Below, in pieces: positions 1 to 64,000 of a DNA stretch of 64,000 nt (position 1 is its first letter; each line of letters starts with the position of its first letter). The stretch comes from Priestia megaterium (GTDB lineage: Bacteria; Bacillota; Bacilli; Bacillales; Bacillaceae_H). Where the stretch lies: contig NZ_CP023317.1 of the NCBI RefSeq assembly GCF_009497655.1, forward strand, positions 1,145,501-1,209,500, written 5' to 3'. The notes beneath the pieces were generated by a model, which saw only the letters and a list, made by a program, of their open reading frames with translations, was not told where the DNA came from and did not search any database. Both the position numbers and the translations under genes were made by a program.

Positions 1-1
1 C

Positions 2-1411
2 ATTAGAACATATGTATTTGAGGAATTGACACCTACGCCTGAACTATCCTTTGCAGTTCGTTACTTAGACGCATTTGCAGGTATTGTTATTACAGCAAGT
101 CACAATCCACCGGAATACAACGGTTATAAAGTCTATGGAGAAGATGGAGGGCAAATTCCTCCAGAAGTTGCAGATACAATTATCACTTATGTTGATGCAG
201 TAAAAAATGAATTAACAATTCCAGTAATGGACGAAACCCAACTGCTCGAAGAAAAATTGTTAACATACATCGGTCAAGAAATAGACTCTGCGTATATTGA
301 AGAGTTAAAAACTATACAACTTAACCGAGGAATTGTTGAAAAATCAGGAAAAGACTTAAAAATTGTATTTACGCCATTGCATGGCACAGCTAATAGACTA
401 GTTCGTGCAGGCTTGGAAGCTTTCGGCTTTAGCAATGTTACAGTTGTCAAAGAGCAAGAACTACCTGATCCAAATTTTTCAACAGTCAAATCACCTAATC
501 CCGAAGAGCATGCAGCATTTGAATTAGCCATTAAATATGGTAAGGAAATAGAAGCTGACATTTTGATGGGAACAGATCCAGATGCAGATCGTTTAGGTAT
601 TGCTGTAAAAGACATTAATGATAATTATGTCGTGCTAACAGGAAACCAAATGGGCGCACTCATGCTTCACTATTTACTTTCTCAAAAGAAAGAAAAAGGG
701 ATTCTACCTAAAAATGGTGTCGTGGTTAAAACTATAGTAACCTCTGAAATTGGACGTGCAATTGCCAAAAGTTTTGGGCTGAATACAATTGATACTCTCA
801 CTGGTTTCAAATTTATAGGTGAAAAAATTAATGAATTTGAACAAACGAAAGAATATACATTTGAATTTGGGTATGAAGAGAGCTATGGATATTTAATAGG
901 AGAATTTGTTCGTGATAAAGATGCAGTTCAGTCAGCAATTTTTGCTGCGGAGGTAGCTGCTTTCTATAAAATGCAAGGAAAGTCTTTGTATGAAGGACTA
1001 CTAGAAATTTTTGAGCAGTATGGCTTTTATAAAGAATCACTTCAATCATTGACTTTAAAAGGAAAAGATGGGGCAGAACAGATAGGTAATATCTTAGCCT
1101 CATTCCGAAAAACACCGCCTACAGAAGTTGCTGGTGTTAAAGTAGTAGCAATTGAGGATTATCAAATTAGTCAAAAAACAATTTTAGAGACTAATAGCAC
1201 TGAAAAAATTTATTTACCAAAATCAAACGTGTTAAAGTTCTATCTAGAAAATGGTTCTTGGTTTACAATTCGTCCATCAGGAACAGAGCCTAAAGCCAAA
1301 TTTTATTTTGCAGTTAAGGGAACTTCTCTACAGGATAGTGATAAAGCAATTAAGATGTTGGAGTCTAATGTCATGGGGAAAGTTGATGAGATAGTAGGTT
1401 TAAAGAACTAA
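2..1411 (+). CDS. pgcA: Phospho-sugar mutase (phosphoglucomutase/phosphomannomutase), 5' end outside window
   Basis: This enzyme interconverts hexose 1-phosphate and 6-phosphate and so feeds nucleotide-sugar and cell-surface glycan synthesis in the cytoplasm. The open frame runs into the left window edge (first full codon at base 2), so about 110 N-terminal residues of a protein of about 580 aa are missing. The alpha-D-phosphohexomutase motifs are visible in order: the phosphoserine loop TASHNP, the Mg-binding DPDADR, the sugar-binding GYEES and the C-terminal phosphate-binding RPSGTEPK. The intact motifs argue for a working enzyme. Its position ahead of a polysaccharide chain-length module fits a role in precursor supply. 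The symbol follows B. subtilis PgcA; phosphomannomutase activity cannot be excluded. Confidence 0.88.
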
Positions 1412-1527
1412 AAAAAGTAGTATTTTTTTGTTTTTAATATTTTTTTAGTGTAAAAAGATTCAATTTAATTTGAATATCTTGACGTTTTTTTCTATTTTTA
1501 TCTAAAATTTATAAAAAAATATAGATG

Positions 1528-1550
1528 TTGTATACAAACTCTATTATAAT
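1528..1550 (+). promoter_or_regulatory. Candidate promoter and palindrome upstream of the wzz-like gene
   Basis: A consensus -10 box TATAAT lies at 1545-1550, 40 bases before the chosen start of the polysaccharide modulator gene. The 10-bp palindrome TTGTATACAA (1528-1537) sits just upstream, where a repressor could block the promoter. No good -35 hexamer is seen at 16-18 bp spacing, so the promoter call is tentative. Confidence 0.35.
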
Positions 1551-1589
1551 AGAGGTTATGTGAATTTAACTTTTTTATTGGAGGTCATC

Positions 1590-2345
1590 ATGGAAGAAAC
1601 ACTTACTTTAAAGGAGTTGTTTCAGGCTTTAAAGAAGCGTCTTTGGCTTATCGGTCTTATTACAGTTATTACTGCAATAGTCAGTGCAGTACTTACCTTT
1701 TTCGTTTTAACGCCAATGTACGACGTGAAAACACAGTTACTTGTAAATCAAACTAAGTCTGAGCAACAAATCTATAATACTACTGAATTGCAGGCAAATG
1801 TTCAATTAATTAATACTTATAACGTGATCATTAAAAGTCCTACTGTTCTAGATAAAGTCCGTAAAAATCTAAGCCTAGAAAAAAGTACGGACGAGCTCAA
1901 TAAACAAATCTCAGTAACAAGTGCTGAAGAATCTCAGATTGTTGAAATAGTAGTAGAGGACAAATCACCAGAGATGGCTGCAAAAATTGCGAATGAAACA
2001 GCTAAGGTTTTTAAGGCAGAAGTATCTAAGGTTATGAACGTAGATAATGTAAATATATTGTCTAAAGCTGTAGTTAAAGAAAATATTAAACCTGTTAAAC
2101 CAATACCAGCTTTGAATATTTTAATTGGTATCGTAATCGGCTTAATTATAAGCATTGCGACTGCATTTGTATTGGAATTCTCTGATAAATCAATTAAAAC
2201 GGAAGTAGATATTGAGAAGTACTTAGACCTCCCGGTTATGGGTACTGTAGCAAATATTGAGGAAATTCCGGCTTCTCCTTCTAGATCATCTCGAGTTTCT
2301 AATCAAGCTAGTAGTAGAGTAAGGGGGGAATCAATTGGCTCGTAA
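1590..2345 (+). CDS. Wzz/YveK-type chain-length determinant and tyrosine-kinase modulator
   Basis: This is a membrane adaptor of the polysaccharide co-polymerase family, which controls chain length and activates the partner BY-kinase. The predicted 251-aa protein has a short cytoplasmic N-terminus, a first membrane segment at about residues 20-40 (LIGLITVITAIVSAVLTFFV), an extracellular coil-rich domain, and a second membrane segment near residue 175 (LNILIGIVIGLIISIATAFV). It ends in a cytoplasmic tail rich in Ser and Arg. The ATG at 1590 is preferred over an upstream GTG because GGAGG ends 5 bases before it. The kinase gene overlaps the last 11 bases, implying translational coupling. In Firmicutes the modulator and kinase are normally separate proteins, as here. 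Confidence 0.88.
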   Translation: MEETLTLKELFQALKKRLWLIGLITVITAIVSAVLTFFVLTPMYDVKTQLLVNQTKSEQQIYNTTELQANVQLINTYNVIIKSPTVLDKVRKNLSLEKSTDELNKQISVTSAEESQIVEIVVEDKSPEMAAKIANETAKVFKAEVSKVMNVDNVNILSKAVVKENIKPVKPIPALNILIGIVIGLIISIATAFVLEFSDKSIKTEVDIEKYLDLPVMGTVANIEEIPASPSRSSRVSNQASSRVRGESIGS

Positions 2346-3042
2346 AAAGAATCAAATCAACGATAAAGCATTAACAGTAAAGCGTCGATTAGTTGCTCAT
2401 ACTAATCCTAAGTTACCAGTAGCTGAACAATATCGCACAATACGTTCCAATATTCAGTTTTCTAGTCTAGACGAAGACATTCGTTCTTTGGTAATGACGT
2501 CTTCTGGTCCGGGTGAAGGGAAATCAACAACTGCTGCTAACTTAGCTATTGTATATGCACAGCAAGGTAAGAAGGTCTTACTGGTTGATGCTGATCTTCG
2601 TAAGCCTACAGCACACTTCTCGTTTAGGTTAGAGAACCACATTGGATTTACAAATGTCTTGACTAAAAAAACGAAATTGTTAGAGGCTGTTTATCAAACT
2701 GATATTCCTAACCTATCAATTTTAACAAGTGGTCCAATTCCTCCAAATCCTTCGGAGCTTTTGGCTTCTAAAAATATGGATGAGTTGTTAGAAATAATGT
2801 ATGAAAACTTTGATTTTATCTTATTTGATACCCCACCTACTTTGGCTGTAACAGATGCTCAAATTTTGTCTAACAAAGCTGAAGCGACACTTTTAGTTGT
2901 CAGTAGCGGTACAACAGATAGAAATGCTGCTCAAAAAGCTAAAGAATTATTAACTAATGCTAAAGCTAGGCTATTAGGTGTTATTTTGAATAACCGCAAA
3001 ATTGAGTCAAAAGATTATTACTACTATTACGGTAATAATTAA
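2335..3042 (+). CDS. CpsD/YwqD-type bacterial tyrosine kinase (BY-kinase)
   Basis: This cytoplasmic ATPase autophosphorylates on a C-terminal tyrosine cluster and regulates polysaccharide export together with the preceding membrane modulator. The 235-aa protein shows Walker A GPGEGKST (residues 58-65), Walker A' LLVDADLRKP (about 82-91), Walker B FILFDTPP (161-168) and a terminal run of five tyrosines at 228-232. It starts with TTG at 2335 behind AGGGGGGAA, inside the end of the modulator gene. A strong terminator follows directly, so the pair forms a two-gene module without glycosyltransferases on its 3' side. The usual partner phosphatase would be CpsB; the three CpsB-like genes nearby all look inactive. 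Confidence 0.92.
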   Translation: MARKKNQINDKALTVKRRLVAHTNPKLPVAEQYRTIRSNIQFSSLDEDIRSLVMTSSGPGEGKSTTAANLAIVYAQQGKKVLLVDADLRKPTAHFSFRLENHIGFTNVLTKKTKLLEAVYQTDIPNLSILTSGPIPPNPSELLASKNMDELLEIMYENFDFILFDTPPTLAVTDAQILSNKAEATLLVVSSGTTDRNAAQKAKELLTNAKARLLGVILNNRKIESKDYYYYYGNN

Positions 3043-3050
3043 ATGTAAAA

Positions 3051-3097
3051 ATAGCGTGGACCTTTACCAATTCGGTAAAGGTCCACGCTATTTTTTA
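3051..3097 (+). terminator. Intrinsic terminator after the BY-kinase gene
   Basis: An 18-bp perfect stem (AATAGCGTGGACCTTTACC and its complement) with a short loop is followed by a run of six T, nine bases after the kinase stop codon. Confidence 0.93.
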
Positions 3098-3131
3098 GTT
3101 TGGTTAAATTCATAATTATCAATGGAGTATT

Positions 3132-3188
3132 ATGAAACAAATTATAGAGCAACTATTAATACGTGCTAATGATATGTGTATGTATTAA
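3132..3188 (+). CDS. Possible 18-aa small ORF between two terminators
   Basis: An ATG at 3132, preceded by GGAG at 3124-3127, opens an 18-codon frame (MKQIIEQLLIRANDMCMY) whose stop codon overlaps the start of the next terminator hairpin. It lies alone between two terminators and has no clear promoter. It may be chance; nothing about its function can be said. Confidence 0.15.
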   Translation: MKQIIEQLLIRANDMCMY

Positions 3189-3232
3189 AAAAAGCTTTTT
3201 ATATGATTCATCATATAAAAAGCTTTTTTTAA
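3187..3232. terminator. Bidirectional terminator, end of the LCP gene
   Basis: A long A/T-rich perfect hairpin (arms AAAAAGCTTTTTATATGA and its complement, loop TTCA) is flanked by A and T runs on both sides. It serves the minus-strand LCP gene that ends at 3239 and can stop plus-strand readthrough. Confidence 0.85.
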
Positions 3233-3238
3233 ATTAAT

Positions 3239-4195
3239 TTATTTTAAATTTAAATTTTCTTTTAAAGTATGTGAAATCTTTGTACGTTCTGCATCTGGTA
3301 CTTTATAGTAGTAAATACCATCGATTTTTTCGCCTGTACCATTAATCTGGATATGATCCACATTATTACGGGCTTCTTTATAGTTTGATTGAATTTCTTT
3401 CATATCATCAAACGTAAGATTGGTTTTAACATTATTTCCAATTGCATCTAAAATTGTACCGTAATTTGTCAAAGATTTGATACTTGCGCCTTCGTCAATA
3501 ACGGCTTGAATGATTTGTTGCTGGCGGGATTGACGACCAAAGTCACCACGCGGATCGTCATAACGCATACGAGAGTATTTTAGAGCGTTTGTCCCGTTTA
3601 ATTCGAGCGTTCCTTTTTCGAAGTGATGATCTTCATATGTGAAATCTAGCGTATTGTTTACCGTGACGCCTCCAACTGCATCTACAATATCTTTAAAGCT
3701 TTCCATGTTTACTTGTATGTAATAATCAATTGGTACATCCAAGAAGTTTTCTACTGTTTTGATCGACATATCAACCCCACCAAATGCGTAGGCATGATTG
3801 ATTTTGTCTTCTTTTCCTTTGCCGATAATTTCAGTACGTGTATCACGAGGAATACTAACCATTTTAACTGCTTTTTTGTCAGGGTTTACCGTTAACAGCA
3901 TCAGTGAATCTGAACGTCCACGGTCTGCTCCGCGCTGATCGACTCCCAGCAGCAAAATTGAAATTGGATCATGTTTTGCTAGACTTACTTTTTCAGAACG
4001 TTTTTCGGATTTGTCACGGCTCAGGGGCTCATGCGTCTTGTCAAAGGTATTTGCTACTGAACTGTACACGGAATATCCATATATTCCAACTCCAAGAATA
4101 AGAAGAATAATGATAGCTAATGCAATTTTAAATCCTTTTTTCTTTTTCGATTTTCGTTTTTTACGCTTGCGCTGTAGGTCTTGTTCTGTTTCCAT
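3239..4195 (-). CDS. LCP (LytR-CpsA-Psr) family glycopolymer-peptidoglycan ligase
   Basis: LCP proteins transfer wall teichoic acid or capsule chains from an undecaprenyl carrier to peptidoglycan, outside the membrane. The 318-aa protein has a very basic cytoplasmic N-terminus (RKRKKRKSKKKK), one membrane segment (about residues 24-46) and a full LCP domain. Key motifs are intact: ILLLGVDQR, GRSDSLMLLTVNP, VSIPRDTR, DKINHAYAFGG and the late SRMRYDDPRGDFGRQSRQQ, which holds the pyrophosphate-binding arginines. The start has AAAGGA about 10 bases upstream. It converges on the kinase module, which supports a role in anchoring that polysaccharide. Compare the degenerate LCP protein at 31459-32289. 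Confidence 0.93.
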   Translation of the reverse strand: METEQDLQRKRKKRKSKKKKGFKIALAIIILLILGVGIYGYSVYSSVANTFDKTHEPLSRDKSEKRSEKVSLAKHDPISILLLGVDQRGADRGRSDSLMLLTVNPDKKAVKMVSIPRDTRTEIIGKGKEDKINHAYAFGGVDMSIKTVENFLDVPIDYYIQVNMESFKDIVDAVGGVTVNNTLDFTYEDHHFEKGTLELNGTNALKYSRMRYDDPRGDFGRQSRQQQIIQAVIDEGASIKSLTNYGTILDAIGNNVKTNLTFDDMKEIQSNYKEARNNVDHIQINGTGEKIDGIYYYKVPDAERTKISHTLKENLNLK

Positions 4196-4335
4196 TTTTT
4201 CGCGTCCTTTACAATTTTATTGGGTACATAGTTTGCGTCCTACATTATGTGACAAAGTACACAACTATTCTTATATTCTATCAAAAAAATTGTCATTTTT
4301 ACTTATTTTTTATAAAAAATAAGTAAAAAATATAT

Positions 4336-4341
4336 TATAAT
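4336..4341 (+). promoter_or_regulatory. -10 box upstream of the SGNH-like gene
   Basis: TATAAT lies 33 bases before the start at 4375 in a very A/T-rich stretch; no matching -35 hexamer is evident. The flanking motif AAGTAAAAAAT occurs twice (4321 and 4350 regions), which may be chance in such a composition. Confidence 0.3.
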
Positions 4342-4374
4342 GGAAAGACAAGTAAAAAATAAGGGAGTTAGTTT

Positions 4375-5154
4375 ATGAAAGTAATGGTAAATATTGTAGC
4401 TATCGTTGTGCTTATAGGGACTATAGTTGGGGGTAAGTTGTATTGGGATAAGCAAACAGCTGCAGAAACATCAAATTTTGTAGGAAATAAAGCTATTTCA
4501 AAAGAGGTATCAGGTGAAACAGAGAATATAAGTTGGGAAGAATATACTAAAAACCTTCCAAAATCTATAATAGTTAAACTTGAAAAAGCAAAAAAATTAG
4601 GAAAGCCGATGAATTTATTAATTGTGGGTTCACAGGCAACATCGACGGATTCAACGGGCTGGCCCGCTATGTTCAAAGAAACGTTAAAAAATACATATGG
4701 TTCACTTATTAATGTGAAAGTTTTAGAATATAAGGACACTACTACATTAGATTTTGTGCGAAATAGAGAATATGAGGATATTGTAAAAGAGAAGCCAGAT
4801 GTATTATTATTTGAGCCATTTTTATTGAATGACAATGGTACAGTAGGTATTACAAATACGCTAGATAACTTAAATGTTATTATGTCCCATGTAACAACTT
4901 CTAATTCAGATTTGGTGACGATTCTGCAGCCTTCACAGCCTGTATATAACGCTACTAATTACCCTAAAGAAGCAGAAGCCTTAAAAGTTTTTGCTGAAGA
5001 GAAGGGATACGAATACTTAAACCATTGGAGCGCTTGGCCTGATTATAGATCAGAGAAAATATTAGATTATCTAGTACAAAAACAGCATATTCCAACTAGA
5101 AAAGGTAATAAAGCATGGGCTAACTACTTAAAAGAATATTTTACGAACTCTTAA
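4375..5154 (+). CDS. Membrane-anchored SGNH/GDSL-hydrolase-like protein (paralogue A)
   Basis: The 259-aa protein has an N-terminal signal anchor (VMVNIVAIVVLIGTIVGG) and an extracellular domain resembling the SGNH/GDSL esterases often found in Bacillus polysaccharide loci. Visible blocks are YTKNLP, LLIVGSQATSTDSTGWP (the GDS block in altered form), LLFEPFLLNDNG, ILQPSQPVYN, YLNHWSAWP and the C-terminal TRKGNKAWANYL, which stands where the catalytic Asp-x-x-His block normally lies. The protein at 17908-18654 shares all these blocks in the same order. Deacylation of a surface glycan is a plausible role, but the canonical DxxH is not clear, so activity is uncertain. Start: GGGAG 9 bases before the ATG. 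Confidence 0.6.
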   Translation: MKVMVNIVAIVVLIGTIVGGKLYWDKQTAAETSNFVGNKAISKEVSGETENISWEEYTKNLPKSIIVKLEKAKKLGKPMNLLIVGSQATSTDSTGWPAMFKETLKNTYGSLINVKVLEYKDTTTLDFVRNREYEDIVKEKPDVLLFEPFLLNDNGTVGITNTLDNLNVIMSHVTTSNSDLVTILQPSQPVYNATNYPKEAEALKVFAEEKGYEYLNHWSAWPDYRSEKILDYLVQKQHIPTRKGNKAWANYLKEYFTNS

Positions 5155-5178
5155 ACCTGTCACTCGGCAGGTTTTTTA
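5153..5178 (+). terminator. Terminator after SGNH-like gene A
   Basis: Short hairpin ACCTG...CAGGT followed by six T directly after the stop codon. Confidence 0.7.
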
Positions 5179-5346
5179 ATTCCATAGAAAGAAAAGGTAA
5201 CGTGAATAACTAATATATAATCTTCAAACTCTTGGCGTGTAAAAGTTATGTAAGAATAATTTGAATTTATTGAAAAAATTTCAAGAAAGTATTAAGATAA
5301 TACATATTAATTTATAATAAGCATAGTCATTAAAGGAGGAATCGCT

Positions 5347-6108
5347 GTGATAGATTTGTATACTAATATCTTGCCTAATTTAGAAGATGGTCCATGTGAT
5401 GTTGATACTTTTTTAACAATGGCAAAATCGTTGGTTAATCAAGGTATAAAGAGTGTGGTTGTTGCGCCCACTTGTAGTGGACAAGATTTAGAGAAACAAA
5501 GTATTATGACGCACGTAGACACGGCAAATAAACAATTACAGCACGCTTTTATTCCTCTTACTATTCTTCCGGGACAGAAGATAAAGATAGATGACCGTCT
5601 GATTCAAACATTTGAAAAGAATGTACACCTTCCAATTAATTATTCTACGAAATACATGTTTTTACAGATTCCAAACGAGCACACGAATATCTTGAATGAA
5701 CAGATTCTCTATGAGCTTCAGTTAAAAGGCATTATCCCTATTATTAATGAACCAGAACGTCATACAATATTTCTTGAGAACCCTGATCAGCTTTATGAAA
5801 TTGTAAAAAGAGGGGCTGTTGTTCAGTTATCATCAGATAGTATAGTTGGTAAAAATGGTCGGAAAGAAAAAAAAGCTGCTCTAACTTTTATTGATAAAGG
5901 TCTAGCACATATAATTGCGTCAGGTGTATGTGCGGATACTTATGAGAGGTATAGTTTACCTAAAGCTTACGATACGGTATCTAGACACTTTGGGACACAG
6001 GCACTTTATAAGTTCATCGAGAATGCGGATTATATAGTCGAGGGTAAAGCTATCTTTAAAGAACAGCCAGAGCGGGTAAAGAAAGGGAAGTTTTTAGGTA
6101 TATTTTAA
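5347..6108 (+). CDS. CpsB/YwqE-like PHP-fold protein, paralogue 1, metal ligands lost
   Basis: CpsB/YwqE proteins are Mn-dependent PHP-fold tyrosine phosphatases that act on BY-kinases. This 253-aa protein is family length and keeps scaffold motifs (MIDLYTNILPNLEDGP at the N-terminus, LPGQ, PERH, the C-terminal RVKKGKFLGIF). The ligand positions are changed: the H5-x-H7 pair is Y5 and N7; TPHH is PTCS (residues 41-44); GQE is GQK (K78); the HPER histidine is E135; SDAH is SGVC (192-195). It is therefore probably not a phosphatase and may bind or scaffold the kinase or its phosphotyrosine tail. It starts at GTG 5347 with AAAGGAGG upstream and has its own terminator. Confidence 0.8.
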   Translation: MIDLYTNILPNLEDGPCDVDTFLTMAKSLVNQGIKSVVVAPTCSGQDLEKQSIMTHVDTANKQLQHAFIPLTILPGQKIKIDDRLIQTFEKNVHLPINYSTKYMFLQIPNEHTNILNEQILYELQLKGIIPIINEPERHTIFLENPDQLYEIVKRGAVVQLSSDSIVGKNGRKEKKAALTFIDKGLAHIIASGVCADTYERYSLPKAYDTVSRHFGTQALYKFIENADYIVEGKAIFKEQPERVKKGKFLGIF

Positions 6109-6116
6109 TCTCCAAG

Positions 6117-6145
6117 AGCCTATTTTGTATAAATAGGCTTTTTGT
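6117..6145 (+). terminator. Terminator after CpsB-like paralogue 1
   Basis: Perfect 9-bp stem AGCCTATTT/AAATAGGCT with a four-base loop and a T-run. Confidence 0.85.
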
Positions 6146-6247
6146 TATGCTCCTAAAGGCTATTATTCAGATAAGATATATATGCTAAAATAATGGACAT
6201 AATGCTATGATTTCCAGATAGATGTGTAAAAATAAGGAGAAGATTTT

Positions 6248-6985
6248 GTGATAGATATTTATACTCGTATATTACCAAGAGAAGAACGAGGAAAACAACA
6301 GTTTATTGATGCAGCTGAATATTTAGTTAGTCAAGGCGTGAAGGTAGTAGCGACTACTTTAGATAAAAAAGCGAACTCTTCTCTTTCTCTCTATGTAAAA
6401 GAAGTGAATCAAATGTTAAAAGATGATAATGTCCCTCTTAAAATTGTTGAAGGAATGGAAGTGACTGCAGACCGTGCATTCGTCGCAACGTATCATGGTC
6501 GTGAAGCTATGCTTACTTCCAATGAACGATACATCCTCCTAACTGTGCCTGATCAGGAAGAACCTGATTACCTTGAACAGTTTTTATATGAAATTCAGTT
6601 AAAAGAAATTGTTCCTATCATTAGACAACCAGAATGTCATCCATACTTTTTAGAGCATAAAAATGGATTATATAAACTCGTAAAAAAAGGTGCTATTGTA
6701 CAATTATCATCAGATAGTATTATTGGAAAAAATGGCAAGCGTGCTAAAAAAGCTGCGATGCAGTTTCTAGAACACAATCTTGCTCATGTGATTGCCTCTG
6801 GTGTAAGTGTAGAGAACTACAAGGAGCATTCATTGCGTCAAGCTTACGATGTGATTGCAAAAGAAAAAGGAGCTGACACAGCTCAGCTATTGAGGAAAAA
6901 TGCTGAATCTATATTTAATGGTCAAGGCGTTCAAATTCTCCCACCTGAGCGCATCAAAAAAACAAAATTCCTAGGAATCTTTTAA
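6248..6985 (+). CDS. CpsB/YwqE-like PHP-fold protein, paralogue 2, metal ligands lost
   Basis: A 245-aa tandem copy of the preceding gene. The N-terminal motif is MIDIYTRILPREERG, so both histidines of HxH and the DDG acidic pair are gone. TPHH has become TTLD (37-40), the HPER histidine is replaced in IIRQPECH, and SDAH is SGVS. Only one potential ligand, the Glu of the GQE position (E71 in EGMEV), is kept. Core segments such as VQLSSDSIIGKNGK and the terminal RIKKTKFLGIF match paralogue 1 closely, so the pair diverged under constraint on the fold rather than decaying. It starts at GTG 6248 behind AAGGAGA and ends in its own hairpin terminator. Confidence 0.8.
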   Translation: MIDIYTRILPREERGKQQFIDAAEYLVSQGVKVVATTLDKKANSSLSLYVKEVNQMLKDDNVPLKIVEGMEVTADRAFVATYHGREAMLTSNERYILLTVPDQEEPDYLEQFLYEIQLKEIVPIIRQPECHPYFLEHKNGLYKLVKKGAIVQLSSDSIIGKNGKRAKKAAMQFLEHNLAHVIASGVSVENYKEHSLRQAYDVIAKEKGADTAQLLRKNAESIFNGQGVQILPPERIKKTKFLGIF

Positions 6986-6997
6986 AGTTTCCCTTTG

Positions 6998-7032
6998 TAC
7001 CCTGATTAACTTCTGTTTAATCAGGGTATTTG
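6998..7032 (+). terminator. Terminator after CpsB-like paralogue 2
   Basis: Stem TACCCTGATTAAC/GTTTAATCAGGGTA with a small loop, 12 bases after the stop; the T-tail is short. Confidence 0.75.
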
Positions 7033-7264
7033 CATAAAAAGACCTATTCCAGACCCTTCTTTTTTCATCATTATTTGGAGTTATTTTACAAATTATGTTT
7101 GCGTTTTCATGAAGAATGATAGTAAAATACTGTTAGTTAAGTAGATGACAGGAAAGTACGCGGTTTTCCGGGGTTCGTGGTGGTAAATGTCGAGAAGAAT
7201 ACATAGTTTCACATTTAAAATCGTCGTAGAATAGAGCTATACAAAGCGCAGGGAGGGAAATGAA

Positions 7265-8032
7265 GTGATTGATATTCATACGTACATATTGCCTAATATC
7301 GATAGCGGACCTGAGGAAGTAGACGGCTTTTTGAAGATGGCACGCTCCTTAACGGATCAAGGCGTTCAGTCCGTTGTGGCGACGCCGCTTTATGATAGCG
7401 ATCAAGAGTTTATGAAACACCATTTATTTCTCTATGTGAATGCAGCTAACGAATGGCTCACGAATTCATGTATTCCTCTTCAAGTATTACCAGGCCAGCT
7501 TGTCCCTTTATCACCTCAACTTCTGCGAAACTATGAGCGAAATCAGCTACTCACACTTAATCACACCGATAAATATTTGTTTCTTTCACTGCCTGAATAT
7601 GATGTCTCACCTTATTTTGAAAAGATACTGTATGATCTTCTAACAAAAGGCGTTGTGCCAATTCTTCGTTCACCAGAATGTCATCCGATTTTCCGGGATC
7701 ATCCGGAGCGTTTGTATGAGCTCGTTAAAAAAGGCGTACTCGTTCAGCTAAGCGCGGCTAGTATTCTTGGTTTAAACGGAAAAAAAGAACGAAAAGCGGC
7801 GTGTATGTTTATTAAATACCGCTTCGCCCACGTGATTGCCTCTGGCGTTCATGCTCGCAATTACCACGACTATTCACTTTCAAAAGCGTATGATTATATT
7901 TCCGATATGTACGGTGCGTCAGAACTTTATTTTTTTATCGAAAATGCAGAAGCGATTATCGACGGTCGTCCGGTGCATCAATTAGAGCCTGAGCCGATGA
8001 AAAAATTTAGTTTATTTAAATTATTTAGCTAA
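7265..8032 (+). CDS. CpsB/YwqE-like PHP-fold protein, paralogue 3, metal ligands mostly lost
   Basis: Third CpsB-like copy, 255 aa. It begins MIDIHTYILPNIDSGP, so H5 is kept but H7 is Y7. TPHH reads TPLY, GQE reads GQL, the HPER histidine is replaced in LRSPECH, and SDAH reads SGVH (193-196), keeping H196 but not the Asp. It is thus the least eroded of the three, but still lacks most ligands of the trinuclear site. Its codon use looks more G/C-rich than that of copies 1 and 2, suggesting a different age or origin. It starts with GTG at 7265 behind GGGAGG. The 280-bp upstream gap gives it an independent control region. Confidence 0.8.
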   Translation: MIDIHTYILPNIDSGPEEVDGFLKMARSLTDQGVQSVVATPLYDSDQEFMKHHLFLYVNAANEWLTNSCIPLQVLPGQLVPLSPQLLRNYERNQLLTLNHTDKYLFLSLPEYDVSPYFEKILYDLLTKGVVPILRSPECHPIFRDHPERLYELVKKGVLVQLSAASILGLNGKKERKAACMFIKYRFAHVIASGVHARNYHDYSLSKAYDYISDMYGASELYFFIENAEAIIDGRPVHQLEPEPMKKFSLFKLFS

Positions 8033-8033
8033 A

Positions 8034-8078
8034 AACAAGGGACTTTTCCATAAAAACGGGAAAGTCCCTTGTTTTGTC
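8034..8078 (+). terminator. Terminator after CpsB-like paralogue 3
   Basis: Strong hairpin ACAAGGGACTTTCC-type stem (AACAAGGGACTTTTCC with GGGAAAGTCCCTTGTT) followed by T-rich sequence. Confidence 0.9.
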
Positions 8079-8132
8079 TTTCTTTCATTGTGGTATGGAA
8101 TAGAAACAAAGTTAAAGAAAGGAAGGCTGAAT

Positions 8133-9854
8133 ATGATAAAAACTACAGCTGGAAAAGCAGCTATGTCGGTATTAAAAGAATGGAAGATCGATCACATTTT
8201 CGGTATGCCGGGAGATTCCATCAATCATTTTATGGACAACTTGCGAAGTGAAAAAGATGAAATTGAATTCATTCAAGTCCGTCACGAGGAAGTAGGCGCA
8301 CTTGCGGCATCTTCTTATGCTAAAATCACAGGTAAAATCGGCGTGTGCCTGTCGATTGGAGGACCGGGTGCGATTCATTTGTTAAACGGCTTATATGATG
8401 CCAAAGCAGACGGTGCCCCGGTGCTAGTGCTAGCTGGACAGGTGCCTCGTGCGAAGCTTGGCAATGAATCATTTCAAGAAGTGAACTTAGAACGTGTTTT
8501 TGACGATGTGTCGGTATTTAATCACCGAGTGGACTCACCTGAATCGTTTCCGCATCTGCTTCAGCAAGCGATTCGAACGGCTTATGCCAAAAAAGGTGTC
8601 GCGGTGCTAGTGATTCCAGACGATATTCCGTCTTCAACGATTAAAATTGATAAAAAAACGCCAATTGCCAATGTATCAAAAACCATTTCTCACAGTGACC
8701 CGGAAGATGTAGCTAAAGCACTTCTAGCCATTAAATACGCAAAAAAACCGGTTATTTTAGCAGGAACAGGTGCAAAGCACGCCAAACTTGAATTAGCGCA
8801 GTTTGCGGAAAAAATTGCGGCGCCGATTATCTTTACGCTTCCGGGGAAAGGAATACTGCCTGATCATCATCCGTATAACCTAGGTCAGCTCGGGCAGATT
8901 GGTACAAAGCCGGCGTATGAAGCGATGGAAGAAACCGACTTATTGATTATGGTGGGGACATCGTTTCCGTACCGTGAGTTTTTACCGGACGGGGTTGAAG
9001 CGATTCAGCTGGACTCTGACGCCACACAAATCGGCAGACGCTATCCTGTATCGATTGGATTAGTCGGAGACTCTAAAACGACCCTGTCGCAGCTTGCGCA
9101 TAATTTAGATTATCAAGAAAACCGCCGTTTCTTAGAAGAGTGTCAAGTTAATATGGAAAACTGGTGGAAGCACGTAGAAAAAGAAGAAAATGAAGTGAGT
9201 ACGCCAATCAAGCCGCAGCAAGTCATTCCTAAGCTGCAAAAAATCGTAGATGATGATGCGATTGTATCTGTTGATGTTGGGAACGTGACGGTATGGATGG
9301 CGAGACATTTCCGCATGACGAATCAAAAATTTGTGATTTCAAGCTGGCTGGCAACGATGGGCTGCGGACTTCCGGCTGCGATTGCAGGAAAGCTTGCCCA
9401 TCCGGAAAAACAATCGGTAGCCGTGTGCGGTGACGGAGGCTTTACAATGGTCATGCAAGATTTTGTGACGGCTGTGAAGTACAAGCTGCCAATCGTTGTA
9501 GTCGTCCTTAATAACAGTGAAATCGGGATGATTAAATATGAACAAGCCATTCAAGGTCACTTGGATTACCAAACGCAGCTTGGTGAAATGAACTTTGCAA
9601 AGTTCGCTGAATCGTGCGGAGGAATTGGCTACCGCGTTGAAAAATACGAGGAGCTCGAAACAGCTTTTGAAAAAGCAGCGCTTGCGAATGTTCCTGTTGT
9701 GATTGATGTCGTTGTCGCGGATGAACCGCCGCTTCCAGGCAAAATTTCATTTGGACAAGCAGCCAATTATTCGAAGCATATTATGAAAAAGTTCTTTAAA
9801 GAACATGAGCTTGAAATGCCGCCGCTTCGAAAAGGACTAAGCAGAATGCTTTAA
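8133..9854 (+). CDS. ydaP: YdaP-like ThDP-dependent pyruvate oxidase
   Basis: A cytoplasmic thiamine-diphosphate flavoenzyme of the pyruvate oxidase/acetolactate synthase family; B. subtilis YdaP is the nearest named relative known to me. The 573-aa length from the ATG at 8133 matches that family. Visible motifs are the N-terminal PYR domain with FGMPGDSIN and the catalytic Glu region RHEEVGA, SIGGPGAIHLLNG, and the ThDP-binding GDGGFTMVMQDF...NNS near residues 435-465. The start at 8133 has AAAGGAAGG 7 bases upstream; a longer frame opening at 8088 would read close to the preceding terminator and is rejected. Reaction: probably oxidative decarboxylation of pyruvate to acetate, with quinone or O2 as acceptor. 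Confidence 0.88.
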   Translation: MIKTTAGKAAMSVLKEWKIDHIFGMPGDSINHFMDNLRSEKDEIEFIQVRHEEVGALAASSYAKITGKIGVCLSIGGPGAIHLLNGLYDAKADGAPVLVLAGQVPRAKLGNESFQEVNLERVFDDVSVFNHRVDSPESFPHLLQQAIRTAYAKKGVAVLVIPDDIPSSTIKIDKKTPIANVSKTISHSDPEDVAKALLAIKYAKKPVILAGTGAKHAKLELAQFAEKIAAPIIFTLPGKGILPDHHPYNLGQLGQIGTKPAYEAMEETDLLIMVGTSFPYREFLPDGVEAIQLDSDATQIGRRYPVSIGLVGDSKTTLSQLAHNLDYQENRRFLEECQVNMENWWKHVEKEENEVSTPIKPQQVIPKLQKIVDDDAIVSVDVGNVTVWMARHFRMTNQKFVISSWLATMGCGLPAAIAGKLAHPEKQSVAVCGDGGFTMVMQDFVTAVKYKLPIVVVVLNNSEIGMIKYEQAIQGHLDYQTQLGEMNFAKFAESCGGIGYRVEKYEELETAFEKAALANVPVVIDVVVADEPPLPGKISFGQAANYSKHIMKKFFKEHELEMPPLRKGLSRML

Positions 9855-9859
9855 TCAGT

Positions 9860-9885
9860 GACTCTCCTTACAGGGGAGTCTTTTT
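9860..9885 (+). terminator. Weak terminator or attenuator between ydaP and yerD
   Basis: Stem GACTCTCC/GGGGAGTC followed by five T. The T-run leads straight into the ribosome binding site of the next gene, so it may tune rather than stop readthrough. Confidence 0.65.
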
Positions 9886-9897
9886 AGGAGGGATATC

Positions 9898-11478
9898 ATG
9901 GGAGTGTTTGAAATCATTTTACTTATTTTTGGTGCGGTCATGATGCTTGCGATTGTAGTGCCGGTTATTATCGCTGTTATTCTTTGGTTAAAAGATGAAA
10001 AACAAGAAGAGCATTCGGTGCTTAGAAACTATCCGCTGCTCGGAAAAATGCGCTATATTTTTGAGAAAATGGGGCCTGAACTGCGTCAGTATTTATTTTT
10101 AAATAATAACGAAGGCAAGCCGTTTTCTAGAAATCAATACGAGCAAACCGTTAAGTCAGGTAAATACTTGAACCGGATGATGGGGTTTGGCTCAGAGCGT
10201 GATTTTAGCGAACCGGGTTACTATATTCGAAATGCGGTGTTTCCAAAGCAGCGCGACGAAATGAAAGCGGATAATACGGAAAAAATTAAAACGAAAGTAT
10301 ATAAAATGGACGCGGATAACTTATTTAGCCGAAGAGAGCACCGAGAAGAAAAAGAAGCGGATCCGTTTTATTTACGAGATGAAGAGGCGGTCGTTATAGG
10401 GCCTTCATGCAAAAATCCCTTTGTTGTAAAAGGATTAATCGGTCAATCCGGCATGAGCTTTGGAGCGCTTGGTGACCATGCGATTACGGCTTTATCTTTA
10501 GGATTAGGTCGAGCAGGCGGCACGTGGATGAACACGGGAGAAGGCGGACTGTCACCGTATCATTTAAAAGGAAACGTCGATATCATTTTTCAAATTGGTC
10601 CAGGGCTTTTTGGCGTTCGGACAAAAGAAGGCGAGTTTTCATGGGAAGAGTTTAAAAAGAAAAGTGAAATGAAGCAAATCAAAGCGTTTGAAATCAAGCT
10701 GGCGCAAGGAGCCAAAACAAGAGGGGGTCACGTAGACGGTTCAAAAGTAACGGAAGAAATCGCCGAGATCCGCAACTTAAAGCCAGGAGAATCGGTAGAC
10801 AGCCCCAACCGTTTCAAAGAATTCGCTTCGTATCCTGAAATGTTTCAGTTTATTGAAAAACTTCGAGACGTAGGCGGCAAGCCAGTAGGCGTTAAAATGG
10901 TTGTCGGAAACACAAATGATCTTGAAGAAATGGCGGCGTATATGAAAGAGACGGGAAGCGGTCCTGACTTTATTACGATTGACGGAGCAGAAGGAGGAAC
11001 GGGCGCATCGTTTCAAGAATTAGCGGACGGAGCGGGGGTGCCGCTGTTTTCAGGACTTCCTTTTGTGGATGAACTGCTTAGAAAATATGGCGTTCGCGAT
11101 GAAGTGAAGCTTTTTGCATCGGGCAAGCTGCTAACGGCTGATAAAATTGCGACGGCTTTATCGCTGGGTGCTGACTGCGTGAATATTGCTAGAGGCTTTA
11201 TGTTTTCTGTTGGCTGTATTCAAGCGCAGGTGTGCCACAACAACAGGTGCCCGGTGGGCGTAGCGACAACAGATCCAAAGCTGCAAAAAGCGCTTATTAT
11301 TGAAGAAAAATCATATCGGGTGTGCAACTACGTGCTGTCATTACGTGAAGGGTTGTTTAATTTAGCAGCAGCTGCCGGCATTGATTCACCAACGAAGTTT
11401 TCAAAAAAACACGTGGTGTTCAAAAACAGCAGCGGACAGTTAGCTGATATTTCTGTAAAAGAAAAGATGTACGTATAA
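9898..11478 (+). CDS. yerD: YerD-like FMN-binding glutamate-synthase-family protein
   Basis: A 526-aa protein with an N-terminal membrane segment (about residues 5-32) and a central GltB-like FMN/Fe-S domain. The segment IARGFMFSVGCIQAQVCHNN followed by RCPVGVATTD carries the spaced cysteines of the 3Fe-4S cluster of glutamate synthases, and DGAEGGTGA is the conserved FMN-site stretch. It lacks the N-terminal amidotransferase domain of true GltB, so it cannot use glutamine by itself. The length agrees with B. subtilis YerD, whose substrate is unknown to me. AGGAGGG lies 7 bases before the ATG. The gene lies only 43 bases after ydaP, so the two may be co-transcribed. Confidence 0.85.
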   Translation: MGVFEIILLIFGAVMMLAIVVPVIIAVILWLKDEKQEEHSVLRNYPLLGKMRYIFEKMGPELRQYLFLNNNEGKPFSRNQYEQTVKSGKYLNRMMGFGSERDFSEPGYYIRNAVFPKQRDEMKADNTEKIKTKVYKMDADNLFSRREHREEKEADPFYLRDEEAVVIGPSCKNPFVVKGLIGQSGMSFGALGDHAITALSLGLGRAGGTWMNTGEGGLSPYHLKGNVDIIFQIGPGLFGVRTKEGEFSWEEFKKKSEMKQIKAFEIKLAQGAKTRGGHVDGSKVTEEIAEIRNLKPGESVDSPNRFKEFASYPEMFQFIEKLRDVGGKPVGVKMVVGNTNDLEEMAAYMKETGSGPDFITIDGAEGGTGASFQELADGAGVPLFSGLPFVDELLRKYGVRDEVKLFASGKLLTADKIATALSLGADCVNIARGFMFSVGCIQAQVCHNNRCPVGVATTDPKLQKALIIEEKSYRVCNYVLSLREGLFNLAAAAGIDSPTKFSKKHVVFKNSSGQLADISVKEKMYV

Positions 11479-11504
11479 AAAAGCTGCCAATCGGCAGCTT
11501 TTTT
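11477..11504. terminator. Bidirectional terminator between yerD and gntR
   Basis: AAAAAAGCTGCC/GGCAGCTTTTTT hairpin shared by the two convergent genes. Confidence 0.9.
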
Positions 11505-12129
11505 ATTGTCTTCTTTGAAGTAAATGCAGGCAAAACTCTAAGTCTTTTTGAAGGTGTTCCTGCATTAACGCTTCCGCTTTTTCAGCATTGCGTTCTTTAA
11601 TCGCTTTATAAATGTCTTCGTGTTCGTCAATTAAAAACGGGCGGTTGTAAAATACGACTGTATGACGGAATAAGTAAATGATGGACTGCATGCGGTCGAT
11701 GATGTTAATCATTACGTCATTGTTGCTTGCGTTCACAATAATAGCGTGAAAACGCTCATTGGCGCTCATAATTTCTTCAAACGAGCCGTTTCTTCCGATG
11801 TCTACGCATTCCTTTAATTCTTCTAATTCGTTATCAGATAAAAAAGTTGCCGCAGCTTTAGAAGCTGAGCCTTCTAGCAGCATTCGCACTTCAAACAAGT
11901 TGCGTAAGTCTTTTTCTGTCGGCGACACGACTTTTTTTCGAACAATCAGTCCTTCATATTCTAAGCGTCTAATGGAGTCACGAATCGGCGTTCGGCTGAA
12001 TCCAAGCTCGCTCGCTAATTTTTCTTCGACGATTTTTGTACCGCCTTCAAGCTCACCGTTTAAAATTTTATCTCGAATCATCTCATAAGAAGGGTGATGA
12101 GACGAACGAGAACCTTGATTTCTTAACAT
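11503..12129 (-). CDS. GntR-family (FCD domain) transcriptional regulator of the sugar-acid operon
   Basis: A 208-aa DNA-binding regulator. The N-terminal winged helix (about residues 12-78: IRDKILNGELEGGTKIVEEK, LGFSRTPIRDSIRRLEYEGL) is followed by an all-helical FCD ligand domain with histidines expected to bind a metal and a carboxylate effector. It is transcribed away from a dehydrogenase-kinase-permease operon. The region between them holds five GTATAC palindromes, the expected kind of operator. It most likely represses the operon and is relieved by a sugar acid. The effector cannot be named from sequence. The start ATG has GAGGTGAAG about 8 bases upstream. Confidence 0.88.
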   Translation of the reverse strand: MLRNQGSRSSHHPSYEMIRDKILNGELEGGTKIVEEKLASELGFSRTPIRDSIRRLEYEGLIVRKKVVSPTEKDLRNLFEVRMLLEGSASKAAATFLSDNELEELKECVDIGRNGSFEEIMSANERFHAIIVNASNNDVMINIIDRMQSIIYLFRHTVVFYNRPFLIDEHEDIYKAIKERNAEKAEALMQEHLQKDLEFCLHLLQRRQ

Positions 12130-12205
12130 ACTCTACTTCACCTCTAGCATTCGACACGAGAAAATCTCGTCTCTTTCTCTCTTTATTTTTTATCATTTTG
12201 TACGC

Positions 12206-12211
12206 GTATAC
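12206..12211. promoter_or_regulatory. GTATAC operator half, gntR-proximal
   Basis: CGTATACC upstream of the GntR gene start, matching the core of the four sites in front of the divergent operon; suggests autoregulation. Confidence 0.45.
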
Positions 12212-12320
12212 CCAAATCATACTATAACTTGTGAAAAGGTGGGACGGAAAGTTTCGCTTTTAGAAATAAATTTCATTTAAAAAAAGGCTAGACAAATAAA
12301 TAAAATGCGAATATGATGAG

Positions 12321-12403
12321 TGTATACAAAATTATCAGAAATGTATACAAAAAATATTTTAACGTATACATTCTTTTTTAAAACGTATTTGAAAACGTAT
12401 ACA
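12321..12403 (+). promoter_or_regulatory. Cluster of four GTATAC operators with overlapping cre site
   Basis: GTATAC occurs at 12322-12327, 12343-12348, 12364-12369 and 12397-12402. The first three are exactly 21 bp apart (two helical turns), so a regulator could bind one face of the DNA. The last overlaps TTGAAAACGTATACA (12389-12403), which fits the CcpA cre consensus WTGNAANCGNWNNCW at every fixed position. It lies just before the ribosome binding site of the dehydrogenase gene, a roadblock or repression position. Confidence 0.75.
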
Positions 12404-12422
12404 ACAAGGGGAGGAAACGAAA

Positions 12423-13325
12423 ATGACAAAACGCGTTGGATTTATTGGACTTGGAATTATGGGAAAACCGATGACGCTCAATTTATTAAAAGCAGGTTTT
12501 GAGGTAACGGTTTACGATATTAATAAAGTAGCAGTAGAAGAAGTGAAAGCAGCAGGAGGATTTGGAGCAGAAAGTCTTGCTGAAGTTGCAGTGAACAGCG
12601 ACGTGATGATCACGATGCTTCCAGCTTCACATCATGTAAAAAGCGTAGTTCTTGGAGAAGAAGGGTTGATTCATAGCGCAAAAGAAGGAAGCGTTATCAT
12701 CGATATGAGTTCCATTTCGCCGGTAGCATCAAAAGAAATTGCGGCTGAGCTTGCACAAAAAGGAATTCACATGCTAGACGCTCCGGTTAGCGGCGGAGAG
12801 CCAAAAGCAATTGACGGCACGCTTGCGATTATGGTCGGAGGAAATGAACACATCTTTGAAAGCGTTTCATCTATTCTTCATGCGATGGGAACAGAAGTAA
12901 CGCTTGTTGGTGACAATGGAAGCGGCGTAACGGCTAAGCTTGCAAATCAAGTGATTGTGAACTTAAACATTGCAGCAATGTCTGAAGCGCTTGTACTAGC
13001 AGCCAAAGCAGGCATTGACGTTGAAAAAATGTATCAAGCGATTCGCGGCGGGTTAGCAGGAAGTGCTGTATTAGATGCAAAAGTGCCGCTTATTTTAGAC
13101 CGCAACTTTGTAGCAGGCGGACGCATTGATATTAACTTAAAAGATATGACAAACGTGATGGAAACGGCTCATGACATTGGCGTACCGCTTCCGCTTTCAA
13201 GTCAGCTTGTGGAAATTTTCCATGCGTTAAAAGTAGACGGAAAAGCAAGCGATGATCACGGCGGAATTGTACAGTACTATGAAAAGTTAGCAAACGTTGA
13301 AGTGAAAAAGAAGGTGGAAGCATGA
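12423..13325 (+). CDS. Beta-hydroxyacid dehydrogenase (tartronate semialdehyde reductase / L-threonate dehydrogenase type)
   Basis: A 300-aa NAD(P)-dependent member of the 3-hydroxyisobutyrate dehydrogenase family. It has the Rossmann motif GFIGLGIMGKPMTLNLLKAG at the N-terminus, the substrate-binding DAPVSGGEPKAIDGTLAIMV region and the catalytic lysine in GSGVTAKLANQ. The genes that follow encode a four-carbon acid sugar kinase and a GntP permease. In the characterised tetronate pathways an LtnD-type dehydrogenase supplies the 3-oxo acid that such a kinase phosphorylates. This fits better than serine or glycerate metabolism, but substrate cannot be fixed by sequence. GGGGAGG precedes the ATG; the next gene overlaps by 4 bases (ATGA). 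Confidence 0.85.
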   Translation: MTKRVGFIGLGIMGKPMTLNLLKAGFEVTVYDINKVAVEEVKAAGGFGAESLAEVAVNSDVMITMLPASHHVKSVVLGEEGLIHSAKEGSVIIDMSSISPVASKEIAAELAQKGIHMLDAPVSGGEPKAIDGTLAIMVGGNEHIFESVSSILHAMGTEVTLVGDNGSGVTAKLANQVIVNLNIAAMSEALVLAAKAGIDVEKMYQAIRGGLAGSAVLDAKVPLILDRNFVAGGRIDINLKDMTNVMETAHDIGVPLPLSSQLVEIFHALKVDGKASDDHGGIVQYYEKLANVEVKKKVEA

Positions 13326-14761
13326 TTAAACAACAAGAAAAACGCCTTGTAAGCGACGTGTTTAAAAACATTCCAGCGATCGATGAAGCACTTGTGCAAA
13401 AAATGCTCGACGAAGAGCTTCTGACGTTCAACCAAAAAATCATCGTACTGGATGATGATCCAACGGGTGTTCAAACGGTTAACGGTATTTCCGTGTACAC
13501 AGACTGGAGCAAAGACAGCATCAAGCAAGGGTTTTTAGAAGAAAATTCCATGTTTTTTATTCTAACAAATTCACGCGGATTTACCGCTTCTGAAACGGAA
13601 AAAGCGCACGCGGACATTGCTGCTGTTATTACAGAGGTAGCGGCTGAAGTAAATAAAGAGTTTTTAATTATCAGCAGAGGTGATTCAACTCTTCGCGGTC
13701 ACTATCCGTTAGAAACGGAAGTATTAAAGAAAACCGTTGAACAGCACTCAAACCAAGTGCTTGACGGTGAAGTGATCTTTCCTTTCTTTAAAGAAGGCGG
13801 ACGATTCACAGTTGATAACATTCACTACGTGCAGGATGAAGACTACTTAGTGCCGGCAGGAGAAACGGAGTTTGCAAAAGACCGTACGTTTGGCTACAGT
13901 AAGTCTCATTTAGGCGAGTGGGTGGAAGAAAAGTCAGAAGGAAAATTTAAAGCAAGTCATACGACGTATATTTCGCTTGGGAGCATTCGTGCACTTGATT
14001 TAGTGACGATCACAAATCAGTTAATGGAAGTGAAAGACTTTAACAAAGTAGTTGTGAATGCAGTGGATTACGTGGACGTAAAAGTTGTGACGATTGCGCT
14101 TCTTCGTGCGATGAAGCTTGGAAAACATTTTATGTATCGAAGCGCTGCGGCTTTAACAAAAGTAATGGGCGGCGTGAGCGACAAAGACCTTTTAACAAAA
14201 GAAGAGCTCATTAAAGAGAAGTCGTCAAACGGCGGATTAATTATGGTTGGTTCGCATGTTAAAAAAACAACGGAGCAGTTAGAAGAATTAAAGAAATGCA
14301 GCTTCATTGAATTTATTGAATTTGATTGTCATCTTGTCTTAGAACCTGAAAAGTTTGAAGAAGAAGTGAACCGTATTATCAATGAAGCAGAGAAGCTTAT
14401 TTCCAAAGGTCAAACGGTAGCTGTGTATACAAGACGCGAGCGCTTAGATCTTGGCGAAGGCAAAAAAGAAGAAGAGCTTAAATTATCGGTAAAAATTTCA
14501 GATGCGGTTACAAGCATTGTTCGACGCTTAAACGTTCGTCCAAACTTTATCGTCGCAAAAGGCGGCATTACCTCAAGTGATATTGGGGTAAACGGGTTGT
14601 CTGTAAAGCGTGCGACGGTAGCTGGACAAATCAAGCCCGGCATTCCGGTATGGGTAACGGGAGAGGAAAGCAAGTTTCCAGGCATTGCATACATCATTTT
14701 CCCTGGGAATGTTGGAGCCAAAACAACGCTTCGTGAAACGGTTGAATTACTAAGTAAATAG
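13322..14761 (+). CDS. Four-carbon acid sugar kinase family protein (OtnK/DtnK-like)
   Basis: A cytoplasmic kinase of the former DUF1537 family, which phosphorylates 3-oxo-tetronates or D-threonate. The 479-aa protein has an N-terminal extension of about 35 residues before the substrate domain motif IIVLDDDPTGVQTV. It ends in the nucleotide-binding domain with AKGGITSSDIG and a late glycine-rich FPGNVGAKTT. It is translationally coupled to the dehydrogenase (ATGA overlap). The pathway partners usually seen (OtnC aldolase/decarboxylase, OtnI isomerase, or a PdxA2 dehydrogenase) are absent here. Either they lie elsewhere or the substrate differs from the known pathways. Confidence 0.82.
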   Translation: MIKQQEKRLVSDVFKNIPAIDEALVQKMLDEELLTFNQKIIVLDDDPTGVQTVNGISVYTDWSKDSIKQGFLEENSMFFILTNSRGFTASETEKAHADIAAVITEVAAEVNKEFLIISRGDSTLRGHYPLETEVLKKTVEQHSNQVLDGEVIFPFFKEGGRFTVDNIHYVQDEDYLVPAGETEFAKDRTFGYSKSHLGEWVEEKSEGKFKASHTTYISLGSIRALDLVTITNQLMEVKDFNKVVVNAVDYVDVKVVTIALLRAMKLGKHFMYRSAAALTKVMGGVSDKDLLTKEELIKEKSSNGGLIMVGSHVKKTTEQLEELKKCSFIEFIEFDCHLVLEPEKFEEEVNRIINEAEKLISKGQTVAVYTRRERLDLGEGKKEEELKLSVKISDAVTSIVRRLNVRPNFIVAKGGITSSDIGVNGLSVKRATVAGQIKPGIPVWVTGEESKFPGIAYIIFPGNVGAKTTLRETVELLSK

Positions 14762-14802
14762 AAAGAAGTGAACGTACGATGTGCGTTCACTTTAGAAATT
14801 GT

Positions 14803-14817
14803 TTGAAAGCGTATACA
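14803..14817 (+). promoter_or_regulatory. cre site overlapping a GTATAC operator, upstream of the permease
   Basis: TTGAAAGCGTATACA matches the cre consensus WTGNAANCGNWNNCW at every fixed position and contains GTATAC at 14811-14816. CcpA and the GntR regulator would compete for, or share, this site between the kinase and permease genes, giving the permease separate control. Confidence 0.65.
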
Positions 14818-14867
14818 TTATTTGGATGTACGTACATGAAAAATGGTCACATTAAGGGGATGAACAT

Positions 14868-16226
14868 ATGAATTCAGTATTCGGATTAAGTCATGAAGCA
14901 AGTCTTTTGCTGTATGCGATTGTATCGATCGTTGGACTTATCTTTTTAATTGCTAAGTTTAAAACAAATCCGTTCGTAGCGCTAATTGTCGCGGCTTTGT
15001 TTATGGGTCTTATTTCAGGAATGAAGCTGCCTGATATCGTAACGGCTTTCCAAGAAGGAGTAGCGAGCGTCTTAGGATTTATCGCGATTGTTCTTGGTCT
15101 TGGAACGATGTTAGGTAAAATGATGGCAGAGTCAGGCGGAGCCGAGCGTATTGCCCGCACGTTAATTAAAGTATTCGGTGAAAAGAACGTACACTGGGCA
15201 ATGATGGTTGTAGCCGTTATTTGCGGTATCCCAGTCTTTTTCCAAGTAGGGGTTGTATTATTAATTCCACTTGTGTTTGTAATTGCCAAGCATACGGGTA
15301 CGTCACTTATTAAAATTGGTTTATCATTAATTGCCGGTTTAGCCGTTGTTCACAGTTTAGTACCTCCACATCCGGCAGCGATGCTAGCGGTAGATATCTT
15401 TAAAGCAGATTTAGGTAAAACGATTTTGTATTCATTAGTTGTGGCATTCCCAGCTGCAGCAGTGGCAGGTCCTATTTACGGATCGTTCATTTCACGCCGT
15501 GTTCACGTAGAGCCAACGGGTGAAATTATGGAGCAGTTCACAGAGTCGAAGCATAAAGATCTTCCTGGTTTCGGCATTACGTTATTCACGATTTTACTAC
15601 CGGTACTATTAATGCTTTTAGCAACAATCACTGGGTTTGTTTATCCAGAAACAAGTACGATTCGCTATGTAACAAACTTTATCGGAAGTCCAATCGTAGC
15701 GCTGTTAATTTCGCTAGTGTTTGCTTTTTATTCGTTCGGTTTTGCAAGAGGATACAACAAAGACGATTTATTAAAATTCACAAACGAATGTCTTGGACCC
15801 GTTGCTTCGATCATTTTAATCATCGGTGCAGGCGGCGGTTTTAACAAAATTTTAACAGCAAGCGGTGTAGGTGACGCGATTGCAGGATTTGCTCAAGATG
15901 CACATCTTTCTCCTATCGTGTTAGCATTTGTGATTGCCGGGTTAATTCGTGCAGCAGTTGGTTCAGCAACAGTAGCCATGACCACAGCAGCAGGTATTGT
16001 CGCACCAATTGCAGCAACGATGCCAAACGTAAGCCCAGAGCTATTGGTGCTAGCAACAGGCGCAGGTTCTGTAATGCTATCGCACGTAAATGATTCTGGC
16101 TTCTGGTTAATCAAAGAATTCTTCAACATGTCAGTGGCCCAAACGTTAAAAACGTGGACAGTGATGGAAACGATTCTATCATTTGCAGCGTTTGCAATGG
16201 TTCTTATTTTAGACATTTTTATTTAA
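14868..16226 (+). CDS. GntP-family sugar-acid permease
   Basis: A 452-aa proton-coupled uptake transporter with about 12-14 hydrophobic segments throughout. Family stretches include VLGLGTMLGKMMAESGGAER, GIPVFFQVGVVLLIPL, HPAAMLAVDIF and the late AVGSATVAMTTAAGIVAP and SHVNDSGFWLIKEFF. GntP proteins import gluconate, glycerate or related aldonates. With a hydroxyacid dehydrogenase and a four-carbon acid sugar kinase in front, a C4 sugar acid such as threonate or erythronate is the most likely cargo. The start ATG 14868 follows AAGGGGATGA. A 106-base gap with its own operator separates it from the kinase gene. Confidence 0.9.
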   Translation: MNSVFGLSHEASLLLYAIVSIVGLIFLIAKFKTNPFVALIVAALFMGLISGMKLPDIVTAFQEGVASVLGFIAIVLGLGTMLGKMMAESGGAERIARTLIKVFGEKNVHWAMMVVAVICGIPVFFQVGVVLLIPLVFVIAKHTGTSLIKIGLSLIAGLAVVHSLVPPHPAAMLAVDIFKADLGKTILYSLVVAFPAAAVAGPIYGSFISRRVHVEPTGEIMEQFTESKHKDLPGFGITLFTILLPVLLMLLATITGFVYPETSTIRYVTNFIGSPIVALLISLVFAFYSFGFARGYNKDDLLKFTNECLGPVASIILIIGAGGGFNKILTASGVGDAIAGFAQDAHLSPIVLAFVIAGLIRAAVGSATVAMTTAAGIVAPIAATMPNVSPELLVLATGAGSVMLSHVNDSGFWLIKEFFNMSVAQTLKTWTVMETILSFAAFAMVLILDIFI

Positions 16227-16228
16227 AA

Positions 16229-16257
16229 GAAAAGCGCTGGCTTCAGCGCTTTTTTCT
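16229..16257 (+). terminator. Terminator of the sugar-acid operon
   Basis: AAAAGCGCTGgcttCAGCGCTTTTTT hairpin right after the permease stop. Confidence 0.9.
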
Positions 16258-16365
16258 TTGGATTTGAAATATATTCAAAATATTTCAAATAATGAGAAAA
16301 AAAGACTAGATTTTTCCCGTTTCGATAGTATAGAATAGTTATAAAGTAGCAAAGGGGGTAGATGT

Positions 16366-16845
16366 ATGACAAATGATGAAAAGTATCAAATTGGTTTGAC
16401 GACAAAAGCATTAATTCCAGTGAATGATCCTGTGCACCGAACGAAGGTGCTAGATGAAGCAGGAGAATACATGCTAAGCAAGACCTGTAAGCAATTATTA
16501 GAAGAAGCGTGCATTCGAGAATTAAGTACGTTTAACGGCTCTATTGCCGCCGTTCGAAAAATGTTTCCGTACAAACAGCTTACGCCGCTTGTTATTAATC
16601 GTTCACAAGCCATCATTGCGTTTCCGACATCTTCGCCAAATGACTATGGCTGCGCCTGGATTTTTGCCTCTCATGTTCATACTTCACACACGCTTGCTAC
16701 AGTTGATCCAACCTCCATGCTAATTCACTTCAAAGATGGAACGTTCATTCCAGTTAAGCTTTCTTATTATAGTTTAGAAAAAAAGCTGGCCAGAGCGGCT
16801 GTTATTCGTAATTACTGTTTAGAAAGTCCGATTTTTTTAGCGTAG
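16366..16845 (+). CDS. comK: ComK-family competence transcription factor, short paralogue
   Basis: ComK activates DNA-uptake genes by binding paired A/T-rich boxes. This 159-aa protein carries the family core: NRSQAIIAFPTSS, CAWIFASHVHTSH, IHFKDGTFIPVKLSYYSLEK and ARAAVIRNY. These align with the B. subtilis ComK stretches around FLFPT, CGWISHVHV and LPISYNSFENQVYRTAWLR. B. subtilis ComK is 192 aa; this copy ends about 30-35 residues earlier, so it lacks the C-terminal tail used there for MecA/ClpC-dependent degradation. It may be a stable, low-activity variant or a second ComK as in other genera. AAAGGGGGTAG precedes the ATG. It converges with a small sigma factor gene. Confidence 0.82.
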   Translation: MTNDEKYQIGLTTKALIPVNDPVHRTKVLDEAGEYMLSKTCKQLLEEACIRELSTFNGSIAAVRKMFPYKQLTPLVINRSQAIIAFPTSSPNDYGCAWIFASHVHTSHTLATVDPTSMLIHFKDGTFIPVKLSYYSLEKKLARAAVIRNYCLESPIFLA

Positions 16846-16846
16846 T

Positions 16847-16870
16847 TCGTTCGATTTATCAAACGAACTT
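16847..16870 (+). terminator. Hairpin after comK
   Basis: GTTCGTT/AAACGAAC inverted repeat immediately after the stop codon; the T-tail is poor, so it may be a weak terminator or an mRNA 3' stabiliser. Confidence 0.4.
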
Positions 16871-16913
16871 GTCCTACATATGAACAATCGGTTGCATGGG
16901 ACTACACATATGT

Positions 16914-16953
16914 AAAAAAGGAGGAAGCTTAAAATAAGCTTCCTCCTTTTCTT
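16914..16953. terminator. Bidirectional terminator between comK and the sigma factor
   Basis: AAAAAAGGAGGAAGCTT/AAGCTTCCTCCTTTT hairpin with A and T runs at both ends. Confidence 0.9.
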
Positions 16954-17443
16954 ATTCCTGAAGAAGTGAGGCTTTTAGCTTTTTGCGAGCGGCTTTTCCC
17001 CAGTTTTTAACGGCTCCCGTGGAAACTCCGTATTTGTAGGCAATATCTTTATACGAGTAGCCTTCTAGCAGATGTTCCAGTACATAGATTTTTTCTCTTC
17101 CCGTTAAGTGTTCGATATGCTGCTTAATAATTTCACTTTCTAGCGGAACGGGAAGAGCGTGATCTTCGTTTAGTGAAAGCAGGTTCTGCTCAGCCGGTGT
17201 TTCACGTTCTTCGTATAAAATGGTGCCTTTTAAATGAGAAAGAATCGTACCCCGCACGGTTGTGTAGGCATAAGCGGAAAAAGAGCCTTTGCTTTCATCG
17301 AATTTTTGATACGCTCTCCATAAACCAATTAACGCAATTTGATAATATTCGTCGTAGTCTTTGTAAATATGAAATTTTTTAATCATCGACACAATTAATG
17401 GATGAAAAGATGAAGCGATTTGATCAAACGAGCTTTTTTGCAT
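16952..17443 (-). CDS. Small sigma-70-family RNA polymerase sigma factor
   Basis: A 163-aa alternative sigma factor with region 2 (YQIALIGLWRAYQKFDESKG and SAYAYTTVRGTILSHLK, about residues 30-75) and region 4 (LTGREKIYVLEHLLEGYSYK then DIAYKYGVSTGAVKNWGKAA, about 110-158). There is no region 1.1 and no anti-sigma gene beside it. The ATG at 17443 is chosen because AAAAGGAA lies 7 bases upstream; an upstream in-frame ATG at 17536 has no good site and would add a non-family tail. The size and domain plan resemble staphylococcal SigH-like and Bacillus YvrI/YlaC-like factors. The pairing with comK suggests a link to competence, which is inference only. Confidence 0.82.
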   Translation of the reverse strand: MQKSSFDQIASSFHPLIVSMIKKFHIYKDYDEYYQIALIGLWRAYQKFDESKGSFSAYAYTTVRGTILSHLKGTILYEERETPAEQNLLSLNEDHALPVPLESEIIKQHIEHLTGREKIYVLEHLLEGYSYKDIAYKYGVSTGAVKNWGKAARKKLKASLLQE

Positions 17444-17680
17444 GTAGCATTCCTTTTTCAAAAACGCGTTTTTGCTGTATTCCGCCGGTATCTCTACTGT
17501 ACAAGGGGAAGATGACATGTGCGAATGAGCGTACATTATGTTTTCTTTTTAAGAAACGTGACGTAATTTCCCCGGAAACTTCACGTTTCGCTAGGAAATA
17601 TGCGAAGTATACGTGTATTTGTAGAGATTTTACGTACGAAAGGTCCCCCATTCCAAATTCTACTAATCTATACTATTTAT

Positions 17681-17803
17681 ATATCGATGTAGCAACTCTA
17701 CCATCACGGAAGAGCGGTGATGGTAGAGTTGCTAGACCTAAGCGGCAGTCACCCTCCCTTGCGGGTTTGCGCCTGCCGCATAGGTGAACCTTTTTGGGCA
17801 AAT
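17681..17803 (+). repeat. TATCGATGTAG structured repeat, copy A
   Basis: ATATCGATGTAG is followed by an 18-bp perfect stem (arms 17690-17707 and 17717-17734), then CTAGACCTAA, then a second stem CCTAAGCGGCAG/CTGCCGCATAGG (17737-17748, 17773-17784, one mismatch) enclosing CCC-TTGC-GGG. The conserved tail TGAACCTTTTTGGG follows. It lies about 105 bases upstream of the SGNH-like gene at 17908, on the same strand. See the finding on this family. Confidence 0.9.
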
Positions 17804-17907
17804 TCAGTGTAGTATTTTTGTGTTTGTCTCTTTGTTTATTCTATTGAATGTAAGTTGGGTGGGCAGAATATAGTTGGTTTTTAAAAAGTGGGTAAAGGGG
17901 AGATTGA

Positions 17908-18654
17908 ATGAAGGCGATGGTTGGGGTAAATGTGGCGGCGGCTGTTTTGTGCGGGGCGGTGATGTATGCGGGGACGCAGCACTGGCAGGAGCAAACGGAA
18001 GCGCAGGCAAGTGAAGTAAAAACTGCTGTTGTACATAAAGAAAAACAGTTTTCTGATGTATCTGCTTATACAAAAAATCTTCCAGACTTTATCACAAAGC
18101 AAATCCAGTCATCTATCGTAAATAAAAAGCCTCTGACTCTTGTAATTGCCACGTCCGCAAAGGAAACAGGGTGGCCACAGCAGTTAAAAAAAGAGCTAGC
18201 AGCTACATATGGACGTGATGTATTTACGGTCAAAACACTTTCATATGGTAACGGGACAACCGATGAGCTTTTATCCTCACATATTGCCGATCAAATTGAT
18301 CAACTTCAGCCAAACATTATTCTGTTTGAAGCACCTCTTAAAAATGATTATCAGCACCTTACGCTAGATGAGACGCTTGAAAATACAGACAAGCTAATTC
18401 ATCAGCTCAAAGACTTGAAAAAGACCCTTATGATTCAGCCTTCACAGCCATATATTTCACAAACCGAGTCCTATGAAGAAGGGGTAGAAGCGATCAGGGG
18501 AGTCTCTGAAGCAAACTGGGTATATTATATGAATCACTCGCTCATTTGGCCGTTTCATTTAGGCGAGTATATCAATAAAGACAGCGGTAATTTAACGAAA
18601 AAAGGAAATGAAGTGTGGGGAGAATATGTTGTGAATTGGTTTACAGGAGAATAA
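17908..18654 (+). CDS. Membrane-anchored SGNH/GDSL-hydrolase-like protein (paralogue B)
   Basis: A 248-aa relative of the protein at 4375-5154. It has an N-terminal signal anchor rich in Ala and Val (residues 3-20), then YTKNLPDF, LTLVIATSAKETGWP, NIILFEAPLKND, LMIQPSQPYIS, YYMNHSLIWP and TKKGNEVWGEYVVNWF. All blocks are collinear with paralogue A. The nucleophile block and the C-terminal Asp-His block of SGNH esterases are again altered, so the shared oddity is a property of this subfamily rather than decay of one copy. Likely extracytoplasmic, acting on a wall or capsule glycan. Start: AAAGGGGAG 6 bases before the ATG at 17908. Confidence 0.6.
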   Translation: MKAMVGVNVAAAVLCGAVMYAGTQHWQEQTEAQASEVKTAVVHKEKQFSDVSAYTKNLPDFITKQIQSSIVNKKPLTLVIATSAKETGWPQQLKKELAATYGRDVFTVKTLSYGNGTTDELLSSHIADQIDQLQPNIILFEAPLKNDYQHLTLDETLENTDKLIHQLKDLKKTLMIQPSQPYISQTESYEEGVEAIRGVSEANWVYYMNHSLIWPFHLGEYINKDSGNLTKKGNEVWGEYVVNWFTGE

Positions 18655-18696
18655 AAAACAAGCCCTCTTTCAAAAGAAAGAGGGCTTGTTTTTTAT
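18653..18696 (+). terminator. Terminator after SGNH-like gene B
   Basis: Strong AACAAGCCCTCTTT/AAAGAGGGCTTGTT stem with T-run. Confidence 0.93.
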
Positions 18697-18838
18697 AGTT
18701 TTATAAGATTATGACTTTTCCTCGTTTTATAGTAGTAGCTTTTTGTATCTCTACACTTATAAAGCTTAAAGCCAAAGATTTCTAAAGGAGTCCAAAGTTT
18801 TTTAATGTTTACGAGTGGCATGTTAATTCTCTGTTCTG

Positions 18839-18938
18839 TTCTTTATAAAGGTCTATATATTCATTATAAAGAATAAAAGAGTGATAGTAAATACTATAAA
18901 GAACGGTTTGTTTAAAAAATTCTTTATAAAGAATTTTT
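18839..18938. promoter_or_regulatory. Four spaced TTCTTTATAAAGAA-type palindromes upstream of nasD
   Basis: The best copy is a 24-bp perfect palindrome centred at 18926 (AATTCTTTATAAAGAATT core, 18918-18935). Related copies are TTCTTTATAAAGGT (18839-18852), TTCATTATAAAGAA (18860-18873) and a half-palindromic ACTATAAAGAA (near 18890-18903). Centres are 21, 30 and 30 bp apart, close to whole helical turns. They lie 330-420 bp before nasD. I do not recognise the cognate regulator. Confidence 0.6.
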
Positions 18939-19019
18939 AGGATTTTTATTTTTGACTTGTCAACATATAGGAGTGATTTTTATCATAGCTCAGGTTATTT
19001 ATTCTTGCTAAATTAATGT

Positions 19020-19035
19020 TGTGAAAAACATCACA
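19020..19035. promoter_or_regulatory. Fnr/CRP-type box upstream of nasD
   Basis: TGTGAaaaacaTCACA is an exact match to the TGTGA-N6-TCACA consensus of Bacillus Fnr and E. coli CRP. Nitrite reduction genes are a natural Fnr target. Its centre lies about 165 bp before the proposed start of transcription, unusually far for direct activation. Confidence 0.7.
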
Positions 19036-19134
19036 AAATAAAATGCAAAGGCTGATCCAAATTAAAACGTAATTAGACCACTTATTTTTTTTGCTTGCTG
19101 TTAAAGCAATGGAATCGCATACATACCATAACTG

Positions 19135-19151
19135 TGTTAGATAACCTAACA
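19135..19151. promoter_or_regulatory. TnrA box of the nasD promoter
   Basis: TGTTAGATAACCTAACA fits TGTNA-N7-TNACA exactly and sits in the longer palindrome GTGTTAG/CTAACAC (19134-19152). Its centre is about 50 bp upstream of the proposed transcription start, the usual activator position of TnrA under nitrogen limitation. Confidence 0.82.
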
Positions 19152-19157
19152 CATAAG

Positions 19158-19186
19158 TTGAACAATTCAGAAAATTCATATATCTT
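19158..19186 (+). promoter_or_regulatory. Core promoter of the nasDEF operon
   Basis: -35 TTGAAC (19158-19163), 17-bp spacer and -10 TATCTT (19181-19186), 76 bases before the nasD start. The weak -10 suits an activator-dependent promoter. Confidence 0.65.
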
Positions 19187-19196
19187 AAATATATCT
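19178..19196. promoter_or_regulatory. NsrR-type operator overlapping the nasD -10 region
   Basis: ATATATCTTAAATATATCT matches 18 of 19 positions of the ATRTATYTTAAATATAYAT consensus recalled for Bacillus NsrR. It covers the -10 box, so the nitric-oxide-sensing repressor would block initiation directly. In B. subtilis nasD is a known NsrR target. Confidence 0.75.
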
Positions 19197-19261
19197 TTAA
19201 AGATGCATAGAAAATATATCTTTGAAACAAGCAGGTATAGACGCCAGGGGAGGAATGGAAG

Positions 19262-21676
19262 ATGCAAAAAAAGAAACTCGTATTGATTGGAAATGGAATG
19301 GCTGGAGTTCGAGCGATTGAAGAAGTATTGAAGGTTTCAAACGAAGCGTTTGAAATTACGATTTTCGGAAGCGAGCCGCATCCGAACTATAATCGTATTT
19401 TACTGTCAAAAGTGCTGCAAGGAGATACGAATGTTGAAGATATTACGCTAAACGATTGGAACTGGTATCAAGAAAACAATATTACATTATATACGGGCGA
19501 AACAGTTACTAGTATTGATTCAGTAAAAAAAGAAGTAGCGACGAACAGCGGCAGAGTAGAATCATATGATGAATTAATTTTAGCAACGGGCTCTCTTCCT
19601 TTTATTCTTCCGATTCCAGGGTCTGATAAAAAAGGAGTTACGGCTTTTCGAGATATAAAAGACACGGATGAAATGCTGCAGGCTTCTCAGCAGTATAAAA
19701 AAGCAGCGGTCATTGGAGGCGGACTGCTTGGATTAGAAGCGGCGCGCGGTCTGTTAAATCTAGGGATGGATGTATCTGTGATTCATTTAGCTCCGTATTT
19801 AATGGAACGTCAGCTCGATCCAACAGCGGGCAAATTGCTTCAAAACGAATTAGAAAAACAAGGCATGAAATTTTTGCTTGAAAAACAAACGGCGGAAATC
19901 GTCGGCGATGAGCGAGTTGAAGGATTATCTTTTAAAGACGGGACGTTTTTAGAAGCTGATTTGGTCGTGATGGCCGTTGGAATTAAGCCAAACGTTCAGC
20001 TTGCAAAAGAAGCGGGACTTAATGTAAACCGAGGAATTGTTGTGAATGACTATATGCAAACGGATATTCCAAACATCTACGCGGTTGGAGAATGTGCAGA
20101 GCATAGAGGAATGGTATACGGACTGGTGGCACCTTTGTATGAACAAGGAAAAGCATTAGCAAAAGCGATTTGCGGGGCAGAAAAAGTGCCTTATGAAGGG
20201 TCAGTTTTATCCACGCAGCTAAAAGTATCAGGTGTTGAAGTGTTTTCGGCAGGGGATTTCACGGAAGATGAAGAGAAAAAAGCGATCAAAGTGTTCGATG
20301 AACAAGACGGCATTTATAAAAAGCTTGTTTTGCGAGGCAATCAAATCGTAGGAGCCGTTCTTTTTGGAGACAGCAGCGACGGAAATCGACTGTTTTCAAT
20401 GATTCAAAAGCAAGAAGATGTATCCGATGTAGCAAAAGTGTCAATTTTACAGCCTTCTGGCGGTAGCGCGGGTGAAAGCTTAGTAGCAAGCATGAGCGCC
20501 GATGATATTATTTGCGGCTGTAACGGCGTAACAAAAGGTACGATTGTGGAAGCTATCCAAAAACAAGGATGCTCATCGGTTGATGAAATCAAAGCTTGTA
20601 CAAGTGCCTCTCGTTCTTGCGGAGGATGTAAACCGCTTGTAGCGGAAGTGCTTCAGGATACGCTTGGCGCTGACTTTGACGCTACGGCTCAAAAAGAAGC
20701 GATTTGCGGCTGTACGACTCTGTCACGAGATGAAGTTGTCGAAGAAATTAAAGCAAAAGGCCTTTCGCATACGCGTGAAGTTATGAATGTACTCGGCTGG
20801 AACAATGAAGAAGGCTGTTCGAAATGCCGCCCGGCGCTGAATTATTATTTAGGTATGGTGAATCCGACCGGATACGTTGATGAACGCGAATCACGATTTG
20901 TGAATGAACGCATGCACGCGAATATTCAAAAAGACGGCACGTACTCTGTTGTTCCTCGCATGTACGGAGGCGTCACCAACGCAGAAGATTTACGAAAAAT
21001 TGCAGATGTTGTTGATAAATATGAAATTCCGCTCGTAAAAGTGACGGGTGGTCAGCGTCTTGATTTGTTTGGTGTCAAAAAAGAAGATTTGCCTAGCGTA
21101 TGGGAAGAGTTAGATATGCCTTCTGGCTACGCGTACGGTAAGTCGCTGCGAACGGTGAAAACATGCGTCGGCGAACAGTTTTGCCGTTTTGGCACGCAGG
21201 ATTCAATGGGCGTTGGAATTGCGCTTGAGAAAAAATTTGAAGGACTATGGACGCCTCATAAAGTGAAAATGGCTGTATCTGCTTGTCCAAGAAGCTGTGC
21301 TGAGTCAGGTATTAAAGATATTGGCTTTATTGGAATTGACGGCGGCTGGGAAATTTACGTGGGCGGAAATGGAGGTACACATCTTCGCGGCGGAGATCTG
21401 TTGTATAAAGTAAAAACAGACGAAGAATTGATGGACATTACAGGAGCTTATTTGCAGTATTACCGAGAAACGGCTAATTACTTAGAGCGTACGTCTGCAT
21501 GGATTGAGCGCATGGGACTTTCGCACATTCAGTCAGTGCTTGATGACGCTGAGACGAGAAGAGAGCTGAATATGCGTATGGACGAAGCGTTATCTACGTA
21601 CCGTGATCCTTGGAAAGAAATCGTCGAAAGCAAAAAGACGAAAAAAGAGCTGTTCGAAACAGTTGTCACATCATAA
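19262..21676 (+). CDS. nasD: Nitrite reductase [NAD(P)H] large subunit
   Basis: The catalytic subunit of cytoplasmic assimilatory nitrite reductase, reducing nitrite to ammonium. The 804-aa protein has an N-terminal FAD/NAD oxidoreductase half (GNGMAGVRAIEEV; GGGLLGLEAARGL near residue 150). Two BFD-type [2Fe-2S] segments follow (CGCNGVTKGT...CGGCKP and CGCTTLSRDE...GCSKCRP, about 415-525). The C-terminal siroheme/[4Fe-4S] domain carries CVGEQFC and CPRSC. All expected cysteines are present. GGGGAGG lies 8 bases before the ATG. It opens the operon nasD-nasE-nasF-nitrite channel and is controlled by the TnrA, NsrR and Fnr sites upstream. Confidence 0.96.
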   Translation: MQKKKLVLIGNGMAGVRAIEEVLKVSNEAFEITIFGSEPHPNYNRILLSKVLQGDTNVEDITLNDWNWYQENNITLYTGETVTSIDSVKKEVATNSGRVESYDELILATGSLPFILPIPGSDKKGVTAFRDIKDTDEMLQASQQYKKAAVIGGGLLGLEAARGLLNLGMDVSVIHLAPYLMERQLDPTAGKLLQNELEKQGMKFLLEKQTAEIVGDERVEGLSFKDGTFLEADLVVMAVGIKPNVQLAKEAGLNVNRGIVVNDYMQTDIPNIYAVGECAEHRGMVYGLVAPLYEQGKALAKAICGAEKVPYEGSVLSTQLKVSGVEVFSAGDFTEDEEKKAIKVFDEQDGIYKKLVLRGNQIVGAVLFGDSSDGNRLFSMIQKQEDVSDVAKVSILQPSGGSAGESLVASMSADDIICGCNGVTKGTIVEAIQKQGCSSVDEIKACTSASRSCGGCKPLVAEVLQDTLGADFDATAQKEAICGCTTLSRDEVVEEIKAKGLSHTREVMNVLGWNNEEGCSKCRPALNYYLGMVNPTGYVDERESRFVNERMHANIQKDGTYSVVPRMYGGVTNAEDLRKIADVVDKYEIPLVKVTGGQRLDLFGVKKEDLPSVWEELDMPSGYAYGKSLRTVKTCVGEQFCRFGTQDSMGVGIALEKKFEGLWTPHKVKMAVSACPRSCAESGIKDIGFIGIDGGWEIYVGGNGGTHLRGGDLLYKVKTDEELMDITGAYLQYYRETANYLERTSAWIERMGLSHIQSVLDDAETRRELNMRMDEALSTYRDPWKEIVESKKTKKELFETVVTS

Positions 21677-21694
21677 AGCTGGGGGGAAATAAAA

Positions 21695-22021
21695 ATGGTG
21701 AATAAAAACATTACAAAAGTATGCGTAGGATCGATTCATGATTTTCCAGTAAGCCTGGGTAAAACAGTGAAAGCAAACGGAAAAGAAATTGCGGTGTTTA
21801 AGCTATCAAGCGGAAAAATCCGGGCAATTGAAAATCGCTGTCCGCATAAAGGCGGGGTGCTAAGTGAAGGAATCGTGAGCGGCGACTCGGTGTTTTGTCC
21901 GATGCACGACTGGAAAATTTGCTTGCATGACGGTAACGTACAAGAGCCTGATAGCGGATGTGTAGACACGTACGAAGCGTCTGTTGAAGGAGATTTGCTG
22001 TATCTTTTAATTGAAGAATAA
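21695..22021 (+). CDS. nasE: Nitrite reductase [NAD(P)H] small subunit, Rieske-like
   Basis: The 108-aa small subunit of the NADH-dependent nitrite reductase. It has a Rieske-type [2Fe-2S] fold with CPHKGG and CPMHDWKI carrying two Cys and two His ligands at the expected spacing (about residues 46-69). This is unusual only in that some NirD homologues lack these ligands; here they are complete. GGGGGGAA precedes the ATG, 18 bases after nasD. A stable hairpin follows before nasF. Confidence 0.94.
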
Positions 22022-22026
22022 GTACC

Positions 22027-22053
22027 GTGGCGCGTTGACTTTCAACGCGCCAC
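22027..22053 (+). other. Intra-operon hairpin between nasE and nasF
   Basis: Perfect 12-bp GC-rich stem GTGGCGCGTTGA/TCAACGCGCCAC with a 3-base loop and no T-tail (A-rich sequence follows). It is more likely an mRNA processing or stability element setting nasDE above nasF than a terminator. Confidence 0.7.
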
Positions 22054-22092
22054 AAAAATTCAAGGGGACACACTAAAAGGAGCGAAGCAAAA

Positions 22093-22863
22093 ATGAGAAC
22101 AGGAAAAGTGTACATTGTAGGAGCCGGACCAGGAGATCCAGATTTGCTAACGATAAAAGCAGCCAAATGTTTAGAAAAAGCAGACGTTATTTTATATGAC
22201 CGATTAGTGAACCCTGTTCTTCTTCAGTATGCAAAAGAAGGAACGGAACTCGTCTACTGCGGGAAAAAGCCTGGTGATCACTGCGTTTCTCAAGAGGACA
22301 TTCATGATTTACTTGTATTCTACGCAAGAAAAGGAAGCACCGTCGTGCGGTTAAAAGGCGGAGATCCGTTTATTTTCGGAAGAGGCGGGGAAGAAGCAGA
22401 AGTGCTCGTTCAGAATGGAATTCCATTTGAAGTCGTTCCGGGTATTACAGCAGGCATCGCGGCACCGGCCTATGCTGGAATTCCTGTGACCCATCGTGAG
22501 CTGAGCCGTTCGTTTGCCGTTGTGACGGGACACTGCTTGAGCGGCAAGCCGGAAAGTATTCGCTGGGAGCATTTAGCAAAAGGAGTTGATACGCTTGCGA
22601 TTTATATGGGCGTTAAAAACTTGCCTTATATTTGCCGTCAGCTTTTAGAAGCGGGGAAAAGCGCAGATACGCCGGTTGCTCTTATTGAACAAGGCACGTC
22701 TGTTTATCAGCGCACGGTTACAGGCACTCTTGGTACAATCGTAGATACGGCTGCTGAACAGCAAGTGAGTAATCCCGCGATGATTGTGATTGGTGAAGTG
22801 GTGAAGCAAGCTTCTGCTCTTTCTTGGTTTTTGGAAAAAACAGAAGAAAAAGTATGCGTCTAG
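22093..22863 (+). CDS. nasF: Uroporphyrinogen-III C-methyltransferase (SUMT)
   Basis: It makes precorrin-2 from uroporphyrinogen III with two S-adenosylmethionine, the first step to the siroheme of nitrite reductase. The 256-aa single-domain enzyme has the SUMT signature VYIVGAGPGDPDLLTIKA at the N-terminus and VVRLKGGDPFIFGRGGEEAE near residues 78-97, with PGITAGIAAPAYAGIPVTHR next. There is no fused CysG-type dehydrogenase/ferrochelatase domain, so those steps are encoded elsewhere. AAAAGGAGCG lies 9 bases before the ATG. The operon position fits B. subtilis nasF. Confidence 0.94.
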   Translation: MRTGKVYIVGAGPGDPDLLTIKAAKCLEKADVILYDRLVNPVLLQYAKEGTELVYCGKKPGDHCVSQEDIHDLLVFYARKGSTVVRLKGGDPFIFGRGGEEAEVLVQNGIPFEVVPGITAGIAAPAYAGIPVTHRELSRSFAVVTGHCLSGKPESIRWEHLAKGVDTLAIYMGVKNLPYICRQLLEAGKSADTPVALIEQGTSVYQRTVTGTLGTIVDTAAEQQVSNPAMIVIGEVVKQASALSWFLEKTEEKVCV

Positions 22864-22887
22864 TATGAATAAAAGGAGGGAACGCTT

Positions 22888-23724
22888 TTGCTTAAGAATT
22901 CACTGCAGTCAATGAATGAGTTAGCCCGTGAAAAAACGAAGCTTGTGAATGATCATTTACCGAGTTATTTGCTGTTAGCTGTACTAGCGGGTGCTTACGT
23001 GGGACTTGGCGTTATATTAGCTCTATCGGTAGGAGCGCCTTTAGCTTCTGCTTCTTTACCGGTCGTTTCTCTTGTGATGGGGTTATCTTTTGCTGTTGCT
23101 CTCCTGCTTGTTGTATTTGCAGGAGCTGAATTGTTTACGGGGAATCATATGGTTTATACGGTCAGTACGCTATCAGGAGTCACCACATGGAAAGATACGT
23201 TCAAAAACTGGACGTGGTGTTTTATCGGAAATGCGATAGGAGCATTTGGGCTTTGTTTGTTAATTACGGGAACCGGTTTGTTTAAAGGAATTGAACTCAA
23301 TCATTTACTCATGACGCTGGCAGCTAAAAAAATGAATTTGCCGGTCAGTGAATTGTTTTTTCGCGGCATCCTTTGCAACTGGCTTGTTTGTCTGGCGATT
23401 TGGACGGCTTCGCGCACTAAAAGTGATGCGGCAAAGATCATGCTTATTTTCTGGATGCTATTTGCATTTGTTGCTTCAGGATACGAGCACAGCGTGGCAA
23501 ATATGACGTTTCTTGGCCTGGCTTTACTGCTTCCGCATCCCAATACGATTTCGGCTGCTGGCCTATTTCATAATTTAATTCCTGTTACGCTCGGAAACAT
23601 CGTAGGGGGAGGCCTGTTTGTAGGAAGCATTTACTGGTTTGTGAATGCTAGGCAGCTAAAAGAAGCTAAAAAACAGCCGGCTGCTCTCTCAGCTGATTTG
23701 GATTCTGCTAAACTGTCTAAATAG
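22888..23724 (+). CDS. Formate/nitrite transporter (FNT) family channel
   Basis: A 278-aa pentameric-type channel with six hydrophobic segments. Family features are visible: GAELFTGNHMVYTV (the first FNT loop), FRGILCNWLVCLAIW (the second) and SGYEHSVANM, with the pore histidine. In this operon it most likely imports or exports nitrite (NirC role). TTG at 22888 is the best start because AAAGGAGGG ends 7 bases upstream; 24 bases separate it from nasF. Nitrite handling is inferred from context, since formate cannot be excluded. Confidence 0.9.
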   Translation: MLKNSLQSMNELAREKTKLVNDHLPSYLLLAVLAGAYVGLGVILALSVGAPLASASLPVVSLVMGLSFAVALLLVVFAGAELFTGNHMVYTVSTLSGVTTWKDTFKNWTWCFIGNAIGAFGLCLLITGTGLFKGIELNHLLMTLAAKKMNLPVSELFFRGILCNWLVCLAIWTASRTKSDAAKIMLIFWMLFAFVASGYEHSVANMTFLGLALLLPHPNTISAAGLFHNLIPVTLGNIVGGGLFVGSIYWFVNARQLKEAKKQPAALSADLDSAKLSK

Positions 23725-23796
23725 CAAAAACCGCTCTTTGTACCATATAGTCTGCTTTTAAAGCCATCATAACGGTATTTTAGAGCGGTTTTCTTC
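23725..23796 (+). terminator. Terminator of the nas operon
   Basis: AAAACCGCTCT and AGAGCGGTTTT pair over a long inner loop (with internal pairing) and are followed by TCTTCT. Confidence 0.65.
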
Positions 23797-23939
23797 TATA
23801 TAATATAAACTGCTTAAAGCGTATTCACATCTGTACGTATCGAACAAGCAGTATTGTTCTTCATTTTATAGAAACAGGAAGTCTGTGAGAATTGAATCCG
23901 GACAGATTCTGTTGAAATGAATGTGTGAGGTTGCAGATA

Positions 23940-24266
23940 TCATCGAAGAGGCAGAGGGCATCTTAGAATTTTAATGTTGTTTGGCATTTTATGCTCTTTT
24001 TGAGCTTTTTTAAAGCAGTTGTACATTGCTTTGCTGCCTAAATGATTAGCGGAGTGAATCGTAATTCGATCGGCATATAAATGATGCTTTACCATAAAAT
24101 GCACGAGCGTTAATCCATTCCGTGTCTTGCTGAGTAAATCGTGATCGAGTGACAAATGTTCAACCTCGAATGATCTTAGCAGATCAATACATTCGTCAAT
24201 CGTTTCGGCTAAAACATGACCGTCAGGGCACTTGCGATAGTCGTCTAGAAAAACATTGATTTTCAT
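23940..24266 (-). CDS. Cyclic-phosphate processing receiver-domain protein
   Basis: A 108-aa stand-alone domain resembling the cREC (cyclic-phosphate processing receiver) family, often mislabelled as a cell-division protein. Signature pieces are INVFLDDYRKCPDGH at the N-terminus, the conserved SLDHDL near residue 40, and RITIHSANHLGSKAM near residue 70. In related systems it is found with RNA repair or ligase genes; none lies nearby, and the gene stands alone between two plus-strand units. AAGGGAG lies 7 bases before the ATG. Biochemical function here is unknown. Confidence 0.7.
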   Translation of the reverse strand: MKINVFLDDYRKCPDGHVLAETIDECIDLLRSFEVEHLSLDHDLLSKTRNGLTLVHFMVKHHLYADRITIHSANHLGSKAMYNCFKKAQKEHKMPNNIKILRCPLPLR

Positions 24267-24721
24267 GACTGATTCTCCCTTCCTTGCCTTGTATTTAGTG
24301 TAACATACATAATGTCATATACCTACCTAAGTCTATTCGACACGTTTTAAGCTATTCCTTCTTAAATAGGGGTAAAAACACGAATTTTTATCATTATTTG
24401 CATATTCACGGCGAATAAACAGGAAATAAGGAAAGAGATGTCGAACGAAAAGTGAATAGATAAACAGTTTAAACTGGAAATTAACTTTTTTTATTCTGTG
24501 ATCTTTGTTTAACAAGGTCATTTAAATCCCAGATTTGACAAGGGATGGAAAAGGTTTAATGAATAAAAGATTGTGAGAAAAAAACGATAATTTGCGATTT
24601 TTTTAAAATAAATTGGAAATTTCTCTTTACGAAAAAGATGTTTGGGACGTATAATTTGATTTAAGGATTTTTTGGAACATAGTATGACAATATGACAAAA
24701 AAGAAAAGTAAGGTGAATAGA
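24267..24721 (+). promoter_or_regulatory. 455-bp intergenic region with sugar-kinase promoter
   Basis: A promoter candidate is TTTACG (24626-24631), 18-bp spacer and TATAAT (24650-24655), giving a leader of about 60 bases before the kinase start. Upstream of that the region is A/T-rich and I see no other gene or clear operator. Confidence 0.55.
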
Positions 24722-25699
24722 ATGGGTAAGTTATTTAGTATCGGTGAAGTATTAATTGATATGATTCCAGCTCAAAAGGGTCTTCAATTGAAAGAAGTGG
24801 AATCGTTTACGCGTGTGCCAGGCGGAGCGCCGGCAAACGTTGCAGCAGTTGTTGCTACATACGGTAATGAGTCAGCGCTTATTACAAAAGTTGGAGAAGA
24901 TGCGTTTGGAGACTTTCTAGTAGATACGCTTCGTGAAGTAGGAGTAGGTACTGATATGGTCTATCGTACAGAAGAAGCAAACACAGCTTTAGCTTTCGTT
25001 TCCCTGCGTGAAGACGGAGAAAGAGATTTCAGCTTCTATCGTAATCCTTCAGCAGATTTATTGTTAACGGAAGACGAAATTAACCCTGATTGGTTTGCAA
25101 GCAACGATCTTCTTCATTTCTGTTCGGTTGATTTAGTTGAAAGTCCTATGAAATACGCTCATATGAAAGCGATTAAAAGCATGAAAGAAAAAGGCGGAGT
25201 TATCAGCTTTGATCCAAATGTACGTCTTCCACTGTGGAAAGACCATGAGCTATGCCGTCAAACGATTTTAGAATTTATTCCTCAAGCGCACATTGTCAAA
25301 ATTTCAGACGACGAGCTAGCGTTTATCACAGGCATTGAAGATGAACAGCAAGCGATTCAGTCTCTATTTACAGGTGACGTTCAAGTAGTTGTGTTCACAA
25401 AAGGTGCAGAAGGCGCAACGCTTTATACAAAAGAAGCTGTCTATGAATCAAACGGTTACAAAGTAGCGGTTGTTGATACAACAGGTGCAGGAGATGCGTT
25501 TATTGGCGGATTCCTTTATCAGCTATTAAGCCGCGACGTGTCACAAGAAAACTTAACGGCTATTCTTGATTCTGACCACGATGCTATTTTGCGCTTTGCA
25601 AATGCAAGCGGTGCCTTAACGACAACTGGAAAAGGTGCGATCAGTTCCATTCCAGCCAAAGAAGTAGTCGAGCAATTTTGTAAGCCTGTAGCTAACTAA
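24722..25699 (+). CDS. PfkB-family carbohydrate kinase (fructokinase-like)
   Basis: A cytoplasmic ribokinase-fold sugar kinase of 325 aa. The N-terminal GEVLIDMIP and FTRVPGGAPANVAA and the C-terminal VVDTTGAGDAFIGGF (about residues 252-266, holding the catalytic Asp and anion hole) mark a typical fructokinase/aminoimidazole-riboside kinase. ATG 24722 is preferred over the in-frame ATG at 24692 because AAGGTGA lies just upstream. The next plus-strand gene is a GRP sugar transporter. An uptake-plus-kinase pair is plausible, though an insertion-like repeat and about 450 bases lie between them. Confidence 0.86.
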   Translation: MGKLFSIGEVLIDMIPAQKGLQLKEVESFTRVPGGAPANVAAVVATYGNESALITKVGEDAFGDFLVDTLREVGVGTDMVYRTEEANTALAFVSLREDGERDFSFYRNPSADLLLTEDEINPDWFASNDLLHFCSVDLVESPMKYAHMKAIKSMKEKGGVISFDPNVRLPLWKDHELCRQTILEFIPQAHIVKISDDELAFITGIEDEQQAIQSLFTGDVQVVVFTKGAEGATLYTKEAVYESNGYKVAVVDTTGAGDAFIGGFLYQLLSRDVSQENLTAILDSDHDAILRFANASGALTTTGKGAISSIPAKEVVEQFCKPVAN

Positions 25700-25930
25700 A
25701 ATGAAAAGGCTTTATCTCTTCTTATTTTCAATCAGCAGAGGCGTCCGTTTCTGCTGATTGCAGATCACATAAGAGGAAAAAGCGAGCTGCGGAGCAAGAA
25801 GAAAAAAATTTTTTCTGTTTTTAAAAAATAATCAAAAAAATTTCTAGCTAAATAATAAATGTTCGTGTTAGTATAATACGAGCAGCAGGAAATAGCGGTT
25901 TTACCACCAATTATGAAAACGTTATATATT

Positions 25931-26062
25931 TATCGATGTAGAAAATTTAATAGGATTAAAGAGCGATCCTATTAAATTTTCTAGACCTAAGCGTCTGTTG
26001 CCCCCCTTGCGGGGTAGGCATCAGACGCTTAGGTGAACCTTTGGGGGAATATTCGAGGGGGA
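25931..26062 (+). repeat. TATCGATGTAG structured repeat, copy B
   Basis: The most complete copy. TATCGATGTAG; an 18-bp A/T-rich stem (arms 25939-25956 and 25966-25983); CTAGACCTAA; a 12-bp stem CCTAAGCGTCTG/CAGACGCTTAGG (25986-25997, 26022-26033) around CCCC-TTGC-GGGG (26003-26014); then the tail GTGAACCTTTGGGGGAATAT and TCGAGGGG. It sits in the leader region of the GRP transporter. The remaining parts of the 25700-26152 gap show only a lone TATAAT (25872-25877). Confidence 0.92.
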
Positions 26063-26152
26063 ACAAGCGTGTAGCCCTTGGTAAAAGAAAAGCAGCAGGT
26101 CGTTACATACGATGTACATAGATTAGAAATAGGAAAGTAGGTTAAGAGAAAG

Positions 26153-27016
26153 ATGGATATTTTGCTAGGTGTTCTTCCTTCCGTTGCGTGGGGAAGCATG
26201 ATTTTAGTTAGTATGAAGATGGGCGGTGGACCTTACAGTCAAACGCTTGGAACAATTATTGGAGCTTTGATTCTTTCATTTGTTCAGTTTATGATTGTGC
26301 AGCCGGTGTTAACGCCAACGCTCGTTATTGTCGGAATTGTTTCAGGTTTGTTCTGGTCAGTAGGTCAAAGCAATCAGTTTAAAAGTGTTCCATACCTTGG
26401 GGTTTCAAAGTCAATGCCGATTTCAACGGGTATGCAATTAGTATCAACAGCTCTTTTTGGTGTTATTGTATTTAAAGAATGGTCAACGCTTCAAACGATT
26501 GTGCTTGGATCTATTGCGATTCTTTTAATACTAGCAGGCGTTGTGCTTTCTTCATTAGACGGTAAAAAAGAAGGAGCACAAGGGACTCCAGGACAAACGA
26601 AAAAAGGAGTCATTACTCTTATCATTTCAAGTCTTGGATTCTTAGTTTACGTCGTTATCGCACGTATTTTCAACGTAGACGCATGGGCAGCACTATTCCC
26701 GCAAGCAATTGGTATGTTAATTGGCGGTTTAATCATTACATACAAACATAAGCCATTTAACAAATATACGATTCGTAATATCTTACCAGGTCTAATCTGG
26801 GCATCTGGAAATATGTTCTTATTCTTATCTCAATCAAGACTAGGCGTAGCAACAAGCTTTTCATTATCGCAAATGGGTATTGTTATTTCTATCTTTGGCG
26901 GTATTGTATTCTTGGGAGAAAAGAAAACAAAGCGTCAATTATTCTATGTATCTCTTGCGAGTGTACTGATTATTTCAGGCGGTATCTGCATAGGCCTCGC
27001 AAAAGCCCACGCTTAA
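26153..27016 (+). CDS. glcU: GRP-family sugar uptake protein (GlcU-like)
   Basis: A 287-aa permease of the drug/metabolite superfamily with ten predicted membrane segments. GRP proteins import glucose or ribose in Gram-positives; B. megaterium and B. subtilis GlcU are the characterised members. Family stretches are LPSVAWGSMILVSMKMGGGP at the N-terminus, VGQSNQFKSVPYLGVSKSMP near residue 65 and the internal duplicate GLIWASGNMFLFLSQSRLGV. The usual partner gene glucose dehydrogenase is absent, and a PfkB kinase lies upstream, so ribose or fructose are alternatives. The gene is bracketed by two TATCGATGTAG repeats, the second beginning on the base after its stop codon. Confidence 0.85.
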   Translation: MDILLGVLPSVAWGSMILVSMKMGGGPYSQTLGTIIGALILSFVQFMIVQPVLTPTLVIVGIVSGLFWSVGQSNQFKSVPYLGVSKSMPISTGMQLVSTALFGVIVFKEWSTLQTIVLGSIAILLILAGVVLSSLDGKKEGAQGTPGQTKKGVITLIISSLGFLVYVVIARIFNVDAWAALFPQAIGMLIGGLIITYKHKPFNKYTIRNILPGLIWASGNMFLFLSQSRLGVATSFSLSQMGIVISIFGGIVFLGEKKTKRQLFYVSLASVLIISGGICIGLAKAHA

Positions 27017-27120
27017 TATATCGATGTAGAAAAACCCCCATGGCTAGAGTGCAGCCATGGGGGTTTTTCTAGACCTAAGGTTTTGAGGCACCCCTTGCGG
27101 GGTAGCCTCAAAACCTTAGT
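27017..27120 (+). repeat. TATCGATGTAG structured repeat, copy C, 3' tail missing
   Basis: Starts immediately after the transporter stop. TATCGATGTAG (27019-27029); a 19-bp perfect stem (27027-27045 with 27053-27071); the linker; a 15-bp perfect stem CCTAAGGTTTTGAGG/CCTCAAAACCTTAG(T) around CCCC-TTGC-GGGG. The conserved tail GTGAACCTTTG is replaced by unrelated sequence. The stem-1 sequence differs entirely from the other copies. Confidence 0.92.
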
Positions 27121-27284
27121 TAAAGTCAAATTCAAAGTCAAATCCATAGTGCTCTTGGAGATTTCCAAGCTGTACGTTTGTGTGAGTGTTTCTCGTTCTT
27201 AAGTCTGATTGTTTTTCATTCTTTGTTAGGAAGCTGTTTGGTGTGAAATGGCTTATAGTAGTAGGAAAGGATGGAGGAGAGGCT

Positions 27285-27731
27285 ATGATTAAGAGTATTT
27301 ATGAGACGCATGTGAAGGTTCGGAATTTGGAGGATTCGATTGAGTTTTATAGACGTCTTGGGCTGACGTTTGTTCATAAAATTGAAGAGCGGCGCTGTGC
27401 TTTTTTCTTTGTTGGTGAACAAAAGCAGATGCTCGGGCTTTGGGAAACCGATGAAAAAGAGTTGAAAAGAAGTCATTTTGCTTTTGGAATTGAAGCAGCA
27501 GATATTCATGAAGCGTTAACGTGGCTGCGTTCAAAAGGCATTGAGCCGGAAGAAACGTCGTTTGGAAAGCCTCAAACAGAGCCAATTGTTCATACGTGGA
27601 TGCCGGCAGCTTGCGTGTATTTTAATGACCCTGACGGTAACAGCTTGGAGTTAATTACGCTTTTGAATGATGAGCCTGTCGTATCTAAGGATTTTCCGTA
27701 TTTAAGTGAATGGAACATGAAACAGCAGTGA
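27285..27731 (+). CDS. VOC-family (glyoxalase/bleomycin-resistance fold) protein
   Basis: A 148-aa metal-binding dioxygenase/lyase-fold protein. Visible features: YETHVKVRNLEDSIEFYRRL at the N-terminus (first ligand His), a middle RSHFAFGIE (second ligand site) and the C-terminal VYFNDPDGNSLELITLL (Glu ligand). ATG 27285 has GGAGGAGAGG 5 bases upstream; the longer frame from 27186 lacks a site. The substrate is unknown; it may detoxify an electrophile or antibiotic. Confidence 0.8.
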   Translation: MIKSIYETHVKVRNLEDSIEFYRRLGLTFVHKIEERRCAFFFVGEQKQMLGLWETDEKELKRSHFAFGIEAADIHEALTWLRSKGIEPEETSFGKPQTEPIVHTWMPAACVYFNDPDGNSLELITLLNDEPVVSKDFPYLSEWNMKQQ

Positions 27732-27748
27732 AAACTGCTGTTTTTTTG
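27722..27748 (+). terminator. Terminator overlapping the end of the VOC gene
   Basis: ACAGCAGTgaaaACTGCTGT with seven T; the stem includes the last codons and the stop. Confidence 0.9.
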
Positions 27749-27766
27749 TGTATCATAAACGTAAGA

Positions 27767-27795
27767 TTGACATAATAATAAACATATAATATATT
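27767..27795 (+). promoter_or_regulatory. Sigma-A promoter of the DUF2087 gene
   Basis: TTGACA (27767-27772), 17-bp spacer, TATATT (27790-27795), 43 bases before the ATG. Confidence 0.8.
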
Positions 27796-27837
27796 TGTTT
27801 ATAAATTAATAAACAAAATAGAAAGGTGTCTATTTAA

Positions 27838-28971
27838 ATGGTAAACGACTTGTTTTGGGAATCATCTTTTGAAGATATGAAGAAAGGGTACGGGGAAAGC
27901 GAAGATCACTACCACTGCTTACTGTGCGGTGAAAGTATTGAAAAAGGCATTATTTATCCGGTGGAAGGTGTTTTTTATGAAGCAAAACGCTATATGAAGC
28001 TTCATATTGAACAGCAGCACAGATCTGTATTTCATCATTTAATAGGGCTAGATAAAGAGGTAACCGGTCTTTCTGATCATCAAAAAAATTTAGTGAAGTT
28101 TTTTAAAGAAGGAAAAAGCGATAGTGATATTCAAAAAGAAATGGGAATCGGCAGTTCATCCACCATTCGGAATCACCGCTTTACGTTAAAGAAAAAAGAG
28201 CGTCAGGCAAAAGTGTTTTTAACGCTGATGGAACTGTTAAATGAAGGGGAAGAAGAGAAGGCGGTACCCGTAACAAATACGGCGCCTAAAAGAAGTCAGC
28301 GCTACAGCGTTAGTGATGAAGAACGTGAAAAAATTTTAGCGAAGAATTTTCCGCAAGGTTTAAACGGACCGCTTCGCACTTTTCATTTGCAAGAAAAACA
28401 CCGTCTTGTTGTTCTTGAAGAATTAAGCGGGCATTTTGAGTTTGGCGCAACGTATACCGAAAAAGAAGTAAATGATAGGTTAACACCTTTTTATGACGAT
28501 TATGCGGTGCTGCGACGCTATTTAATTGAGTACGGGTTCTTAGAGCGCAGCGCAGACGGAAGCAGCTACTGGAGAAAAGGAGAGACAGAGATGAGTACTG
28601 ATTCGAAAGACTACAAAAAACAAATGAAGCAGCTAGCGAAAGAAGTAAAAACAGAAGGCGGCGTGTATCAAATTAAAAACCTTCACAACGATAAGATTTA
28701 TATTGGCTCTACGCCTAACATCAAAACGTTAAACGGCGTAAAGTTCACGTTAAAGACGAACACTCATCAAAATAAAGAGCTTCAAGATGAGTGGAATACG
28801 TATGGTGCGGATGCTTTTTCAATTGAGATGCTGGAAACGATTAAAAGAGAAGAAGAAAAAGCACTTTCAAAAAAGGATTTGCTAAAACTAGAAGCGAAAT
28901 GGTTAGAGAAGCTGCAGCCTTACGGCGAAAAAGGCTATCATTCGCCGAAAGCTGATACAAAGGAGAAATAG
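27838..28971 (+). CDS. DUF2087 regulator-like protein with C-terminal GIY-YIG domain
   Basis: A 377-aa multidomain protein. N-terminal part (1-60): a CxxC plus HxxxxH zinc-finger-like unit (HYHCLLCGESI, KLHIEQQH). Next (about 75-135): a LuxR-like helix-turn-helix (GLSDHQKNLVKFFKEGKSDS). Next (about 160-245): DUF2087 with RLVVLEELSGHFEFGATYTE and DYAVLRRYLIEYGFLERSAD. C-terminal (about 268-355): GIY-YIG-like GGVYQIKNLHNDKIYIGST and ELQDEWNTYGADAFSIEMLE. The catalytic Arg expected after the YIG motif is not evident, so the nuclease may be inactive or use another residue. It may be a DNA-binding sensor. It runs into the MATE gene two bases later, implying co-expression. Confidence 0.78.
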   Translation: MVNDLFWESSFEDMKKGYGESEDHYHCLLCGESIEKGIIYPVEGVFYEAKRYMKLHIEQQHRSVFHHLIGLDKEVTGLSDHQKNLVKFFKEGKSDSDIQKEMGIGSSSTIRNHRFTLKKKERQAKVFLTLMELLNEGEEEKAVPVTNTAPKRSQRYSVSDEEREKILAKNFPQGLNGPLRTFHLQEKHRLVVLEELSGHFEFGATYTEKEVNDRLTPFYDDYAVLRRYLIEYGFLERSADGSSYWRKGETEMSTDSKDYKKQMKQLAKEVKTEGGVYQIKNLHNDKIYIGSTPNIKTLNGVKFTLKTNTHQNKELQDEWNTYGADAFSIEMLETIKREEEKALSKKDLLKLEAKWLEKLQPYGEKGYHSPKADTKEK

Positions 28972-28973
28972 GT

Positions 28974-30356
28974 GTGAAGAATCAAGATGTGAAAAGTGAA
29001 GTAGTGGAATCAGAAAAATCCGTCAGTAAGCTGATGCTTGTGTTTTTGATTCCGCTCATGTTAAGTAACGCCATGCAGTCCGTTGGGCAGCTGGCAGGAA
29101 GTATTATTGTCGGAAGAGCGCTTGGAGTTGATGCGTTAGCCGCTATTTCCGCTTTTTTTCCTCTGTTTTTTCTGCTCGTGTCGTTTTCGATTGGAATTGG
29201 GTCAGGAAGTTCCATTTTAATCGGGCAAGCGTACGGGGCACAAAATGAAAAACGAGTGAAAGAAATTATCGGTACCACGCTCACGTTTACCTTTTTAGTC
29301 GGAATTGTGCTTGCTGTTTTGGGAAGCATATTTGCTCCGGAGATTCTTCGGATTATGGGAACGCCGGCTAATATTATTGACGTAACGGTTCACTATGCGC
29401 GCATTTTGTTTGTGGCAATTCCTGTTTTGTTTTTATACTTTGTTTATACGACGTTTATGCGCGGAACCGGAGACTCTAAAACGCCTTTTTACTTTTTAGT
29501 TGTGAGTACGGTCTTAAACCTCATTTTTCTTCCGATTTTAATTTTTGGATGGATCGGAGTGCCAAAGCTTGGCGTGTACGGCGCTGCATACGCAACGGTG
29601 TTTTCAACCGTATTAACGTTCATTATTATGATCATTTATTTACGCAAGAAAAATCATCCGTTAAAGTTTGACGCCTCTATTTCATTAAAAATGGACGGAA
29701 CGCTGTTAAAGCTGCTTATGCGTTTAGGGATTCCCGCGAGTATCAATATGATTTTAGTTTCTCTTTCTGAAATTGCGGTTATTACGTTTGTAAACGGATT
29801 TGGCTCAGACGCTACAGCGGCGTACGGAGCGGTGAACCAAGTAGCAAGCTATGTACAAATGCCGGCAATCAGCTTAGGAATTGCGGTTTCTATTTTTGCG
29901 GCGCAGTCGATTGGCGCCAATAAATTTGAGCGTTTAAAAGAAGTGATTCGCTCTGGAATTATGCTGAATTACGTTATTGGCAGCGTGTTGATTTTACTTA
30001 TTTATCTCTTTTCCAATCAAATATTAGCACTGTTTTTAACAAATCAGCACACGCTCCATATTGCCGAAGAGCTGTTAGTGATAACGCTTTGGAGCTATTT
30101 GATTTTCGGCCATGCGCAAATTATTACCGCTACGATGCGAGCAAGCGGTACGGTGCTGTGGCCTACGGTATTTAGCATTATGGCGATTTGGTGTGTGGAA
30201 GTACCCGTAGCCTACGTGTTATCGCAGTTTACGTCTCTTGAAATCAAAGGGATTTGGATCGGATATCCAGCGGCGTTTGTTGTCAGCTTAATCCTGCAGT
30301 ACAGCTATTATCAATTTGTATGGAAGAAAAAGAAAATTGAACGTCTTGTCGGATAA
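28974..30356 (+). CDS. MATE-family multidrug efflux transporter
   Basis: A 460-aa sodium- or proton-driven exporter with 12 predicted membrane segments in two homologous halves (LMLVFLIPLMLSNAMQSVGQ opens the first, LLKLLMRLGIPASINMILVS the second). It starts with GTG 28974 behind AAAGGAGAAATAG, only two bases after the DUF2087 stop, so both share one mRNA. The upstream protein could be its regulator. Substrates cannot be read from sequence. Confidence 0.9.
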   Translation: MKNQDVKSEVVESEKSVSKLMLVFLIPLMLSNAMQSVGQLAGSIIVGRALGVDALAAISAFFPLFFLLVSFSIGIGSGSSILIGQAYGAQNEKRVKEIIGTTLTFTFLVGIVLAVLGSIFAPEILRIMGTPANIIDVTVHYARILFVAIPVLFLYFVYTTFMRGTGDSKTPFYFLVVSTVLNLIFLPILIFGWIGVPKLGVYGAAYATVFSTVLTFIIMIIYLRKKNHPLKFDASISLKMDGTLLKLLMRLGIPASINMILVSLSEIAVITFVNGFGSDATAAYGAVNQVASYVQMPAISLGIAVSIFAAQSIGANKFERLKEVIRSGIMLNYVIGSVLILLIYLFSNQILALFLTNQHTLHIAEELLVITLWSYLIFGHAQIITATMRASGTVLWPTVFSIMAIWCVEVPVAYVLSQFTSLEIKGIWIGYPAAFVVSLILQYSYYQFVWKKKKIERLVG

Positions 30357-30383
30357 AAAACGAGCGGAAACGCTCGTTTTTTA
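30355..30383 (+). terminator. Terminator after the MATE gene
   Basis: AAAAAACGAGCGgaaaCGCTCGTTTTTT. Confidence 0.93.
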
Positions 30384-30466
30384 TTTTTTCTAATTAAAAC
30401 ACCCTTAGCAAAGAGTTTTAATAGGATAGTGCATATAACTTTTTAATGAAAAGAGGGTATGAGACT

Positions 30467-31111
30467 ATGAGTAAATCTGGATTTGTGCCGGATAATTCAA
30501 ATATTAAAAAAAGCTCAGGAACGCCTAATCTGTCAGTGAACTATAAGCAAAACGTCCTGTTCAAACGAAATGATCAAAATATAGCGTATCAACTAACCTC
30601 AACTCAGCTGCCGCCAATGCTCGGAGGTGCTTTTGTTGATTTATATATGACGAAAGGGCATATGAGAGAACCGCACTGGCATCCAAATGCTTGGGAATTA
30701 GATGTCGTCGTTTCAGGTGAAGTGCAGGTGTCTGTCTTGGACCCTGATACAAGCAGCATGCACAATTACCGAATAAAAGAAGGCGAAGTTGTTTTTATAC
30801 CGATGGGCTGGTGGCATTGGATTGAACCTCTATCGGAAGAAGCGCATCTGCATCTCTTTTTTAACAATGATCAATTTGAGTCTACAGAAGGATCCGACGT
30901 GCTGCGCTTAACGCCTCCTATTGTGTTTCAAAAAGCATACGGAGTAAGCGCAAACGAAGTAGCAGAAGCCGTCGCTCCGATTACCGATACGGTTGTGATT
31001 GGACCGCCTAATAATCATTCTTTTTATCAAAAGAGCTATCTCAAAGATGAACGGGATGAAAGAATTGTGGTTAAAATAAATGAAAAAGTGGTGCCTGCTG
31101 AAGATAAGTAG
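30467..31111 (+). CDS. Single-domain cupin protein (oxalate-decarboxylase-like)
   Basis: A 214-aa cytoplasmic cupin. Motif 1 fits G(X)5HXH(X)4E(X)6G exactly in GHMREPHWHPNAWELDVVVS-G, and motif 2 is GEVVFIPMGWWHW, so the three His and one Glu metal ligands are complete. Oxalate decarboxylases and their single-domain relatives share this pattern, but a true decarboxylase has two cupin domains. ATG 30467 follows AGAGGG at 9 bases; the ATG at 30446 lacks a site. The gene ends two bases before a family-2 repeat. Confidence 0.78.
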   Translation: MSKSGFVPDNSNIKKSSGTPNLSVNYKQNVLFKRNDQNIAYQLTSTQLPPMLGGAFVDLYMTKGHMREPHWHPNAWELDVVVSGEVQVSVLDPDTSSMHNYRIKEGEVVFIPMGWWHWIEPLSEEAHLHLFFNNDQFESTEGSDVLRLTPPIVFQKAYGVSANEVAEAVAPITDTVVIGPPNNHSFYQKSYLKDERDERIVVKINEKVVPAEDK

Positions 31112-31112
31112 C

Positions 31113-31449
31113 AAAAAAAGAGGCTGGGATAAAAGTCTTTTAGGCGAAGTGAAAAACGAACCATGAATCTTTAATTCACGGTTCGTTTTCCTGTTATAGT
31201 GAACGTAGATTTCATTTGTTTCATTCCTTCTAGCAGTTGATTGGAGGGCAAGGCGAAGACTCCTGCGGGAAAAGCGGAACAGATGAGACCCCGCAGGAGC
31301 GCAAGCGACGAGGAGGCTCAGCGGCCGCCCGCGGAAAGCGAAGTCTTGCACGGAAATCAACTGCGGTGTCACAAGCAGTTCAGCTTATGTATCTCCTTTG
31401 GTCGTCTTTAGATTGGTTTCATTTTGTTATGTCCCAGCCTCTTTTTCGT
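31113..31449 (+). repeat. GAGGCTGGGA inverted-repeat element, copy 1 (complete)
   Basis: A 335-bp MITE-like element with perfect 15-bp terminal inverted repeats AAAAAGAGGCTGGGA (31115-31129) and TCCCAGCCTCTTTTT (31432-31446). Inside are a terminator-like hairpin AAACGAACC.../...GGTTCGTTTT (about 31155-31192), a long-range pair GCAGTTGATT/AATCAACTGC (31233-31242, 31355-31364) and a GC-rich stem CTCCTGCGGG/CCCGCAGGAG (31260-31269, 31290-31299). It fills the whole gap between the convergent cupin and LCP-like genes. There is no coding capacity; short frames within it are spurious. Confidence 0.9.
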
Positions 31450-31458
31450 GAAGCGTTT

Positions 31459-32289
31459 TTATAAAAACAGCTCGTTGCGTTCTAAGTGCTTATACAGCCG
31501 CGTTGTGACTTGTTTTTGATTCCATTCGTTTTGCGGAAACTGCTGCTTGTCTACGTGAGCAACGGCCAGCTTGTAGGTTTTTTGAATCCGTTTGATATCA
31601 TTAAAGGTTGCGTTGGTTTCAATGTGATCAGCGAGCGTAAATACAAGAGAATGCAGCTTTGTAACATTGGGAATCGTAGCTCCTTGGCTGAAAATGGCTT
31701 TCGCGACGGACAGCTGTCTTTCATGCGCCGTAAAGACGTCTTGTTCATTCCGCTCCTTTAAATAAACAAGTGCTTCTTTTCCGTTAAGGCGAATCGCTCC
31801 TTTTGGAAAAACAATGTTGCTGTGTTCAAAAGCACGTTTGTTTGTGACGATAATGCCGCCTAATTTATCTACAGCATCGACGACTGACTGCTGATCCATT
31901 TTGACATAATAATCAACAGGAAGCTTTGCATATGCTTCGACTTTTTTTACAACAGCATTCATATTTCCTTGATGATAAATGGTTCGCAGTGTTTCATTGC
32001 CGAGCTGAGTTGACCCTGGCAAGTGGGTCATTTTTATTGATTCATGCTGCTTATTAACAGTCATATACACAAATGACGTATTTTGATGGTTTTCTTGAAT
32101 TAAAAGCAGGGAAAACGGTTGTCCTTTTTTTAAATTGACGTGTGTTTTGTTACCATGCTCAAGCGGTACATACGTTTGATCAACGGCAGCTTTCACCGTA
32201 TGATAGCCTGCAAACGTGATGCTGACAAAACTGACGAGTAAAAATAGTACGAGACCGCCAATCCACTCTTTTTTTGCTTTGCTGCTCAT
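31459..32289 (-). CDS. Degenerate LCP-family protein
   Basis: A 276-aa membrane-anchored protein (membrane segment about residues 9-31) that aligns along its length with the LCP ligase at 3239-4195, keeping [47 protein letters not shown] and [11 protein letters not shown]. The catalytic positions are lost: GVDxR is IQENH, RSDS is NTSF, IPRDT is LPGST, and the late RxxxR run is eroded. It is thus unlikely to transfer glycopolymers and may act as a binding or regulatory partner. The ATG at 32289 has AAAGGTGAG upstream; an upstream frame to 32352 has no site. Confidence 0.78.
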
Positions 32290-32365
32290 CGTCTCACCTT
32301 TTTCTATCGAATTCGTTCGTAGTATTGCCATCTTAAAAGGGGAGTAAAACAAATGAGCGCTATTT

Positions 32366-32737
32366 TTATTGGATATCTTGCTTTTTCTTGGCGTAGGTTT
32401 TGAGCTCTGTAATTAAAATTGCTTGTTCTTCCACATTGTTAAACGCTTCAATGCCATAAAGGTATTCGGTGTGCCGTTTTTCTTTCCACACGCAAAGTCC
32501 GGTAATATGGATCGGTTTTTCATTTAAATAAAAGCTGATTTTTAGCTGAATTTGATGATTGAAAATAGGTAAATCAAGCGGCGTAATTATTTTGATTCCT
32601 TTTGGTGAAAGGTCGATAACAGACAAAGGACCTGGCTTAGAATCGATTTCTTTGTTGTCGTATTTAGCAATGGAAAACGTTCCAACAATGGGAGTCTCAA
32701 ATAAAAAGCGAAACGGTTCTTCACGTTTAAAATGCAT
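32366..32737 (-). CDS. PilZ-domain protein with altered arginine motif
   Basis: A 123-aa single PilZ domain, a fold that binds cyclic di-GMP. The DxSxxG motif is intact (VIDLSPKGIKI, about residues 41-51). The N-terminal arginine motif, normally R-R-E-x-F-R, reads R-E-E-P-F-R (residues 5-10), so the RxxxR pair is broken and binding may be weak or lost. It lies upstream of the degenerate LCP gene in the same direction (77-base gap) and may be co-transcribed, suggesting a shared role at the cell surface. Confidence 0.75.
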   Translation of the reverse strand: MHFKREEPFRFLFETPIVGTFSIAKYDNKEIDSKPGPLSVIDLSPKGIKIITPLDLPIFNHQIQLKISFYLNEKPIHITGLCVWKEKRHTEYLYGIEAFNNVEEQAILITELKTYAKKKQDIQ

Positions 32738-32835
32738 GTATCATCAGTCCTTTTCGTAATCTAAGTTTGTTAAGTAAGTATTCGATGAAAGTCTAAAAAT
32801 TCCTACACGTTTTTCCCCATCCCCCATATAATGTT

Positions 32836-32965
32836 TATCGATGTAGAATATCTACCATGGCCACAGACCGGCCATGGTAGATATTCTAGACCTAATCGTA
32901 GGTCACCCCCCTTGCGGGGTTGGTGGCCTACGATTAGGTGGACCTTTGTGGGAGTATTCGAGAGG
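32836..32965 (+). repeat. TATCGATGTAG structured repeat, copy D
   Basis: TATCGATGTAG (32836-32846); a 19-bp perfect stem (32844-32862 with 32870-32888); linker CTAGACCTAA; a 12-bp perfect stem CCTAATCGTAGG/CCTACGATTAGG (32891-32902, 32927-32938) around CCCC-TTGC-GGGG; tail TGGACCTTTGTGGGAGTATT and CGAGAGG. It lies between the divergent PilZ and corA units; a 60-aa frame across it is spurious. Confidence 0.92.
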
Positions 32966-33218
32966 TCTGAGGTAGTGGTTACTGTTTGTAAGTACTATTG
33001 TATTATTAAATAGTGGATACACTAGTAGGGCTTTTATAAAATAAGGGCATAATAACTTGCTTTTATAGTATCGGAAGTTTTGTTTGAAACTTTAAATAGA
33101 GAGGAAAAGGTTTTGAAAAAAGCGCTACGCTAGAGTTGGATTGTATGTTAAAATTAAACTTTGTGAAGTAGCTGTATTACAAGTCAGCGTTCCTTCAACT
33201 AATTAGGAGGTGAGATGA

Positions 33219-33323
33219 ATGGGCACTGATGACCCCATTTCGATGAAGGTTACTGCAAAACAAGATAGGGGCAACAAAGGTGTATATGTTCCTCTCATTT
33301 CAACAAAGGAAAATACTCCTTAA
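33219..33323 (+). CDS. 34-aa leader ORF upstream of corA
   Basis: A short frame with a textbook ribosome binding site (AGGAGG at 33205-33210, 8-base spacer, ATG 33219) encoding a 34-aa, charge-rich, non-hydrophobic peptide (begins MGTDDPISMK, ends STKENTP). It stops 28 bases before the corA start on the same mRNA. The strong site and its lack of membrane or signal features suggest either a regulatory leader peptide or a small cytosolic protein. I do not recognise its family. Confidence 0.55.
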   Translation: MGTDDPISMKVTAKQDRGNKGVYVPLISTKENTP

Positions 33324-33351
33324 TGCCTCAATGATGTGAGGTGAAAAATCA

Positions 33352-34323
33352 ATGATTAAAACATACTTATATGATGATGAAACAAAAGAAATGGTAACGA
33401 ATCTTGATTTAGGAGACGTGCATGAAAAATTGCGCAATCCTGATAATTTGCTGTGGATTGATTTGTATGATGTCCACGGACAAGAGCTTGCTCAAATTGC
33501 TAAATTATTCGATTTTCACCCATTGGCGATTGAAGACTGCTTACACGACAGTCCTCGCGCTAAAATGGATGATTACGAAGATTATAAATTTTTCGTTTTT
33601 CACGCGCTTCGCTATAACGAAGAAAGTGATGACGAGATTACGACGCTTGAGTTAAATGCCTTTGTCGGATCAAATTACGTAGTGACGATTCATAAACATA
33701 AAATGGGCTGGCTTCGCAAAATGGATGCCGTGTGCTCACGCTATCCGAAGTTTATGAACCGCGGCGCCGACTTTTTACTATATGCTTTGATTGATGGCAT
33801 CACGGACGAATACTTTCCGATTTTAGACCGAATTGACATGCGTATTGATGAATTAGAAGATGAGATCTACAACAAAGAAGTCCGCGGAGTGACGGAAGAG
33901 TTCTTAGCCTTAAAAAGAACCATTATCTTAATCCGTCGCGTTATTCTGCCTCAGCGCCGAATTTTCTTAACGGTTAATGGAAAGTGGAAATTCGACATAC
34001 GAGAAGAAAATGTTCCTTTCTACATTGACTTGCTTGACCACTTGGAGCGTATTGTAGACTCTGCTGAAACATTTAGAGACCTCGTAAACAGTGCGCTTGA
34101 TACGTATTATTCTATTACCAATGCAACTTCATCTGAAAAGCTGAATGTCTTAACGCTAATTTCAACGATTATGCTTCCGCTAACGTTCGTAACCGGATTT
34201 TTTGGAATGAACGTACCGATTCCATATCAAAATTCCCACTGGGCTACTGCTGTTATTATCGTTATGTTAATTGTGTTAACGTGGGGAATGTGGAAATACT
34301 TTAAAAACAAACAGCTGTTATAA
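33352..34323 (+). CDS. corA: CorA-family magnesium/divalent cation channel
   Basis: A 323-aa pentameric channel: a large cytoplasmic N-terminal domain (1-260) and two C-terminal membrane helices joined by the signature GMNVP (about residue 285) that forms the pore mouth. The cytoplasmic part has the long alpha-helix region rich in Glu and Arg that senses Mg2+. Start ATG 33352 follows GTGAGGTGAAA. A 34-codon ORF precedes it; no M-box riboswitch was recognised. Confidence 0.93.
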   Translation: MIKTYLYDDETKEMVTNLDLGDVHEKLRNPDNLLWIDLYDVHGQELAQIAKLFDFHPLAIEDCLHDSPRAKMDDYEDYKFFVFHALRYNEESDDEITTLELNAFVGSNYVVTIHKHKMGWLRKMDAVCSRYPKFMNRGADFLLYALIDGITDEYFPILDRIDMRIDELEDEIYNKEVRGVTEEFLALKRTIILIRRVILPQRRIFLTVNGKWKFDIREENVPFYIDLLDHLERIVDSAETFRDLVNSALDTYYSITNATSSEKLNVLTLISTIMLPLTFVTGFFGMNVPIPYQNSHWATAVIIVMLIVLTWGMWKYFKNKQLL

Positions 34324-34324
34324 C

Positions 34325-34360
34325 AAAAAGGCACTTGGCTATAAGCCAAGCGCCTTTTTT
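34325..34360. terminator. Bidirectional terminator between corA and the subtilase
   Basis: AAAAGGC-CTTGGCT/AGCCAAG-GCCTTTTTT hairpin shared by convergent genes. Confidence 0.88.
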
Positions 34361-34362
34361 CT

Positions 34363-37300
34363 TTATTTTGTCACCGTTTTTGTTGTTGCTTTACTCGTAT
34401 TATTTGCTTTGTCTTTTGCTGTTACGCTTAAAACTGTTTTTTCTTTTTGCTTTTTAATTTTTACTGAGTATTGTCCTTTGCTGTTAGCAGCAGCAGAGCC
34501 GATGCTTTTTTTGTTTACTGTTACCGTTACGGTAGCATTTGCTTCTGCTTTACCTGTTACAGCCGTGCTTTTTGTTGTGACAGCATTTACGCTTGGTGCA
34601 GCAGGAGGAGTTTTATCGCTTACTTTTACAGTCGTAGCTTTACTTGTGTTGTTAGCTGCGTCTGCTGCTGTTACGCTGATTGCTGTACCCGCTTTTTGTT
34701 TTTTAATCGTTATGCTGTACTGACCTTTTGCGTTAGCTTTTGCTTTGCCGATTTCTTTGTTGTTCACTTTGGCTACAACAGATGCATTTGCTTCTGCTGT
34801 TCCTTTAATAGCTGTATCCGCGTCGCTGACTGGATTCACTTTAGGTGCATTTGGAGCAATAACGTCACGCACCGTTACTTTTACTTCTTCACTTTCTTGT
34901 TTTTGGCTGTTTGTAGCCGTGATATACAAGACTGTGTTTTCTTTTTGTTTTGGAATCTTCACTTTGAACGCGCCTTTTGCATCAGCTTTTGCCGAAGCAA
35001 TCACTTTTTTAGCGCTGTTTTTAACATTTACCGTAAAATTCGCTTTAGATGTTCCTGTTACGTATTCATCTTTATTCGTCACGGATTTTACCGCTGGTTT
35101 GGCAGGTGCTTTTTGAACAACTGTACGAATGCTTGTGCTTGCTTTTCCGTTTGTGACAACCACTTGTAAAACGGTATCAGCTTTTTGAGCTGGAATGTTC
35201 ACAGAGAACGTATTTTTTGCATCAGCTTTGGCAGTGCCAAGTGTTTTTGAGCCGTTCATTACTTTAACAGTTGAACCGCTTTGAGCTTTACCTGTAACAA
35301 CTTTTTGCGTGCTGACAAATGTATTTACCTGCGCTTGCAGCTGCTGTGCACTTACCGCGCTGTACGCATTTAAACGTCCCCATCCTGATACGTAATCGTA
35401 GCCTGGAGCAGGAGGTTCTGCTGGACTTTCTTCATCATCGTATACAGGAGCATCTTTCTCGTCAAACTTAATATCTTTAGCTGTGTCCGTTAGGCGTTTT
35501 TCAACGTCTTTTGGCTTTAAGCCTGGGTTTTGGGACAGTAATAATCCCGCAACGGCTGCCACGTGAGGTGTTGCCATTGATGTTCCGCTTAAGTAAGTAA
35601 CGTTTCCGTCTGGAACAAGACTTGGAATATCAGAGCCTGGAGCTGTAATATCTAATCCTTTTCCATAGTTTGAGTAGTCAGATACGATATCTAAACGGTT
35701 TGACGCGCCTACTGAAATCGCATAGGCAGATGAAGCAGGGTACGAGAGCTCTTCCATACCGTCGTTTCCGCTTGCTGCTACAACCGTTACGTTATGGTCG
35801 TATGCATATTTTAATGAATATTCAAGCACGCGGCTGTAAGATCCGCCAAGGCTTAAGTTAATAACTTTTGCACCGTGATCAACCGCGTATTTAATACCGT
35901 ACGCAATTTGTTCTGTATCTCCGCTTCCAGATGCGTCTAGAATTTTAACCGGTAAAATTTTAGCGTGAGAATTAATGCCGGCCATTGAATAGTTATTATT
36001 TGCAGAGGCTGCGATAATACCAGCTACGTGAGTTCCGTGTCCGTTGTCGTCAGTTGCATTTGACGAACGATCCACGTAGTTATAGCCTGTCTTTGTATCC
36101 ACTACGCCTTTTAAATCAGCTAGTGATGAATCGACGCCCGTATCGGCAACGGCAATAACCGTATCTTTTAATTTTTGACCGTTTAGTAATTTTTCAAGCG
36201 ATTCATATTGAATATCGGCATGTTGAGTGCCATCATTTTTACCCGTGTTGTTTAATGACCATTGATACGGATATTGTGAATCCATCGAAAGAGCGTGGTA
36301 CTCTTGAACCGGCTCGATAAATTCAGTTTCAGGAAGTGCTTGAATTTGTTTTGCCGTCATTTTACCTTGAGCAGATGACGTGCTGAAGCTTTTTCCATTG
36401 CTGTCATCTAATTGAATAACAAACATATTATCAAAAGAAGCGGCTGATTGTTTCAATGGATTAATAGATTCAATGCTTGCTGATTTTGACTGTGCTTTTG
36501 TTTTAAATGATTTAGCATTTGCACCATCTTTTAATTTAACAATATAGCGAGTTTCAGCTTTTGTTGAAACGCTGTTTGCGCTGACTAATTTAGCTCTTAC
36601 TAATACAGACGATACGTTTAAGTCCGTTACGTCTTTTAATTTTGTCTGCGCTGCTACTTTTTCTAAATCTTTCTTTAAAGCAGTCGGAACAGATTTATAA
36701 GCGATGCTGTATAAATCATTGATTGCTTTTTGATCAGCACTTGTGATCATATATGTGCTTGATGCGCCGTTTTTCGCCACATCTGTAAATAGACCCTTTA
36801 GCTGAACTAAATCTTTGTATACTTGTTCGCGCATTGATTTATCGATAATCATTTTAGAGCTGATAAACGGAGCGGCTTTGTAGTAAAGAGAAGAAAGGTC
36901 TTTTCCGCTTGCTGTTTTTGAAAGCACAGCGTCACGAATTGTACGCAAATCTTTTAAAATACCTTTTCCGTTTTCTTTTTGGCTTGTACTTAATTCAGCC
37001 GGGCATTCTTCTTCCATCATTTGAGAAGGAGGAAGTGAAGCGCCTTCATAGCTGATTGTGTAAGGAACTTCTGTTTTTTCTTCCGGCTGTGGTTCTGGAG
37101 AAGTTGAACCATCTTCCGCATCTTCTTCAATCATGTCGTCTTCGCTTCCATAATACTCAACTTTCACATAATAAGGGCCAGTCCAGGCGATTGGAAAATC
37201 TAGCTGAGCAGGCTCGTCTTTGTAAGAGTATCCCATATAACGGTCAAATGCCACGTTGTTTTTGGCATTTTCAAGACTGGAGTAAACCGTAATGTTTACT

Positions 37301-37551
37301 TCATCATCACTTTGAAGCTTAATTCGGTAGTGTGAAAACTTTGCTACCTCTTGCTTAGAAGGATTAATTTTGTACCAATGCGTTTGTTCTGGTTCTGTAA
37401 ATGTTCCTTTTGCTGCTTTACCAATGCTTAATGTTTTTTCATTAGCAGGAGGATTGCCTGCTGCTTGTGTTTTCAGTAAGCCTAATTGGCTAAAACACAA
37501 GGTGAACATTAAAGCAAAAGCAATAAAACGATAAATTGACCCTTTTTTCAT
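34363..37551 (-). CDS. Large secreted subtilisin-family (S8) protease with C-terminal Ig-like repeats
   Basis: A 1062-aa extracellular protease. Domains in order: signal peptide (1-31, ending TQAAG); a pre-peptidase-like beta domain (about 40-135) and an acidic linker; an inhibitor-type propeptide (about 330-420); the S8 catalytic domain with Asp470 (VIAVADTGVD), His505 (DNGHGTHVAG) and Ser658 (SGTSMATPHVA). Four to five Ig-like repeats of about 80 residues follow (about 735-1062), with recurring SVTAxDxANNTSKATT and KxKGQYSxxIKKQK. No LPxTG anchor or S-layer domain is seen, so it is probably released or held by the repeats. TTTGGAGG precedes the ATG. It is the longest gene here and lies alone. 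Confidence 0.93.
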   Translation of the reverse strand: MKKGSIYRFIAFALMFTLCFSQLGLLKTQAAGNPPANEKTLSIGKAAKGTFTEPEQTHWYKINPSKQEVAKFSHYRIKLQSDDEVNITVYSSLENAKNNVAFDRYMGYSYKDEPAQLDFPIAWTGPYYVKVEYYGSEDDMIEEDAEDGSTSPEPQPEEKTEVPYTISYEGASLPPSQMMEEECPAELSTSQKENGKGILKDLRTIRDAVLSKTASGKDLSSLYYKAAPFISSKMIIDKSMREQVYKDLVQLKGLFTDVAKNGASSTYMITSADQKAINDLYSIAYKSVPTALKKDLEKVAAQTKLKDVTDLNVSSVLVRAKLVSANSVSTKAETRYIVKLKDGANAKSFKTKAQSKSASIESINPLKQSAASFDNMFVIQLDDSNGKSFSTSSAQGKMTAKQIQALPETEFIEPVQEYHALSMDSQYPYQWSLNNTGKNDGTQHADIQYESLEKLLNGQKLKDTVIAVADTGVDSSLADLKGVVDTKTGYNYVDRSSNATDDNGHGTHVAGIIAASANNNYSMAGINSHAKILPVKILDASGSGDTEQIAYGIKYAVDHGAKVINLSLGGSYSRVLEYSLKYAYDHNVTVVAASGNDGMEELSYPASSAYAISVGASNRLDIVSDYSNYGKGLDITAPGSDIPSLVPDGNVTYLSGTSMATPHVAAVAGLLLSQNPGLKPKDVEKRLTDTAKDIKFDEKDAPVYDDEESPAEPPAPGYDYVSGWGRLNAYSAVSAQQLQAQVNTFVSTQKVVTGKAQSGSTVKVMNGSKTLGTAKADAKNTFSVNIPAQKADTVLQVVVTNGKASTSIRTVVQKAPAKPAVKSVTNKDEYVTGTSKANFTVNVKNSAKKVIASAKADAKGAFKVKIPKQKENTVLYITATNSQKQESEEVKVTVRDVIAPNAPKVNPVSDADTAIKGTAEANASVVAKVNNKEIGKAKANAKGQYSITIKKQKAGTAISVTAADAANNTSKATTVKVSDKTPPAAPSVNAVTTKSTAVTGKAEANATVTVTVNKKSIGSAAANSKGQYSVKIKKQKEKTVLSVTAKDKANNTSKATTKTVTK

Positions 37552-37996
37552 GTTAAACCTCCAAAAAAATATAGTAAAAAACAGGAATTACATACCTATT
37601 AAACCATAAAGTTTAAAAATTTGTAAATAATTACTGTTGCTTATTTTAGTATTTTGTCAAGTTATTAATCTCGCATAAAAAATGGTGAGATAAGTCCTAG
37701 TTGCAAAAAGTAGAAAAAATTGGAATAATAAAGATTGAGCCTATTTGTAAGAGGCGAAAGTACGCTGAAAAGGGAAGAAAGGAATGAGAATTATTTTTAA
37801 AAGCAGAATCTGTTGGAGAAAATCTGATCGGTTTCTTTTTACCTGTGTTTATAAAGAAGAAATCGGGCTATATAAATAAAGATTGGAAAAATTTTCAGTC
37901 TAATTAAGTTCATTTGTAGCATATAATACGAGCTGGATTTCTTTTATAATAAACAAAAGCAAAGAAAGAGCAAATGGTGAAAAGGAGTGAAAGAAG
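37552..37996. other. 445-bp intergenic region, divergent promoters
   Basis: A/T-rich gap between the divergent subtilase and SUKH-like genes. TATAAT at 37922-37927 (70 bases before the latter) is the only clear promoter element. No gene, repeat or RNA structure was recognised. Confidence 0.4.
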
Positions 37997-38515
37997 TTGT
38001 CAAATGTGATGCAACGACAGGAAAAACGAATGAAGTTTGATGCCGAACAGCTTGCACCCCTTGATATTGATAAAGAGACAAAGAAGTTGCTAACAGAAAA
38101 AGGATTGCCCAAAGAAGCTTCACCATTTCTAGAGTTCGTTTCATCCAAAGGAAAGCTAACAACATTATGCGAAACATTTGAGTTATCATCTCGCTACCAG
38201 CACTATTGGTTTTTAGGAACAACCGGCGCTGGAGATCCAATTTGTCTTCATCAAAAAAACGGTTCGGTTGTGCTGCTCGATACGTCCAACGATGACTGCG
38301 AGCGTTTCGTGAATACAACTTTTCCGCAGTTTTTAGCATGCTTAGATGTGTTTGAAGAGCTAGTAGAAGAAACGATTCAAGCAAACGGAGAATCTGCATA
38401 CTTAGAGCGACACATTCCTGCTGAGGTGCTGCAGCGATGCAAAAAACGTATGAATGAAATTGATGAAGCTTGCTTAGCCCCTTATTCTTTTTGGTTCAAA
38501 GAACTTTCTTTTTAA
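37997..38515 (+). CDS. SMI1/KNR4 (SUKH)-like protein
   Basis: A 172-aa cytoplasmic protein that resembles the SUKH superfamily: LPKEASPFLEF at about residue 38, YWFLGTTGAGDPICLHQKNG near 70 and VVLLDTSNDDCERFVNTTFP near 93, followed by a helical FLACLDVFEELVEE stretch. SUKH proteins are often immunity proteins to contact-dependent toxins, but no toxin gene lies next to it, so a housekeeping or orphan-immunity role is open. Start TTG 37997 follows AAAGGAGTG at 9 bases; an ATG four codons later has no better site. Confidence 0.6.
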   Translation: MSNVMQRQEKRMKFDAEQLAPLDIDKETKKLLTEKGLPKEASPFLEFVSSKGKLTTLCETFELSSRYQHYWFLGTTGAGDPICLHQKNGSVVLLDTSNDDCERFVNTTFPQFLACLDVFEELVEETIQANGESAYLERHIPAEVLQRCKKRMNEIDEACLAPYSFWFKELSF

Positions 38516-38530
38516 TAATATAGTAGAAAA

Positions 38531-38563
38531 ATAGACATGGCCGTTTTGGTCATGTTTATTTAG
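38531..38563 (+). terminator. Probable terminator after the SUKH-like gene
   Basis: GACATGGCCG...TGGTCATGT imperfect stem followed by T-rich sequence. Confidence 0.55.
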
Positions 38564-38660
38564 TTGTGGCTGCAGGGCTATTAATATAGATAGAATAAAT
38601 AAAAATGATAGTATATAATGGATATAAATTCCTTTTTTTTAGAGAGGGAGGAGAGTGTAA

Positions 38661-38939
38661 ATGATTTCTTTATTTGGATTAATGGGTGCTTTCTTCGTGC
38701 TGCTTTTTGGTGCGTCGCATTTCTTCTATAGAAGAAACTCGCCCGTGCAGTACGGAATTTCACTTAGCAGCATGCTAATAAGCATATTTCTATTTCTATA
38801 TAGCATATTTGGAGTTGGCGGCTTTGAAGGAATGGGTCTTGGTGCTTTAGCGGCTGCTTTGTTTTTGGCGTCGGTTCTGAGCTTGTTCGTCAGCGTTCTT
38901 TTTAATATCATAAATGGACGAGGGAAAGGTGCTGTATAA
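38661..38939 (+). CDS. Small membrane protein of unknown function
   Basis: A 92-aa protein with three hydrophobic segments (about residues 1-19, 31-50 and 58-84) and a short basic turn HFFYRRNSP between the first two. GGGAGGAGAG precedes the ATG. The next gene starts one base after its stop, so they are co-translated. Not recognised; no enzymatic motif is visible. Confidence 0.65.
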   Translation: MISLFGLMGAFFVLLFGASHFFYRRNSPVQYGISLSSMLISIFLFLYSIFGVGGFEGMGLGALAAALFLASVLSLFVSVLFNIINGRGKGAV

Positions 38940-38940
38940 A

Positions 38941-39399
38941 ATGGGAGAGCTAACCTTTAGAGAAGCAGTGCGAGAAGATTTGGATCAAATTGTTGAAATG
39001 CTCGCGGATGATATGCTCGGAAGCAAACGAGAACGCTACGAATTACCGCTTCCAGACTGTTATGTCCAAGCATTTCAGGCAATTGATGCGGATCCAAACA
39101 ATGAACTGATTGTCGCATGTAAAGATAATAAAGTAATAGGTGTTCAACAACTAACCTTTACGCCCCACATTGCACGACAAGGCGGGTGGAGAGCCACGAT
39201 TGAAGGAGTTCGAACCGCTTCGTCACAGCGCGGAAAAGGGGTTGGCTATCAGCTGATTACATGGGCGATTGAACGAGCGAAAGAACGTAATTGTCAGTTA
39301 GTACAATTAACAACGGACAAGGAACGATCGGAGGCTTTGCGTTTCTATCAAAAGCTTGGATTCACAGCTTCTCATGAAGGATTAAAGCTCCATTTGTAA
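38941..39399 (+). CDS. GNAT-family N-acetyltransferase
   Basis: A 152-aa acetyl-CoA-dependent acetyltransferase. The N-terminal LTFREAVREDLDQIVEMLAD, the acetyl-CoA loop SSQRGKGVGYQLITWAIE (about residues 97-114) and the late ALRFYQKLGF are typical. ATG 38941 immediately follows the TAA of the small membrane protein gene and GAAAGGTG lies upstream; the in-frame ATG at 38914 lies inside that gene. The acyl acceptor is unknown. Confidence 0.88.
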   Translation: MGELTFREAVREDLDQIVEMLADDMLGSKRERYELPLPDCYVQAFQAIDADPNNELIVACKDNKVIGVQQLTFTPHIARQGGWRATIEGVRTASSQRGKGVGYQLITWAIERAKERNCQLVQLTTDKERSEALRFYQKLGFTASHEGLKLHL

Positions 39400-39765
39400 T
39401 TCGCTGCTAATGGTTGTATCCCTGTGGTAAGAATTTTTTGATTAAAATGAATTTTTTAGTTTAGTTCAATTGAAACGTGGTATACAGATAGTACAGAGCC
39501 GATAGAAATTTTTCTAAGGCTACTGTGAATGGTAAATACTTAGCTTCATGAAGGGACTGGTTTAGTTTTGGAATACTTAACAGCAACTTCAGCAAACGTA
39601 TTACCTCACATGAAAAGCAGATATTCTGATCTGACAATTGGCACTCTCGTTATGAACCGATATACGTAGCGAAAGGGCCTCACAAGGGCAAATGAACATG
39701 AAATAATTAGCATGATATGAAGGGAAGAACCTGCATCAGTTTTGATGCAGGTTCTTTTTTGTGAG
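39400..39765. other. Intergenic region ending in a strong terminator
   Basis: No gene is supported here. A 19-codon frame at about 39611 lacks a ribosome binding site. The region ends in the hairpin AAGAACCTGCATCA/TGATGCAGGTTCTT with six T (39724-39762). This could end a leaderless or untranslated transcript, but no good promoter was found, so it may simply end the GNAT operon far downstream. Confidence 0.4.
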
Positions 39766-39959
39766 ATGCGGCAAGAAAACTTATACAAAACTTTGGCAGG
39801 AATTTATATGTAAAATCTATAAGTTAAGTATGGTAAATTATTTTAACATTACGGATGAAATCATACATACGATAATTATGAAAGAAGCTAAAAGCCAGCT
39901 AGAACATTACCGCAAAAAAATCTTCAAATGAATGCACTACGAAATTTCTTATAACTTAT

Positions 39960-39988
39960 TTGACACCTAAGGTATAAAAGAGTATACT
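39960..39988 (+). promoter_or_regulatory. Near-perfect sigma-A promoter without a gene
   Basis: TTGACA (39960-39965), exactly 17 bp, TATACT (39983-39988). The nearest plus-strand gene downstream is more than 3 kb away; a terminator lies about 110 bases further on. Confidence 0.85.
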
Positions 39989-39994
39989 TATATT

Positions 39995-40122
39995 AAACAT
40001 AGTAATTATGTCGGATAAGTAGGTTATAGTGCTGTGAACAAGACTTCTACTGATAAAGAGGAGATCTAGTCCAAAACGTACAGTCCGACTTTGATGAGAT
40101 GCTTTCAAGCATCTTTTTTTTT
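39995..40122 (+). ncRNA. Candidate small RNA of about 130 nt
   Basis: Bounded by a near-consensus sigma-A promoter (39960-39988) and an intrinsic terminator AGATGCT-ttca-AGCATCT with a run of nine T (40097-40122). Frames inside are at most 11 codons, and GTCC/AGTCCGACT segments could pair internally. It lies between the GNAT gene and the convergent nag operon end. I do not recognise it as a known RNA family. Confidence 0.5.
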
Positions 40123-40125
40123 GTG

Positions 40126-40150
40126 CAAAAAAACAGCCGCAGGGGCTGTT
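40126..40150 (-). terminator. Terminator of the nag operon (minus strand)
   Basis: On the minus strand AACAGCC-cctgc-GGCTGTT is followed by seven T; it overlaps the stop of the SIS gene. Confidence 0.85.
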
Positions 40151-40874
40151 ATAGGGCAGTAATTCTTCCTTTGTAAGCATCAATCAACCGCTGGTTATGT
40201 TCATCTGAACCTTCCATGTTTCCGCTTAAAAAGACAGGAGGCGTGATGCCGCGGCTGAGCAGTTTTTGTATGGTTTTAGATAGGACATCATTTAGGATAG
40301 CGCCTCCAATTACAGTAGAACCAGAAGCGAAGGAAATGTCTTGCTGATGAAGAAGAACGTCTCCTTTTGGAATATGATTATTAATAACAAGATCCACGAC
40401 ATCATGAAGGTATTTTCCGCTTTTATGTCGCGAAGCCCGGCTCGTGGCATAACAAGGAGAGGTAAGCCCGATAACAAAGGCGCCTTTTTCTTTTGTAATC
40501 AAAGCTACATCAATCGGAACGGGATTTACGCCCGATGTAGAAATGACAATCATGATATCGCCTGGTACGATATCTTCTTTTTCCATAAAGGTGGAGGCAT
40601 AGTCGTTTTTACGCTCTAGCTGTGAAGAGCGCGAAGCTCCTTTATGAAGCATCAGTTCTTCTACAAAAATAGGATGAATCGGTGCAAGCCCTCCAGAACG
40701 GTAAAACACTTCTTCCGTTAAAATATGAGAATGACCGCACCCAAATAAATGAATGAGGTGATGAGAAGCCAATTGCTGTGAGATTTTCTCGGCTGCGGAT
40801 TCTATTGCCTGCTGTTCATGCGTCTCCACTTTAGCAAGCAGTTTTGTTAGTTCCTGTAGATATAAACTAGACAT
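40149..40874 (-). CDS. SIS-domain protein (UPF0309-like sugar-phosphate binding)
   Basis: A 241-aa sugar isomerase (SIS) fold protein. Signature pieces are HLIHLFGCGHSHILTEEVFY near residues 40-59, IVISTSGVNPVPIDVALITK near 108-127 and ASGSTVIGGAILNDVLSKTI near 187-206. These proteins bind phosphosugars such as N-acetylmuramic or glucosamine phosphates. As the last gene of a nagA-nagB-nagR operon it probably handles an amino-sugar phosphate, but its reaction is not defined. It lies 15 bases after nagR with AAGGAG upstream. Confidence 0.82.
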   Translation of the reverse strand: MSSLYLQELTKLLAKVETHEQQAIESAAEKISQQLASHHLIHLFGCGHSHILTEEVFYRSGGLAPIHPIFVEELMLHKGASRSSQLERKNDYASTFMEKEDIVPGDIMIVISTSGVNPVPIDVALITKEKGAFVIGLTSPCYATSRASRHKSGKYLHDVVDLVINNHIPKGDVLLHQQDISFASGSTVIGGAILNDVLSKTIQKLLSRGITPPVFLSGNMEGSDEHNQRLIDAYKGRITAL

Positions 40875-40889
40875 AAAAAAACTCCTTAG

Positions 40890-41615
40890 TTAAGATCGTG
40901 TCATGTTAATCGTAAACTTATAGCGGTCTGCTCGGTACGAAGACTTCACCACTTCAAGCGGCGTGCCGTCTTGCAAATACGTATTTCGTTGAATCAGTAG
41001 AACGGGTGAATATGAGTTGATTCCAAGATGCTTCACTTCGGTTTCAGAAGCTAAAATGGATTCTAACGTTTGATTGGCTTCGCCAATTTTCAGGCCCAAC
41101 TCTTCTTCTATATAGCGGTAAAGAGAGTCGTTAACAATGGATTCTGTTAACCCTTTGACTAAGTTGGCGGATACATATACGCTTTCGAGCGCCATTGGCA
41201 CGTCGTCAGCTAAACGAATACGCTTGATTTCATAAACAGGTGCATGAAGAGAAATGTGCAGCTGTTCGGCAATTTTTTCCGAAGCCGCAATGATTTCAAA
41301 ACTCAGCAATTTACTGCTTGGCACCATTCCGCGCGCTTTCATATCTTCTGTAAAACTCGTTAATCCAACGAGCTGCTGCTCCAGTTTTTTTTCAGATACA
41401 AAGGTGCCGCGGCCTTTTTGACGATATAAATAACCGTCGTTTACTAAATTGTTAATCGCTTGGCGAACGGTCATTCTGCTGATTTCAAATCGTTCTGCAA
41501 ACTCTCGTTCAGAAGGAAGCGAATCATTTGGTTTTAACTCTCCGTTTTCAATTTGTTTTTTCAACTGTTCTTCAATTTGATAATAAATCGGAAGAGGTGA
41601 GCTTTTATCAATCAC
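40890..41615 (-). CDS. nagR: GntR/HutC-family repressor of GlcNAc genes
   Basis: A 241-aa regulator: an N-terminal winged helix (PLPIYYQIEEQLKKQIENGE, SEREFAERFEISRMTVRQAI) and a C-terminal UTRA effector domain (from about residue 85, ending YRADRYKFTINMTRS). The B. subtilis homologue NagR/YvoA represses nag genes and is released by glucosamine-6-phosphate or GlcNAc-6-phosphate. Two matching operators lie between nagA and nagE. It is cotranscribed with nagA and nagB. Confidence 0.92.
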   Translation of the reverse strand: MIDKSSPLPIYYQIEEQLKKQIENGELKPNDSLPSEREFAERFEISRMTVRQAINNLVNDGYLYRQKGRGTFVSEKKLEQQLVGLTSFTEDMKARGMVPSSKLLSFEIIAASEKIAEQLHISLHAPVYEIKRIRLADDVPMALESVYVSANLVKGLTESIVNDSLYRYIEEELGLKIGEANQTLESILASETEVKHLGINSYSPVLLIQRNTYLQDGTPLEVVKSSYRADRYKFTINMTRS

Positions 41616-41672
41616 TTAAGTTCTCTCCTTTATGTAAACCTCCGCATCTAAAAAAGACGAGGAGGCTATAAA

Positions 41673-42410
41673 TTAAACCGTAGTCGATACTTTAGCTAAA
41701 GCTTCTTGGTCCGCAATAATTGTAACACAGTGATGCTTCTTTAAAATAGAAGCAGGGAAGTCTTCTGTGATTTCTCCGTTAAGCAGCTGATACATCGCTT
41801 CTGCTTTGGCTTCCCCGGAGATAAGCAGTAAAATTTCTTTACTTTTCATAATCGATTCAATTCCCATTGTAATAGCCTGAGTAGGCACTTCGTCAAGAGA
41901 ATTAAAGTAGCGCGCATTGGCTTTTCGCGTTGACTCTTCTAACGTCACAATATGAGTAGGAGAGTTGAATGACGTACCAGGTTCGTTAAAGCCAATGTGT
42001 CCGTTTTGACCGATTCCAAGAATCTGAAGGTCAATGCCTCCATGATTTTGAATCATTTCATCGTAGCGGCGGCATTCTTCTTCAGGCGTATCAGCCAGCC
42101 CGTTAGGAACGTGCGTGTTGCTTACGTCGATATCAATGTGATTAAATAACGCATCTGCCATATAGTAGTGATAGCTGTTTGGATCTTGCGGCTTCATTCC
42201 GACATATTCATCTAAGTTAAAGGAAGTAACGTGTTTGTATGACGTGCCGTGCTCTTTATGATCTTGAATTAAACGATCATATAATCCTTTCGGCGTGCCT
42301 CCCGTTGCAAGTCCCAGATTCATATTTGGTTTTTCATGAAGTTTGCTAATCAGCATATCAGCTGCTTTTGCACTCATTTCACTGTAGTTTTTCACTTGGA
42401 TGATATTCAT
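41673..42410 (-). CDS. nagB: Glucosamine-6-phosphate deaminase
   Basis: It converts glucosamine-6-phosphate to fructose-6-phosphate and ammonia. The 245-aa enzyme has the family motifs LGLATGGTPKGLYDRLI (about residues 30-46), FNLDEYVGM, ILGIGQNGHIGFNEPGTSF (about 124-142, with the catalytic Asp/His/Glu relay). The ATG at 42410 is chosen over an upstream frame because AAGGAGG lies 7 bases before it; that site falls in the last codons of nagA, so the two genes are translationally coupled (2-base gap). Confidence 0.96.
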   Translation of the reverse strand: MNIIQVKNYSEMSAKAADMLISKLHEKPNMNLGLATGGTPKGLYDRLIQDHKEHGTSYKHVTSFNLDEYVGMKPQDPNSYHYYMADALFNHIDIDVSNTHVPNGLADTPEEECRRYDEMIQNHGGIDLQILGIGQNGHIGFNEPGTSFNSPTHIVTLEESTRKANARYFNSLDEVPTQAITMGIESIMKSKEILLLISGEAKAEAMYQLLNGEITEDFPASILKKHHCVTIIADQEALAKVSTTV

Positions 42411-42412
42411 TG

Positions 42413-43597
42413 TTAGTCCTCCTTTTGAAAGCTCAATGTGCCTCGGCAAAATGTCATTTCAACATCTAAGTTTTCATTTAACACCACGATATCCGCATCT
42501 TTTCCAATTTTAAGGCTTCCTTTTGTATCAAACAGGTTAAGCTGTTTTGCTGGGTTTTCAGCGGTCATTTTTACGATGTCTTCTAATGAGCAGTTCGTAA
42601 AGCTCATCGTGTTTTTAATCGCATCGTTCATCTTTAAGATGCTTCCTGCTAACGTTCCATCTGCAAGGGTAGCCGTTGTGTCGTTTACGTGAACAGGCTG
42701 TCCGCCTAAATCATACGTACCGTTTTTTAGCCATTTGGCACGAAGAGAATCCGTGATAAGAATCATGCGTTCACTTGTAATTTGATCGTACGCAAGCTTG
42801 ACCATTTCAGGTCGGCAGTGGATGCCGTCTGTAATCAGCTCTACAAATAATTCATTTCTCAAATAAGCGGCGCCTAATACGCCGGGCTCTCTATGGTGAA
42901 GACCGCGCATGCCGTTATATAAATGCGTAATATGAGAAGCTCCTGCTTCAATAGCTTCACCAACTTGATCATATGTGCTGTCGGAGTGGCCAATAGAAGC
43001 GACGACGTTTGTTTCTTTTAAATAAGAAGTAAGAGATAAGCCGTTTGGCTGCTCTGGAGCTAACGTAACAAGTTTAATATGTCCTCCGGCTGCTTTTTGC
43101 CACTCTTGAAACAGTGCCACATTCGGATCTTGAATGTGAGTAGGAGGCTGCGCGCCCGCACGTTTCGGTGAAATAAACGGACCTTCTAAGTGAATACCAA
43201 CTACTTCAGCATCCGCATCTGTTTGCTCTTCGATATAAGCGCCCGCGTTGCGAAGTGCTTTTTCAACCGCTTCATTCGACTGCGTCATAGTAGTTGCTAA
43301 AAAGCTTGTTGTACCTTCTTTTGGAAGCGTGCGCGCCATTGTTTTTAATGCTTCTGCCGTACCGTCCATAGCGTCCGCATTGTTAACGCCATGAATATGC
43401 ACGTCAATGGCACCAGGAATCACTTTATAGGAAGGAGAAAGCTCAATTACATGGTCTTTCGGCTGACGTACGTATTGATGGATCTCTCCGATTTCAGTAA
43501 TTTTCTTGTTCGTTAGTTTAATATACCCGTTTTTTAATGTCTGATTTTCACTATAAACGGTTACATTATAAATAATGATGGATGAATGTGTATCCAT
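42413..43597 (-). CDS. nagA: N-acetylglucosamine-6-phosphate deacetylase
   Basis: It removes acetate from GlcNAc-6-phosphate, the first cytosolic step of GlcNAc catabolism. The 394-aa amidohydrolase has VIPGAIDVHIHGVNNADAMD (metal HxH, about residue 60), GIHLEGPFISPKRAGAQ, ASIGHSDSTYDQV, HLYNGMRGLHHREPG and the late ILITDSLRAKW carrying the catalytic Asp. The start at 43597 has AAAGGAGTG 6 bases upstream; an upstream frame to 43711 lies in the operator region. First gene of nagA-nagB-nagR-SIS. Confidence 0.95.
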   Translation of the reverse strand: MDTHSSIIIYNVTVYSENQTLKNGYIKLTNKKITEIGEIHQYVRQPKDHVIELSPSYKVIPGAIDVHIHGVNNADAMDGTAEALKTMARTLPKEGTTSFLATTMTQSNEAVEKALRNAGAYIEEQTDADAEVVGIHLEGPFISPKRAGAQPPTHIQDPNVALFQEWQKAAGGHIKLVTLAPEQPNGLSLTSYLKETNVVASIGHSDSTYDQVGEAIEAGASHITHLYNGMRGLHHREPGVLGAAYLRNELFVELITDGIHCRPEMVKLAYDQITSERMILITDSLRAKWLKNGTYDLGGQPVHVNDTTATLADGTLAGSILKMNDAIKNTMSFTNCSLEDIVKMTAENPAKQLNLFDTKGSLKIGKDADIVVLNENLDVEMTFCRGTLSFQKED

Positions 43598-43649
43598 ACA
43601 TACACTCCTTTGCTCGTTGTATTGATTTAAGTGTAACGCTTTTTGGAAT

Positions 43650-43666
43650 AGTTGTCTAGACCAGTT
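43650..43666. promoter_or_regulatory. NagR-type operator, nagA side
   Basis: AGTTGTCTAGACCAGTT, a near-palindrome of the NagR/YvoA dre class, 53 bases before the nagA start. Confidence 0.75.
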
Positions 43667-43738
43667 AATTCTTTTTTGTGAATTAGAAAGTTTTGTAAGG
43701 GCTTTTAACATTGATATAGAGAGGTTTTTAAAAAGAAA

Positions 43739-43754
43739 ATTGGTATAGACAACT
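43739..43754. promoter_or_regulatory. NagR-type operator, nagE side
   Basis: ATTGGTATAGACAACT, the same dre-type site, about 88 bp from the other operator (about 8.4 helical turns), in front of the divergent nagE gene. The two sites let one repressor control both directions. Confidence 0.78.
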
Positions 43755-43925
43755 ATATATTTTATGTGCTAGTATGAGTCCATGCAGTAAAACCGCCGTC
43801 ATTTCAGCTGATTATGTAATCATAGGACAGGGATGAATGCGGTAACTTGTCATCCGATAAATATTGTTACGAAAATCCTTGCTCGTAACATCGGGTTAAA
43901 TACGTTATACAAAGGGGATAGAAAC

Positions 43926-45803
43926 ATGCTGAATTTTTTACAACGTATTGGTAAATCGCTTATGCTGCCAATCGCAGTATTACCTGCTGCGGCATTGCTT
44001 CTTCGTTTGGGTCAAAAGGACTTATTAGATATTCCATTTATGGCTCAAGCCGGAGATGCGATTTTTGCGAATTTAGCACTACTGTTTGCACTCGGTATTG
44101 CTGTAGGGCTTTCAAAAGATGGAAGCGGCGCAGCAGCACTTGCCGGAGTGGTCGGTTATTTTGTGTTAACAAAAGGAACTGTAGCTATTGATAAAGATAT
44201 TAATATGGGTGTACTCGGCGGGATCGTCTCGGGGGTAACGGCTGGTTTACTATACAATCGTTTCTCAGCGATTAAGCTGCCCGAGTGGCTCGGCTTCTTT
44301 GCAGGAAAGCGGTTTGTACCGATTATTACTTCAGTCGTTATGCTTGCGCTTGCAGGAATTTTCGGGGTTATTTGGCCGCCGATTCAAGATCAAATTAACA
44401 ACTTAGGAACGTGGATTACAGGAGCAGGAGCGCTTGGTGCAGGTATATACGGATTTTTAAACCGTCTGTTAATTCCAATTGGACTGCATCACGTGTTAAA
44501 CAGCTTAGTATGGTTTGTGTTCGGAGACTATCACGGCGTAACGGGAGATTTGAATCGCTTCTTTAAAGGAGATCCAACGGCAGGAACGTTCATGTCTGGA
44601 TTCTTCCCGGTTATGATGTTTGGTTTACCGGCAGCTGCGCTTGCGATGATTGCAGCAGCTAAAAAAGAAAAGCGCAAACAAGTCAGCGGTATGTTAATTG
44701 GGCTTGCTGTTACATCTTTTTTAACAGGAATTACGGAACCAATTGAATTTTTATTTATGTTCGTAGCACCGCTATTATACGTTATTCATGCCGTTTTAAC
44801 AGGAATATCGATGGCTTTAGCCGTTGCTCTTGGCATTCATGCTGGATTTGGATTTTCAGCAGGTGCCATTGACTTCTTCTTAAACTACGGAATTTCACAA
44901 AAACCCCTGCTGTTAGCGGGAATTGGCATTGTATATGCGGTCATTTACTTTGTCATTTTCTACACGCTGATCAAAGCATTAAACTTAAAAACACCGGGAC
45001 GTGAAGATGATGAAGAAGTAGACACATCAAACGAAACGGTTGTAGCAACAGGCGATAAATATGTGGATATGGCATCGTATTTTATTGAAGATTTAGGCGG
45101 AAAAGAAAACTTAACCGTAATTGATAACTGTGCGACTCGTCTTCGCTTACAAGTAGCTGATGCTAGCAATATTAATGAAGGTGCCTTAAAGCGCCACGGA
45201 GCGAGAGGAATCATGAAGCTCAATAAAACAAATGTTCAAGTCATTGTCGGAACAGAAGTAGAGTTTGTTGCAGACGCAATGAATCAATTAGTTAAATACG
45301 GCACAGCGTCAACCGCTGCACCTGTTGAACAACAGGCTGTTCAAGCAGATGCACACACAGAGTTTGTGTTACCGTTTGAAGGTGTTGTAAAGCCGCTTAG
45401 TGAAGTGGAAGATCAAGTGTTTTCACAAAAGATGATGGGCGACGGCTTTGCGATTGAACCGATTGAAGGAACGCTCGTATCACCGATTAACGGTGAAGTC
45501 ATGACTGTGTTCCCAACAAAACATGCGATTGGCTTAAAAACAGTAGAAGGAATTGAAATCCTGATTCACGTTGGATTAGATACTGTGAATTTAAAAGGAG
45601 AAGGATTTCAAGCGCTTGTTCAAGAAGGTGACAGCGTTCAACAAGGAACACCTCTTTTACAGGTAGATTTAGAGTATGTTAAAAAGCATGCACCTTCGAT
45701 TGTGACACCGGTTGTATTTACCAACTTGCCAGCGGATAAAGAAGTGAAGCTGTTAAAAACAGGCTACCAAAAGCAAGGTACAAAAGACGTTATTACATTT
45801 TAA
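43926..45803 (+). CDS. nagE: PTS N-acetylglucosamine transporter, EIICBA
   Basis: A 625-aa phosphotransferase permease that imports and phosphorylates GlcNAc. Domains: EIIC with about ten membrane segments (1-350; LPIAVLPAAALLLRLGQKDL, GLHHVLNSLVWFVFGDYHG, GITEPIEFLFMFVAPLLY); EIIB (about 380-460) with the phosphocysteine in IDNCATRLRL; and EIIA (about 480-615) with the phosphohistidine in IEILIHVGLDTVNLKGEGF. All phosphorylation sites are present. ATG 43926 follows AAAGGGGATAG; the longer frame from 43833 has no site. It is transcribed away from nagA under shared NagR control. Confidence 0.94.
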   Translation: MLNFLQRIGKSLMLPIAVLPAAALLLRLGQKDLLDIPFMAQAGDAIFANLALLFALGIAVGLSKDGSGAAALAGVVGYFVLTKGTVAIDKDINMGVLGGIVSGVTAGLLYNRFSAIKLPEWLGFFAGKRFVPIITSVVMLALAGIFGVIWPPIQDQINNLGTWITGAGALGAGIYGFLNRLLIPIGLHHVLNSLVWFVFGDYHGVTGDLNRFFKGDPTAGTFMSGFFPVMMFGLPAAALAMIAAAKKEKRKQVSGMLIGLAVTSFLTGITEPIEFLFMFVAPLLYVIHAVLTGISMALAVALGIHAGFGFSAGAIDFFLNYGISQKPLLLAGIGIVYAVIYFVIFYTLIKALNLKTPGREDDEEVDTSNETVVATGDKYVDMASYFIEDLGGKENLTVIDNCATRLRLQVADASNINEGALKRHGARGIMKLNKTNVQVIVGTEVEFVADAMNQLVKYGTASTAAPVEQQAVQADAHTEFVLPFEGVVKPLSEVEDQVFSQKMMGDGFAIEPIEGTLVSPINGEVMTVFPTKHAIGLKTVEGIEILIHVGLDTVNLKGEGFQALVQEGDSVQQGTPLLQVDLEYVKKHAPSIVTPVVFTNLPADKEVKLLKTGYQKQGTKDVITF

Positions 45804-46130
45804 TAAAAAGAGGCTGGAACAAACCTGTTCTAGTTAAAAGAAGATCCGAACGATTCATAGTTCGGATCTTTTTATTGTGATGGTGAACGTAGATTTAATC
45901 TATTTAGTTGCTTCTGGCTGTTGATTGGAGGGCAAGGCGAAGACTCCTGCGGGAAAAGCGGAACAGGTGAGACCCCGCAGGAGCATAGGCGACGAGGAGG
46001 CTTACCGGCCGCCCGCGGAAAGCGAAGCCTTGCACGGAAATCAACAGCGTTGTTGCAAGCAATCAGCTCATGTATCCTACTTGTTCGTTTTTATATGGGG
46101 TAACCTAGTTGGGTTTCAATCTCTTTTTCT
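45804..46130 (+). repeat. GAGGCTGGGA inverted-repeat element, copy 2
   Basis: Begins two bases after nagE. The left end AAAAAGAGGCTGGAAC is clear; the right end (about 46115-46130) is degenerate. The terminator-like hairpin has a new sequence (AAGATCCGAAC.../GTTCGGATCTTTTT, about 45840-45872). The long-range pair is GCTGTTGATT/AATCAACAGC, a compensated change from copy 1, and the CTCCTGCGGG/CCCGCAGGAG core is unchanged. It supplies the nagE terminator. The rest of the gap to 46253 shows no gene. Confidence 0.88.
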
Positions 46131-46253
46131 TTTCTTCATAATTGAAAGAATTTTGTGTTAAAATTTAGGGTGTTTGATACAGCTAGTGCGGAGCAGAGAG
46201 GGAGTAGAACAAGTGAAAAAAGAAATGGCATTATTCAAAGTAAAGGTGACAGT

Positions 46254-46973
46254 ATGTTTATTATAGGAGCATTAGTCAATGGATTAGCAATTGTTGTCGG
46301 AACATTAATGGGCAAGCTTGCTCACCGCATTCCTGAAAAAGTAAGCGTGACGGTGATGCAAGTGATGGGGTTATCCGTTATCACGCTTGGTTTGCAAATG
46401 GGCTTTAAAAGTCATCAGTTTTTAATTGTAATTTTGAGTTTAGCCATTGGAGCGGTTATTGGTGAGTTCATTGATTTAGATGAAAAGCTAAACCTTTTAG
46501 GCAATATGATTGAACGAAAATTTCAATCTCAGCAAAACGACAAGCAAACATTTAGTATGTCACAGGGCTTTGTGACAGGAACGCTAATTTTTGTTATTGG
46601 AGCGATGGCGATCGTCGGGGCATTAGACAGCGGAATACGCGGCGATCACAGCGTATTGTTTACAAAAGCGGTGATGGATGGATTTATCTCATTGTTATTA
46701 ACGACTACGCTTGGAATAGGCGTCATTTTCTCAGCGGTGCCCGTATTTCTGTACGAAGGCATCATTGCGCTATTTGCTACACAAATTAATGCGATTGTGC
46801 CGCAAGATTTAATGAATAGTATCATTGCCGAAGTCACAGGAGTAGGCGGCGTGTTAATTTTAGCAATTGGAATTAATTTATTAGAAATTATTAAAATTAA
46901 AGTTGCCAATTTACTGCCTTCGATTTTAATTGCGGTTGTGATTGTAGTTGTACAGCATACATATTTTTCATGA
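46254..46973 (+). CDS. DUF554-family membrane protein
   Basis: A 239-aa integral membrane protein with seven hydrophobic segments, resembling the DUF554 (YdfK/YqgA) family. Typical pieces are IIGALVNGLAIVVGTLMGKL at the N-terminus, LGLQMGFKSHQF, IGEFIDLDEKLNLLGN and the late EVTGVGGVLILAIGINLLEI. ATG 46254 follows AAAGGTGAC; the frame from 46155 has no site. Function unknown; transport of a small solute is often suggested for the fold. Confidence 0.82.
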   Translation: MFIIGALVNGLAIVVGTLMGKLAHRIPEKVSVTVMQVMGLSVITLGLQMGFKSHQFLIVILSLAIGAVIGEFIDLDEKLNLLGNMIERKFQSQQNDKQTFSMSQGFVTGTLIFVIGAMAIVGALDSGIRGDHSVLFTKAVMDGFISLLLTTTLGIGVIFSAVPVFLYEGIIALFATQINAIVPQDLMNSIIAEVTGVGGVLILAIGINLLEIIKIKVANLLPSILIAVVIVVVQHTYFS

Positions 46974-46974
46974 A

Positions 46975-47010
46975 GAAAAAGCTTGTGAATAGTATTCGCA
47001 AGCCTTTTTG
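46975..47010 (+). terminator. Terminator after the DUF554 gene
   Basis: AAAAAGCTTG...CAAGCCTTTTT hairpin with T-run. Confidence 0.85.
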
Positions 47011-47102
47011 TATATATGAGTAAAAGTTAAGGAAGTAGCAGGTATAAAGTGATGCGTGGATAATGGTATAGAATGAACTAACAACAAAAAGGAGGATTAA
47101 AA

Positions 47103-47477
47103 ATGCCGAGTCCTGTTTTCAACAAAATGAATACGGTATTTATCCACGTCTCCAATTTAAAGTCTTCAGTAAAATGGTATAGCGAGCTACTGAGTCAAGA
47201 ATACAAGATGAGCGAGGTGAAGAACCCCGTTTATAATCTTAAAATTGATGGGGAAACAGGGTTAACACTAGACGCTGGCCCAGAAGGAACAGAAAAACAA
47301 ATAGTGGCTAGTCTCCATCCAATTTTTAATTTCCATACGGAAGATATTAAAGAAGCATATGAATTTGTTAAAAAGCTAGATTATACGATTGATTCTCCGA
47401 TTACTTTTTTTGATGATTTTTCGTTTTTTACGATAAAAGATCCCGATGGACATGTGGTCATGATTTGCACAGGTTAA
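47103..47477 (+). CDS. VOC-family protein
   Basis: A 124-aa single VOC fold (beta-alpha-beta-beta-beta twice). N-terminal VFIHVSNLKSSVKWYSELLS carries the first metal-ligand position and the C-terminal FFTIKDPDGHVVMICTG the last, where the usual Glu appears replaced by Met-Ile, so metal binding is doubtful. AAAGGAGG lies 8 bases before the ATG. Substrate unknown. Confidence 0.78.
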   Translation: MPSPVFNKMNTVFIHVSNLKSSVKWYSELLSQEYKMSEVKNPVYNLKIDGETGLTLDAGPEGTEKQIVASLHPIFNFHTEDIKEAYEFVKKLDYTIDSPITFFDDFSFFTIKDPDGHVVMICTG

Positions 47478-47556
47478 GTCGTTAGCTCCAGAAGTTTAAG
47501 GTATAGTATACTAATAATAAAACCCTAATGAGATGAAGTAAGGAGAAATACTGCTT

Positions 47557-47874
47557 ATGAAAGACAATCAACCGATTACAGCTCTTATTGCTGCACAAGT
47601 GGAGAAGTTAGCACATCAATTTGGCTATGATTTTTTATCTGAAAAACAAGGGAATCAAACGCTTTGTCAAATTCTTCAGCGAGATGAAGACGGATCTATT
47701 TTGGCGACGCCGCTTAGTTTTCATTTACATATGAATGAAGACAAAGGAACGGGAGATATTATTTATTACCATGAACAAGGAGAATTTAAGCGCCAGCAGG
47801 TGAATGTCTATGAAGAAAATAGCCTTGTGAACGTTTTGTTATTTATCCAAGAGCGGTTGAAGGTCAATCGATAA
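47557..47874 (+). CDS. Conserved-type hypothetical protein, 105 aa
   Basis: A soluble 105-aa protein, mixed alpha/beta by appearance, with no signal or membrane segment. It begins with a helical QPITALIAAQVEKLAHQFGY, has a middle HLHMNEDKGTGDIIYYHE and ends in a basic helix LLFIQERLKVNR. AAGGAGA precedes the ATG, and a shared terminator follows. Not recognised. Confidence 0.65.
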   Translation: MKDNQPITALIAAQVEKLAHQFGYDFLSEKQGNQTLCQILQRDEDGSILATPLSFHLHMNEDKGTGDIIYYHEQGEFKRQQVNVYEENSLVNVLLFIQERLKVNR

Positions 47875-47888
47875 AAGACATATGCAAG

Positions 47889-47917
47889 AAAAAAAGCAGG
47901 GAGCTCCCTGCTTTTTT
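47889..47917. terminator. Bidirectional terminator between convergent small genes
   Basis: AAAAAAGCAGGGAG/CTCCCTGCTTTTTT, a perfect palindrome. Confidence 0.92.
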
Positions 47918-48235
47918 CTATGAATTGATATAGCGTAGTCCTACGCGGTTATTAAAAATTTGGTTGTGATTTTTGAAGACAAAAGCACCTGCTGCGTGAT
48001 CAATCACCAGCTCATTGTCGTACACTTCTTCCATGTCATCATCAACAATAAATTCTAGGTCTTCAACCGTTACAACTTTTTCATAGGGTTGAAGGCTGCG
48101 CTTTGAGATGATCTTCATTTCATAAATCGTATTAACAATATCGCAGCTCCCCCGATCAAAAGAAAGCTGAATCATTTGATTTTGTTCTACGTTCTGCAAC
48201 GCTTCTTTTGCAGAAGGAGTGACGCGTATATTCAT
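47918..48235 (-). CDS. HesB/IscA-fold protein with a single cysteine
   Basis: A 105-aa protein with the Fe-S biogenesis A-type carrier fold: MNIRVTPSAKEALQNV at the N-terminus, QLSFDRGSCDIVNT in the middle and DLEFIVDDDMEEVYDNELVI. True IscA/SufA proteins use a C-(x)65-C-x-C triad; here only one Cys (in GSC, about residue 30) exists and none at the C-terminus, so it is the YqkB-like subgroup without cluster-carrier cysteines. AAAGGAGG precedes the ATG. Role unknown. Confidence 0.75.
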   Translation of the reverse strand: MNIRVTPSAKEALQNVEQNQMIQLSFDRGSCDIVNTIYEMKIISKRSLQPYEKVVTVEDLEFIVDDDMEEVYDNELVIDHAAGAFVFKNHNQIFNNRVGLRYINS

Positions 48236-48742
48236 AAATGATATCCTCCTTTTTCTATCCTCAAATTAAATTGTGTGAAATGTATTTAGGAATACTTTAG
48301 TCGATTTTTATGTCACGGGCAAGAAAAAAGCTTTCTTACTATTAGTATTTCCCTTTCAAAACGGAATAAAACGCTGATGTTTTTATCATGTTTTCATAAA
48401 GACGTACATAGATATCACCTGTATGTGATGAAAGGAAAGAGGAAAAAACTGCGCTTTGTAATTCTTAGGTGTAAATGCTTAATGATAGGAATATATTGTA
48501 AAAATATAAGAGGATTAGTCATTTACCTATTTTAATAGTTATTGAGATAGTTTTGAATAATTGGTTTTATTTTCAATATATAGGGTACTTAAGTAGAGTA
48601 CTTTGCACACGATATTGCACCGAAAGACATCGGTTTATCGGACTAATTATTGTCTTATTTTGTCGAAGTAGTAGAATTTATGGAAACCATTCCTTATCAT
48701 GTACAAAGTGACTAACAAAATACATAGGAGGTTCTGGTGTAG
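48236..48742. other. 507-bp intergenic region
   Basis: Gap between divergent units (HesB-like and the DUF6583 operon). A/T-rich; I see no coding frame with a ribosome binding site, no convincing promoter pair, and only small imperfect inverted repeats such as GATATCACCTGTATGTGATG near 48411. Confidence 0.4.
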
Positions 48743-50437
48743 ATGAGTGAGAAAGATCAAAACAGAACAACAGACGAAACAGCGGCTTCGCTAGAAACAG
48801 CGCCCGCTCCCAAAAAAGCGCCGGCTAAATGGGTTATCATTTTGGCAGCTTTAATTGTGATTATTGGAGGAGCAATTACATTTGCTACGGTATTTAAAAA
48901 ATCTCCTAAGCAATTATACTTAATCTCTGAAGTAAATACGTACCAAAAAGCAGCAGATGAATTAGAAACGAAGTACAGTGAAACGATGGCTTATCAGGAA
49001 AAAGCGATGAAGCAGCCTTCTACCACAAATGCTACTATTAAAGGCGCCTTTAACATGGATTCACTTTCGTATGATCCAAGCTTTAAAATGATTCAAGACC
49101 TTATCAGTAAAGCTGAAATTAAAATTAAAGCGGAACAAGATCCGAAAAAAAGTGAAGCATACGGTTCACTGGCTCTTAATATCGGCGGTTCAAAAGCGCT
49201 TGACCTAGAAGGTTTTCAAACGAAAGAAAGAGTAGGCTTTAAAGCCCCGATTCTAGCAAATGAATATTTCTATTTAAACTTAGACGAATATGGACAGGTA
49301 GCGCGTAAGTTCGATCCTTCGTATTCAGGTCCTGAAACGCTTGATATTAACACGAGTAACGTAAGTTTAGAAGACTTAAAGTTAACGGAAAAAGAAAAAA
49401 ACTACATTGCAAAAGAGTACGGAACGTTCATTTATGATCAGTTAGACAGCGATTATTTTACAAAAGAAAAAAATGTAGATTATAAAACAAATGGCAAAAC
49501 GCTTCAGTTAACAAGCGTGACGCTTAACATGTCTGACAAAGAAACAAAACAATTTATGGATAAGCTTATTGCGAAGGTATCAAAAGATGACAAGCTTCAT
49601 ACTATCTATGCAAACCACGTGTCTAAGCTGTTTAAATCTTCAGCAGCGACAAATCCAGAATTAAAAGATATGGCAGATCCAAAAGAATTGAAAAAATCAG
49701 TAAAAGAAAGTCTTCAAGACTTCCAAAAAGAAGCAAAAGATACAACTTACCCTGGCGGTGTTAAATCAACTGTGTACGTTCAAGATGATGTTGTTGTAGC
49801 TCGTGATATGAACATGGGCGTGAAAAATGCTTCTAACGATAAAGGAAAACTTAACGTCGTAACTAAAAATATTCCGTATGAAGATAACAAAACGGCTAAG
49901 CAGTTGAAAGCAGTCCTAACCGATAGCACTACCGATGATGCATTTACGTTTGATATGAAAAATGACGTAACAACGGAAAGTGAAAAGAGAAAAGAAAACA
50001 TGTCTATTCATTTGTTAACAAAAGATTCAAAAGATGAAGACACGAATATGACGTTTAAAATGAATTCAGTAATCAACGGTAAAACCGATGCAAAACAGAC
50101 GGCTGACCGTACTTTCTCTTTAGACTTAGGTGATCAAGAAGATCTAGTAGTAAACGGAGAAGTAAAGCAGAATCAAGCAATAAGTGCTTCAAAAGGAAAA
50201 GCAGATTATTCATTTGATATTCGTACAAAAATAGGACCAAAAGCAGATCCTGCAAACGTTACGTTAAAAATTGACTCTGCTTCTCAATTAAAAAAATCAG
50301 CCTCTATTCCAGAGCTTGACGCATCTAATGCGACAAACGTAAAAGATGTAACGCCTGAAGATATGCTGTCGATTCAAGAAAATTTTGCTAAAAATGTTCA
50401 AGGTCTCATGATGAATATGGGAACCGCTGGTTACTAA
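48743..50437 (+). CDS. DUF6583-like membrane-anchored extracellular protein
   Basis: A 564-aa protein: a cytoplasmic N-terminus with an Ala/Pro/Lys-rich stretch (residues 15-28), one membrane segment (about 30-50, VIILAALIVIIGGAITFATV) and a large Lys/Asp-rich extracellular domain full of beta-strand-like repeats. It resembles the Bacillus DUF6583 family. No enzymatic motif is visible. GGAGG lies 13 bases before the ATG. It heads an operon with two ABC-2 permeases and an ATPase, so it may be a substrate-binding, accessory or self-protection component of that exporter. Confidence 0.65.
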   Translation: MSEKDQNRTTDETAASLETAPAPKKAPAKWVIILAALIVIIGGAITFATVFKKSPKQLYLISEVNTYQKAADELETKYSETMAYQEKAMKQPSTTNATIKGAFNMDSLSYDPSFKMIQDLISKAEIKIKAEQDPKKSEAYGSLALNIGGSKALDLEGFQTKERVGFKAPILANEYFYLNLDEYGQVARKFDPSYSGPETLDINTSNVSLEDLKLTEKEKNYIAKEYGTFIYDQLDSDYFTKEKNVDYKTNGKTLQLTSVTLNMSDKETKQFMDKLIAKVSKDDKLHTIYANHVSKLFKSSAATNPELKDMADPKELKKSVKESLQDFQKEAKDTTYPGGVKSTVYVQDDVVVARDMNMGVKNASNDKGKLNVVTKNIPYEDNKTAKQLKAVLTDSTTDDAFTFDMKNDVTTESEKRKENMSIHLLTKDSKDEDTNMTFKMNSVINGKTDAKQTADRTFSLDLGDQEDLVVNGEVKQNQAISASKGKADYSFDIRTKIGPKADPANVTLKIDSASQLKKSASIPELDASNATNVKDVTPEDMLSIQENFAKNVQGLMMNMGTAGY

Positions 50438-50451
50438 AAGGTGCAAAGCAG

Positions 50452-51675
50452 ATGAAGATATATTTCTCTTTGACTCTTTTTACATGTAAAGCTCTATTGA
50501 AAAATATAAAATCTCTCATACTGCTAATAATGATCCCTGCTCTGTTTTTATTTGGAGCAGGGATCATTATTAGTCAGACCATGCAAGGTGAGGAGAAGGT
50601 AAATCGGTTCCCCGTGGCCATTGTGGATAAAGATGATACGGCACAAACGAAGTACGTCATCGAACAGCTGACTGAAGGTAAGCTTCGCAAGATCATGAAG
50701 CCGCTTTACACGAATGAAGAGAAAGCTAAACAGCTGCTGCAGCAAAATAAAGTGGCAGCCATTGTAACGCTGCCAAAAGGTTTTAGTCACGATATTGCTC
50801 ATGGGGAAAATCAGCCTTTACACGTCATTGGAAACAGCAATAAGCCGCTTCAGTCACAGCTGTTTCGCTACGTGATGGAAAGTGCAGCCGACTACACGTC
50901 AGCCGCTCAAAGCGGTATTAATACGGTTGATGCCTTTTTAGAAAAAGAAAATGTTTCCGATGAAAAGAGACGCGCAGAATTTAAGAAGAGCTTAGTAACG
51001 TTTGGGCTTCATGTATTAGATAGAGGAAGTTTATTTGATGAACAAGTAGAAACGAGTTTCTTTCAACAGGATATGAAGCAATATTATGTCCTGTCTTTTG
51101 CTGCTTTGCTGCTTATGATTTGGAGCTACGGCGGATGGCTGCTTGCTAGTGAAACGCAGACTTCTCCCGTGCTGGATCGAATGAAAACAAGAGGTGTATC
51201 GTTTCTTCGCATTTATTTAGCGCAGCTGACGGCTCTGTTTGTTCTTTTGCTACCGGTATCTGTCGTATTGTTTGGAAGCCTCATTAAAGGACTGAAACTG
51301 CCTGTAACCGGTACGTACGGAGAGCTTTTTTTAGGGATAAGCGGAAGTTTGTTTGCTTTTTTATGTTTGTTTTTACTTCTTCGGGTTCTTTTTTTATCAC
51401 AAAAAGCTTATCAACTAACCGGTTTGCTGTTTATTTTGCTGAGTACGATTTTAAGCGGACATGTTGTGCCGGTCGTCTATTTACCAGACTGGGCGAGTGG
51501 TTTTCAGAAATGGTCACTCAACACCCGCGTCTTGGAGCTGTTATTTTATGAATTTGATGGATATAACACAAACGAAGCTTTTCTTTACCTTAAGCCTATT
51601 CTCATTACGGCAGCAGGAAGTTTTGTTCTTGCTGTTGGCTACGTGATGACTTTGCAAAGGCGGTGGAGAAAATAA
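50452..51675 (+). CDS. ABC-2 type transporter permease 1
   Basis: A 407-aa permease with the ABC-2/YhgE-like plan: an N-terminal membrane segment (about residues 20-42), an extracellular domain of about 180 residues (about 45-220), and five to six C-terminal segments. AIVDKDDTAQTKYVIEQLTE marks the start of the extracellular domain. AAAGGTGCAAAG precedes the ATG, 14 bases after the DUF6583 gene. The next gene overlaps it by 13 bases. Related transporters export lipids, peptides or antibiotics. Confidence 0.85.
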   Translation: MKIYFSLTLFTCKALLKNIKSLILLIMIPALFLFGAGIIISQTMQGEEKVNRFPVAIVDKDDTAQTKYVIEQLTEGKLRKIMKPLYTNEEKAKQLLQQNKVAAIVTLPKGFSHDIAHGENQPLHVIGNSNKPLQSQLFRYVMESAADYTSAAQSGINTVDAFLEKENVSDEKRRAEFKKSLVTFGLHVLDRGSLFDEQVETSFFQQDMKQYYVLSFAALLLMIWSYGGWLLASETQTSPVLDRMKTRGVSFLRIYLAQLTALFVLLLPVSVVLFGSLIKGLKLPVTGTYGELFLGISGSLFAFLCLFLLLRVLFLSQKAYQLTGLLFILLSTILSGHVVPVVYLPDWASGFQKWSLNTRVLELLFYEFDGYNTNEAFLYLKPILITAAGSFVLAVGYVMTLQRRWRK

Positions 51676-52817
51676 TCAGTGAAAAAATAAAGCAGCTGCT
51701 GAAGCGCCCTATGCTTATTGTTATGATTTTCTTTTTACCTTTAATAGGAACGGTCATCAGCAGCTCGTTTTTAGAAAAAGTACAAAGTGATTCAAAAATA
51801 CCCGTTGCTCTTGTCGATCAAGACCACAGCAACATGTCTAAACAAGTGATGGATCGACTGCAGAAAACAACAGAAATTCAGTTTCTTTCTATGAATGAAG
51901 AACAAGCGAGAAAGCAGCTGGCAAAAAATAAAATTGACAGCATCTTTGTGTTTCCTAACGGATTTCAGCAAGAAGTAGAAGCGGGGAATTATCAGGGAGT
52001 CATTGATTTGCTTACGCTGCCTTCTTCTGTTGCGACAGAAGCGGTTCGAGAAGTCGTGGCCAGTGAAGTGACACGGTTAACGACAAATGTTAAAGCCGCA
52101 AATGAAGTGCGTTTTTTATATAAAGTCTATCACATTCATGCAGGACCGGATTTATGGAAAGAAGCGTATCACTATACCGATAACCAGTGGAAACCAAAGC
52201 CGCTGATGACAATTGATTACGAGGCGCAAGGAACGAAGGAGCATAAGAAGCAAGGGAGCGTTCAAATGACCGGATACGTACCGCTATGGGGATTTTTTAC
52301 GCTTTTGCTTTGCTGCATTACATCAGATTGGATGATTAGAGAGCGGAAGCACCTTTTCAAACGAATGAAAACGATGCAAAAAGGACTTTACGGTTATATT
52401 CGAAGCGTCAGCGCCGCTTATGCTGTGCTATACGTGCTTCAAGCTCTCATCAGTTTTGCTCTATTTAAATGGCTGTATGGAGCAGAGTCTTACGGTGTGC
52501 TGCTGTATATGTGTATCTATGTGATCACATGCGTTGCTTTTAGCACGTGGCTTGCAAGTGAAAGTCAGCGAGTTGGCTCTTATTATATGATCAGCGTCGT
52601 CATGGTCACAGGACTCAGCATAATAGGAGGGAGCTTTTTCCCGGTAGGAGAGCTTTCTGCAACGATTGAAAGAATAAGTCAGTGGCTTCCGCAGCATCTG
52701 CTTCTGTATCAGCATACACTGCCGCTTACGTTCATTTGGAAAGAGATAGCTGTTTCCATTGGATGCATATGTTTGTGCACGTTTAAAATAGTGTGGAATG
52801 TGAGGAGCATTAAATGA
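51663..52817 (+). CDS. ABC-2 type transporter permease 2
   Basis: A 384-aa homologue of permease 1 with the same layout: VMIFFLPLIGTVISSSF at the N-terminus, VALVDQDHSNMSKQVMDRLQ opening the extracellular domain, then five membrane segments. It starts with GTG 51663 inside the end of permease 1 and overlaps the ATPase gene by 4 bases (ATGA). The two permeases probably form a heterodimer, as in linearmycin-type and CcmB-like exporters. Confidence 0.85.
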   Translation: MEKIISEKIKQLLKRPMLIVMIFFLPLIGTVISSSFLEKVQSDSKIPVALVDQDHSNMSKQVMDRLQKTTEIQFLSMNEEQARKQLAKNKIDSIFVFPNGFQQEVEAGNYQGVIDLLTLPSSVATEAVREVVASEVTRLTTNVKAANEVRFLYKVYHIHAGPDLWKEAYHYTDNQWKPKPLMTIDYEAQGTKEHKKQGSVQMTGYVPLWGFFTLLLCCITSDWMIRERKHLFKRMKTMQKGLYGYIRSVSAAYAVLYVLQALISFALFKWLYGAESYGVLLYMCIYVITCVAFSTWLASESQRVGSYYMISVVMVTGLSIIGGSFFPVGELSATIERISQWLPQHLLLYQHTLPLTFIWKEIAVSIGCICLCTFKIVWNVRSIK

Positions 52818-53524
52818 TTGAAATTAACAATGTTAGCAAAACATACGGAAAAAAACAATCGTTAGCAAATGTTACGCTGACCGTAGAAAGTGGAGAAGTC
52901 ATTGGTCTTTTAGGACCAAACGGCGCTGGTAAGTCAACGCTTCTGTCTATTTTGTCTACCATTACGGCTCCTTCAAGCGGGAATGTCACGATTGGAGGCT
53001 TATCGCTTAAGAAAAATCAAAAAGCGATACGAGAAGTCATTGGCTACGTTCCACAAGACATAGCGCTGTGGGAAGAGCTTAGCGTAAAAGAAAACATGAA
53101 AATGTGGAGCAAAATGACTTCACGCTCTCTGTCGAATGAACAGCTTCAGTCTCTTTGCTCAGCTGTACAGCTCGAAGGAAGATGGAAGGATAAAGTGAAA
53201 AATTTATCAGGAGGCATGAAGCGAAAGCTGAATATAGCCGTTTCACTTATTCATGAACCGTCCGTTTTGTTAATGGACGAGCCGACAGTCGGAATTGATT
53301 TGCAGTCCAAGCTTGAGATCATTCATTATATTAAACAGCTGGCGGCAAAAGGAAAGACGATTATCTATATCACCCATGATTTGAATGAAATTTTAGGCGT
53401 GTGTGATCGGTTTGCCGTCTTAAAGGAAGGAAAGCTGGAGTTTGTCGGCACAATGGACCAAGCGAAGGAAAAGACTGGGGAAGACGCAGAAGAGAACGTT
53501 GTGTATAAGCTGCTGCATGATTAA
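52814..53524 (+). CDS. ABC transporter ATP-binding protein
   Basis: A 236-aa nucleotide-binding domain that powers the two preceding permeases. Walker A GPNGAGKSTLL (about residues 35-45), Q-loop YVPQDIALWEELS, signature LSGGMKRKL, Walker B VLLMDEPTVGID and H-loop IYITHD are all intact. Translationally coupled to permease 2. A strong terminator closes the four-gene operon. Confidence 0.95.
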   Translation: MIEINNVSKTYGKKQSLANVTLTVESGEVIGLLGPNGAGKSTLLSILSTITAPSSGNVTIGGLSLKKNQKAIREVIGYVPQDIALWEELSVKENMKMWSKMTSRSLSNEQLQSLCSAVQLEGRWKDKVKNLSGGMKRKLNIAVSLIHEPSVLLMDEPTVGIDLQSKLEIIHYIKQLAAKGKTIIYITHDLNEILGVCDRFAVLKEGKLEFVGTMDQAKEKTGEDAEENVVYKLLHD

Positions 53525-53542
53525 GAGTAAGCAATCATAAAA

Positions 53543-53573
53543 AAAGAGCCGCTTCGTGAAGAAGCGGCTCTTT
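53543..53573. terminator. Bidirectional terminator, ABC operon / CNNM gene
   Basis: AAAGAGCCGCTTC-gtgaa-GAAGCGGCTCTTT. Confidence 0.92.
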
Positions 53574-53576
53574 CTA

Positions 53577-54932
53577 TTATGCTTGTGTAACTTCTTGTTC
53601 TGGTGAATGGCTTTCAGGCTGCACGCGTTCTTCCTCAGGAAGGGCACGTACTTCCACTTCTTTCATTTGGTGACCGTCCATTTCTTTTGCAATAAACTCG
53701 TATCCAAAAAGTTTGAACGATTCGCCTTCTTGAATATCGATATTTTGCATCAGCATCCAGCCGCCGATTGTATCGATATCATCGTTTTCAATTTCGATAT
53801 GAAGCACTTCGTTGACTTCTTCAAGCAGTACTTTTGAGTTAAAGACAAAGTGCTGATCGCTGATTTTTTGAACAAGCGGCTTTTCATCTGTATCAAACTC
53901 ATCTCGAATTTCTCCAACGATTTCTTCTAAAATATCTTCAACGGTAACGATACCAGCCGTACCGCCGTACTCGTCAATCAACACGGCCATATGCGTACGT
54001 TTCTTCTGCATCGAGCGCAGTAGGTCTTGAATCGCTACGGTTTCAATTACTTGAATAATAGGATTCATATAAAGCTTCACGCTTTGCTTTTTTAACGCAT
54101 CGTTAATTACGACATCGTTTAGAATCTCTTTGACGTTGACTAAGCCGATAATGTTATCTTTGTCTCCGTCAACGGTAACAGGGTAACGGGTGTAGCGGTC
54201 TTCTACAGCAAGCTTTAAGAAATCTTCAATGCTGTCGTCTTCAGAAACAGCTGAAATTTCTGTTCTTGGTACCATGATTTCGCGAGCAACACGGTTATCG
54301 AATTCAAAAATGTTGTTCACGTACTTATATTCAGACTGGTTAATTTCCCCGCCTTTAAAACTTTCTGATAAAATAATGCGCAGCTCTTCTTCACTGTGCG
54401 CAAGTTCATGCTCTGAAGCTGGCTTTAATCCAAACATGCCAGTTAACAAACGGGCAGAACCATTTAGTAACCAAATGAAAGGGAACATGATTTTATAGAA
54501 TAAAATTAACGGACGAGCAAACAATAACGTAACTGTTTCAGCTTTTTGAATCGCAAATGTTTTTGGGGCTAATTCACCAACGACTACGTGAACAAACGTT
54601 ACAAGCGCAAATGCGATAATGAATGAAAGAATATGTGTTAAAGATGCAGCAACACCAAGTTCTTCAAACAGAGGTTCCAAAATCTTCGCAACAGTCGGTT
54701 CTCCTAACCAACCGAGTCCTAAAGCAGTAATCGTAATACCAAGCTGACACGCCGATAAATACTCATCTAAGTGTGTCGTTACGGTTTTAACCGCATTCGC
54801 TCCTTTTTTGCCTTCAGCAACAAGTTGATCTACCCGTGAACTACGAAGCTTCACAATTGCAAACTCTGAAGCAACGAAAAAAGCAGTGAGTACAATTAAA
54901 ATCGCAAAAATAATTAAGTTAATGGTTATCAA
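53577..54932 (-). CDS. CNNM/CorC (hemolysin-type) membrane protein
   Basis: A 451-aa divalent-cation (Mg2+) transport family protein. CNNM/DUF21 membrane domain (1-190; [36 protein letters not shown]), two CBS domains (about 205-330; [40 protein letters not shown]) and a CorC_HlyC C-terminal domain. B. subtilis has several such paralogues (MpfA/YhdP group). It starts at TTG 54932; the only strong Shine-Dalgarno-like sequence, AGGAGG, lies about 45 bases upstream and is separated from the start by a 12-bp hairpin. Confidence 0.88.
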
Positions 54933-54940
54933 TGAATATA

Positions 54941-54966
54941 CTTACTTTATAGTGCTATAAAGTAAG
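54941..54966 (-). other. Hairpin between AGGAGG and the TTG start of the CNNM gene
   Basis: CTTACTTTATAG-tg-CTATAAAGTAAG, a perfect 12-bp inverted repeat just before the TTG start. Minus-strand mRNA would have AGGAGG, the hairpin, then TTG. It could be an operator or a folded leader that sets ribosome access. Confidence 0.6.
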
Positions 54967-54991
54967 TAAACACCTCCTGTAAATAATAAAT

Positions 54992-55357
54992 TTACGACAG
55001 CAGCAGAAGTAAAGAGTGCAAAAGAGTGACGCTTTCTGGTGAAAGCCGATTCATCATTACTTTTCGATCTTCTTCATTCAGCTTTTCCATAAGCGGTGCA
55101 ACTTCTTTTAAACTGTCGTTTAGTACGTAAAATTTGGATGCTAATTCGTCTTTGGAGTGGCTATTCTCGGATTGCTCTACAGAAAAGAGAGAAGAAATCT
55201 CTTCAAGAGAACGGCCTTCGCTTTTTAATTTTTCAATAAAGTAAAGACGTTTCAGCGCTTCTTCGTTATAAAAGCGATAGTTAGAAGCAGAGCGTTCTGC
55301 TTTTAACAACCCAATGTTGGTATAATAGTCAACCGTGCGCTTCGTTACATGTGCCAT
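54992..55357 (-). CDS. MerR-family regulator with disrupted start region
   Basis: A small MerR-type regulator: helix-turn-helix (VTKRTVDYYTNIGLLKAERS, NYRFYNEEALKRLYFIEKLK) and a coiled dimerisation helix to the end. The open frame continues upstream of the ATG at 55357 as VATYKIGELAE, the family's normal N-terminus, but no start codon exists there in frame. An ATG at 55395 with AAAGGAGG 10 bases before it is out of frame by one base, across a GGGG run (55390-55393). A fifth G would restore a full 133-aa protein. So this is a start-proximal frameshift, a sequencing error, or unusual initiation. Confidence 0.75.
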   Translation of the reverse strand: MAHVTKRTVDYYTNIGLLKAERSASNYRFYNEEALKRLYFIEKLKSEGRSLEEISSLFSVEQSENSHSKDELASKFYVLNDSLKEVAPLMEKLNEEDRKVMMNRLSPESVTLLHSLLLLLS

Positions 55358-55422
55358 CTCTGCAAGTTCGCCAATTTTGTATGTCGCAACCCCATCAGAA
55401 TACCACCTCCTTTAACTATGTC

Positions 55423-55440
55423 AACCATCACGTGATGGTT
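55423..55440. promoter_or_regulatory. 18-bp perfect palindrome upstream of merR
   Basis: AACCATCACGTGATGGTT, overlapping a minus-strand TTGACA (55419-55424) by two bases. Probable autoregulatory operator of the MerR-type protein. Confidence 0.6.
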
Positions 55441-55570
55441 TTTATCTACGCAACTATTTATCTTTTATCCTATCGTAATTAAGTATACGCGCGTAAGATC
55501 AAAAAGTTTCATTTTTTTATTAGCATTCAGTATATCTCAAAATAAGGTAGTTTGACAAAGATTTTATAAA

Positions 55571-55602
55571 AAAAAACTCGCTTATATTAAGCGAGTTTTT
55601 TA
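55571..55602 (-). terminator. Terminator overlapping the end of the 66-aa gene
   Basis: AAAAACTCGCTT-atatt-AAGCGAGTTTTT; the stop codon lies in the hairpin. Confidence 0.88.
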
Positions 55603-55787
55603 GTAGGATGACGTACGATAATGTGCATGCGTTCATACACATATTGAATACGTTCAGTATATTCTATGAACTCAGAGCTCATTGGAGATAGCTGATCAGC
55701 AATACGGTGCATAATAGCAGCTTCTTCTTTTAACGAATCTAAATTTTGAGTTCGGTCAATTCTAGATTTAAATGTTAACGAAATCAT
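55587..55787 (-). CDS. Small hypothetical protein, 66 aa
   Basis: A 66-aa charged, helical, soluble protein (SLKEEAAIMHRIADQLSP, EFIEYTERIQYVYERMHII). ATG 55787 follows CGAGGTGAA at the right distance. It ends in a strong terminator and so forms its own transcription unit. Not recognised. Confidence 0.65.
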   Translation of the reverse strand: MISLTFKSRIDRTQNLDSLKEEAAIMHRIADQLSPMSSEFIEYTERIQYVYERMHIIVRHPTKKLA

Positions 55788-55934
55788 GTTATTCACCTCG
55801 TTGTTATATTACTTGTTATGAGACACTATGTCCGTGACTTTTATCACTCTAGTCAAAGGTGATAACGTAATTATTTGATGTTTGCCGGCATTTTGTGTAG
55901 GATGATTAGAAAAGGGTTTTTATGGGAGAATGAA

Positions 55935-56333
55935 ATGAATTTAAAACGAATGCACCACGTAGCCATTATAGGAAGTAATTATGAACGTTCAAAAGCTTTT
56001 TATGTAAATGTGTTAGGATGCAAGATTATAGAAGAAACATATAGAAAAGAAAGAGATTCATATAAGCTAGATTTAGAAGTAGCTCCTGGCTATCAAATTG
56101 AGTTGTTCTCGTTTCCAAATCCACCACAGCGTCCTTCAAGACCTGAAGCGTGCGGCTTACGCCATTTAGCTTTTGCGGTTGAAAGCGTAGAGGATTCCAA
56201 GCGTGAACTAGAGCAGCAAGGGATTGATGTGGAACCTATTAGGGTAGATGAACTAACGGGAAAAAAATTCACATTTTTTGCTGATCCGGACGGGTTACCG
56301 CTAGAGCTTTATGAAGAGAAAGAGGGGGAATAA
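55935..56333 (+). CDS. VOC-family protein (GloA2/YaeR-like)
   Basis: A 132-aa VOC protein with RMHHVAIIGSNYERSKAFYV at the N-terminus (first His ligand), GYQIELFSFPNPP in the middle (Glu ligand), GLRHLAFAVESVEDSKRELE (second His) and DPDGLPLELYEEKE at the end (last Glu). All four metal-ligand positions are present, unlike the VOC gene at 47103. This pattern is that of the SMU1112c/YaeR group. Start ATG 55935 behind GGGAGAA. The next gene begins five bases after the stop. Confidence 0.85.
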   Translation: MNLKRMHHVAIIGSNYERSKAFYVNVLGCKIIEETYRKERDSYKLDLEVAPGYQIELFSFPNPPQRPSRPEACGLRHLAFAVESVEDSKRELEQQGIDVEPIRVDELTGKKFTFFADPDGLPLELYEEKEGE

Positions 56334-56338
56334 GGAGT

Positions 56339-57205
56339 ATGTGCAATTATTTATTCGTATACGGAACGCTTCTTGAAGGAGAAGGTAATCACGGGTTGCT
56401 GCATCATGCGCGCTCAATTGCCAAGCAGGCAAAAACGAAAGGGAAATTATATGATACTAAGCAAGGCTATCCAATGCTTGATATCGACAGTGAACACATT
56501 GTATACGGAGAAGTATATGAAGTGACCGATCAGCTTATGTGGAAGGCGCTTGATGAATTAGAAGGGTACATTCATGAAGGTCATAAAGACAATGAATATG
56601 ATAAAGTTGTGCAAACGGTTGAAACGGACCAAGGTGAATTTGAAGCCGTTGTATATGTAGCAAGAGACCGTTCTCTGCTGCAAGAATTTATTCCAGGCGG
56701 AAACTGGCGCGTATGGAAAGAAGATTTATTAGAAGGCATGCTGTATTTTGCTTACGGTTCATGTATGGATAACGATCGTTTTATTAAGCACGGCGTTGAT
56801 CAGCATTTCCAAGACTGTCTTGGCAGAGCTGTTTTTAAAGGCTATACGCTTCGGTATAACCACGTTATTCATGACGGAGGACGTGCAGACATGGTTGAAG
56901 AAGGCGGAGTTGTTGAAGGCAAACTGTACCGCGTGCCGCCCGAAGCAATCACGTATTTGTATGGCAGAGAAGGGGTAGATAATAACGGCTATCGTCCTGC
57001 TATTATTTCTGTCGAGCATGAAGGTAAGATGGTGGATCATGTTCTTACTTTTTTTGTGTTAAATAAAGAAAAAGAAGTCGCACCTCCGGATCACTATTCG
57101 ACTGAAATTATTCGAGGAGCAACAGGTGTACTCAGCGAAGAATACGTTCAGAAGCTAATAGAGCAAGTCCATGCGCTAAAAAATAGCGATGTTGTAAATA
57201 ACTAA
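56339..57205 (+). CDS. Two-domain gamma-glutamylcyclotransferase-like protein
   Basis: A 288-aa fusion of two AIG2/GGCT-like folds. N-terminal domain (1-125): LFVYGTLLEGEGNH with the substrate loop and ALDELEGY. C-terminal domain (about 135-285): YFAYGSCMDNDRFI, GKLYRVPPEAITYLYGREGV and GYRPAIISVEHEGK. Such proteins cleave gamma-glutamyl amines or peptides to 5-oxoproline. It is coupled to the upstream VOC gene (5-base gap). Two catalytic domains in one chain could handle related substrates or include one regulatory copy. Confidence 0.82.
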   Translation: MCNYLFVYGTLLEGEGNHGLLHHARSIAKQAKTKGKLYDTKQGYPMLDIDSEHIVYGEVYEVTDQLMWKALDELEGYIHEGHKDNEYDKVVQTVETDQGEFEAVVYVARDRSLLQEFIPGGNWRVWKEDLLEGMLYFAYGSCMDNDRFIKHGVDQHFQDCLGRAVFKGYTLRYNHVIHDGGRADMVEEGGVVEGKLYRVPPEAITYLYGREGVDNNGYRPAIISVEHEGKMVDHVLTFFVLNKEKEVAPPDHYSTEIIRGATGVLSEEYVQKLIEQVHALKNSDVVNN

Positions 57206-57206
57206 T

Positions 57207-57360
57207 ATAAAAAGACGCAGGGACAAAAGTAGTTTAGTTGAAGAAAGCTCCGAACGAGTAATCGTTCGGAGCTTTTCATTGTTATGGTGAACGCAGTCCA
57301 GATCATTGATCCCATTTGTTCGTCTCAAGGTTGGATTGATTTTGTTATGTTCTCTGTTGC
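57207..57360 (+). repeat. GAGGCTGGGA inverted-repeat element, copy 3 (internally deleted)
   Basis: Starts four bases after the GGCT-like stop. The left end is AAAAAGACGCAGGGAC (altered), then the terminator-like hairpin in a third sequence version (AAGCTCCGAAC.../GTTCGGAGCTTTT, about 57245-57277), GGTGAACGCAG, and a right end TTTTGTTATGTTC. The GC-rich core present in copies 1 and 2 is absent. It fills the gap to the convergent epimerase gene. Confidence 0.85.
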
Positions 57361-57361
57361 A

Positions 57362-58237
57362 TTAACTAAAGGAAACAGAGAATTCTGTTTGAAATACACC
57401 GTCTTTTGATAAACGGTTGATGCCTAATTTTTCTTTGAAATTTCCGTTGTGGTCATGCGTATCTGCAATTCCAAACCAAGGTTCGATGCAAAGAAAAGGA
57501 GCGATTGTATGATTTTCTGCATCATACTTTGACCAAATACCGACATAAGGGAAATCATTAAACTGAACGTTAATTTGATTTTCATTAACCGGTGATTTAA
57601 TTGTAATTCCGTCAATATGGCTAAAAATTAACGCGTCATTTGCAAATAAATCTGCGCTTAGCGGCAGCTTGTGCAAGTTTTCTGCAGCCCCTTTTTCATG
57701 AATAAGAGCGTCTTTTAATACAAATTCCTTCGGCGTAGTTTCAGAAGGCTCTATTTCTAAAAAGTAATCAGAAATCTGCTCGTTTTCACGTAGCGGAATA
57801 CGAAAAGCAGGGTGGGCTCCAATTGAAAAATACATATCCTCTTTATCTTCATTTACTACTTTCCACTGAAACGTTAATCGATTGTTTTCCAGACGGTAGC
57901 TAATTTCAACTGAACATTCAAATGGATATACGTCTTTAAACCGGCCGTTTGTGGCAAATTTCAGCCGTGCTGTTTCGTTTGTTTGCTCAATCACGCTGAA
58001 AGTAGAATCACGTAAAAAGCCGTGCTGAGGCAAAGAGTATTCGCGCTGATCAACGGTATACTGATCATTTTTTAATCGGCCTACGATTGGAAACAATACG
58101 GGCGATACTCGTCCCCAATAAGCGGGGTCTCCGCTCCACATAAACTGCAGGCCTTTTTCTTTATGAAATACTTCTACAACTTCCGCTCCTTTTTCTTCAA
58201 TGCTGACTTTCATTTCGCTATTTTCTAGTACAATCAT
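57362..58237 (-). CDS. Aldose-1-epimerase (galactose mutarotase) family protein
   Basis: A 291-aa beta-sandwich protein of the LacX/YihR-like mutarotase branch. Family stretches: KEKGLQFMWSGDPAYWGRVS near residue 30, LPQHGFLRDSTFSV near 75, FSIGAHPAFRIPL near 150 (active-site His) and LCIEPWFGIADTHDHNGNFK near the C-terminus (catalytic Glu). ATG 58237 follows GGGAGATG; the frame from 58252 has no better site. The sugar is unknown. Confidence 0.88.
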   Translation of the reverse strand: MIVLENSEMKVSIEEKGAEVVEVFHKEKGLQFMWSGDPAYWGRVSPVLFPIVGRLKNDQYTVDQREYSLPQHGFLRDSTFSVIEQTNETARLKFATNGRFKDVYPFECSVEISYRLENNRLTFQWKVVNEDKEDMYFSIGAHPAFRIPLRENEQISDYFLEIEPSETTPKEFVLKDALIHEKGAAENLHKLPLSADLFANDALIFSHIDGITIKSPVNENQINVQFNDFPYVGIWSKYDAENHTIAPFLCIEPWFGIADTHDHNGNFKEKLGINRLSKDGVFQTEFSVSFS

Positions 58238-58378
58238 TACAACATCTCCCAAATCGTTGTTGTACGCTAGAGCTGTCTCAAACGTACTGGCTTTGCTTAT
58301 ATTATACCCTTCTTGGCAAAAAAGGTATTAATTTCCCTATTTTTGTTCAAATTAATATAGAAAAAGGAGGGTTCAAAT

Positions 58379-58825
58379 ATGAATCATGCAACATTATTGC
58401 TCATTAAATTTGCAGCGGCACTTATTGCGTTTGGTATAGGCCTTGATTTGTTTTTTGATGCAACCATCGGAGACATTATTTCTTTTAGCTTGTTAACGAC
58501 AGTTGTGACATATCTAGTAGTGGATCGAATTGTACTGCCTCGAGTGGGAAATCGCGATGCCATTATTGTTGAATTTGTTCTAACGTATATGAGCGTATGG
58601 ATTTTTGGAACATTGTTATTAGACAGTTACGTTCAAATTGCTTGGGGAAGTATTATTTCTGCAGCTATTATTACATTTGCTGAAGTTTTTGTTCACCGCT
58701 ACTTATTCAACCATATTGAAACGAAACATACAGCGAGAACGCGTCCGGCTTTTAAGCGAAAACTAGCGTATGACACAGAATTTGCAGAAGAACAGCATGT
58801 AGAAAACAAAGAAAATCCAAAATAA
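58379..58825 (+). CDS. YndM-like DUF2512 membrane protein
   Basis: A 148-aa protein with four hydrophobic segments in residues 5-115 and a charged tail (ending EQHVENKENPK). The sequence LDLFFDATIGDIISFSLLTT and VTYLVVDRIVLPRVGN match the DUF2512/YndM family of spore formers. AAAAGGAGGG precedes the ATG at 58379. Function unknown. Confidence 0.82.
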   Translation: MNHATLLLIKFAAALIAFGIGLDLFFDATIGDIISFSLLTTVVTYLVVDRIVLPRVGNRDAIIVEFVLTYMSVWIFGTLLLDSYVQIAWGSIISAAIITFAEVFVHRYLFNHIETKHTARTRPAFKRKLAYDTEFAEEQHVENKENPK

Positions 58826-58857
58826 AAAGAAAGCTCAATTTTGAGCTTTCTTTTTAT
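58824..58857. terminator. Bidirectional terminator
   Basis: AAAAAGAAAGCTCAA/TTGAGCTTTCTTTTT between convergent yndM-like and signal peptidase genes. Confidence 0.92.
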
Positions 58858-58860
58858 GTG

Positions 58861-59412
58861 TTAATGCATAAAAGTCATTTCTTTTAAAGGCCAGTATTTC
58901 ATGTTGACTTCTCCCATGATTGAAGAGATAGGAGTAAGGCCAAAATGCCTTCCATCTCGGCTGATACGTCTGTTGTCACCTAGCACTAATACGTATCCAT
59001 CGGGTATCGTGCCGTCTGGAGACAGTTCGTACGTTGAAAAATTTTCGGTGAATCGCTCGTAAACGGGCACTTTGGACAAGTATTTATGAAGATGCGGCTC
59101 TTTTTTGACCTTGTTATTTATATACAGAACATCATCTTTGTATTCGACCGTTTCTCCAGGTAAGCCCACAATCCGCTTTACTAGAAAATCACTGCTATAG
59201 GGAGCTTGTAACACGACAATATCAAAGCGCTCCAGCTTGCTGTGTTTGTTAATAATAATTCGATTGCCTTCGTGCAAAATAGGCTTCATAGAATCGCCTT
59301 TTACAGTGTAGGGCTGAAACCAATAGTGCTGAACGACAACAGAAAGCAAAACGGTGCCGAGGATGACGCTTGTGTATGTAAGAATTTCACGCTTTATTTT
59401 TTTATTGATCAT
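58861..59412 (-). CDS. sip: Type I signal peptidase
   Basis: A membrane-bound serine protease that cleaves signal peptides of secreted proteins. The 183-aa enzyme has one N-terminal membrane segment (about residues 12-30), the catalytic serine in KGDSMKPIL (box B), the catalytic lysine in FLVKRIVGLPGETVE (box D) and the substrate-pocket box E as GDNRRISRDGRHFG, with Gly where Ser is usual. Length matches Bacillus SipS/SipT. ATG 59412 follows AAGGTG at 10 bases; the longer frame to 59490 lacks a site. Confidence 0.93.
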   Translation of the reverse strand: MINKKIKREILTYTSVILGTVLLSVVVQHYWFQPYTVKGDSMKPILHEGNRIIINKHSKLERFDIVVLQAPYSSDFLVKRIVGLPGETVEYKDDVLYINNKVKKEPHLHKYLSKVPVYERFTENFSTYELSPDGTIPDGYVLVLGDNRRISRDGRHFGLTPISSIMGEVNMKYWPLKEMTFMH

Positions 59413-59563
59413 AATGGATGAACACCTTCTTAACGGTAAGACTATCAATTTAGGTTTTTCATAGAGATATAACAGTGTTGATTGTACCATTCAGAACTAA
59501 AGTTTTCCATATCTATCTGTTTATGCGTGTATCCCGAAAATATGCTTGGCGGAACAAAAAATG

Positions 59564-59602
59564 AAAAAAGCCGTTATTCTTTAAAATAACGACTTTTCTT
59601 TA
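59564..59602 (-). terminator. Terminator after the LapA-like gene
   Basis: AAAAAAGCCGTTATT/AATAACG-CTTTTCTTT; on the minus strand it follows the LapA-like stop. Confidence 0.75.
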
Positions 59603-59938
59603 TTATAACTGAGCGCGCTCAGTTCGAGTAGCTGGTTGATTTGGTTCTTCTTCTATAACAGGCTCAACAGGCTTATGCTGCTTGATTTCTTCTTCTAGTT
59701 CAGCAATTCGCTTGTTTTTCTGTTTCACTTGTCCTCTTAGTTGAACAATTTTTACAAAGCTCAATGAAGCAGCAACAACTCCTCCAAACACAGCCGTTGT
59801 TAAGATGATTAAAATAAGAGGCCATTTTTGTGAACCAAATACATAGTTAAATTGTACAGGATCGTTGTTAATTACAGCTAAAACAGCAATGATAAGAGCA
59901 AATATAAGTCCTAAAATAAAAAAGCTCTGTCCTTTCAT
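59603..59938 (-). CDS. LapA-domain (YrvD-like) small membrane protein
   Basis: A 111-aa protein: two membrane segments (about residues 5-22 and 38-62), then a coiled-coil (LRGQVKQKNKRIAELEEEIK, about 68-87) and a Pro/Glu-rich cytoplasmic tail. FALIIAVLAVINNDPVQFNY is typical of the LapA domain. AAAGGAAG precedes the ATG. Function in Bacillus unknown; it may organise membrane complexes. Confidence 0.85.
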   Translation of the reverse strand: MKGQSFFILGLIFALIIAVLAVINNDPVQFNYVFGSQKWPLILIILTTAVFGGVVAASLSFVKIVQLRGQVKQKNKRIAELEEEIKQHKPVEPVIEEEPNQPATRTERAQL

Positions 59939-60092
59939 AAGCTGCACTTCCTTTCTTTACATGGTCATTACAACTTTTATAGCGTAACTACTCATCTTAA
60001 GTGTTTGCTATCTTGCTTATAGGTATACGTATCCACATTTAAACAAAATCAAACATTTTCTTGATTATATATATCTTTCTTTTAAAACACAA

Positions 60093-60157
60093 TATATCGA
60101 TTGATGTAGAAGCTTTGACATGTCCAAAGACCTGATAGAGGGGGATTTTTGAGGGAA
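60093..60157 (+). repeat. TATCGATGTAG repeat remnant, copy E
   Basis: TATCGAttGATGTAGAAG followed by a short imperfect stem CTTTGacatgtCCAAAG, then ACCTgatagaGGGGGAttt ttGAGGG, which matches the 3' tail of copies B and D. Stem 2 and the CCCCTTGCGGGG hairpin are missing. A decayed or internally deleted copy in the gap between two minus-strand genes (59939-60228); otherwise that gap holds only the next terminator. Confidence 0.65.
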
Positions 60158-60184
60158 GGGAGTAGGTATAAGGCTTCATTGTCA

Positions 60185-60219
60185 TAAAAAAAGCACGCGT
60201 TCGCCGCGTGCTTTTTTTA
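60185..60219 (-). terminator. Terminator after the YgjP-like gene
   Basis: AAAAAAAGCACGCG-ttcgc-CGCGTGCTTTTTTT. Confidence 0.92.
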
Positions 60220-60228
60220 TGTATAAAC

Positions 60229-60981
60229 TTAAAATGCGTTTAGGGTGTTATCGCTTAACCACTGTTTGCGTTCAGCTGCATCTTCGAATAACTCATCTGC
60301 ATTTGTAAATTGAGAAGCAATGACATATTCAATTGTTGCAAGAGGAGCTGTTAGCAAACGCCAGTTTAATACGATTGTATTATCTTGAGTCGTAGCGTAT
60401 TCTTCACCTAACTCGTCCCACTTAACAGATTCAGGAGCATTGTCAGCTGCTTTTTTAACAGATTTCAAAGCTTCTTGGAATTTTTCACCTGCGCGGCCTT
60501 GGTACCATTCTGTTAATAGTTGTCCAATACCTTCATTTGTTTGCTGCTCGTTCCAGCTTTCAGGTACTGTAGCAATGAATTTTGCACGGAATGTCATTTC
60601 AGCTTTTGCTACATCTCCACGAACGATGTTTAAGCGGTATTGACGCCCTAGGTAAGGGAATTTGTCTCCTTCTTCAAAAGAACCAGTTTTAGCTGCAGAA
60701 GCTGCTGCTTTAGGAGCCTCTTTTTTAGCTGTTTCTTTTTTTACTGCTTCTTTCTTTGGAGCAGCTGGCTTTTCCTCAGCTGGTTGTGAACCGTTTAGTT
60801 GTTTTAAAATCCATGTTGCTTTGCGTGCGATGATTGAACGCACATTGTTTTCATTAAGACCTCTTGGGATAATAACTTTTACCCCTTCTTTGTCACAAAT
60901 TTGCACCGTGATATCGGTTCTATTTGGAACGACTTCAATTTTGTAGTCAATTGTTTGATTGCCTGTTTGATACGTATACAT
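60229..60981 (-). CDS. YgjP-like metallopeptidase-fold protein without zinc motif
   Basis: A 250-aa protein with the YgjP/DUF45 fold (VEVVPNR-type start, PYLGRQYRLNIVRGD near residue 110, NWRLLTAPLATIEYVIA near 205). An inserted Lys/Ala/Pro/Glu-rich low-complexity stretch lies at about 66-97. The HELxH zinc motif expected right after YVIA reads ASQFT (222-226), and the downstream NHS/FW region is replaced. It should not bind zinc. AAAGGAG precedes the ATG. Probably a structural or binding role; not an obvious pseudogene, as the frame is intact. Confidence 0.7.
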   Translation of the reverse strand: MYTYQTGNQTIDYKIEVVPNRTDITVQICDKEGVKVIIPRGLNENNVRSIIARKATWILKQLNGSQPAEEKPAAPKKEAVKKETAKKEAPKAAASAAKTGSFEEGDKFPYLGRQYRLNIVRGDVAKAEMTFRAKFIATVPESWNEQQTNEGIGQLLTEWYQGRAGEKFQEALKSVKKAADNAPESVKWDELGEEYATTQDNTIVLNWRLLTAPLATIEYVIASQFTNADELFEDAAERKQWLSDNTLNAF

Positions 60982-61242
60982 AAAATTTTTCGTACTCCTT
61001 TCTACAAATCTTCATTTTATAAGCAAAGGTAGAGTTTGGTCAAATGAAAGAATAATCAGACAGTTATCAACTGCTGTTGCAGCGCCTTGCAGGAAGATAT
61101 GTATTCCAATATTTAGTGGAAAAGCGCCAATAATAATTGTTTCAATTCTTCTTTAGTTTTTACAAAAAAATATAAAAATATGCCGATACTACTAATATAG
61201 ATTAGACATTCTATGTCTTTAGATTGTATAGGGGATGAAAAA

Positions 61243-62487
61243 ATGAAAAAAGCTTTTCAAAGTTTACGCATGAAAATGCTATGTATGATTGCAGCCATGA
61301 TGGCCATAACATCTACTGTAATTGAAGTAACCAATTATTATCTTATTGTGAAACAAGAGCAAGCAGCTTCGATTACGCTAGTGATTACATTTCTGTTTGT
61401 TTCTTTTACAACTACCGTGTTCTATTTTATCATACGTCGCTACATAATTGCGGTTGAAAATTTGTCAAAAACAATGAAAGGGATTTCAAACGGCGATTTA
61501 TCTGTAGATGTTGTTCCTTTGAAAGGGAAAAATGAGATTAGTACACTCATATCTTCACTTAATGAAATGATGACTCACATGAGAATACTGCGTCAGAAAA
61601 TAAGTAAAACAAAGAGCACGGTCAGTCATTCCTCAGAGCAATTGCTTGTAAGCATGGAGGAAACAAAAACAGCTGTGACAGAAGTTACGATGTCTATTCA
61701 AGAAATTGCTGCGGGTTCTGATAAGCAGTTGCTAAGTGTGGTTGAAACCGAGCAGGCTATGGTGGATATGGCCAAGCTGCTTCAGAAAATGACTGATCAT
61801 TCTTCAAAGGTACAACAATCGATGAACAGAGCCTCTGAACATGCTTCTACCGGAAATGTTGCGGTGAAAGATGTGACGAATCAAATGAATAAAATCTATG
61901 AAACCGTTAAGATATCGACCAGTGAAGTAAAGGGACTCGAAGATCGTTCCGCAGAGATTGGCCGCATTATTAATACGATTACAAGAATTGCTGAACAAAC
62001 AAATCTTCTTGCACTTAATGCTGCTATTGAAGCTGCAAGGGCTGGAGAACATGGAAAAGGTTTTGCTGTAGTGGCAGGGGAAGTACGTAAGCTAGCGGAA
62101 GAATCTAAAACGTCCGCTATACAAATCAGTCATTTGTTAAAAGAAATTGAAGTACAGGCAAAGCGGGCTTATCGAAACATGGAAGTGAATACGGAAGAAG
62201 TCACGCTTGGTATTGCCACTGTCGAAGATGTAACGCAACAGTTTTCCATAATTATGGAAGATGTCTTTGCCGCTCAAGAACAAATGAACAAAATGACAAA
62301 AGCAACAGGAGAGATTGATGGGTATTCGTTTAAGGTAATGGAGTCTGTCATGGCCCTTTCGGAGGTTGCTAAACAAGCAGCTGCTTACGCTGAAGAAGTA
62401 GCTGCGGCTTCACAAGAGGAGTTAGCATCTATAGAAGAACTTGTGATGTTGGCAGCTAATTTAAAATCTACGGTAAGTGAGTCCTGA
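61243..62487 (+). CDS. Methyl-accepting chemotaxis protein with minimal extracellular part
   Basis: A 414-aa chemoreceptor. Two membrane segments lie close together (about residues 12-32 and 46-66), with only a dozen residues outside. A HAMP domain follows (about 66-120) and then a long coiled-coil signalling domain. The hairpin tip [20 protein letters not shown] plus [20 protein letters not shown] (about 250-290) is the conserved CheA/CheW contact. With almost no periplasmic sensor it probably senses the membrane state, an intracellular signal or a partner protein. GGGGATG precedes ATG 61243; no other chemotaxis gene is near. Confidence 0.9.
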
Positions 62488-62509
62488 AGTCTATCTTGAT
62501 ATGTACGTA

Positions 62510-62533
62510 ATACGCGCAGTTTTCTGCGTGTAT
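62510..62533 (+). terminator. Terminator after the chemoreceptor gene
   Basis: ATACGCGCAG-tttt-CTGCGTGTAT followed by T-rich sequence. Confidence 0.75.
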
Positions 62534-62573
62534 TTGTTTTATTTATATCTTTTATAGAAAACGATAAATAGAA

Positions 62574-62634
62574 TTGACACGTTATCAAAGCAGTTGTATA
62601 GTGAGTACGCAAGGCGGCAGTCTGCCTTTTTTTA
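62574..62634 (+). promoter_or_regulatory. Sigma-A promoter followed at once by a terminator hairpin
   Basis: TTGACA (62574-62579), 17-bp spacer, TATAGT (62597-62602), then AAGGCGGCAGTCTGCCTT and a T-run ending near 62633. A transcript from this promoter (about 62609) would be stopped after about 25 bases unless antiterminated. The GNAT gene starts 60 bases further on. Confidence 0.7.
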
Positions 62635-62694
62635 ATTCTTAGTAAACTTATAAGTTAAATAAAATATTTGAGTACTATATAAGGAGACAAAGAG

Positions 62695-63201
62695 ATGAAA
62701 AATGAATTCCGTTTGGCAACAAATGACGACGCGGATAACTTATTGAACTTAACTCTACAAGCATATAAGCCTATTCGAGAGCTAGGCATTCCTTTCTTAG
62801 CAGCTACTGCTGATCTTGCCCTCGTTAAGAAAAATATTTCTCAAAACCTTTGCTATGTATATGAAGAAGATAAAAGAATCGCTGCCACTGTATCTATACG
62901 AATGCCTTGGGGAGAACATCCAGGTCCGTTTGCTGTTCCGCATTTTTGGTGGTTTGCAGTGGACCCGTCGCTTGCCAGGAAAGGCGTTGGATCTAAGCTG
63001 CTGCATCTAGTAGAGGAAGAGGTAATAAAGAATACGTTTAAATCGCCAGGTGTGTCTTTAGGAACAGCAAAAGAACATCCTTGGTTAGTTGAGATGTATG
63101 AACGAAAAGGATATGTTCAAGCTAAAGAAAAGCACCTTGCACAAGGCTATACGACCGTATTTCTTTATAAAAAATTCAATGAGGTACACTCTTTGTCGTA
63201 A
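62695..63201 (+). CDS. GNAT-family N-acetyltransferase
   Basis: A 168-aa acetyltransferase fold protein: FRLATNDDADNLLNLTLQAY at the N-terminus, HFWWFAVDPSLARKGVGSKL near residues 83-102 with the acetyl-CoA loop, and WLVEMYERKGYVQAKEKHLA near 125. AAGGAGA precedes the ATG. An amidohydrolase gene follows 47 bases later, so deacetylation/acetylation of a shared class of amino compounds is possible but unproven. Confidence 0.85.
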   Translation: MKNEFRLATNDDADNLLNLTLQAYKPIRELGIPFLAATADLALVKKNISQNLCYVYEEDKRIAATVSIRMPWGEHPGPFAVPHFWWFAVDPSLARKGVGSKLLHLVEEEVIKNTFKSPGVSLGTAKEHPWLVEMYERKGYVQAKEKHLAQGYTTVFLYKKFNEVHSLS

Positions 63202-63248
63202 AAGATAGAGAAGTGGTCTAAATTAAGAAATGTGAAAGAGTGATAAAT

Positions 63249-64000
63249 ATGACAGATCAATTACTACTAAATACGCTAATAGACATACGCCGTGAGCTGC
63301 ACCGGTTTCCAGAGCTTTCAATGAAAGAATATGAAACAACTAAACGTATTAAAAAGTGGTTAAAGCACTACGATATTTCTATAGCGGATGCATTCCATTT
63401 AGACGTGGGAGCAGTAGCGGAAATTGTGGGAGGAAAGCCGGGACCTACTATCGCTATTCGAGCTGATATTGATGCGCTGCCAATTGAAGAAAAAACCAAT
63501 CTGCCATTTGCTTCTGAAGTGAACGGTGTTATGCACGCATGCGGACATGATTTTCATACGGCTTCTATAATCGGAGCAGCCATTCTTCTCAAAGAGCGTC
63601 AGCAGGAGCTTTGCGGTACGGTTCGATTTATCTTTCAACCGGCCGAAGAAACGGCTTCTGGGGCAAAAATGCTCGTTGAAAAAGGTGTGCTCGAAGGAGT
63701 AGAAGCGATATTTGGAATGCATAACAAACCGAATCTTCCTGTAGGAACCATTGGTGTCAAATCGGGACCTTTAATGGCAAGCGTTGATCGTTTTGAAATT
63801 GACGTCAAAGGAGTAGGCGGTCACGCAGGTATTCCAGAAAAAACAGTAGATCCGATTGCTGCTGCTGGTCAAATTGTTACTAGTTTACAAACCATTGTCA
63901 GCCGTAATCTCAGCCCATTTCAAAATGTTGTTGTCAGCATAACTCAAATCCACGGAGGGAGCTCGTGGAACGTCATTCCTGACAAAGTAACGCTTGAAGG
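63249..64000 (+). CDS. M20-family amidohydrolase, 3' end outside window
   Basis: A cytoplasmic metal-dependent hydrolase of N-acyl amino acids or related amides (M20D, hippurate hydrolase/YxeP-like). The 250 visible residues include RRELHRFPELSMKEYETTKR, IAIRADIDALPIEE, the metal-binding MHACGHDFHTASIIGAA, QPAEETASGAKMLVEKG and GMHNKPNLPVGTIGVKSGPL. AAAGAG lies before ATG 63249. The frame is open to the window edge, about two thirds of a typical 380-390-aa member. Confidence 0.9.
   Translation, partial: MTDQLLLNTLIDIRRELHRFPELSMKEYETTKRIKKWLKHYDISIADAFHLDVGAVAEIVGGKPGPTIAIRADIDALPIEEKTNLPFASEVNGVMHACGHDFHTASIIGAAILLKERQQELCGTVRFIFQPAEETASGAKMLVEKGVLEGVEAIFGMHNKPNLPVGTIGVKSGPLMASVDRFEIDVKGVGGHAGIPEKTVDPIAAAGQIVTSLQTIVSRNLSPFQNVVVSITQIHGGSSWNVIPDKVTLE

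Follow-up and report, generated by a model that had tools for sequence, protein, structure and literature searches.

Does a stem that keeps its pairing while its sequence changes from copy to copy report selection on an RNA, or can DNA copying leave the same pattern? The question is raised by a repeat in a stretch of 64,000 nucleotides of the Priestia megaterium chromosome (hereafter the window), for which an earlier note had claimed five same-strand copies. Four intact copies were found within 15.3 kb of the 5.03-Mb chromosome (Table 1); two starts had been placed 1–2 nt off, at 17681 and 27017, and the supposed fifth copy, a remnant at 60093, is a 5′ fragment recognised by eye, which the covariance model did not list at E up to 10. 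In the genome of 5.24 Mb, the covariance-model search returned eight strong copies and three weak matches. Chance is excluded, because the exact pattern TATCGATGTAG-N30..60-CTAGACCTAA occurs five times genome-wide and the reversed control pattern not at all.

Table 1. Positions of the repeat copies and related features in the window
Feature	Position	Strand	Description	Orthologues
Copy 1	17682..17806	+	5′ motif TATCGATG, stem 1, stem 2, 3′ motif	G008, G003, G007; shortened in G001 and plasmid record L052
Copy 1 stem 1	17690-17707 / 17717-17734	+
Copy 1 stem 2	about 17737-17748 / 17773-17784	+
Copy 1 3′ domain	to about 17880		weakly conserved, by analogy; precedes GDSL-hydrolase-like gene at 17908
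Copy 2	25931..26056	+	between carbohydrate kinase and sugar transporter genes	G008, G003, G001, L052
Copy 2 stem 1	25939-25956 / 25966-25983	+
Copy 2 stem 2	about 25985-26002 / 26017-26034	+
Copy 2 3′ domain	to about 26130		by analogy
Copy 3	27019..27135	+	directly 3′ of sugar transporter stop codon (gene end 27016)	G008, G003, G001, G007, L052
Copy 3 stem 1	27027-27045 / 27053-27071	+
Copy 3 stem 2	inside 27074-27130	+
Copy 4	32836..32961	+	upstream of corA	G008, G003, L052; loop inverted in G001 (L167:18770); shortened in G007
Copy 4 stem 1	32844-32862 / 32870-32888	+
Copy 4 stem 2	about 32891-32902 / 32927-32938	+
Copy 4 3′ domain	to about 33040		by analogy
5′ remnant	60091..60150	+	motif, one arm, AAAGACC loop; by eye only
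Empty insertion site	41666..41667	.	G003: 206 extra bases with copy, element on − strand

The full element measures about 205 bp and consists, from 5′ to 3′, of the motif RATCGAT.TAG, hairpin 1, a GA joint, hairpin 2, a GTGAACCTTTGAGGG-like motif and a 3′ domain. Hairpin 1 has 15–23 bp and a 7-nt loop that is mostly AAAGARC-like, hairpin 2 usually bears the cap CCC-TTNC-GGG, and the 3′ domain is quick to change; in genus g3, TATATA stands at both ends of the element, and one fold contains a weak, imperfect end-to-end pairing. The dispersed family with its two-hairpin architecture was borne out, as was a stem 1 that is perfect and of different sequence in each of the four window copies (18, 18, 19 and 19 bp). 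A 7-nt stem-1 loop in all four holds only if a loop-adjacent G.G (copy 1) and T.G (copy 2) are allowed, and the second hairpin is real but longer than described, CCTAA/TTAGG being part of stem 2. Copy 3 has diverged downstream of stem 2, and in the burst subfamily of g3 the stems are imperfect, so that stem perfection is not universal in the family. A pseudoknot between loop and tail found no support, as this pairing showed no covariation over 90 copies (4.13 observed, 4.16 in shuffled data).

Of 16 genomes in one taxonomic family (f1), 12 gave matches to the element model, with 1–139 matches each, the hosts being Priestia and two other genera; outside f1, none was found among 397 genomes of the order. 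Only one of 72,556 plasmid records matched, and it is from P. megaterium. The earlier note had recognised no Rfam class, and indeed none of 4227 families matched the window at or above the gathering threshold; three elements, searched with E values as high as 1, gave only matches far below it. The literature searched, from which subscription papers were mostly missing, contained no description of the element.

Mobility, which had been raised as a possibility, is seen at 41666|41667, where a neighbouring species carries extra bases with a copy and the window's site is empty; about 8 bases at one junction of the empty site are unexplained, and G008 has a copy without hairpin 2 there. Further pairs of filled and empty sites were found between G014 and G011, and the same element ends recur at unrelated sites, with no clear target duplication at the insertion sites read. 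Four sites in L199 and L188 compared with G014 gave no clean empty site, nor did the L182 site, which could not be aligned, and relatives carry a hairpin-deleted remnant at the L171 site. Resident copies have often lost hairpins; in copy 2 of P. aryabhattai B8W22, 25949-26034 is absent. Within G011, the 5′ end pattern matched 104 times (100 of these listed) and the 3′ end pattern 91 times; 50 same-strand end pairs lie up to 250 bp apart, of which 23 span 191–206 bp and 21 span 140–154 bp. Among the matches listed, seven same-strand pairs 0.8–3 kb apart were considered as an autonomous parent with the same ends, but by eye every 5′ end of these already lies within a separate short copy, and hence no autonomous version was recognised in G011.

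Bacterial MITEs such as Correia/NEMIS, RUP and ERIC are small, non-autonomous and dispersed, with TA-rich ends. The present element is likewise non-autonomous and dispersed and has empty sites, and in its general nature it resembles bacterial MITE- and REP-like elements; unlike MITEs it has no clear terminal inverted repeats, its palindromes being internal hairpins. Some of these MITE features also appear in the accessible text of PMC3733652.

How the stems stay paired was analysed at orthologous sites. Covariation, proposed in the earlier note as a check, exceeded all 500 shuffles. In seven Priestia orthologue groups, 93 both-arm and 26 one-arm changes were counted in 928 pair comparisons, which are not independent; group s8, with its paired indel, was excluded from these sums along with the two g4 groups and the deleted copy L053 of c4. 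The loop is inverted in one genome of three of the eight Priestia groups (GCTCTTT, GCTCTTT and GGTCTTT, against AAAGTGC, AAAGAGC and AAAGACC in the orthologues) and in neither of the two g4 groups. Copy 2 of G001 has C.T and A.C mismatches where L052 pairs C-G and where G008 and G003 pair G-C. Among distinct stems, mismatches were 10 G-T versus 7 A-C in Priestia (34 stems), 10 versus 31 in g3 (45 stems) and 2 versus 0 in g4 (3 stems), giving no G-U preference and thus no sign of compensatory change through tolerated G-U pairs. The stem and loop comparison and these counts rest on 95 of the 112 model matches, after removal of opposite-strand echoes and a handful of weak matches, and the counts further drop two short stems and identical stems. 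When the shortened c1 and c4 copies are excluded, stem-1 arms are 13.4% divergent against 3.6–3.9% for the flanks, i.e. they change about 3.6 times faster. Within this quickly changing body, neither the 5′ motif nor the joint exceeds the background rate of change, which may reflect some selection.

The view that preserved pairing with free sequence marks a selected RNA is therefore unsupported, given the missing G-U preference, the three loop inversions in eight groups and the rapid arm divergence; the covariation is real but says little in favour of a selected RNA. We consider it probable that the element is a non-autonomous mobile DNA repeat whose stems are kept by DNA template switching between the arms. 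This accounts for the lack of G-U preference, the inverted loops and the quick arm divergence, whereas selection on RNA structure does not account for the inversions. Homogenised arms together with spacer inversion, both found here at orthologous sites, are the signature of DNA template switching given in the accessible parts of PMC8794818 and PMC8604942. A putative transposase would move the element into TA-rich sites; the resident palindrome could then extrude at replication and the polymerase switch template between its arms, by which a mutation in one arm would spread to its partner, or the loop be flipped, and the stems would stay perfect while their sequence drifts. The matching of the arms thus most likely results from DNA copying that moves changes from arm to arm and not from selection for a particular RNA shape, and the best reading of the element is a new non-autonomous palindromic mobile element with hairpins maintained at the DNA level.

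A selected structured RNA that is also mobile, with compensatory helices and an intercistronic or leader position, perhaps serving as RNase III substrate or mRNA stabiliser, is in our judgement unlikely, although part of the evidence fits it. Besides the covariation, the predicted fold is very stable (z −9.26 for L166, −3.59 for L185), and in 52 of 94 classified copies both flanking genes share the element's strand, against 13 in which both have the opposite orientation, orthologues being counted repeatedly. Where the upstream gene is on the same strand, the copy starts at most 10 nt from the gene end in 42 of 60 cases, compared with 0 of 34 for opposite-strand genes, and 28 of 73 copies end 20–80 nt ahead of a same-strand gene; these distances rest on crude ORF calls and a fixed element length, with no random control. 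DNA drift alone would not lead one to expect sense orientation and adjacency to stop codons; these make an RNA role of the copies possible, and intergenic sense-oriented copies are probably transcribed in many cases, RNA function being only a candidate. Against a selected RNA stand the mismatch pattern, the loops that flip between orthologues, the frequent hairpin loss and the loop-tail pairing without covariation. The orientation bias is moreover 23 same versus 11 opposite of 48 in g3 only, and 36 versus 20 in a further set of 84, most of whose members lack a listed model match, so intact structure adds little to it. From this set only the gene-orientation counts were used, since its hairpin classifier misjudged known intact copies (e.g. 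L183); tests of intact copies versus the rest with the same classifier were not significant. On the presumed leading strand lie 53 of 67 copies with a listed model match versus 44 of 71 5′ ends without one (p 0.04, terminus position assumed), which is only suggestive of a link between intactness and replication strand. Terminator function found no clear support: the 16 terminator-like sites in 17500-33400 compare with 14.0 on average after shuffling, and the site within copy 1 is a stem of 6 pairs.

Descent from a single-stranded-DNA transposon of the IS200/IS605 or REP/RAYT type, whose Y1 transposase recognises hairpins, appears rather improbable. It would suit the subterminal 5′ hairpin close to the element end, a possible weak right-end hairpin seen by eye (CTCGAT...GTCGAG) and the TA-rich insertion sites without clear target duplication. 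Y1_Tnp matches occur in the copy-bearing genomes G006, G011, G012, G014 and G015, and one gene in G014, G012 and G015 has an open frame of 199–207 aa, which is a RAYT-like size. However, PF01797 had no match in seven copy-bearing Priestia genomes (G000, G001, G003, G004, G005, G007, G008) and one match in G010, which is without copies, and none of the 12 Y1 loci inspected, out of 21 matches listed, has a copy found by the model; this speaks against an association with a Y1 transposase. In the accessible part of PMC3733652, GTAG-tagged REPs are palindromes whose stems vary while staying complementary; they often lie at stop codons and are presumably moved in trans by an associated RAYT. Apart from the transposase, the element resembles them in all of this. 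Their GTAG is unpaired beside a short stem, mostly of 6–9 bp (12–13 in GTAG-24), and G-T pairs are frequent, whereas the element has two longer stems (15–23 bp) and rare G-T; in Priestia its TAG pairs with CTA, and most g3 copies read TTTAG instead of GTAG. Membership in the bcr1 family of Bacillus cereus (group A repeats) is very improbable. Like bcr1–bcr3, the element is a short, intergenic, foldable repeat with mobile behaviour, such repeats often lying within transcripts (PMC6542083, PMC3446304, PMC2267715, each in its accessible part); bcr1, at 147–167 bp (PMC2267715), is of comparable size, and TTTAT stands at the 5′ end of three of five aligned copies (2, 4 and L169), with no consistent 3′ TTTAT seen. 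But BCR repeats are reported, in the accessible text of PMC6542083, to be confined to the B. cereus group and to occur on plasmids too, whereas the element occurs in Priestia and two further genera, on a single plasmid record, and nowhere outside f1 in a genome sample that may lack the B. cereus group; the two are set apart here by host clade and description, not by sequence alignment.

For the template-switching reading, the closest parallels are hairpins in which both arms change together and whole loops invert (Monttinen and Loytynoja 2022; Abraham and Hazkani-Covo 2021), which in the accessible text concern rRNA and yeast genes, with loop inversion plus compensatory change very rare; here, loop inversion recurs among orthologous copies within a single bacterial mobile family. 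More speculatively, and rather doubtfully, the extruded DNA hairpin could itself be the recognised form, so that any sequence serves if the arms match; template switching at replication would then be a repair that keeps copies competent, and the dispersed copies would form a natural record of template switching in a bacterial chromosome.

To Priestia megaterium, the work adds a mobile repeat that was not found described in the literature searched. This species is a common laboratory and production host. Covariation is widely regarded as the best proof of functional RNA, and the element family is a candidate natural counter-example: strong covariation without G-U preference, together with loops inverted between orthologues, indicates a mutational mechanism at the DNA level. 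The family could provide a control set on which to try covariation tests and to measure bacterial template switching.

The four intact same-strand copies and their fixed order of parts reported in the earlier note were recovered (table below), and stem 1 was indeed a perfect helix of 18-19 bp in each of them. A fifth fragment claimed as a remnant is a plausible 5′ remnant of an element copy, judged by eye. Covariation of the stems was likewise confirmed: in the first alignment, of five copies from the own genome, two-sided changes occurred at 22 of 31 pairs and 97.4% of the cells were paired, and none of 500 shuffles matched these values. The exact spaced motif occurred five times in the 5.24-Mb genome versus zero times for the reversed control. 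A covariance model built from five own-genome copies gave 19 hits in this genome, of which eight were strong copies scoring 81-141 bits, three were weak at 25-53 bits, and the remaining eight were opposite-strand echoes, i.e. the same palindromes re-scored on the other strand. Four of the eight strong copies crowd in a single orientation into 15.3 kb (window 17682-32961), and this cluster is mostly retained in related species.

Positions of repeat copies and neighboring features in the window
Feature	Position	Strand or remark
Copy 1, intact	from 17682	same strand as copies 2-4
Copy 2, intact	from 25931	same strand
Copy 3, intact	from 27019	same strand
Copy 4, intact	from 32836	same strand
Putative 5′ remnant	60093	
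Protein-coding region	26153-27013	
Site occupied in G003 and G008	41666|41667	contiguous in the window
Second repeat, first copy	31114-31450	
Second repeat, second copy	45852-46093	

The search with the covariance model suggested in the earlier note was run on 16 genomes of the host's taxonomic family and matched 12 of them (E up to 0.001), with 139 matches in G011, 62 in G014, 27 in G006, and 16, 15, 15, 14, 13, 12, 11, 7, and 1 in the others, all counts including opposite-strand echoes; G002, G009, G010, and G013 gave no match at this threshold. A search of 397 genomes drawn from the order, under strict filters and with scoring of eight candidates in each, gave matches in 11 at 1e-6, every one of them within the host's family. 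Rfam contained no match, in line with the note's failure to recognize a known class, and phage records gave none either; an exact-pattern scan of named genomes, from which records close to the window's own were possibly left out, found nothing. The protein encoded between copies 2 and 3 was 100% identical over 287 residues to a Priestia aryabhattai B8W22 protein. Much of the comK-to-corA region around the copies is also present on a Priestia megaterium plasmid record: pPmC-129-3 of another strain (locus L052, 16982-41114) carries the comK-nirBD-corA region with copies 2-4 intact and copy 1 shortened.

The element is mobile. At the site contiguous in the window, G003 has 206 extra bases including an element copy, and G008 has the same copy minus hairpin 2. 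Between the two genomes of genus g3, G011 and G014 (both flagged with 8-9% contamination), a G014 copy is present where G011 reads TTATTAATA|GAAACC, and a diverged G011 copy where G014 reads CTATAATAG. Insertion sites were TA-rich; at the sites compared, a target duplication was not clear, and about 8 bases by the 3′ junction of the window site are unexplained. When 25 g3 copies from unrelated sites were aligned, both edges were common to most, while L187, L199, L207, and L216 were gapped or diverged toward the 3′ end. The domain 3′ of the hairpins had no consensus helix. Pairing of same-strand 5′ and 3′ end matches at most 250 bp apart, among the matches listed for G011 (n = 50), gave 23 spans of 191-206 bp (commonest 204), 21 of 140-154 bp (commonest 152), and 6 of 98-111 bp, the shorter classes being, where read, copies minus hairpin 2 or minus both hairpins. 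The ~152-bp copies without hairpin 2, almost as common as full ones, may be a short form that is itself mobile or the product of repeated hairpin loss. Hairpins were also lost in place at resident copies, with varied end points. No autonomous version was recognized among these listed end matches.

Other repeats were seen alongside. A second repeat of ~240-340 bp, AAAAAGAGGCTGGGA... with inverted ends, occurs twice in the window; its 31.1-kb copy is missing from G008, and G008 carries a ~335-bp copy between window 27717 and 27742, where the window has none, so this repeat also looks mobile. Two more dispersed families, with many copies in G014, lie in G011 at L188:4339-4456 and 5308-5516.

Orthologous copies were compared in eight Priestia groups and two of genus g4. 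Over seven of the Priestia groups the hairpin arms showed matched changes: both arms had changed in 93 of 928 non-independent pair comparisons and a single arm in 26, versus ~12 and ~188 expected if the arms changed independently with the per-site rate unchanged. Group s8, in which the arms show a paired indel difference, and the deleted copy L053 of group c4 are omitted from these sums. Group s7 showed two-sided differences at 8 of 16 pairs when G000 was compared with G007, with the 200-bp upstream flank 97% identical. Copy 2 of G001 has a C.T mismatch where the window has A-T and L052 C-G, and an A.C mismatch where the window has A-T and both G008 and G003 have G-C; should these mismatches be intermediates, G-U is not among them. 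Among 476 core pairs of 34 distinct Priestia stems, 10 G-T, 7 A-C, and 3 other mismatches were counted. The g3 counts (10 G-T, 31 A-C, and 2 other in 630 pairs of 45 stems) are inflated by a burst subfamily whose copies have one imperfect stem in common, and three g4 stems (42 pairs) had 2 G-T and 0 A-C.

Loop 1, AAAGARC-like in most copies, was flipped at orthologous copies. L169 (G000) reads GCTCTTT and its sole orthologue read (G008) AAAGTGC, the reverse complement with one difference; L179 (G001) reads GCTCTTT versus AAAGAGC (G000), AAAGTGC (G008), and AAAAAGC (G003). At L167:18770 (G001), GGTCTTT stands versus AAAGACC in P. aryabhattai, and the orthologues in the window, L164, L166, and L052 all have ACAGACC. 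Inverted loops also occur in two ~70-bp forms of G011 (L302:1425, L333:1467); judged by eye, these resemble two subfamilies joined head to head at hairpin 1 through their 5′ ends.

Divergence between Priestia orthologues was 13.4% in the stem-1 arms, 19.6% in loop 1 (9-nt window, with inverted loops counted), 12.4% in stem 2, 10.2% in the 3′ motif, and 16.0% in the 3′ domain, the last possibly inflated by indel alignment, versus 3.9% and 3.6% in the flanks; thus, the element body changes several-fold faster than its surroundings. The 5′ motif (3.0%) and the joint (3.3%) diverge no faster than the background. The loop and the 3′ motif, though recognizable family-wide, are not slow at orthologous sites.

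A role as RNA would draw on gene orientation, stop-codon adjacency, and fold stability. In 94 classified of 95 copies, a set biased to high scorers in which orthologues are counted repeatedly, the downstream gene lay on the element's strand in 73, and both neighbors did so in 52 versus 13 with both opposite. The ratio was 23 to 11 in g3 alone (n = 48) and 36 to 20 in a G011 set picked by the 5′ end (n = 84), mostly without a listed model hit, so the intact structure adds little. The stop-codon adjacency is striking in raw counts from crude ORF calls: 42 of 60 copies (17 of 26 in g3) begin at most 10 nt from the end of a same-strand upstream gene, versus 0 of 34 with an opposite-strand one. Predicted folds are very stable, but any perfect palindrome gives this automatically.

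According to two papers, polymerase template switching between inverted repeats homogenizes the arms and inverts the spacer (PMC8604942, PMC8794818). In the element, the palindromes would extrude during replication, and template switching is the probable cause of both arm changes and loop flips. Movement would depend on a transposase acting in trans. Y1 transposase had no match in seven copy-bearing Priestia genomes (G000, G001, G003, G004, G005, G007, G008) and matched in G006 and all four g3 and g4 genomes; G010 has a match and no element copies, and none of 12 fetched Y1 loci had a copy nearby. Host range and database searches argue against membership in bcr1. The element's hairpins probably behave as DNA, and it works like MITE- or REP-like elements; stem length and tag place it outside the GTAG-REP definition.
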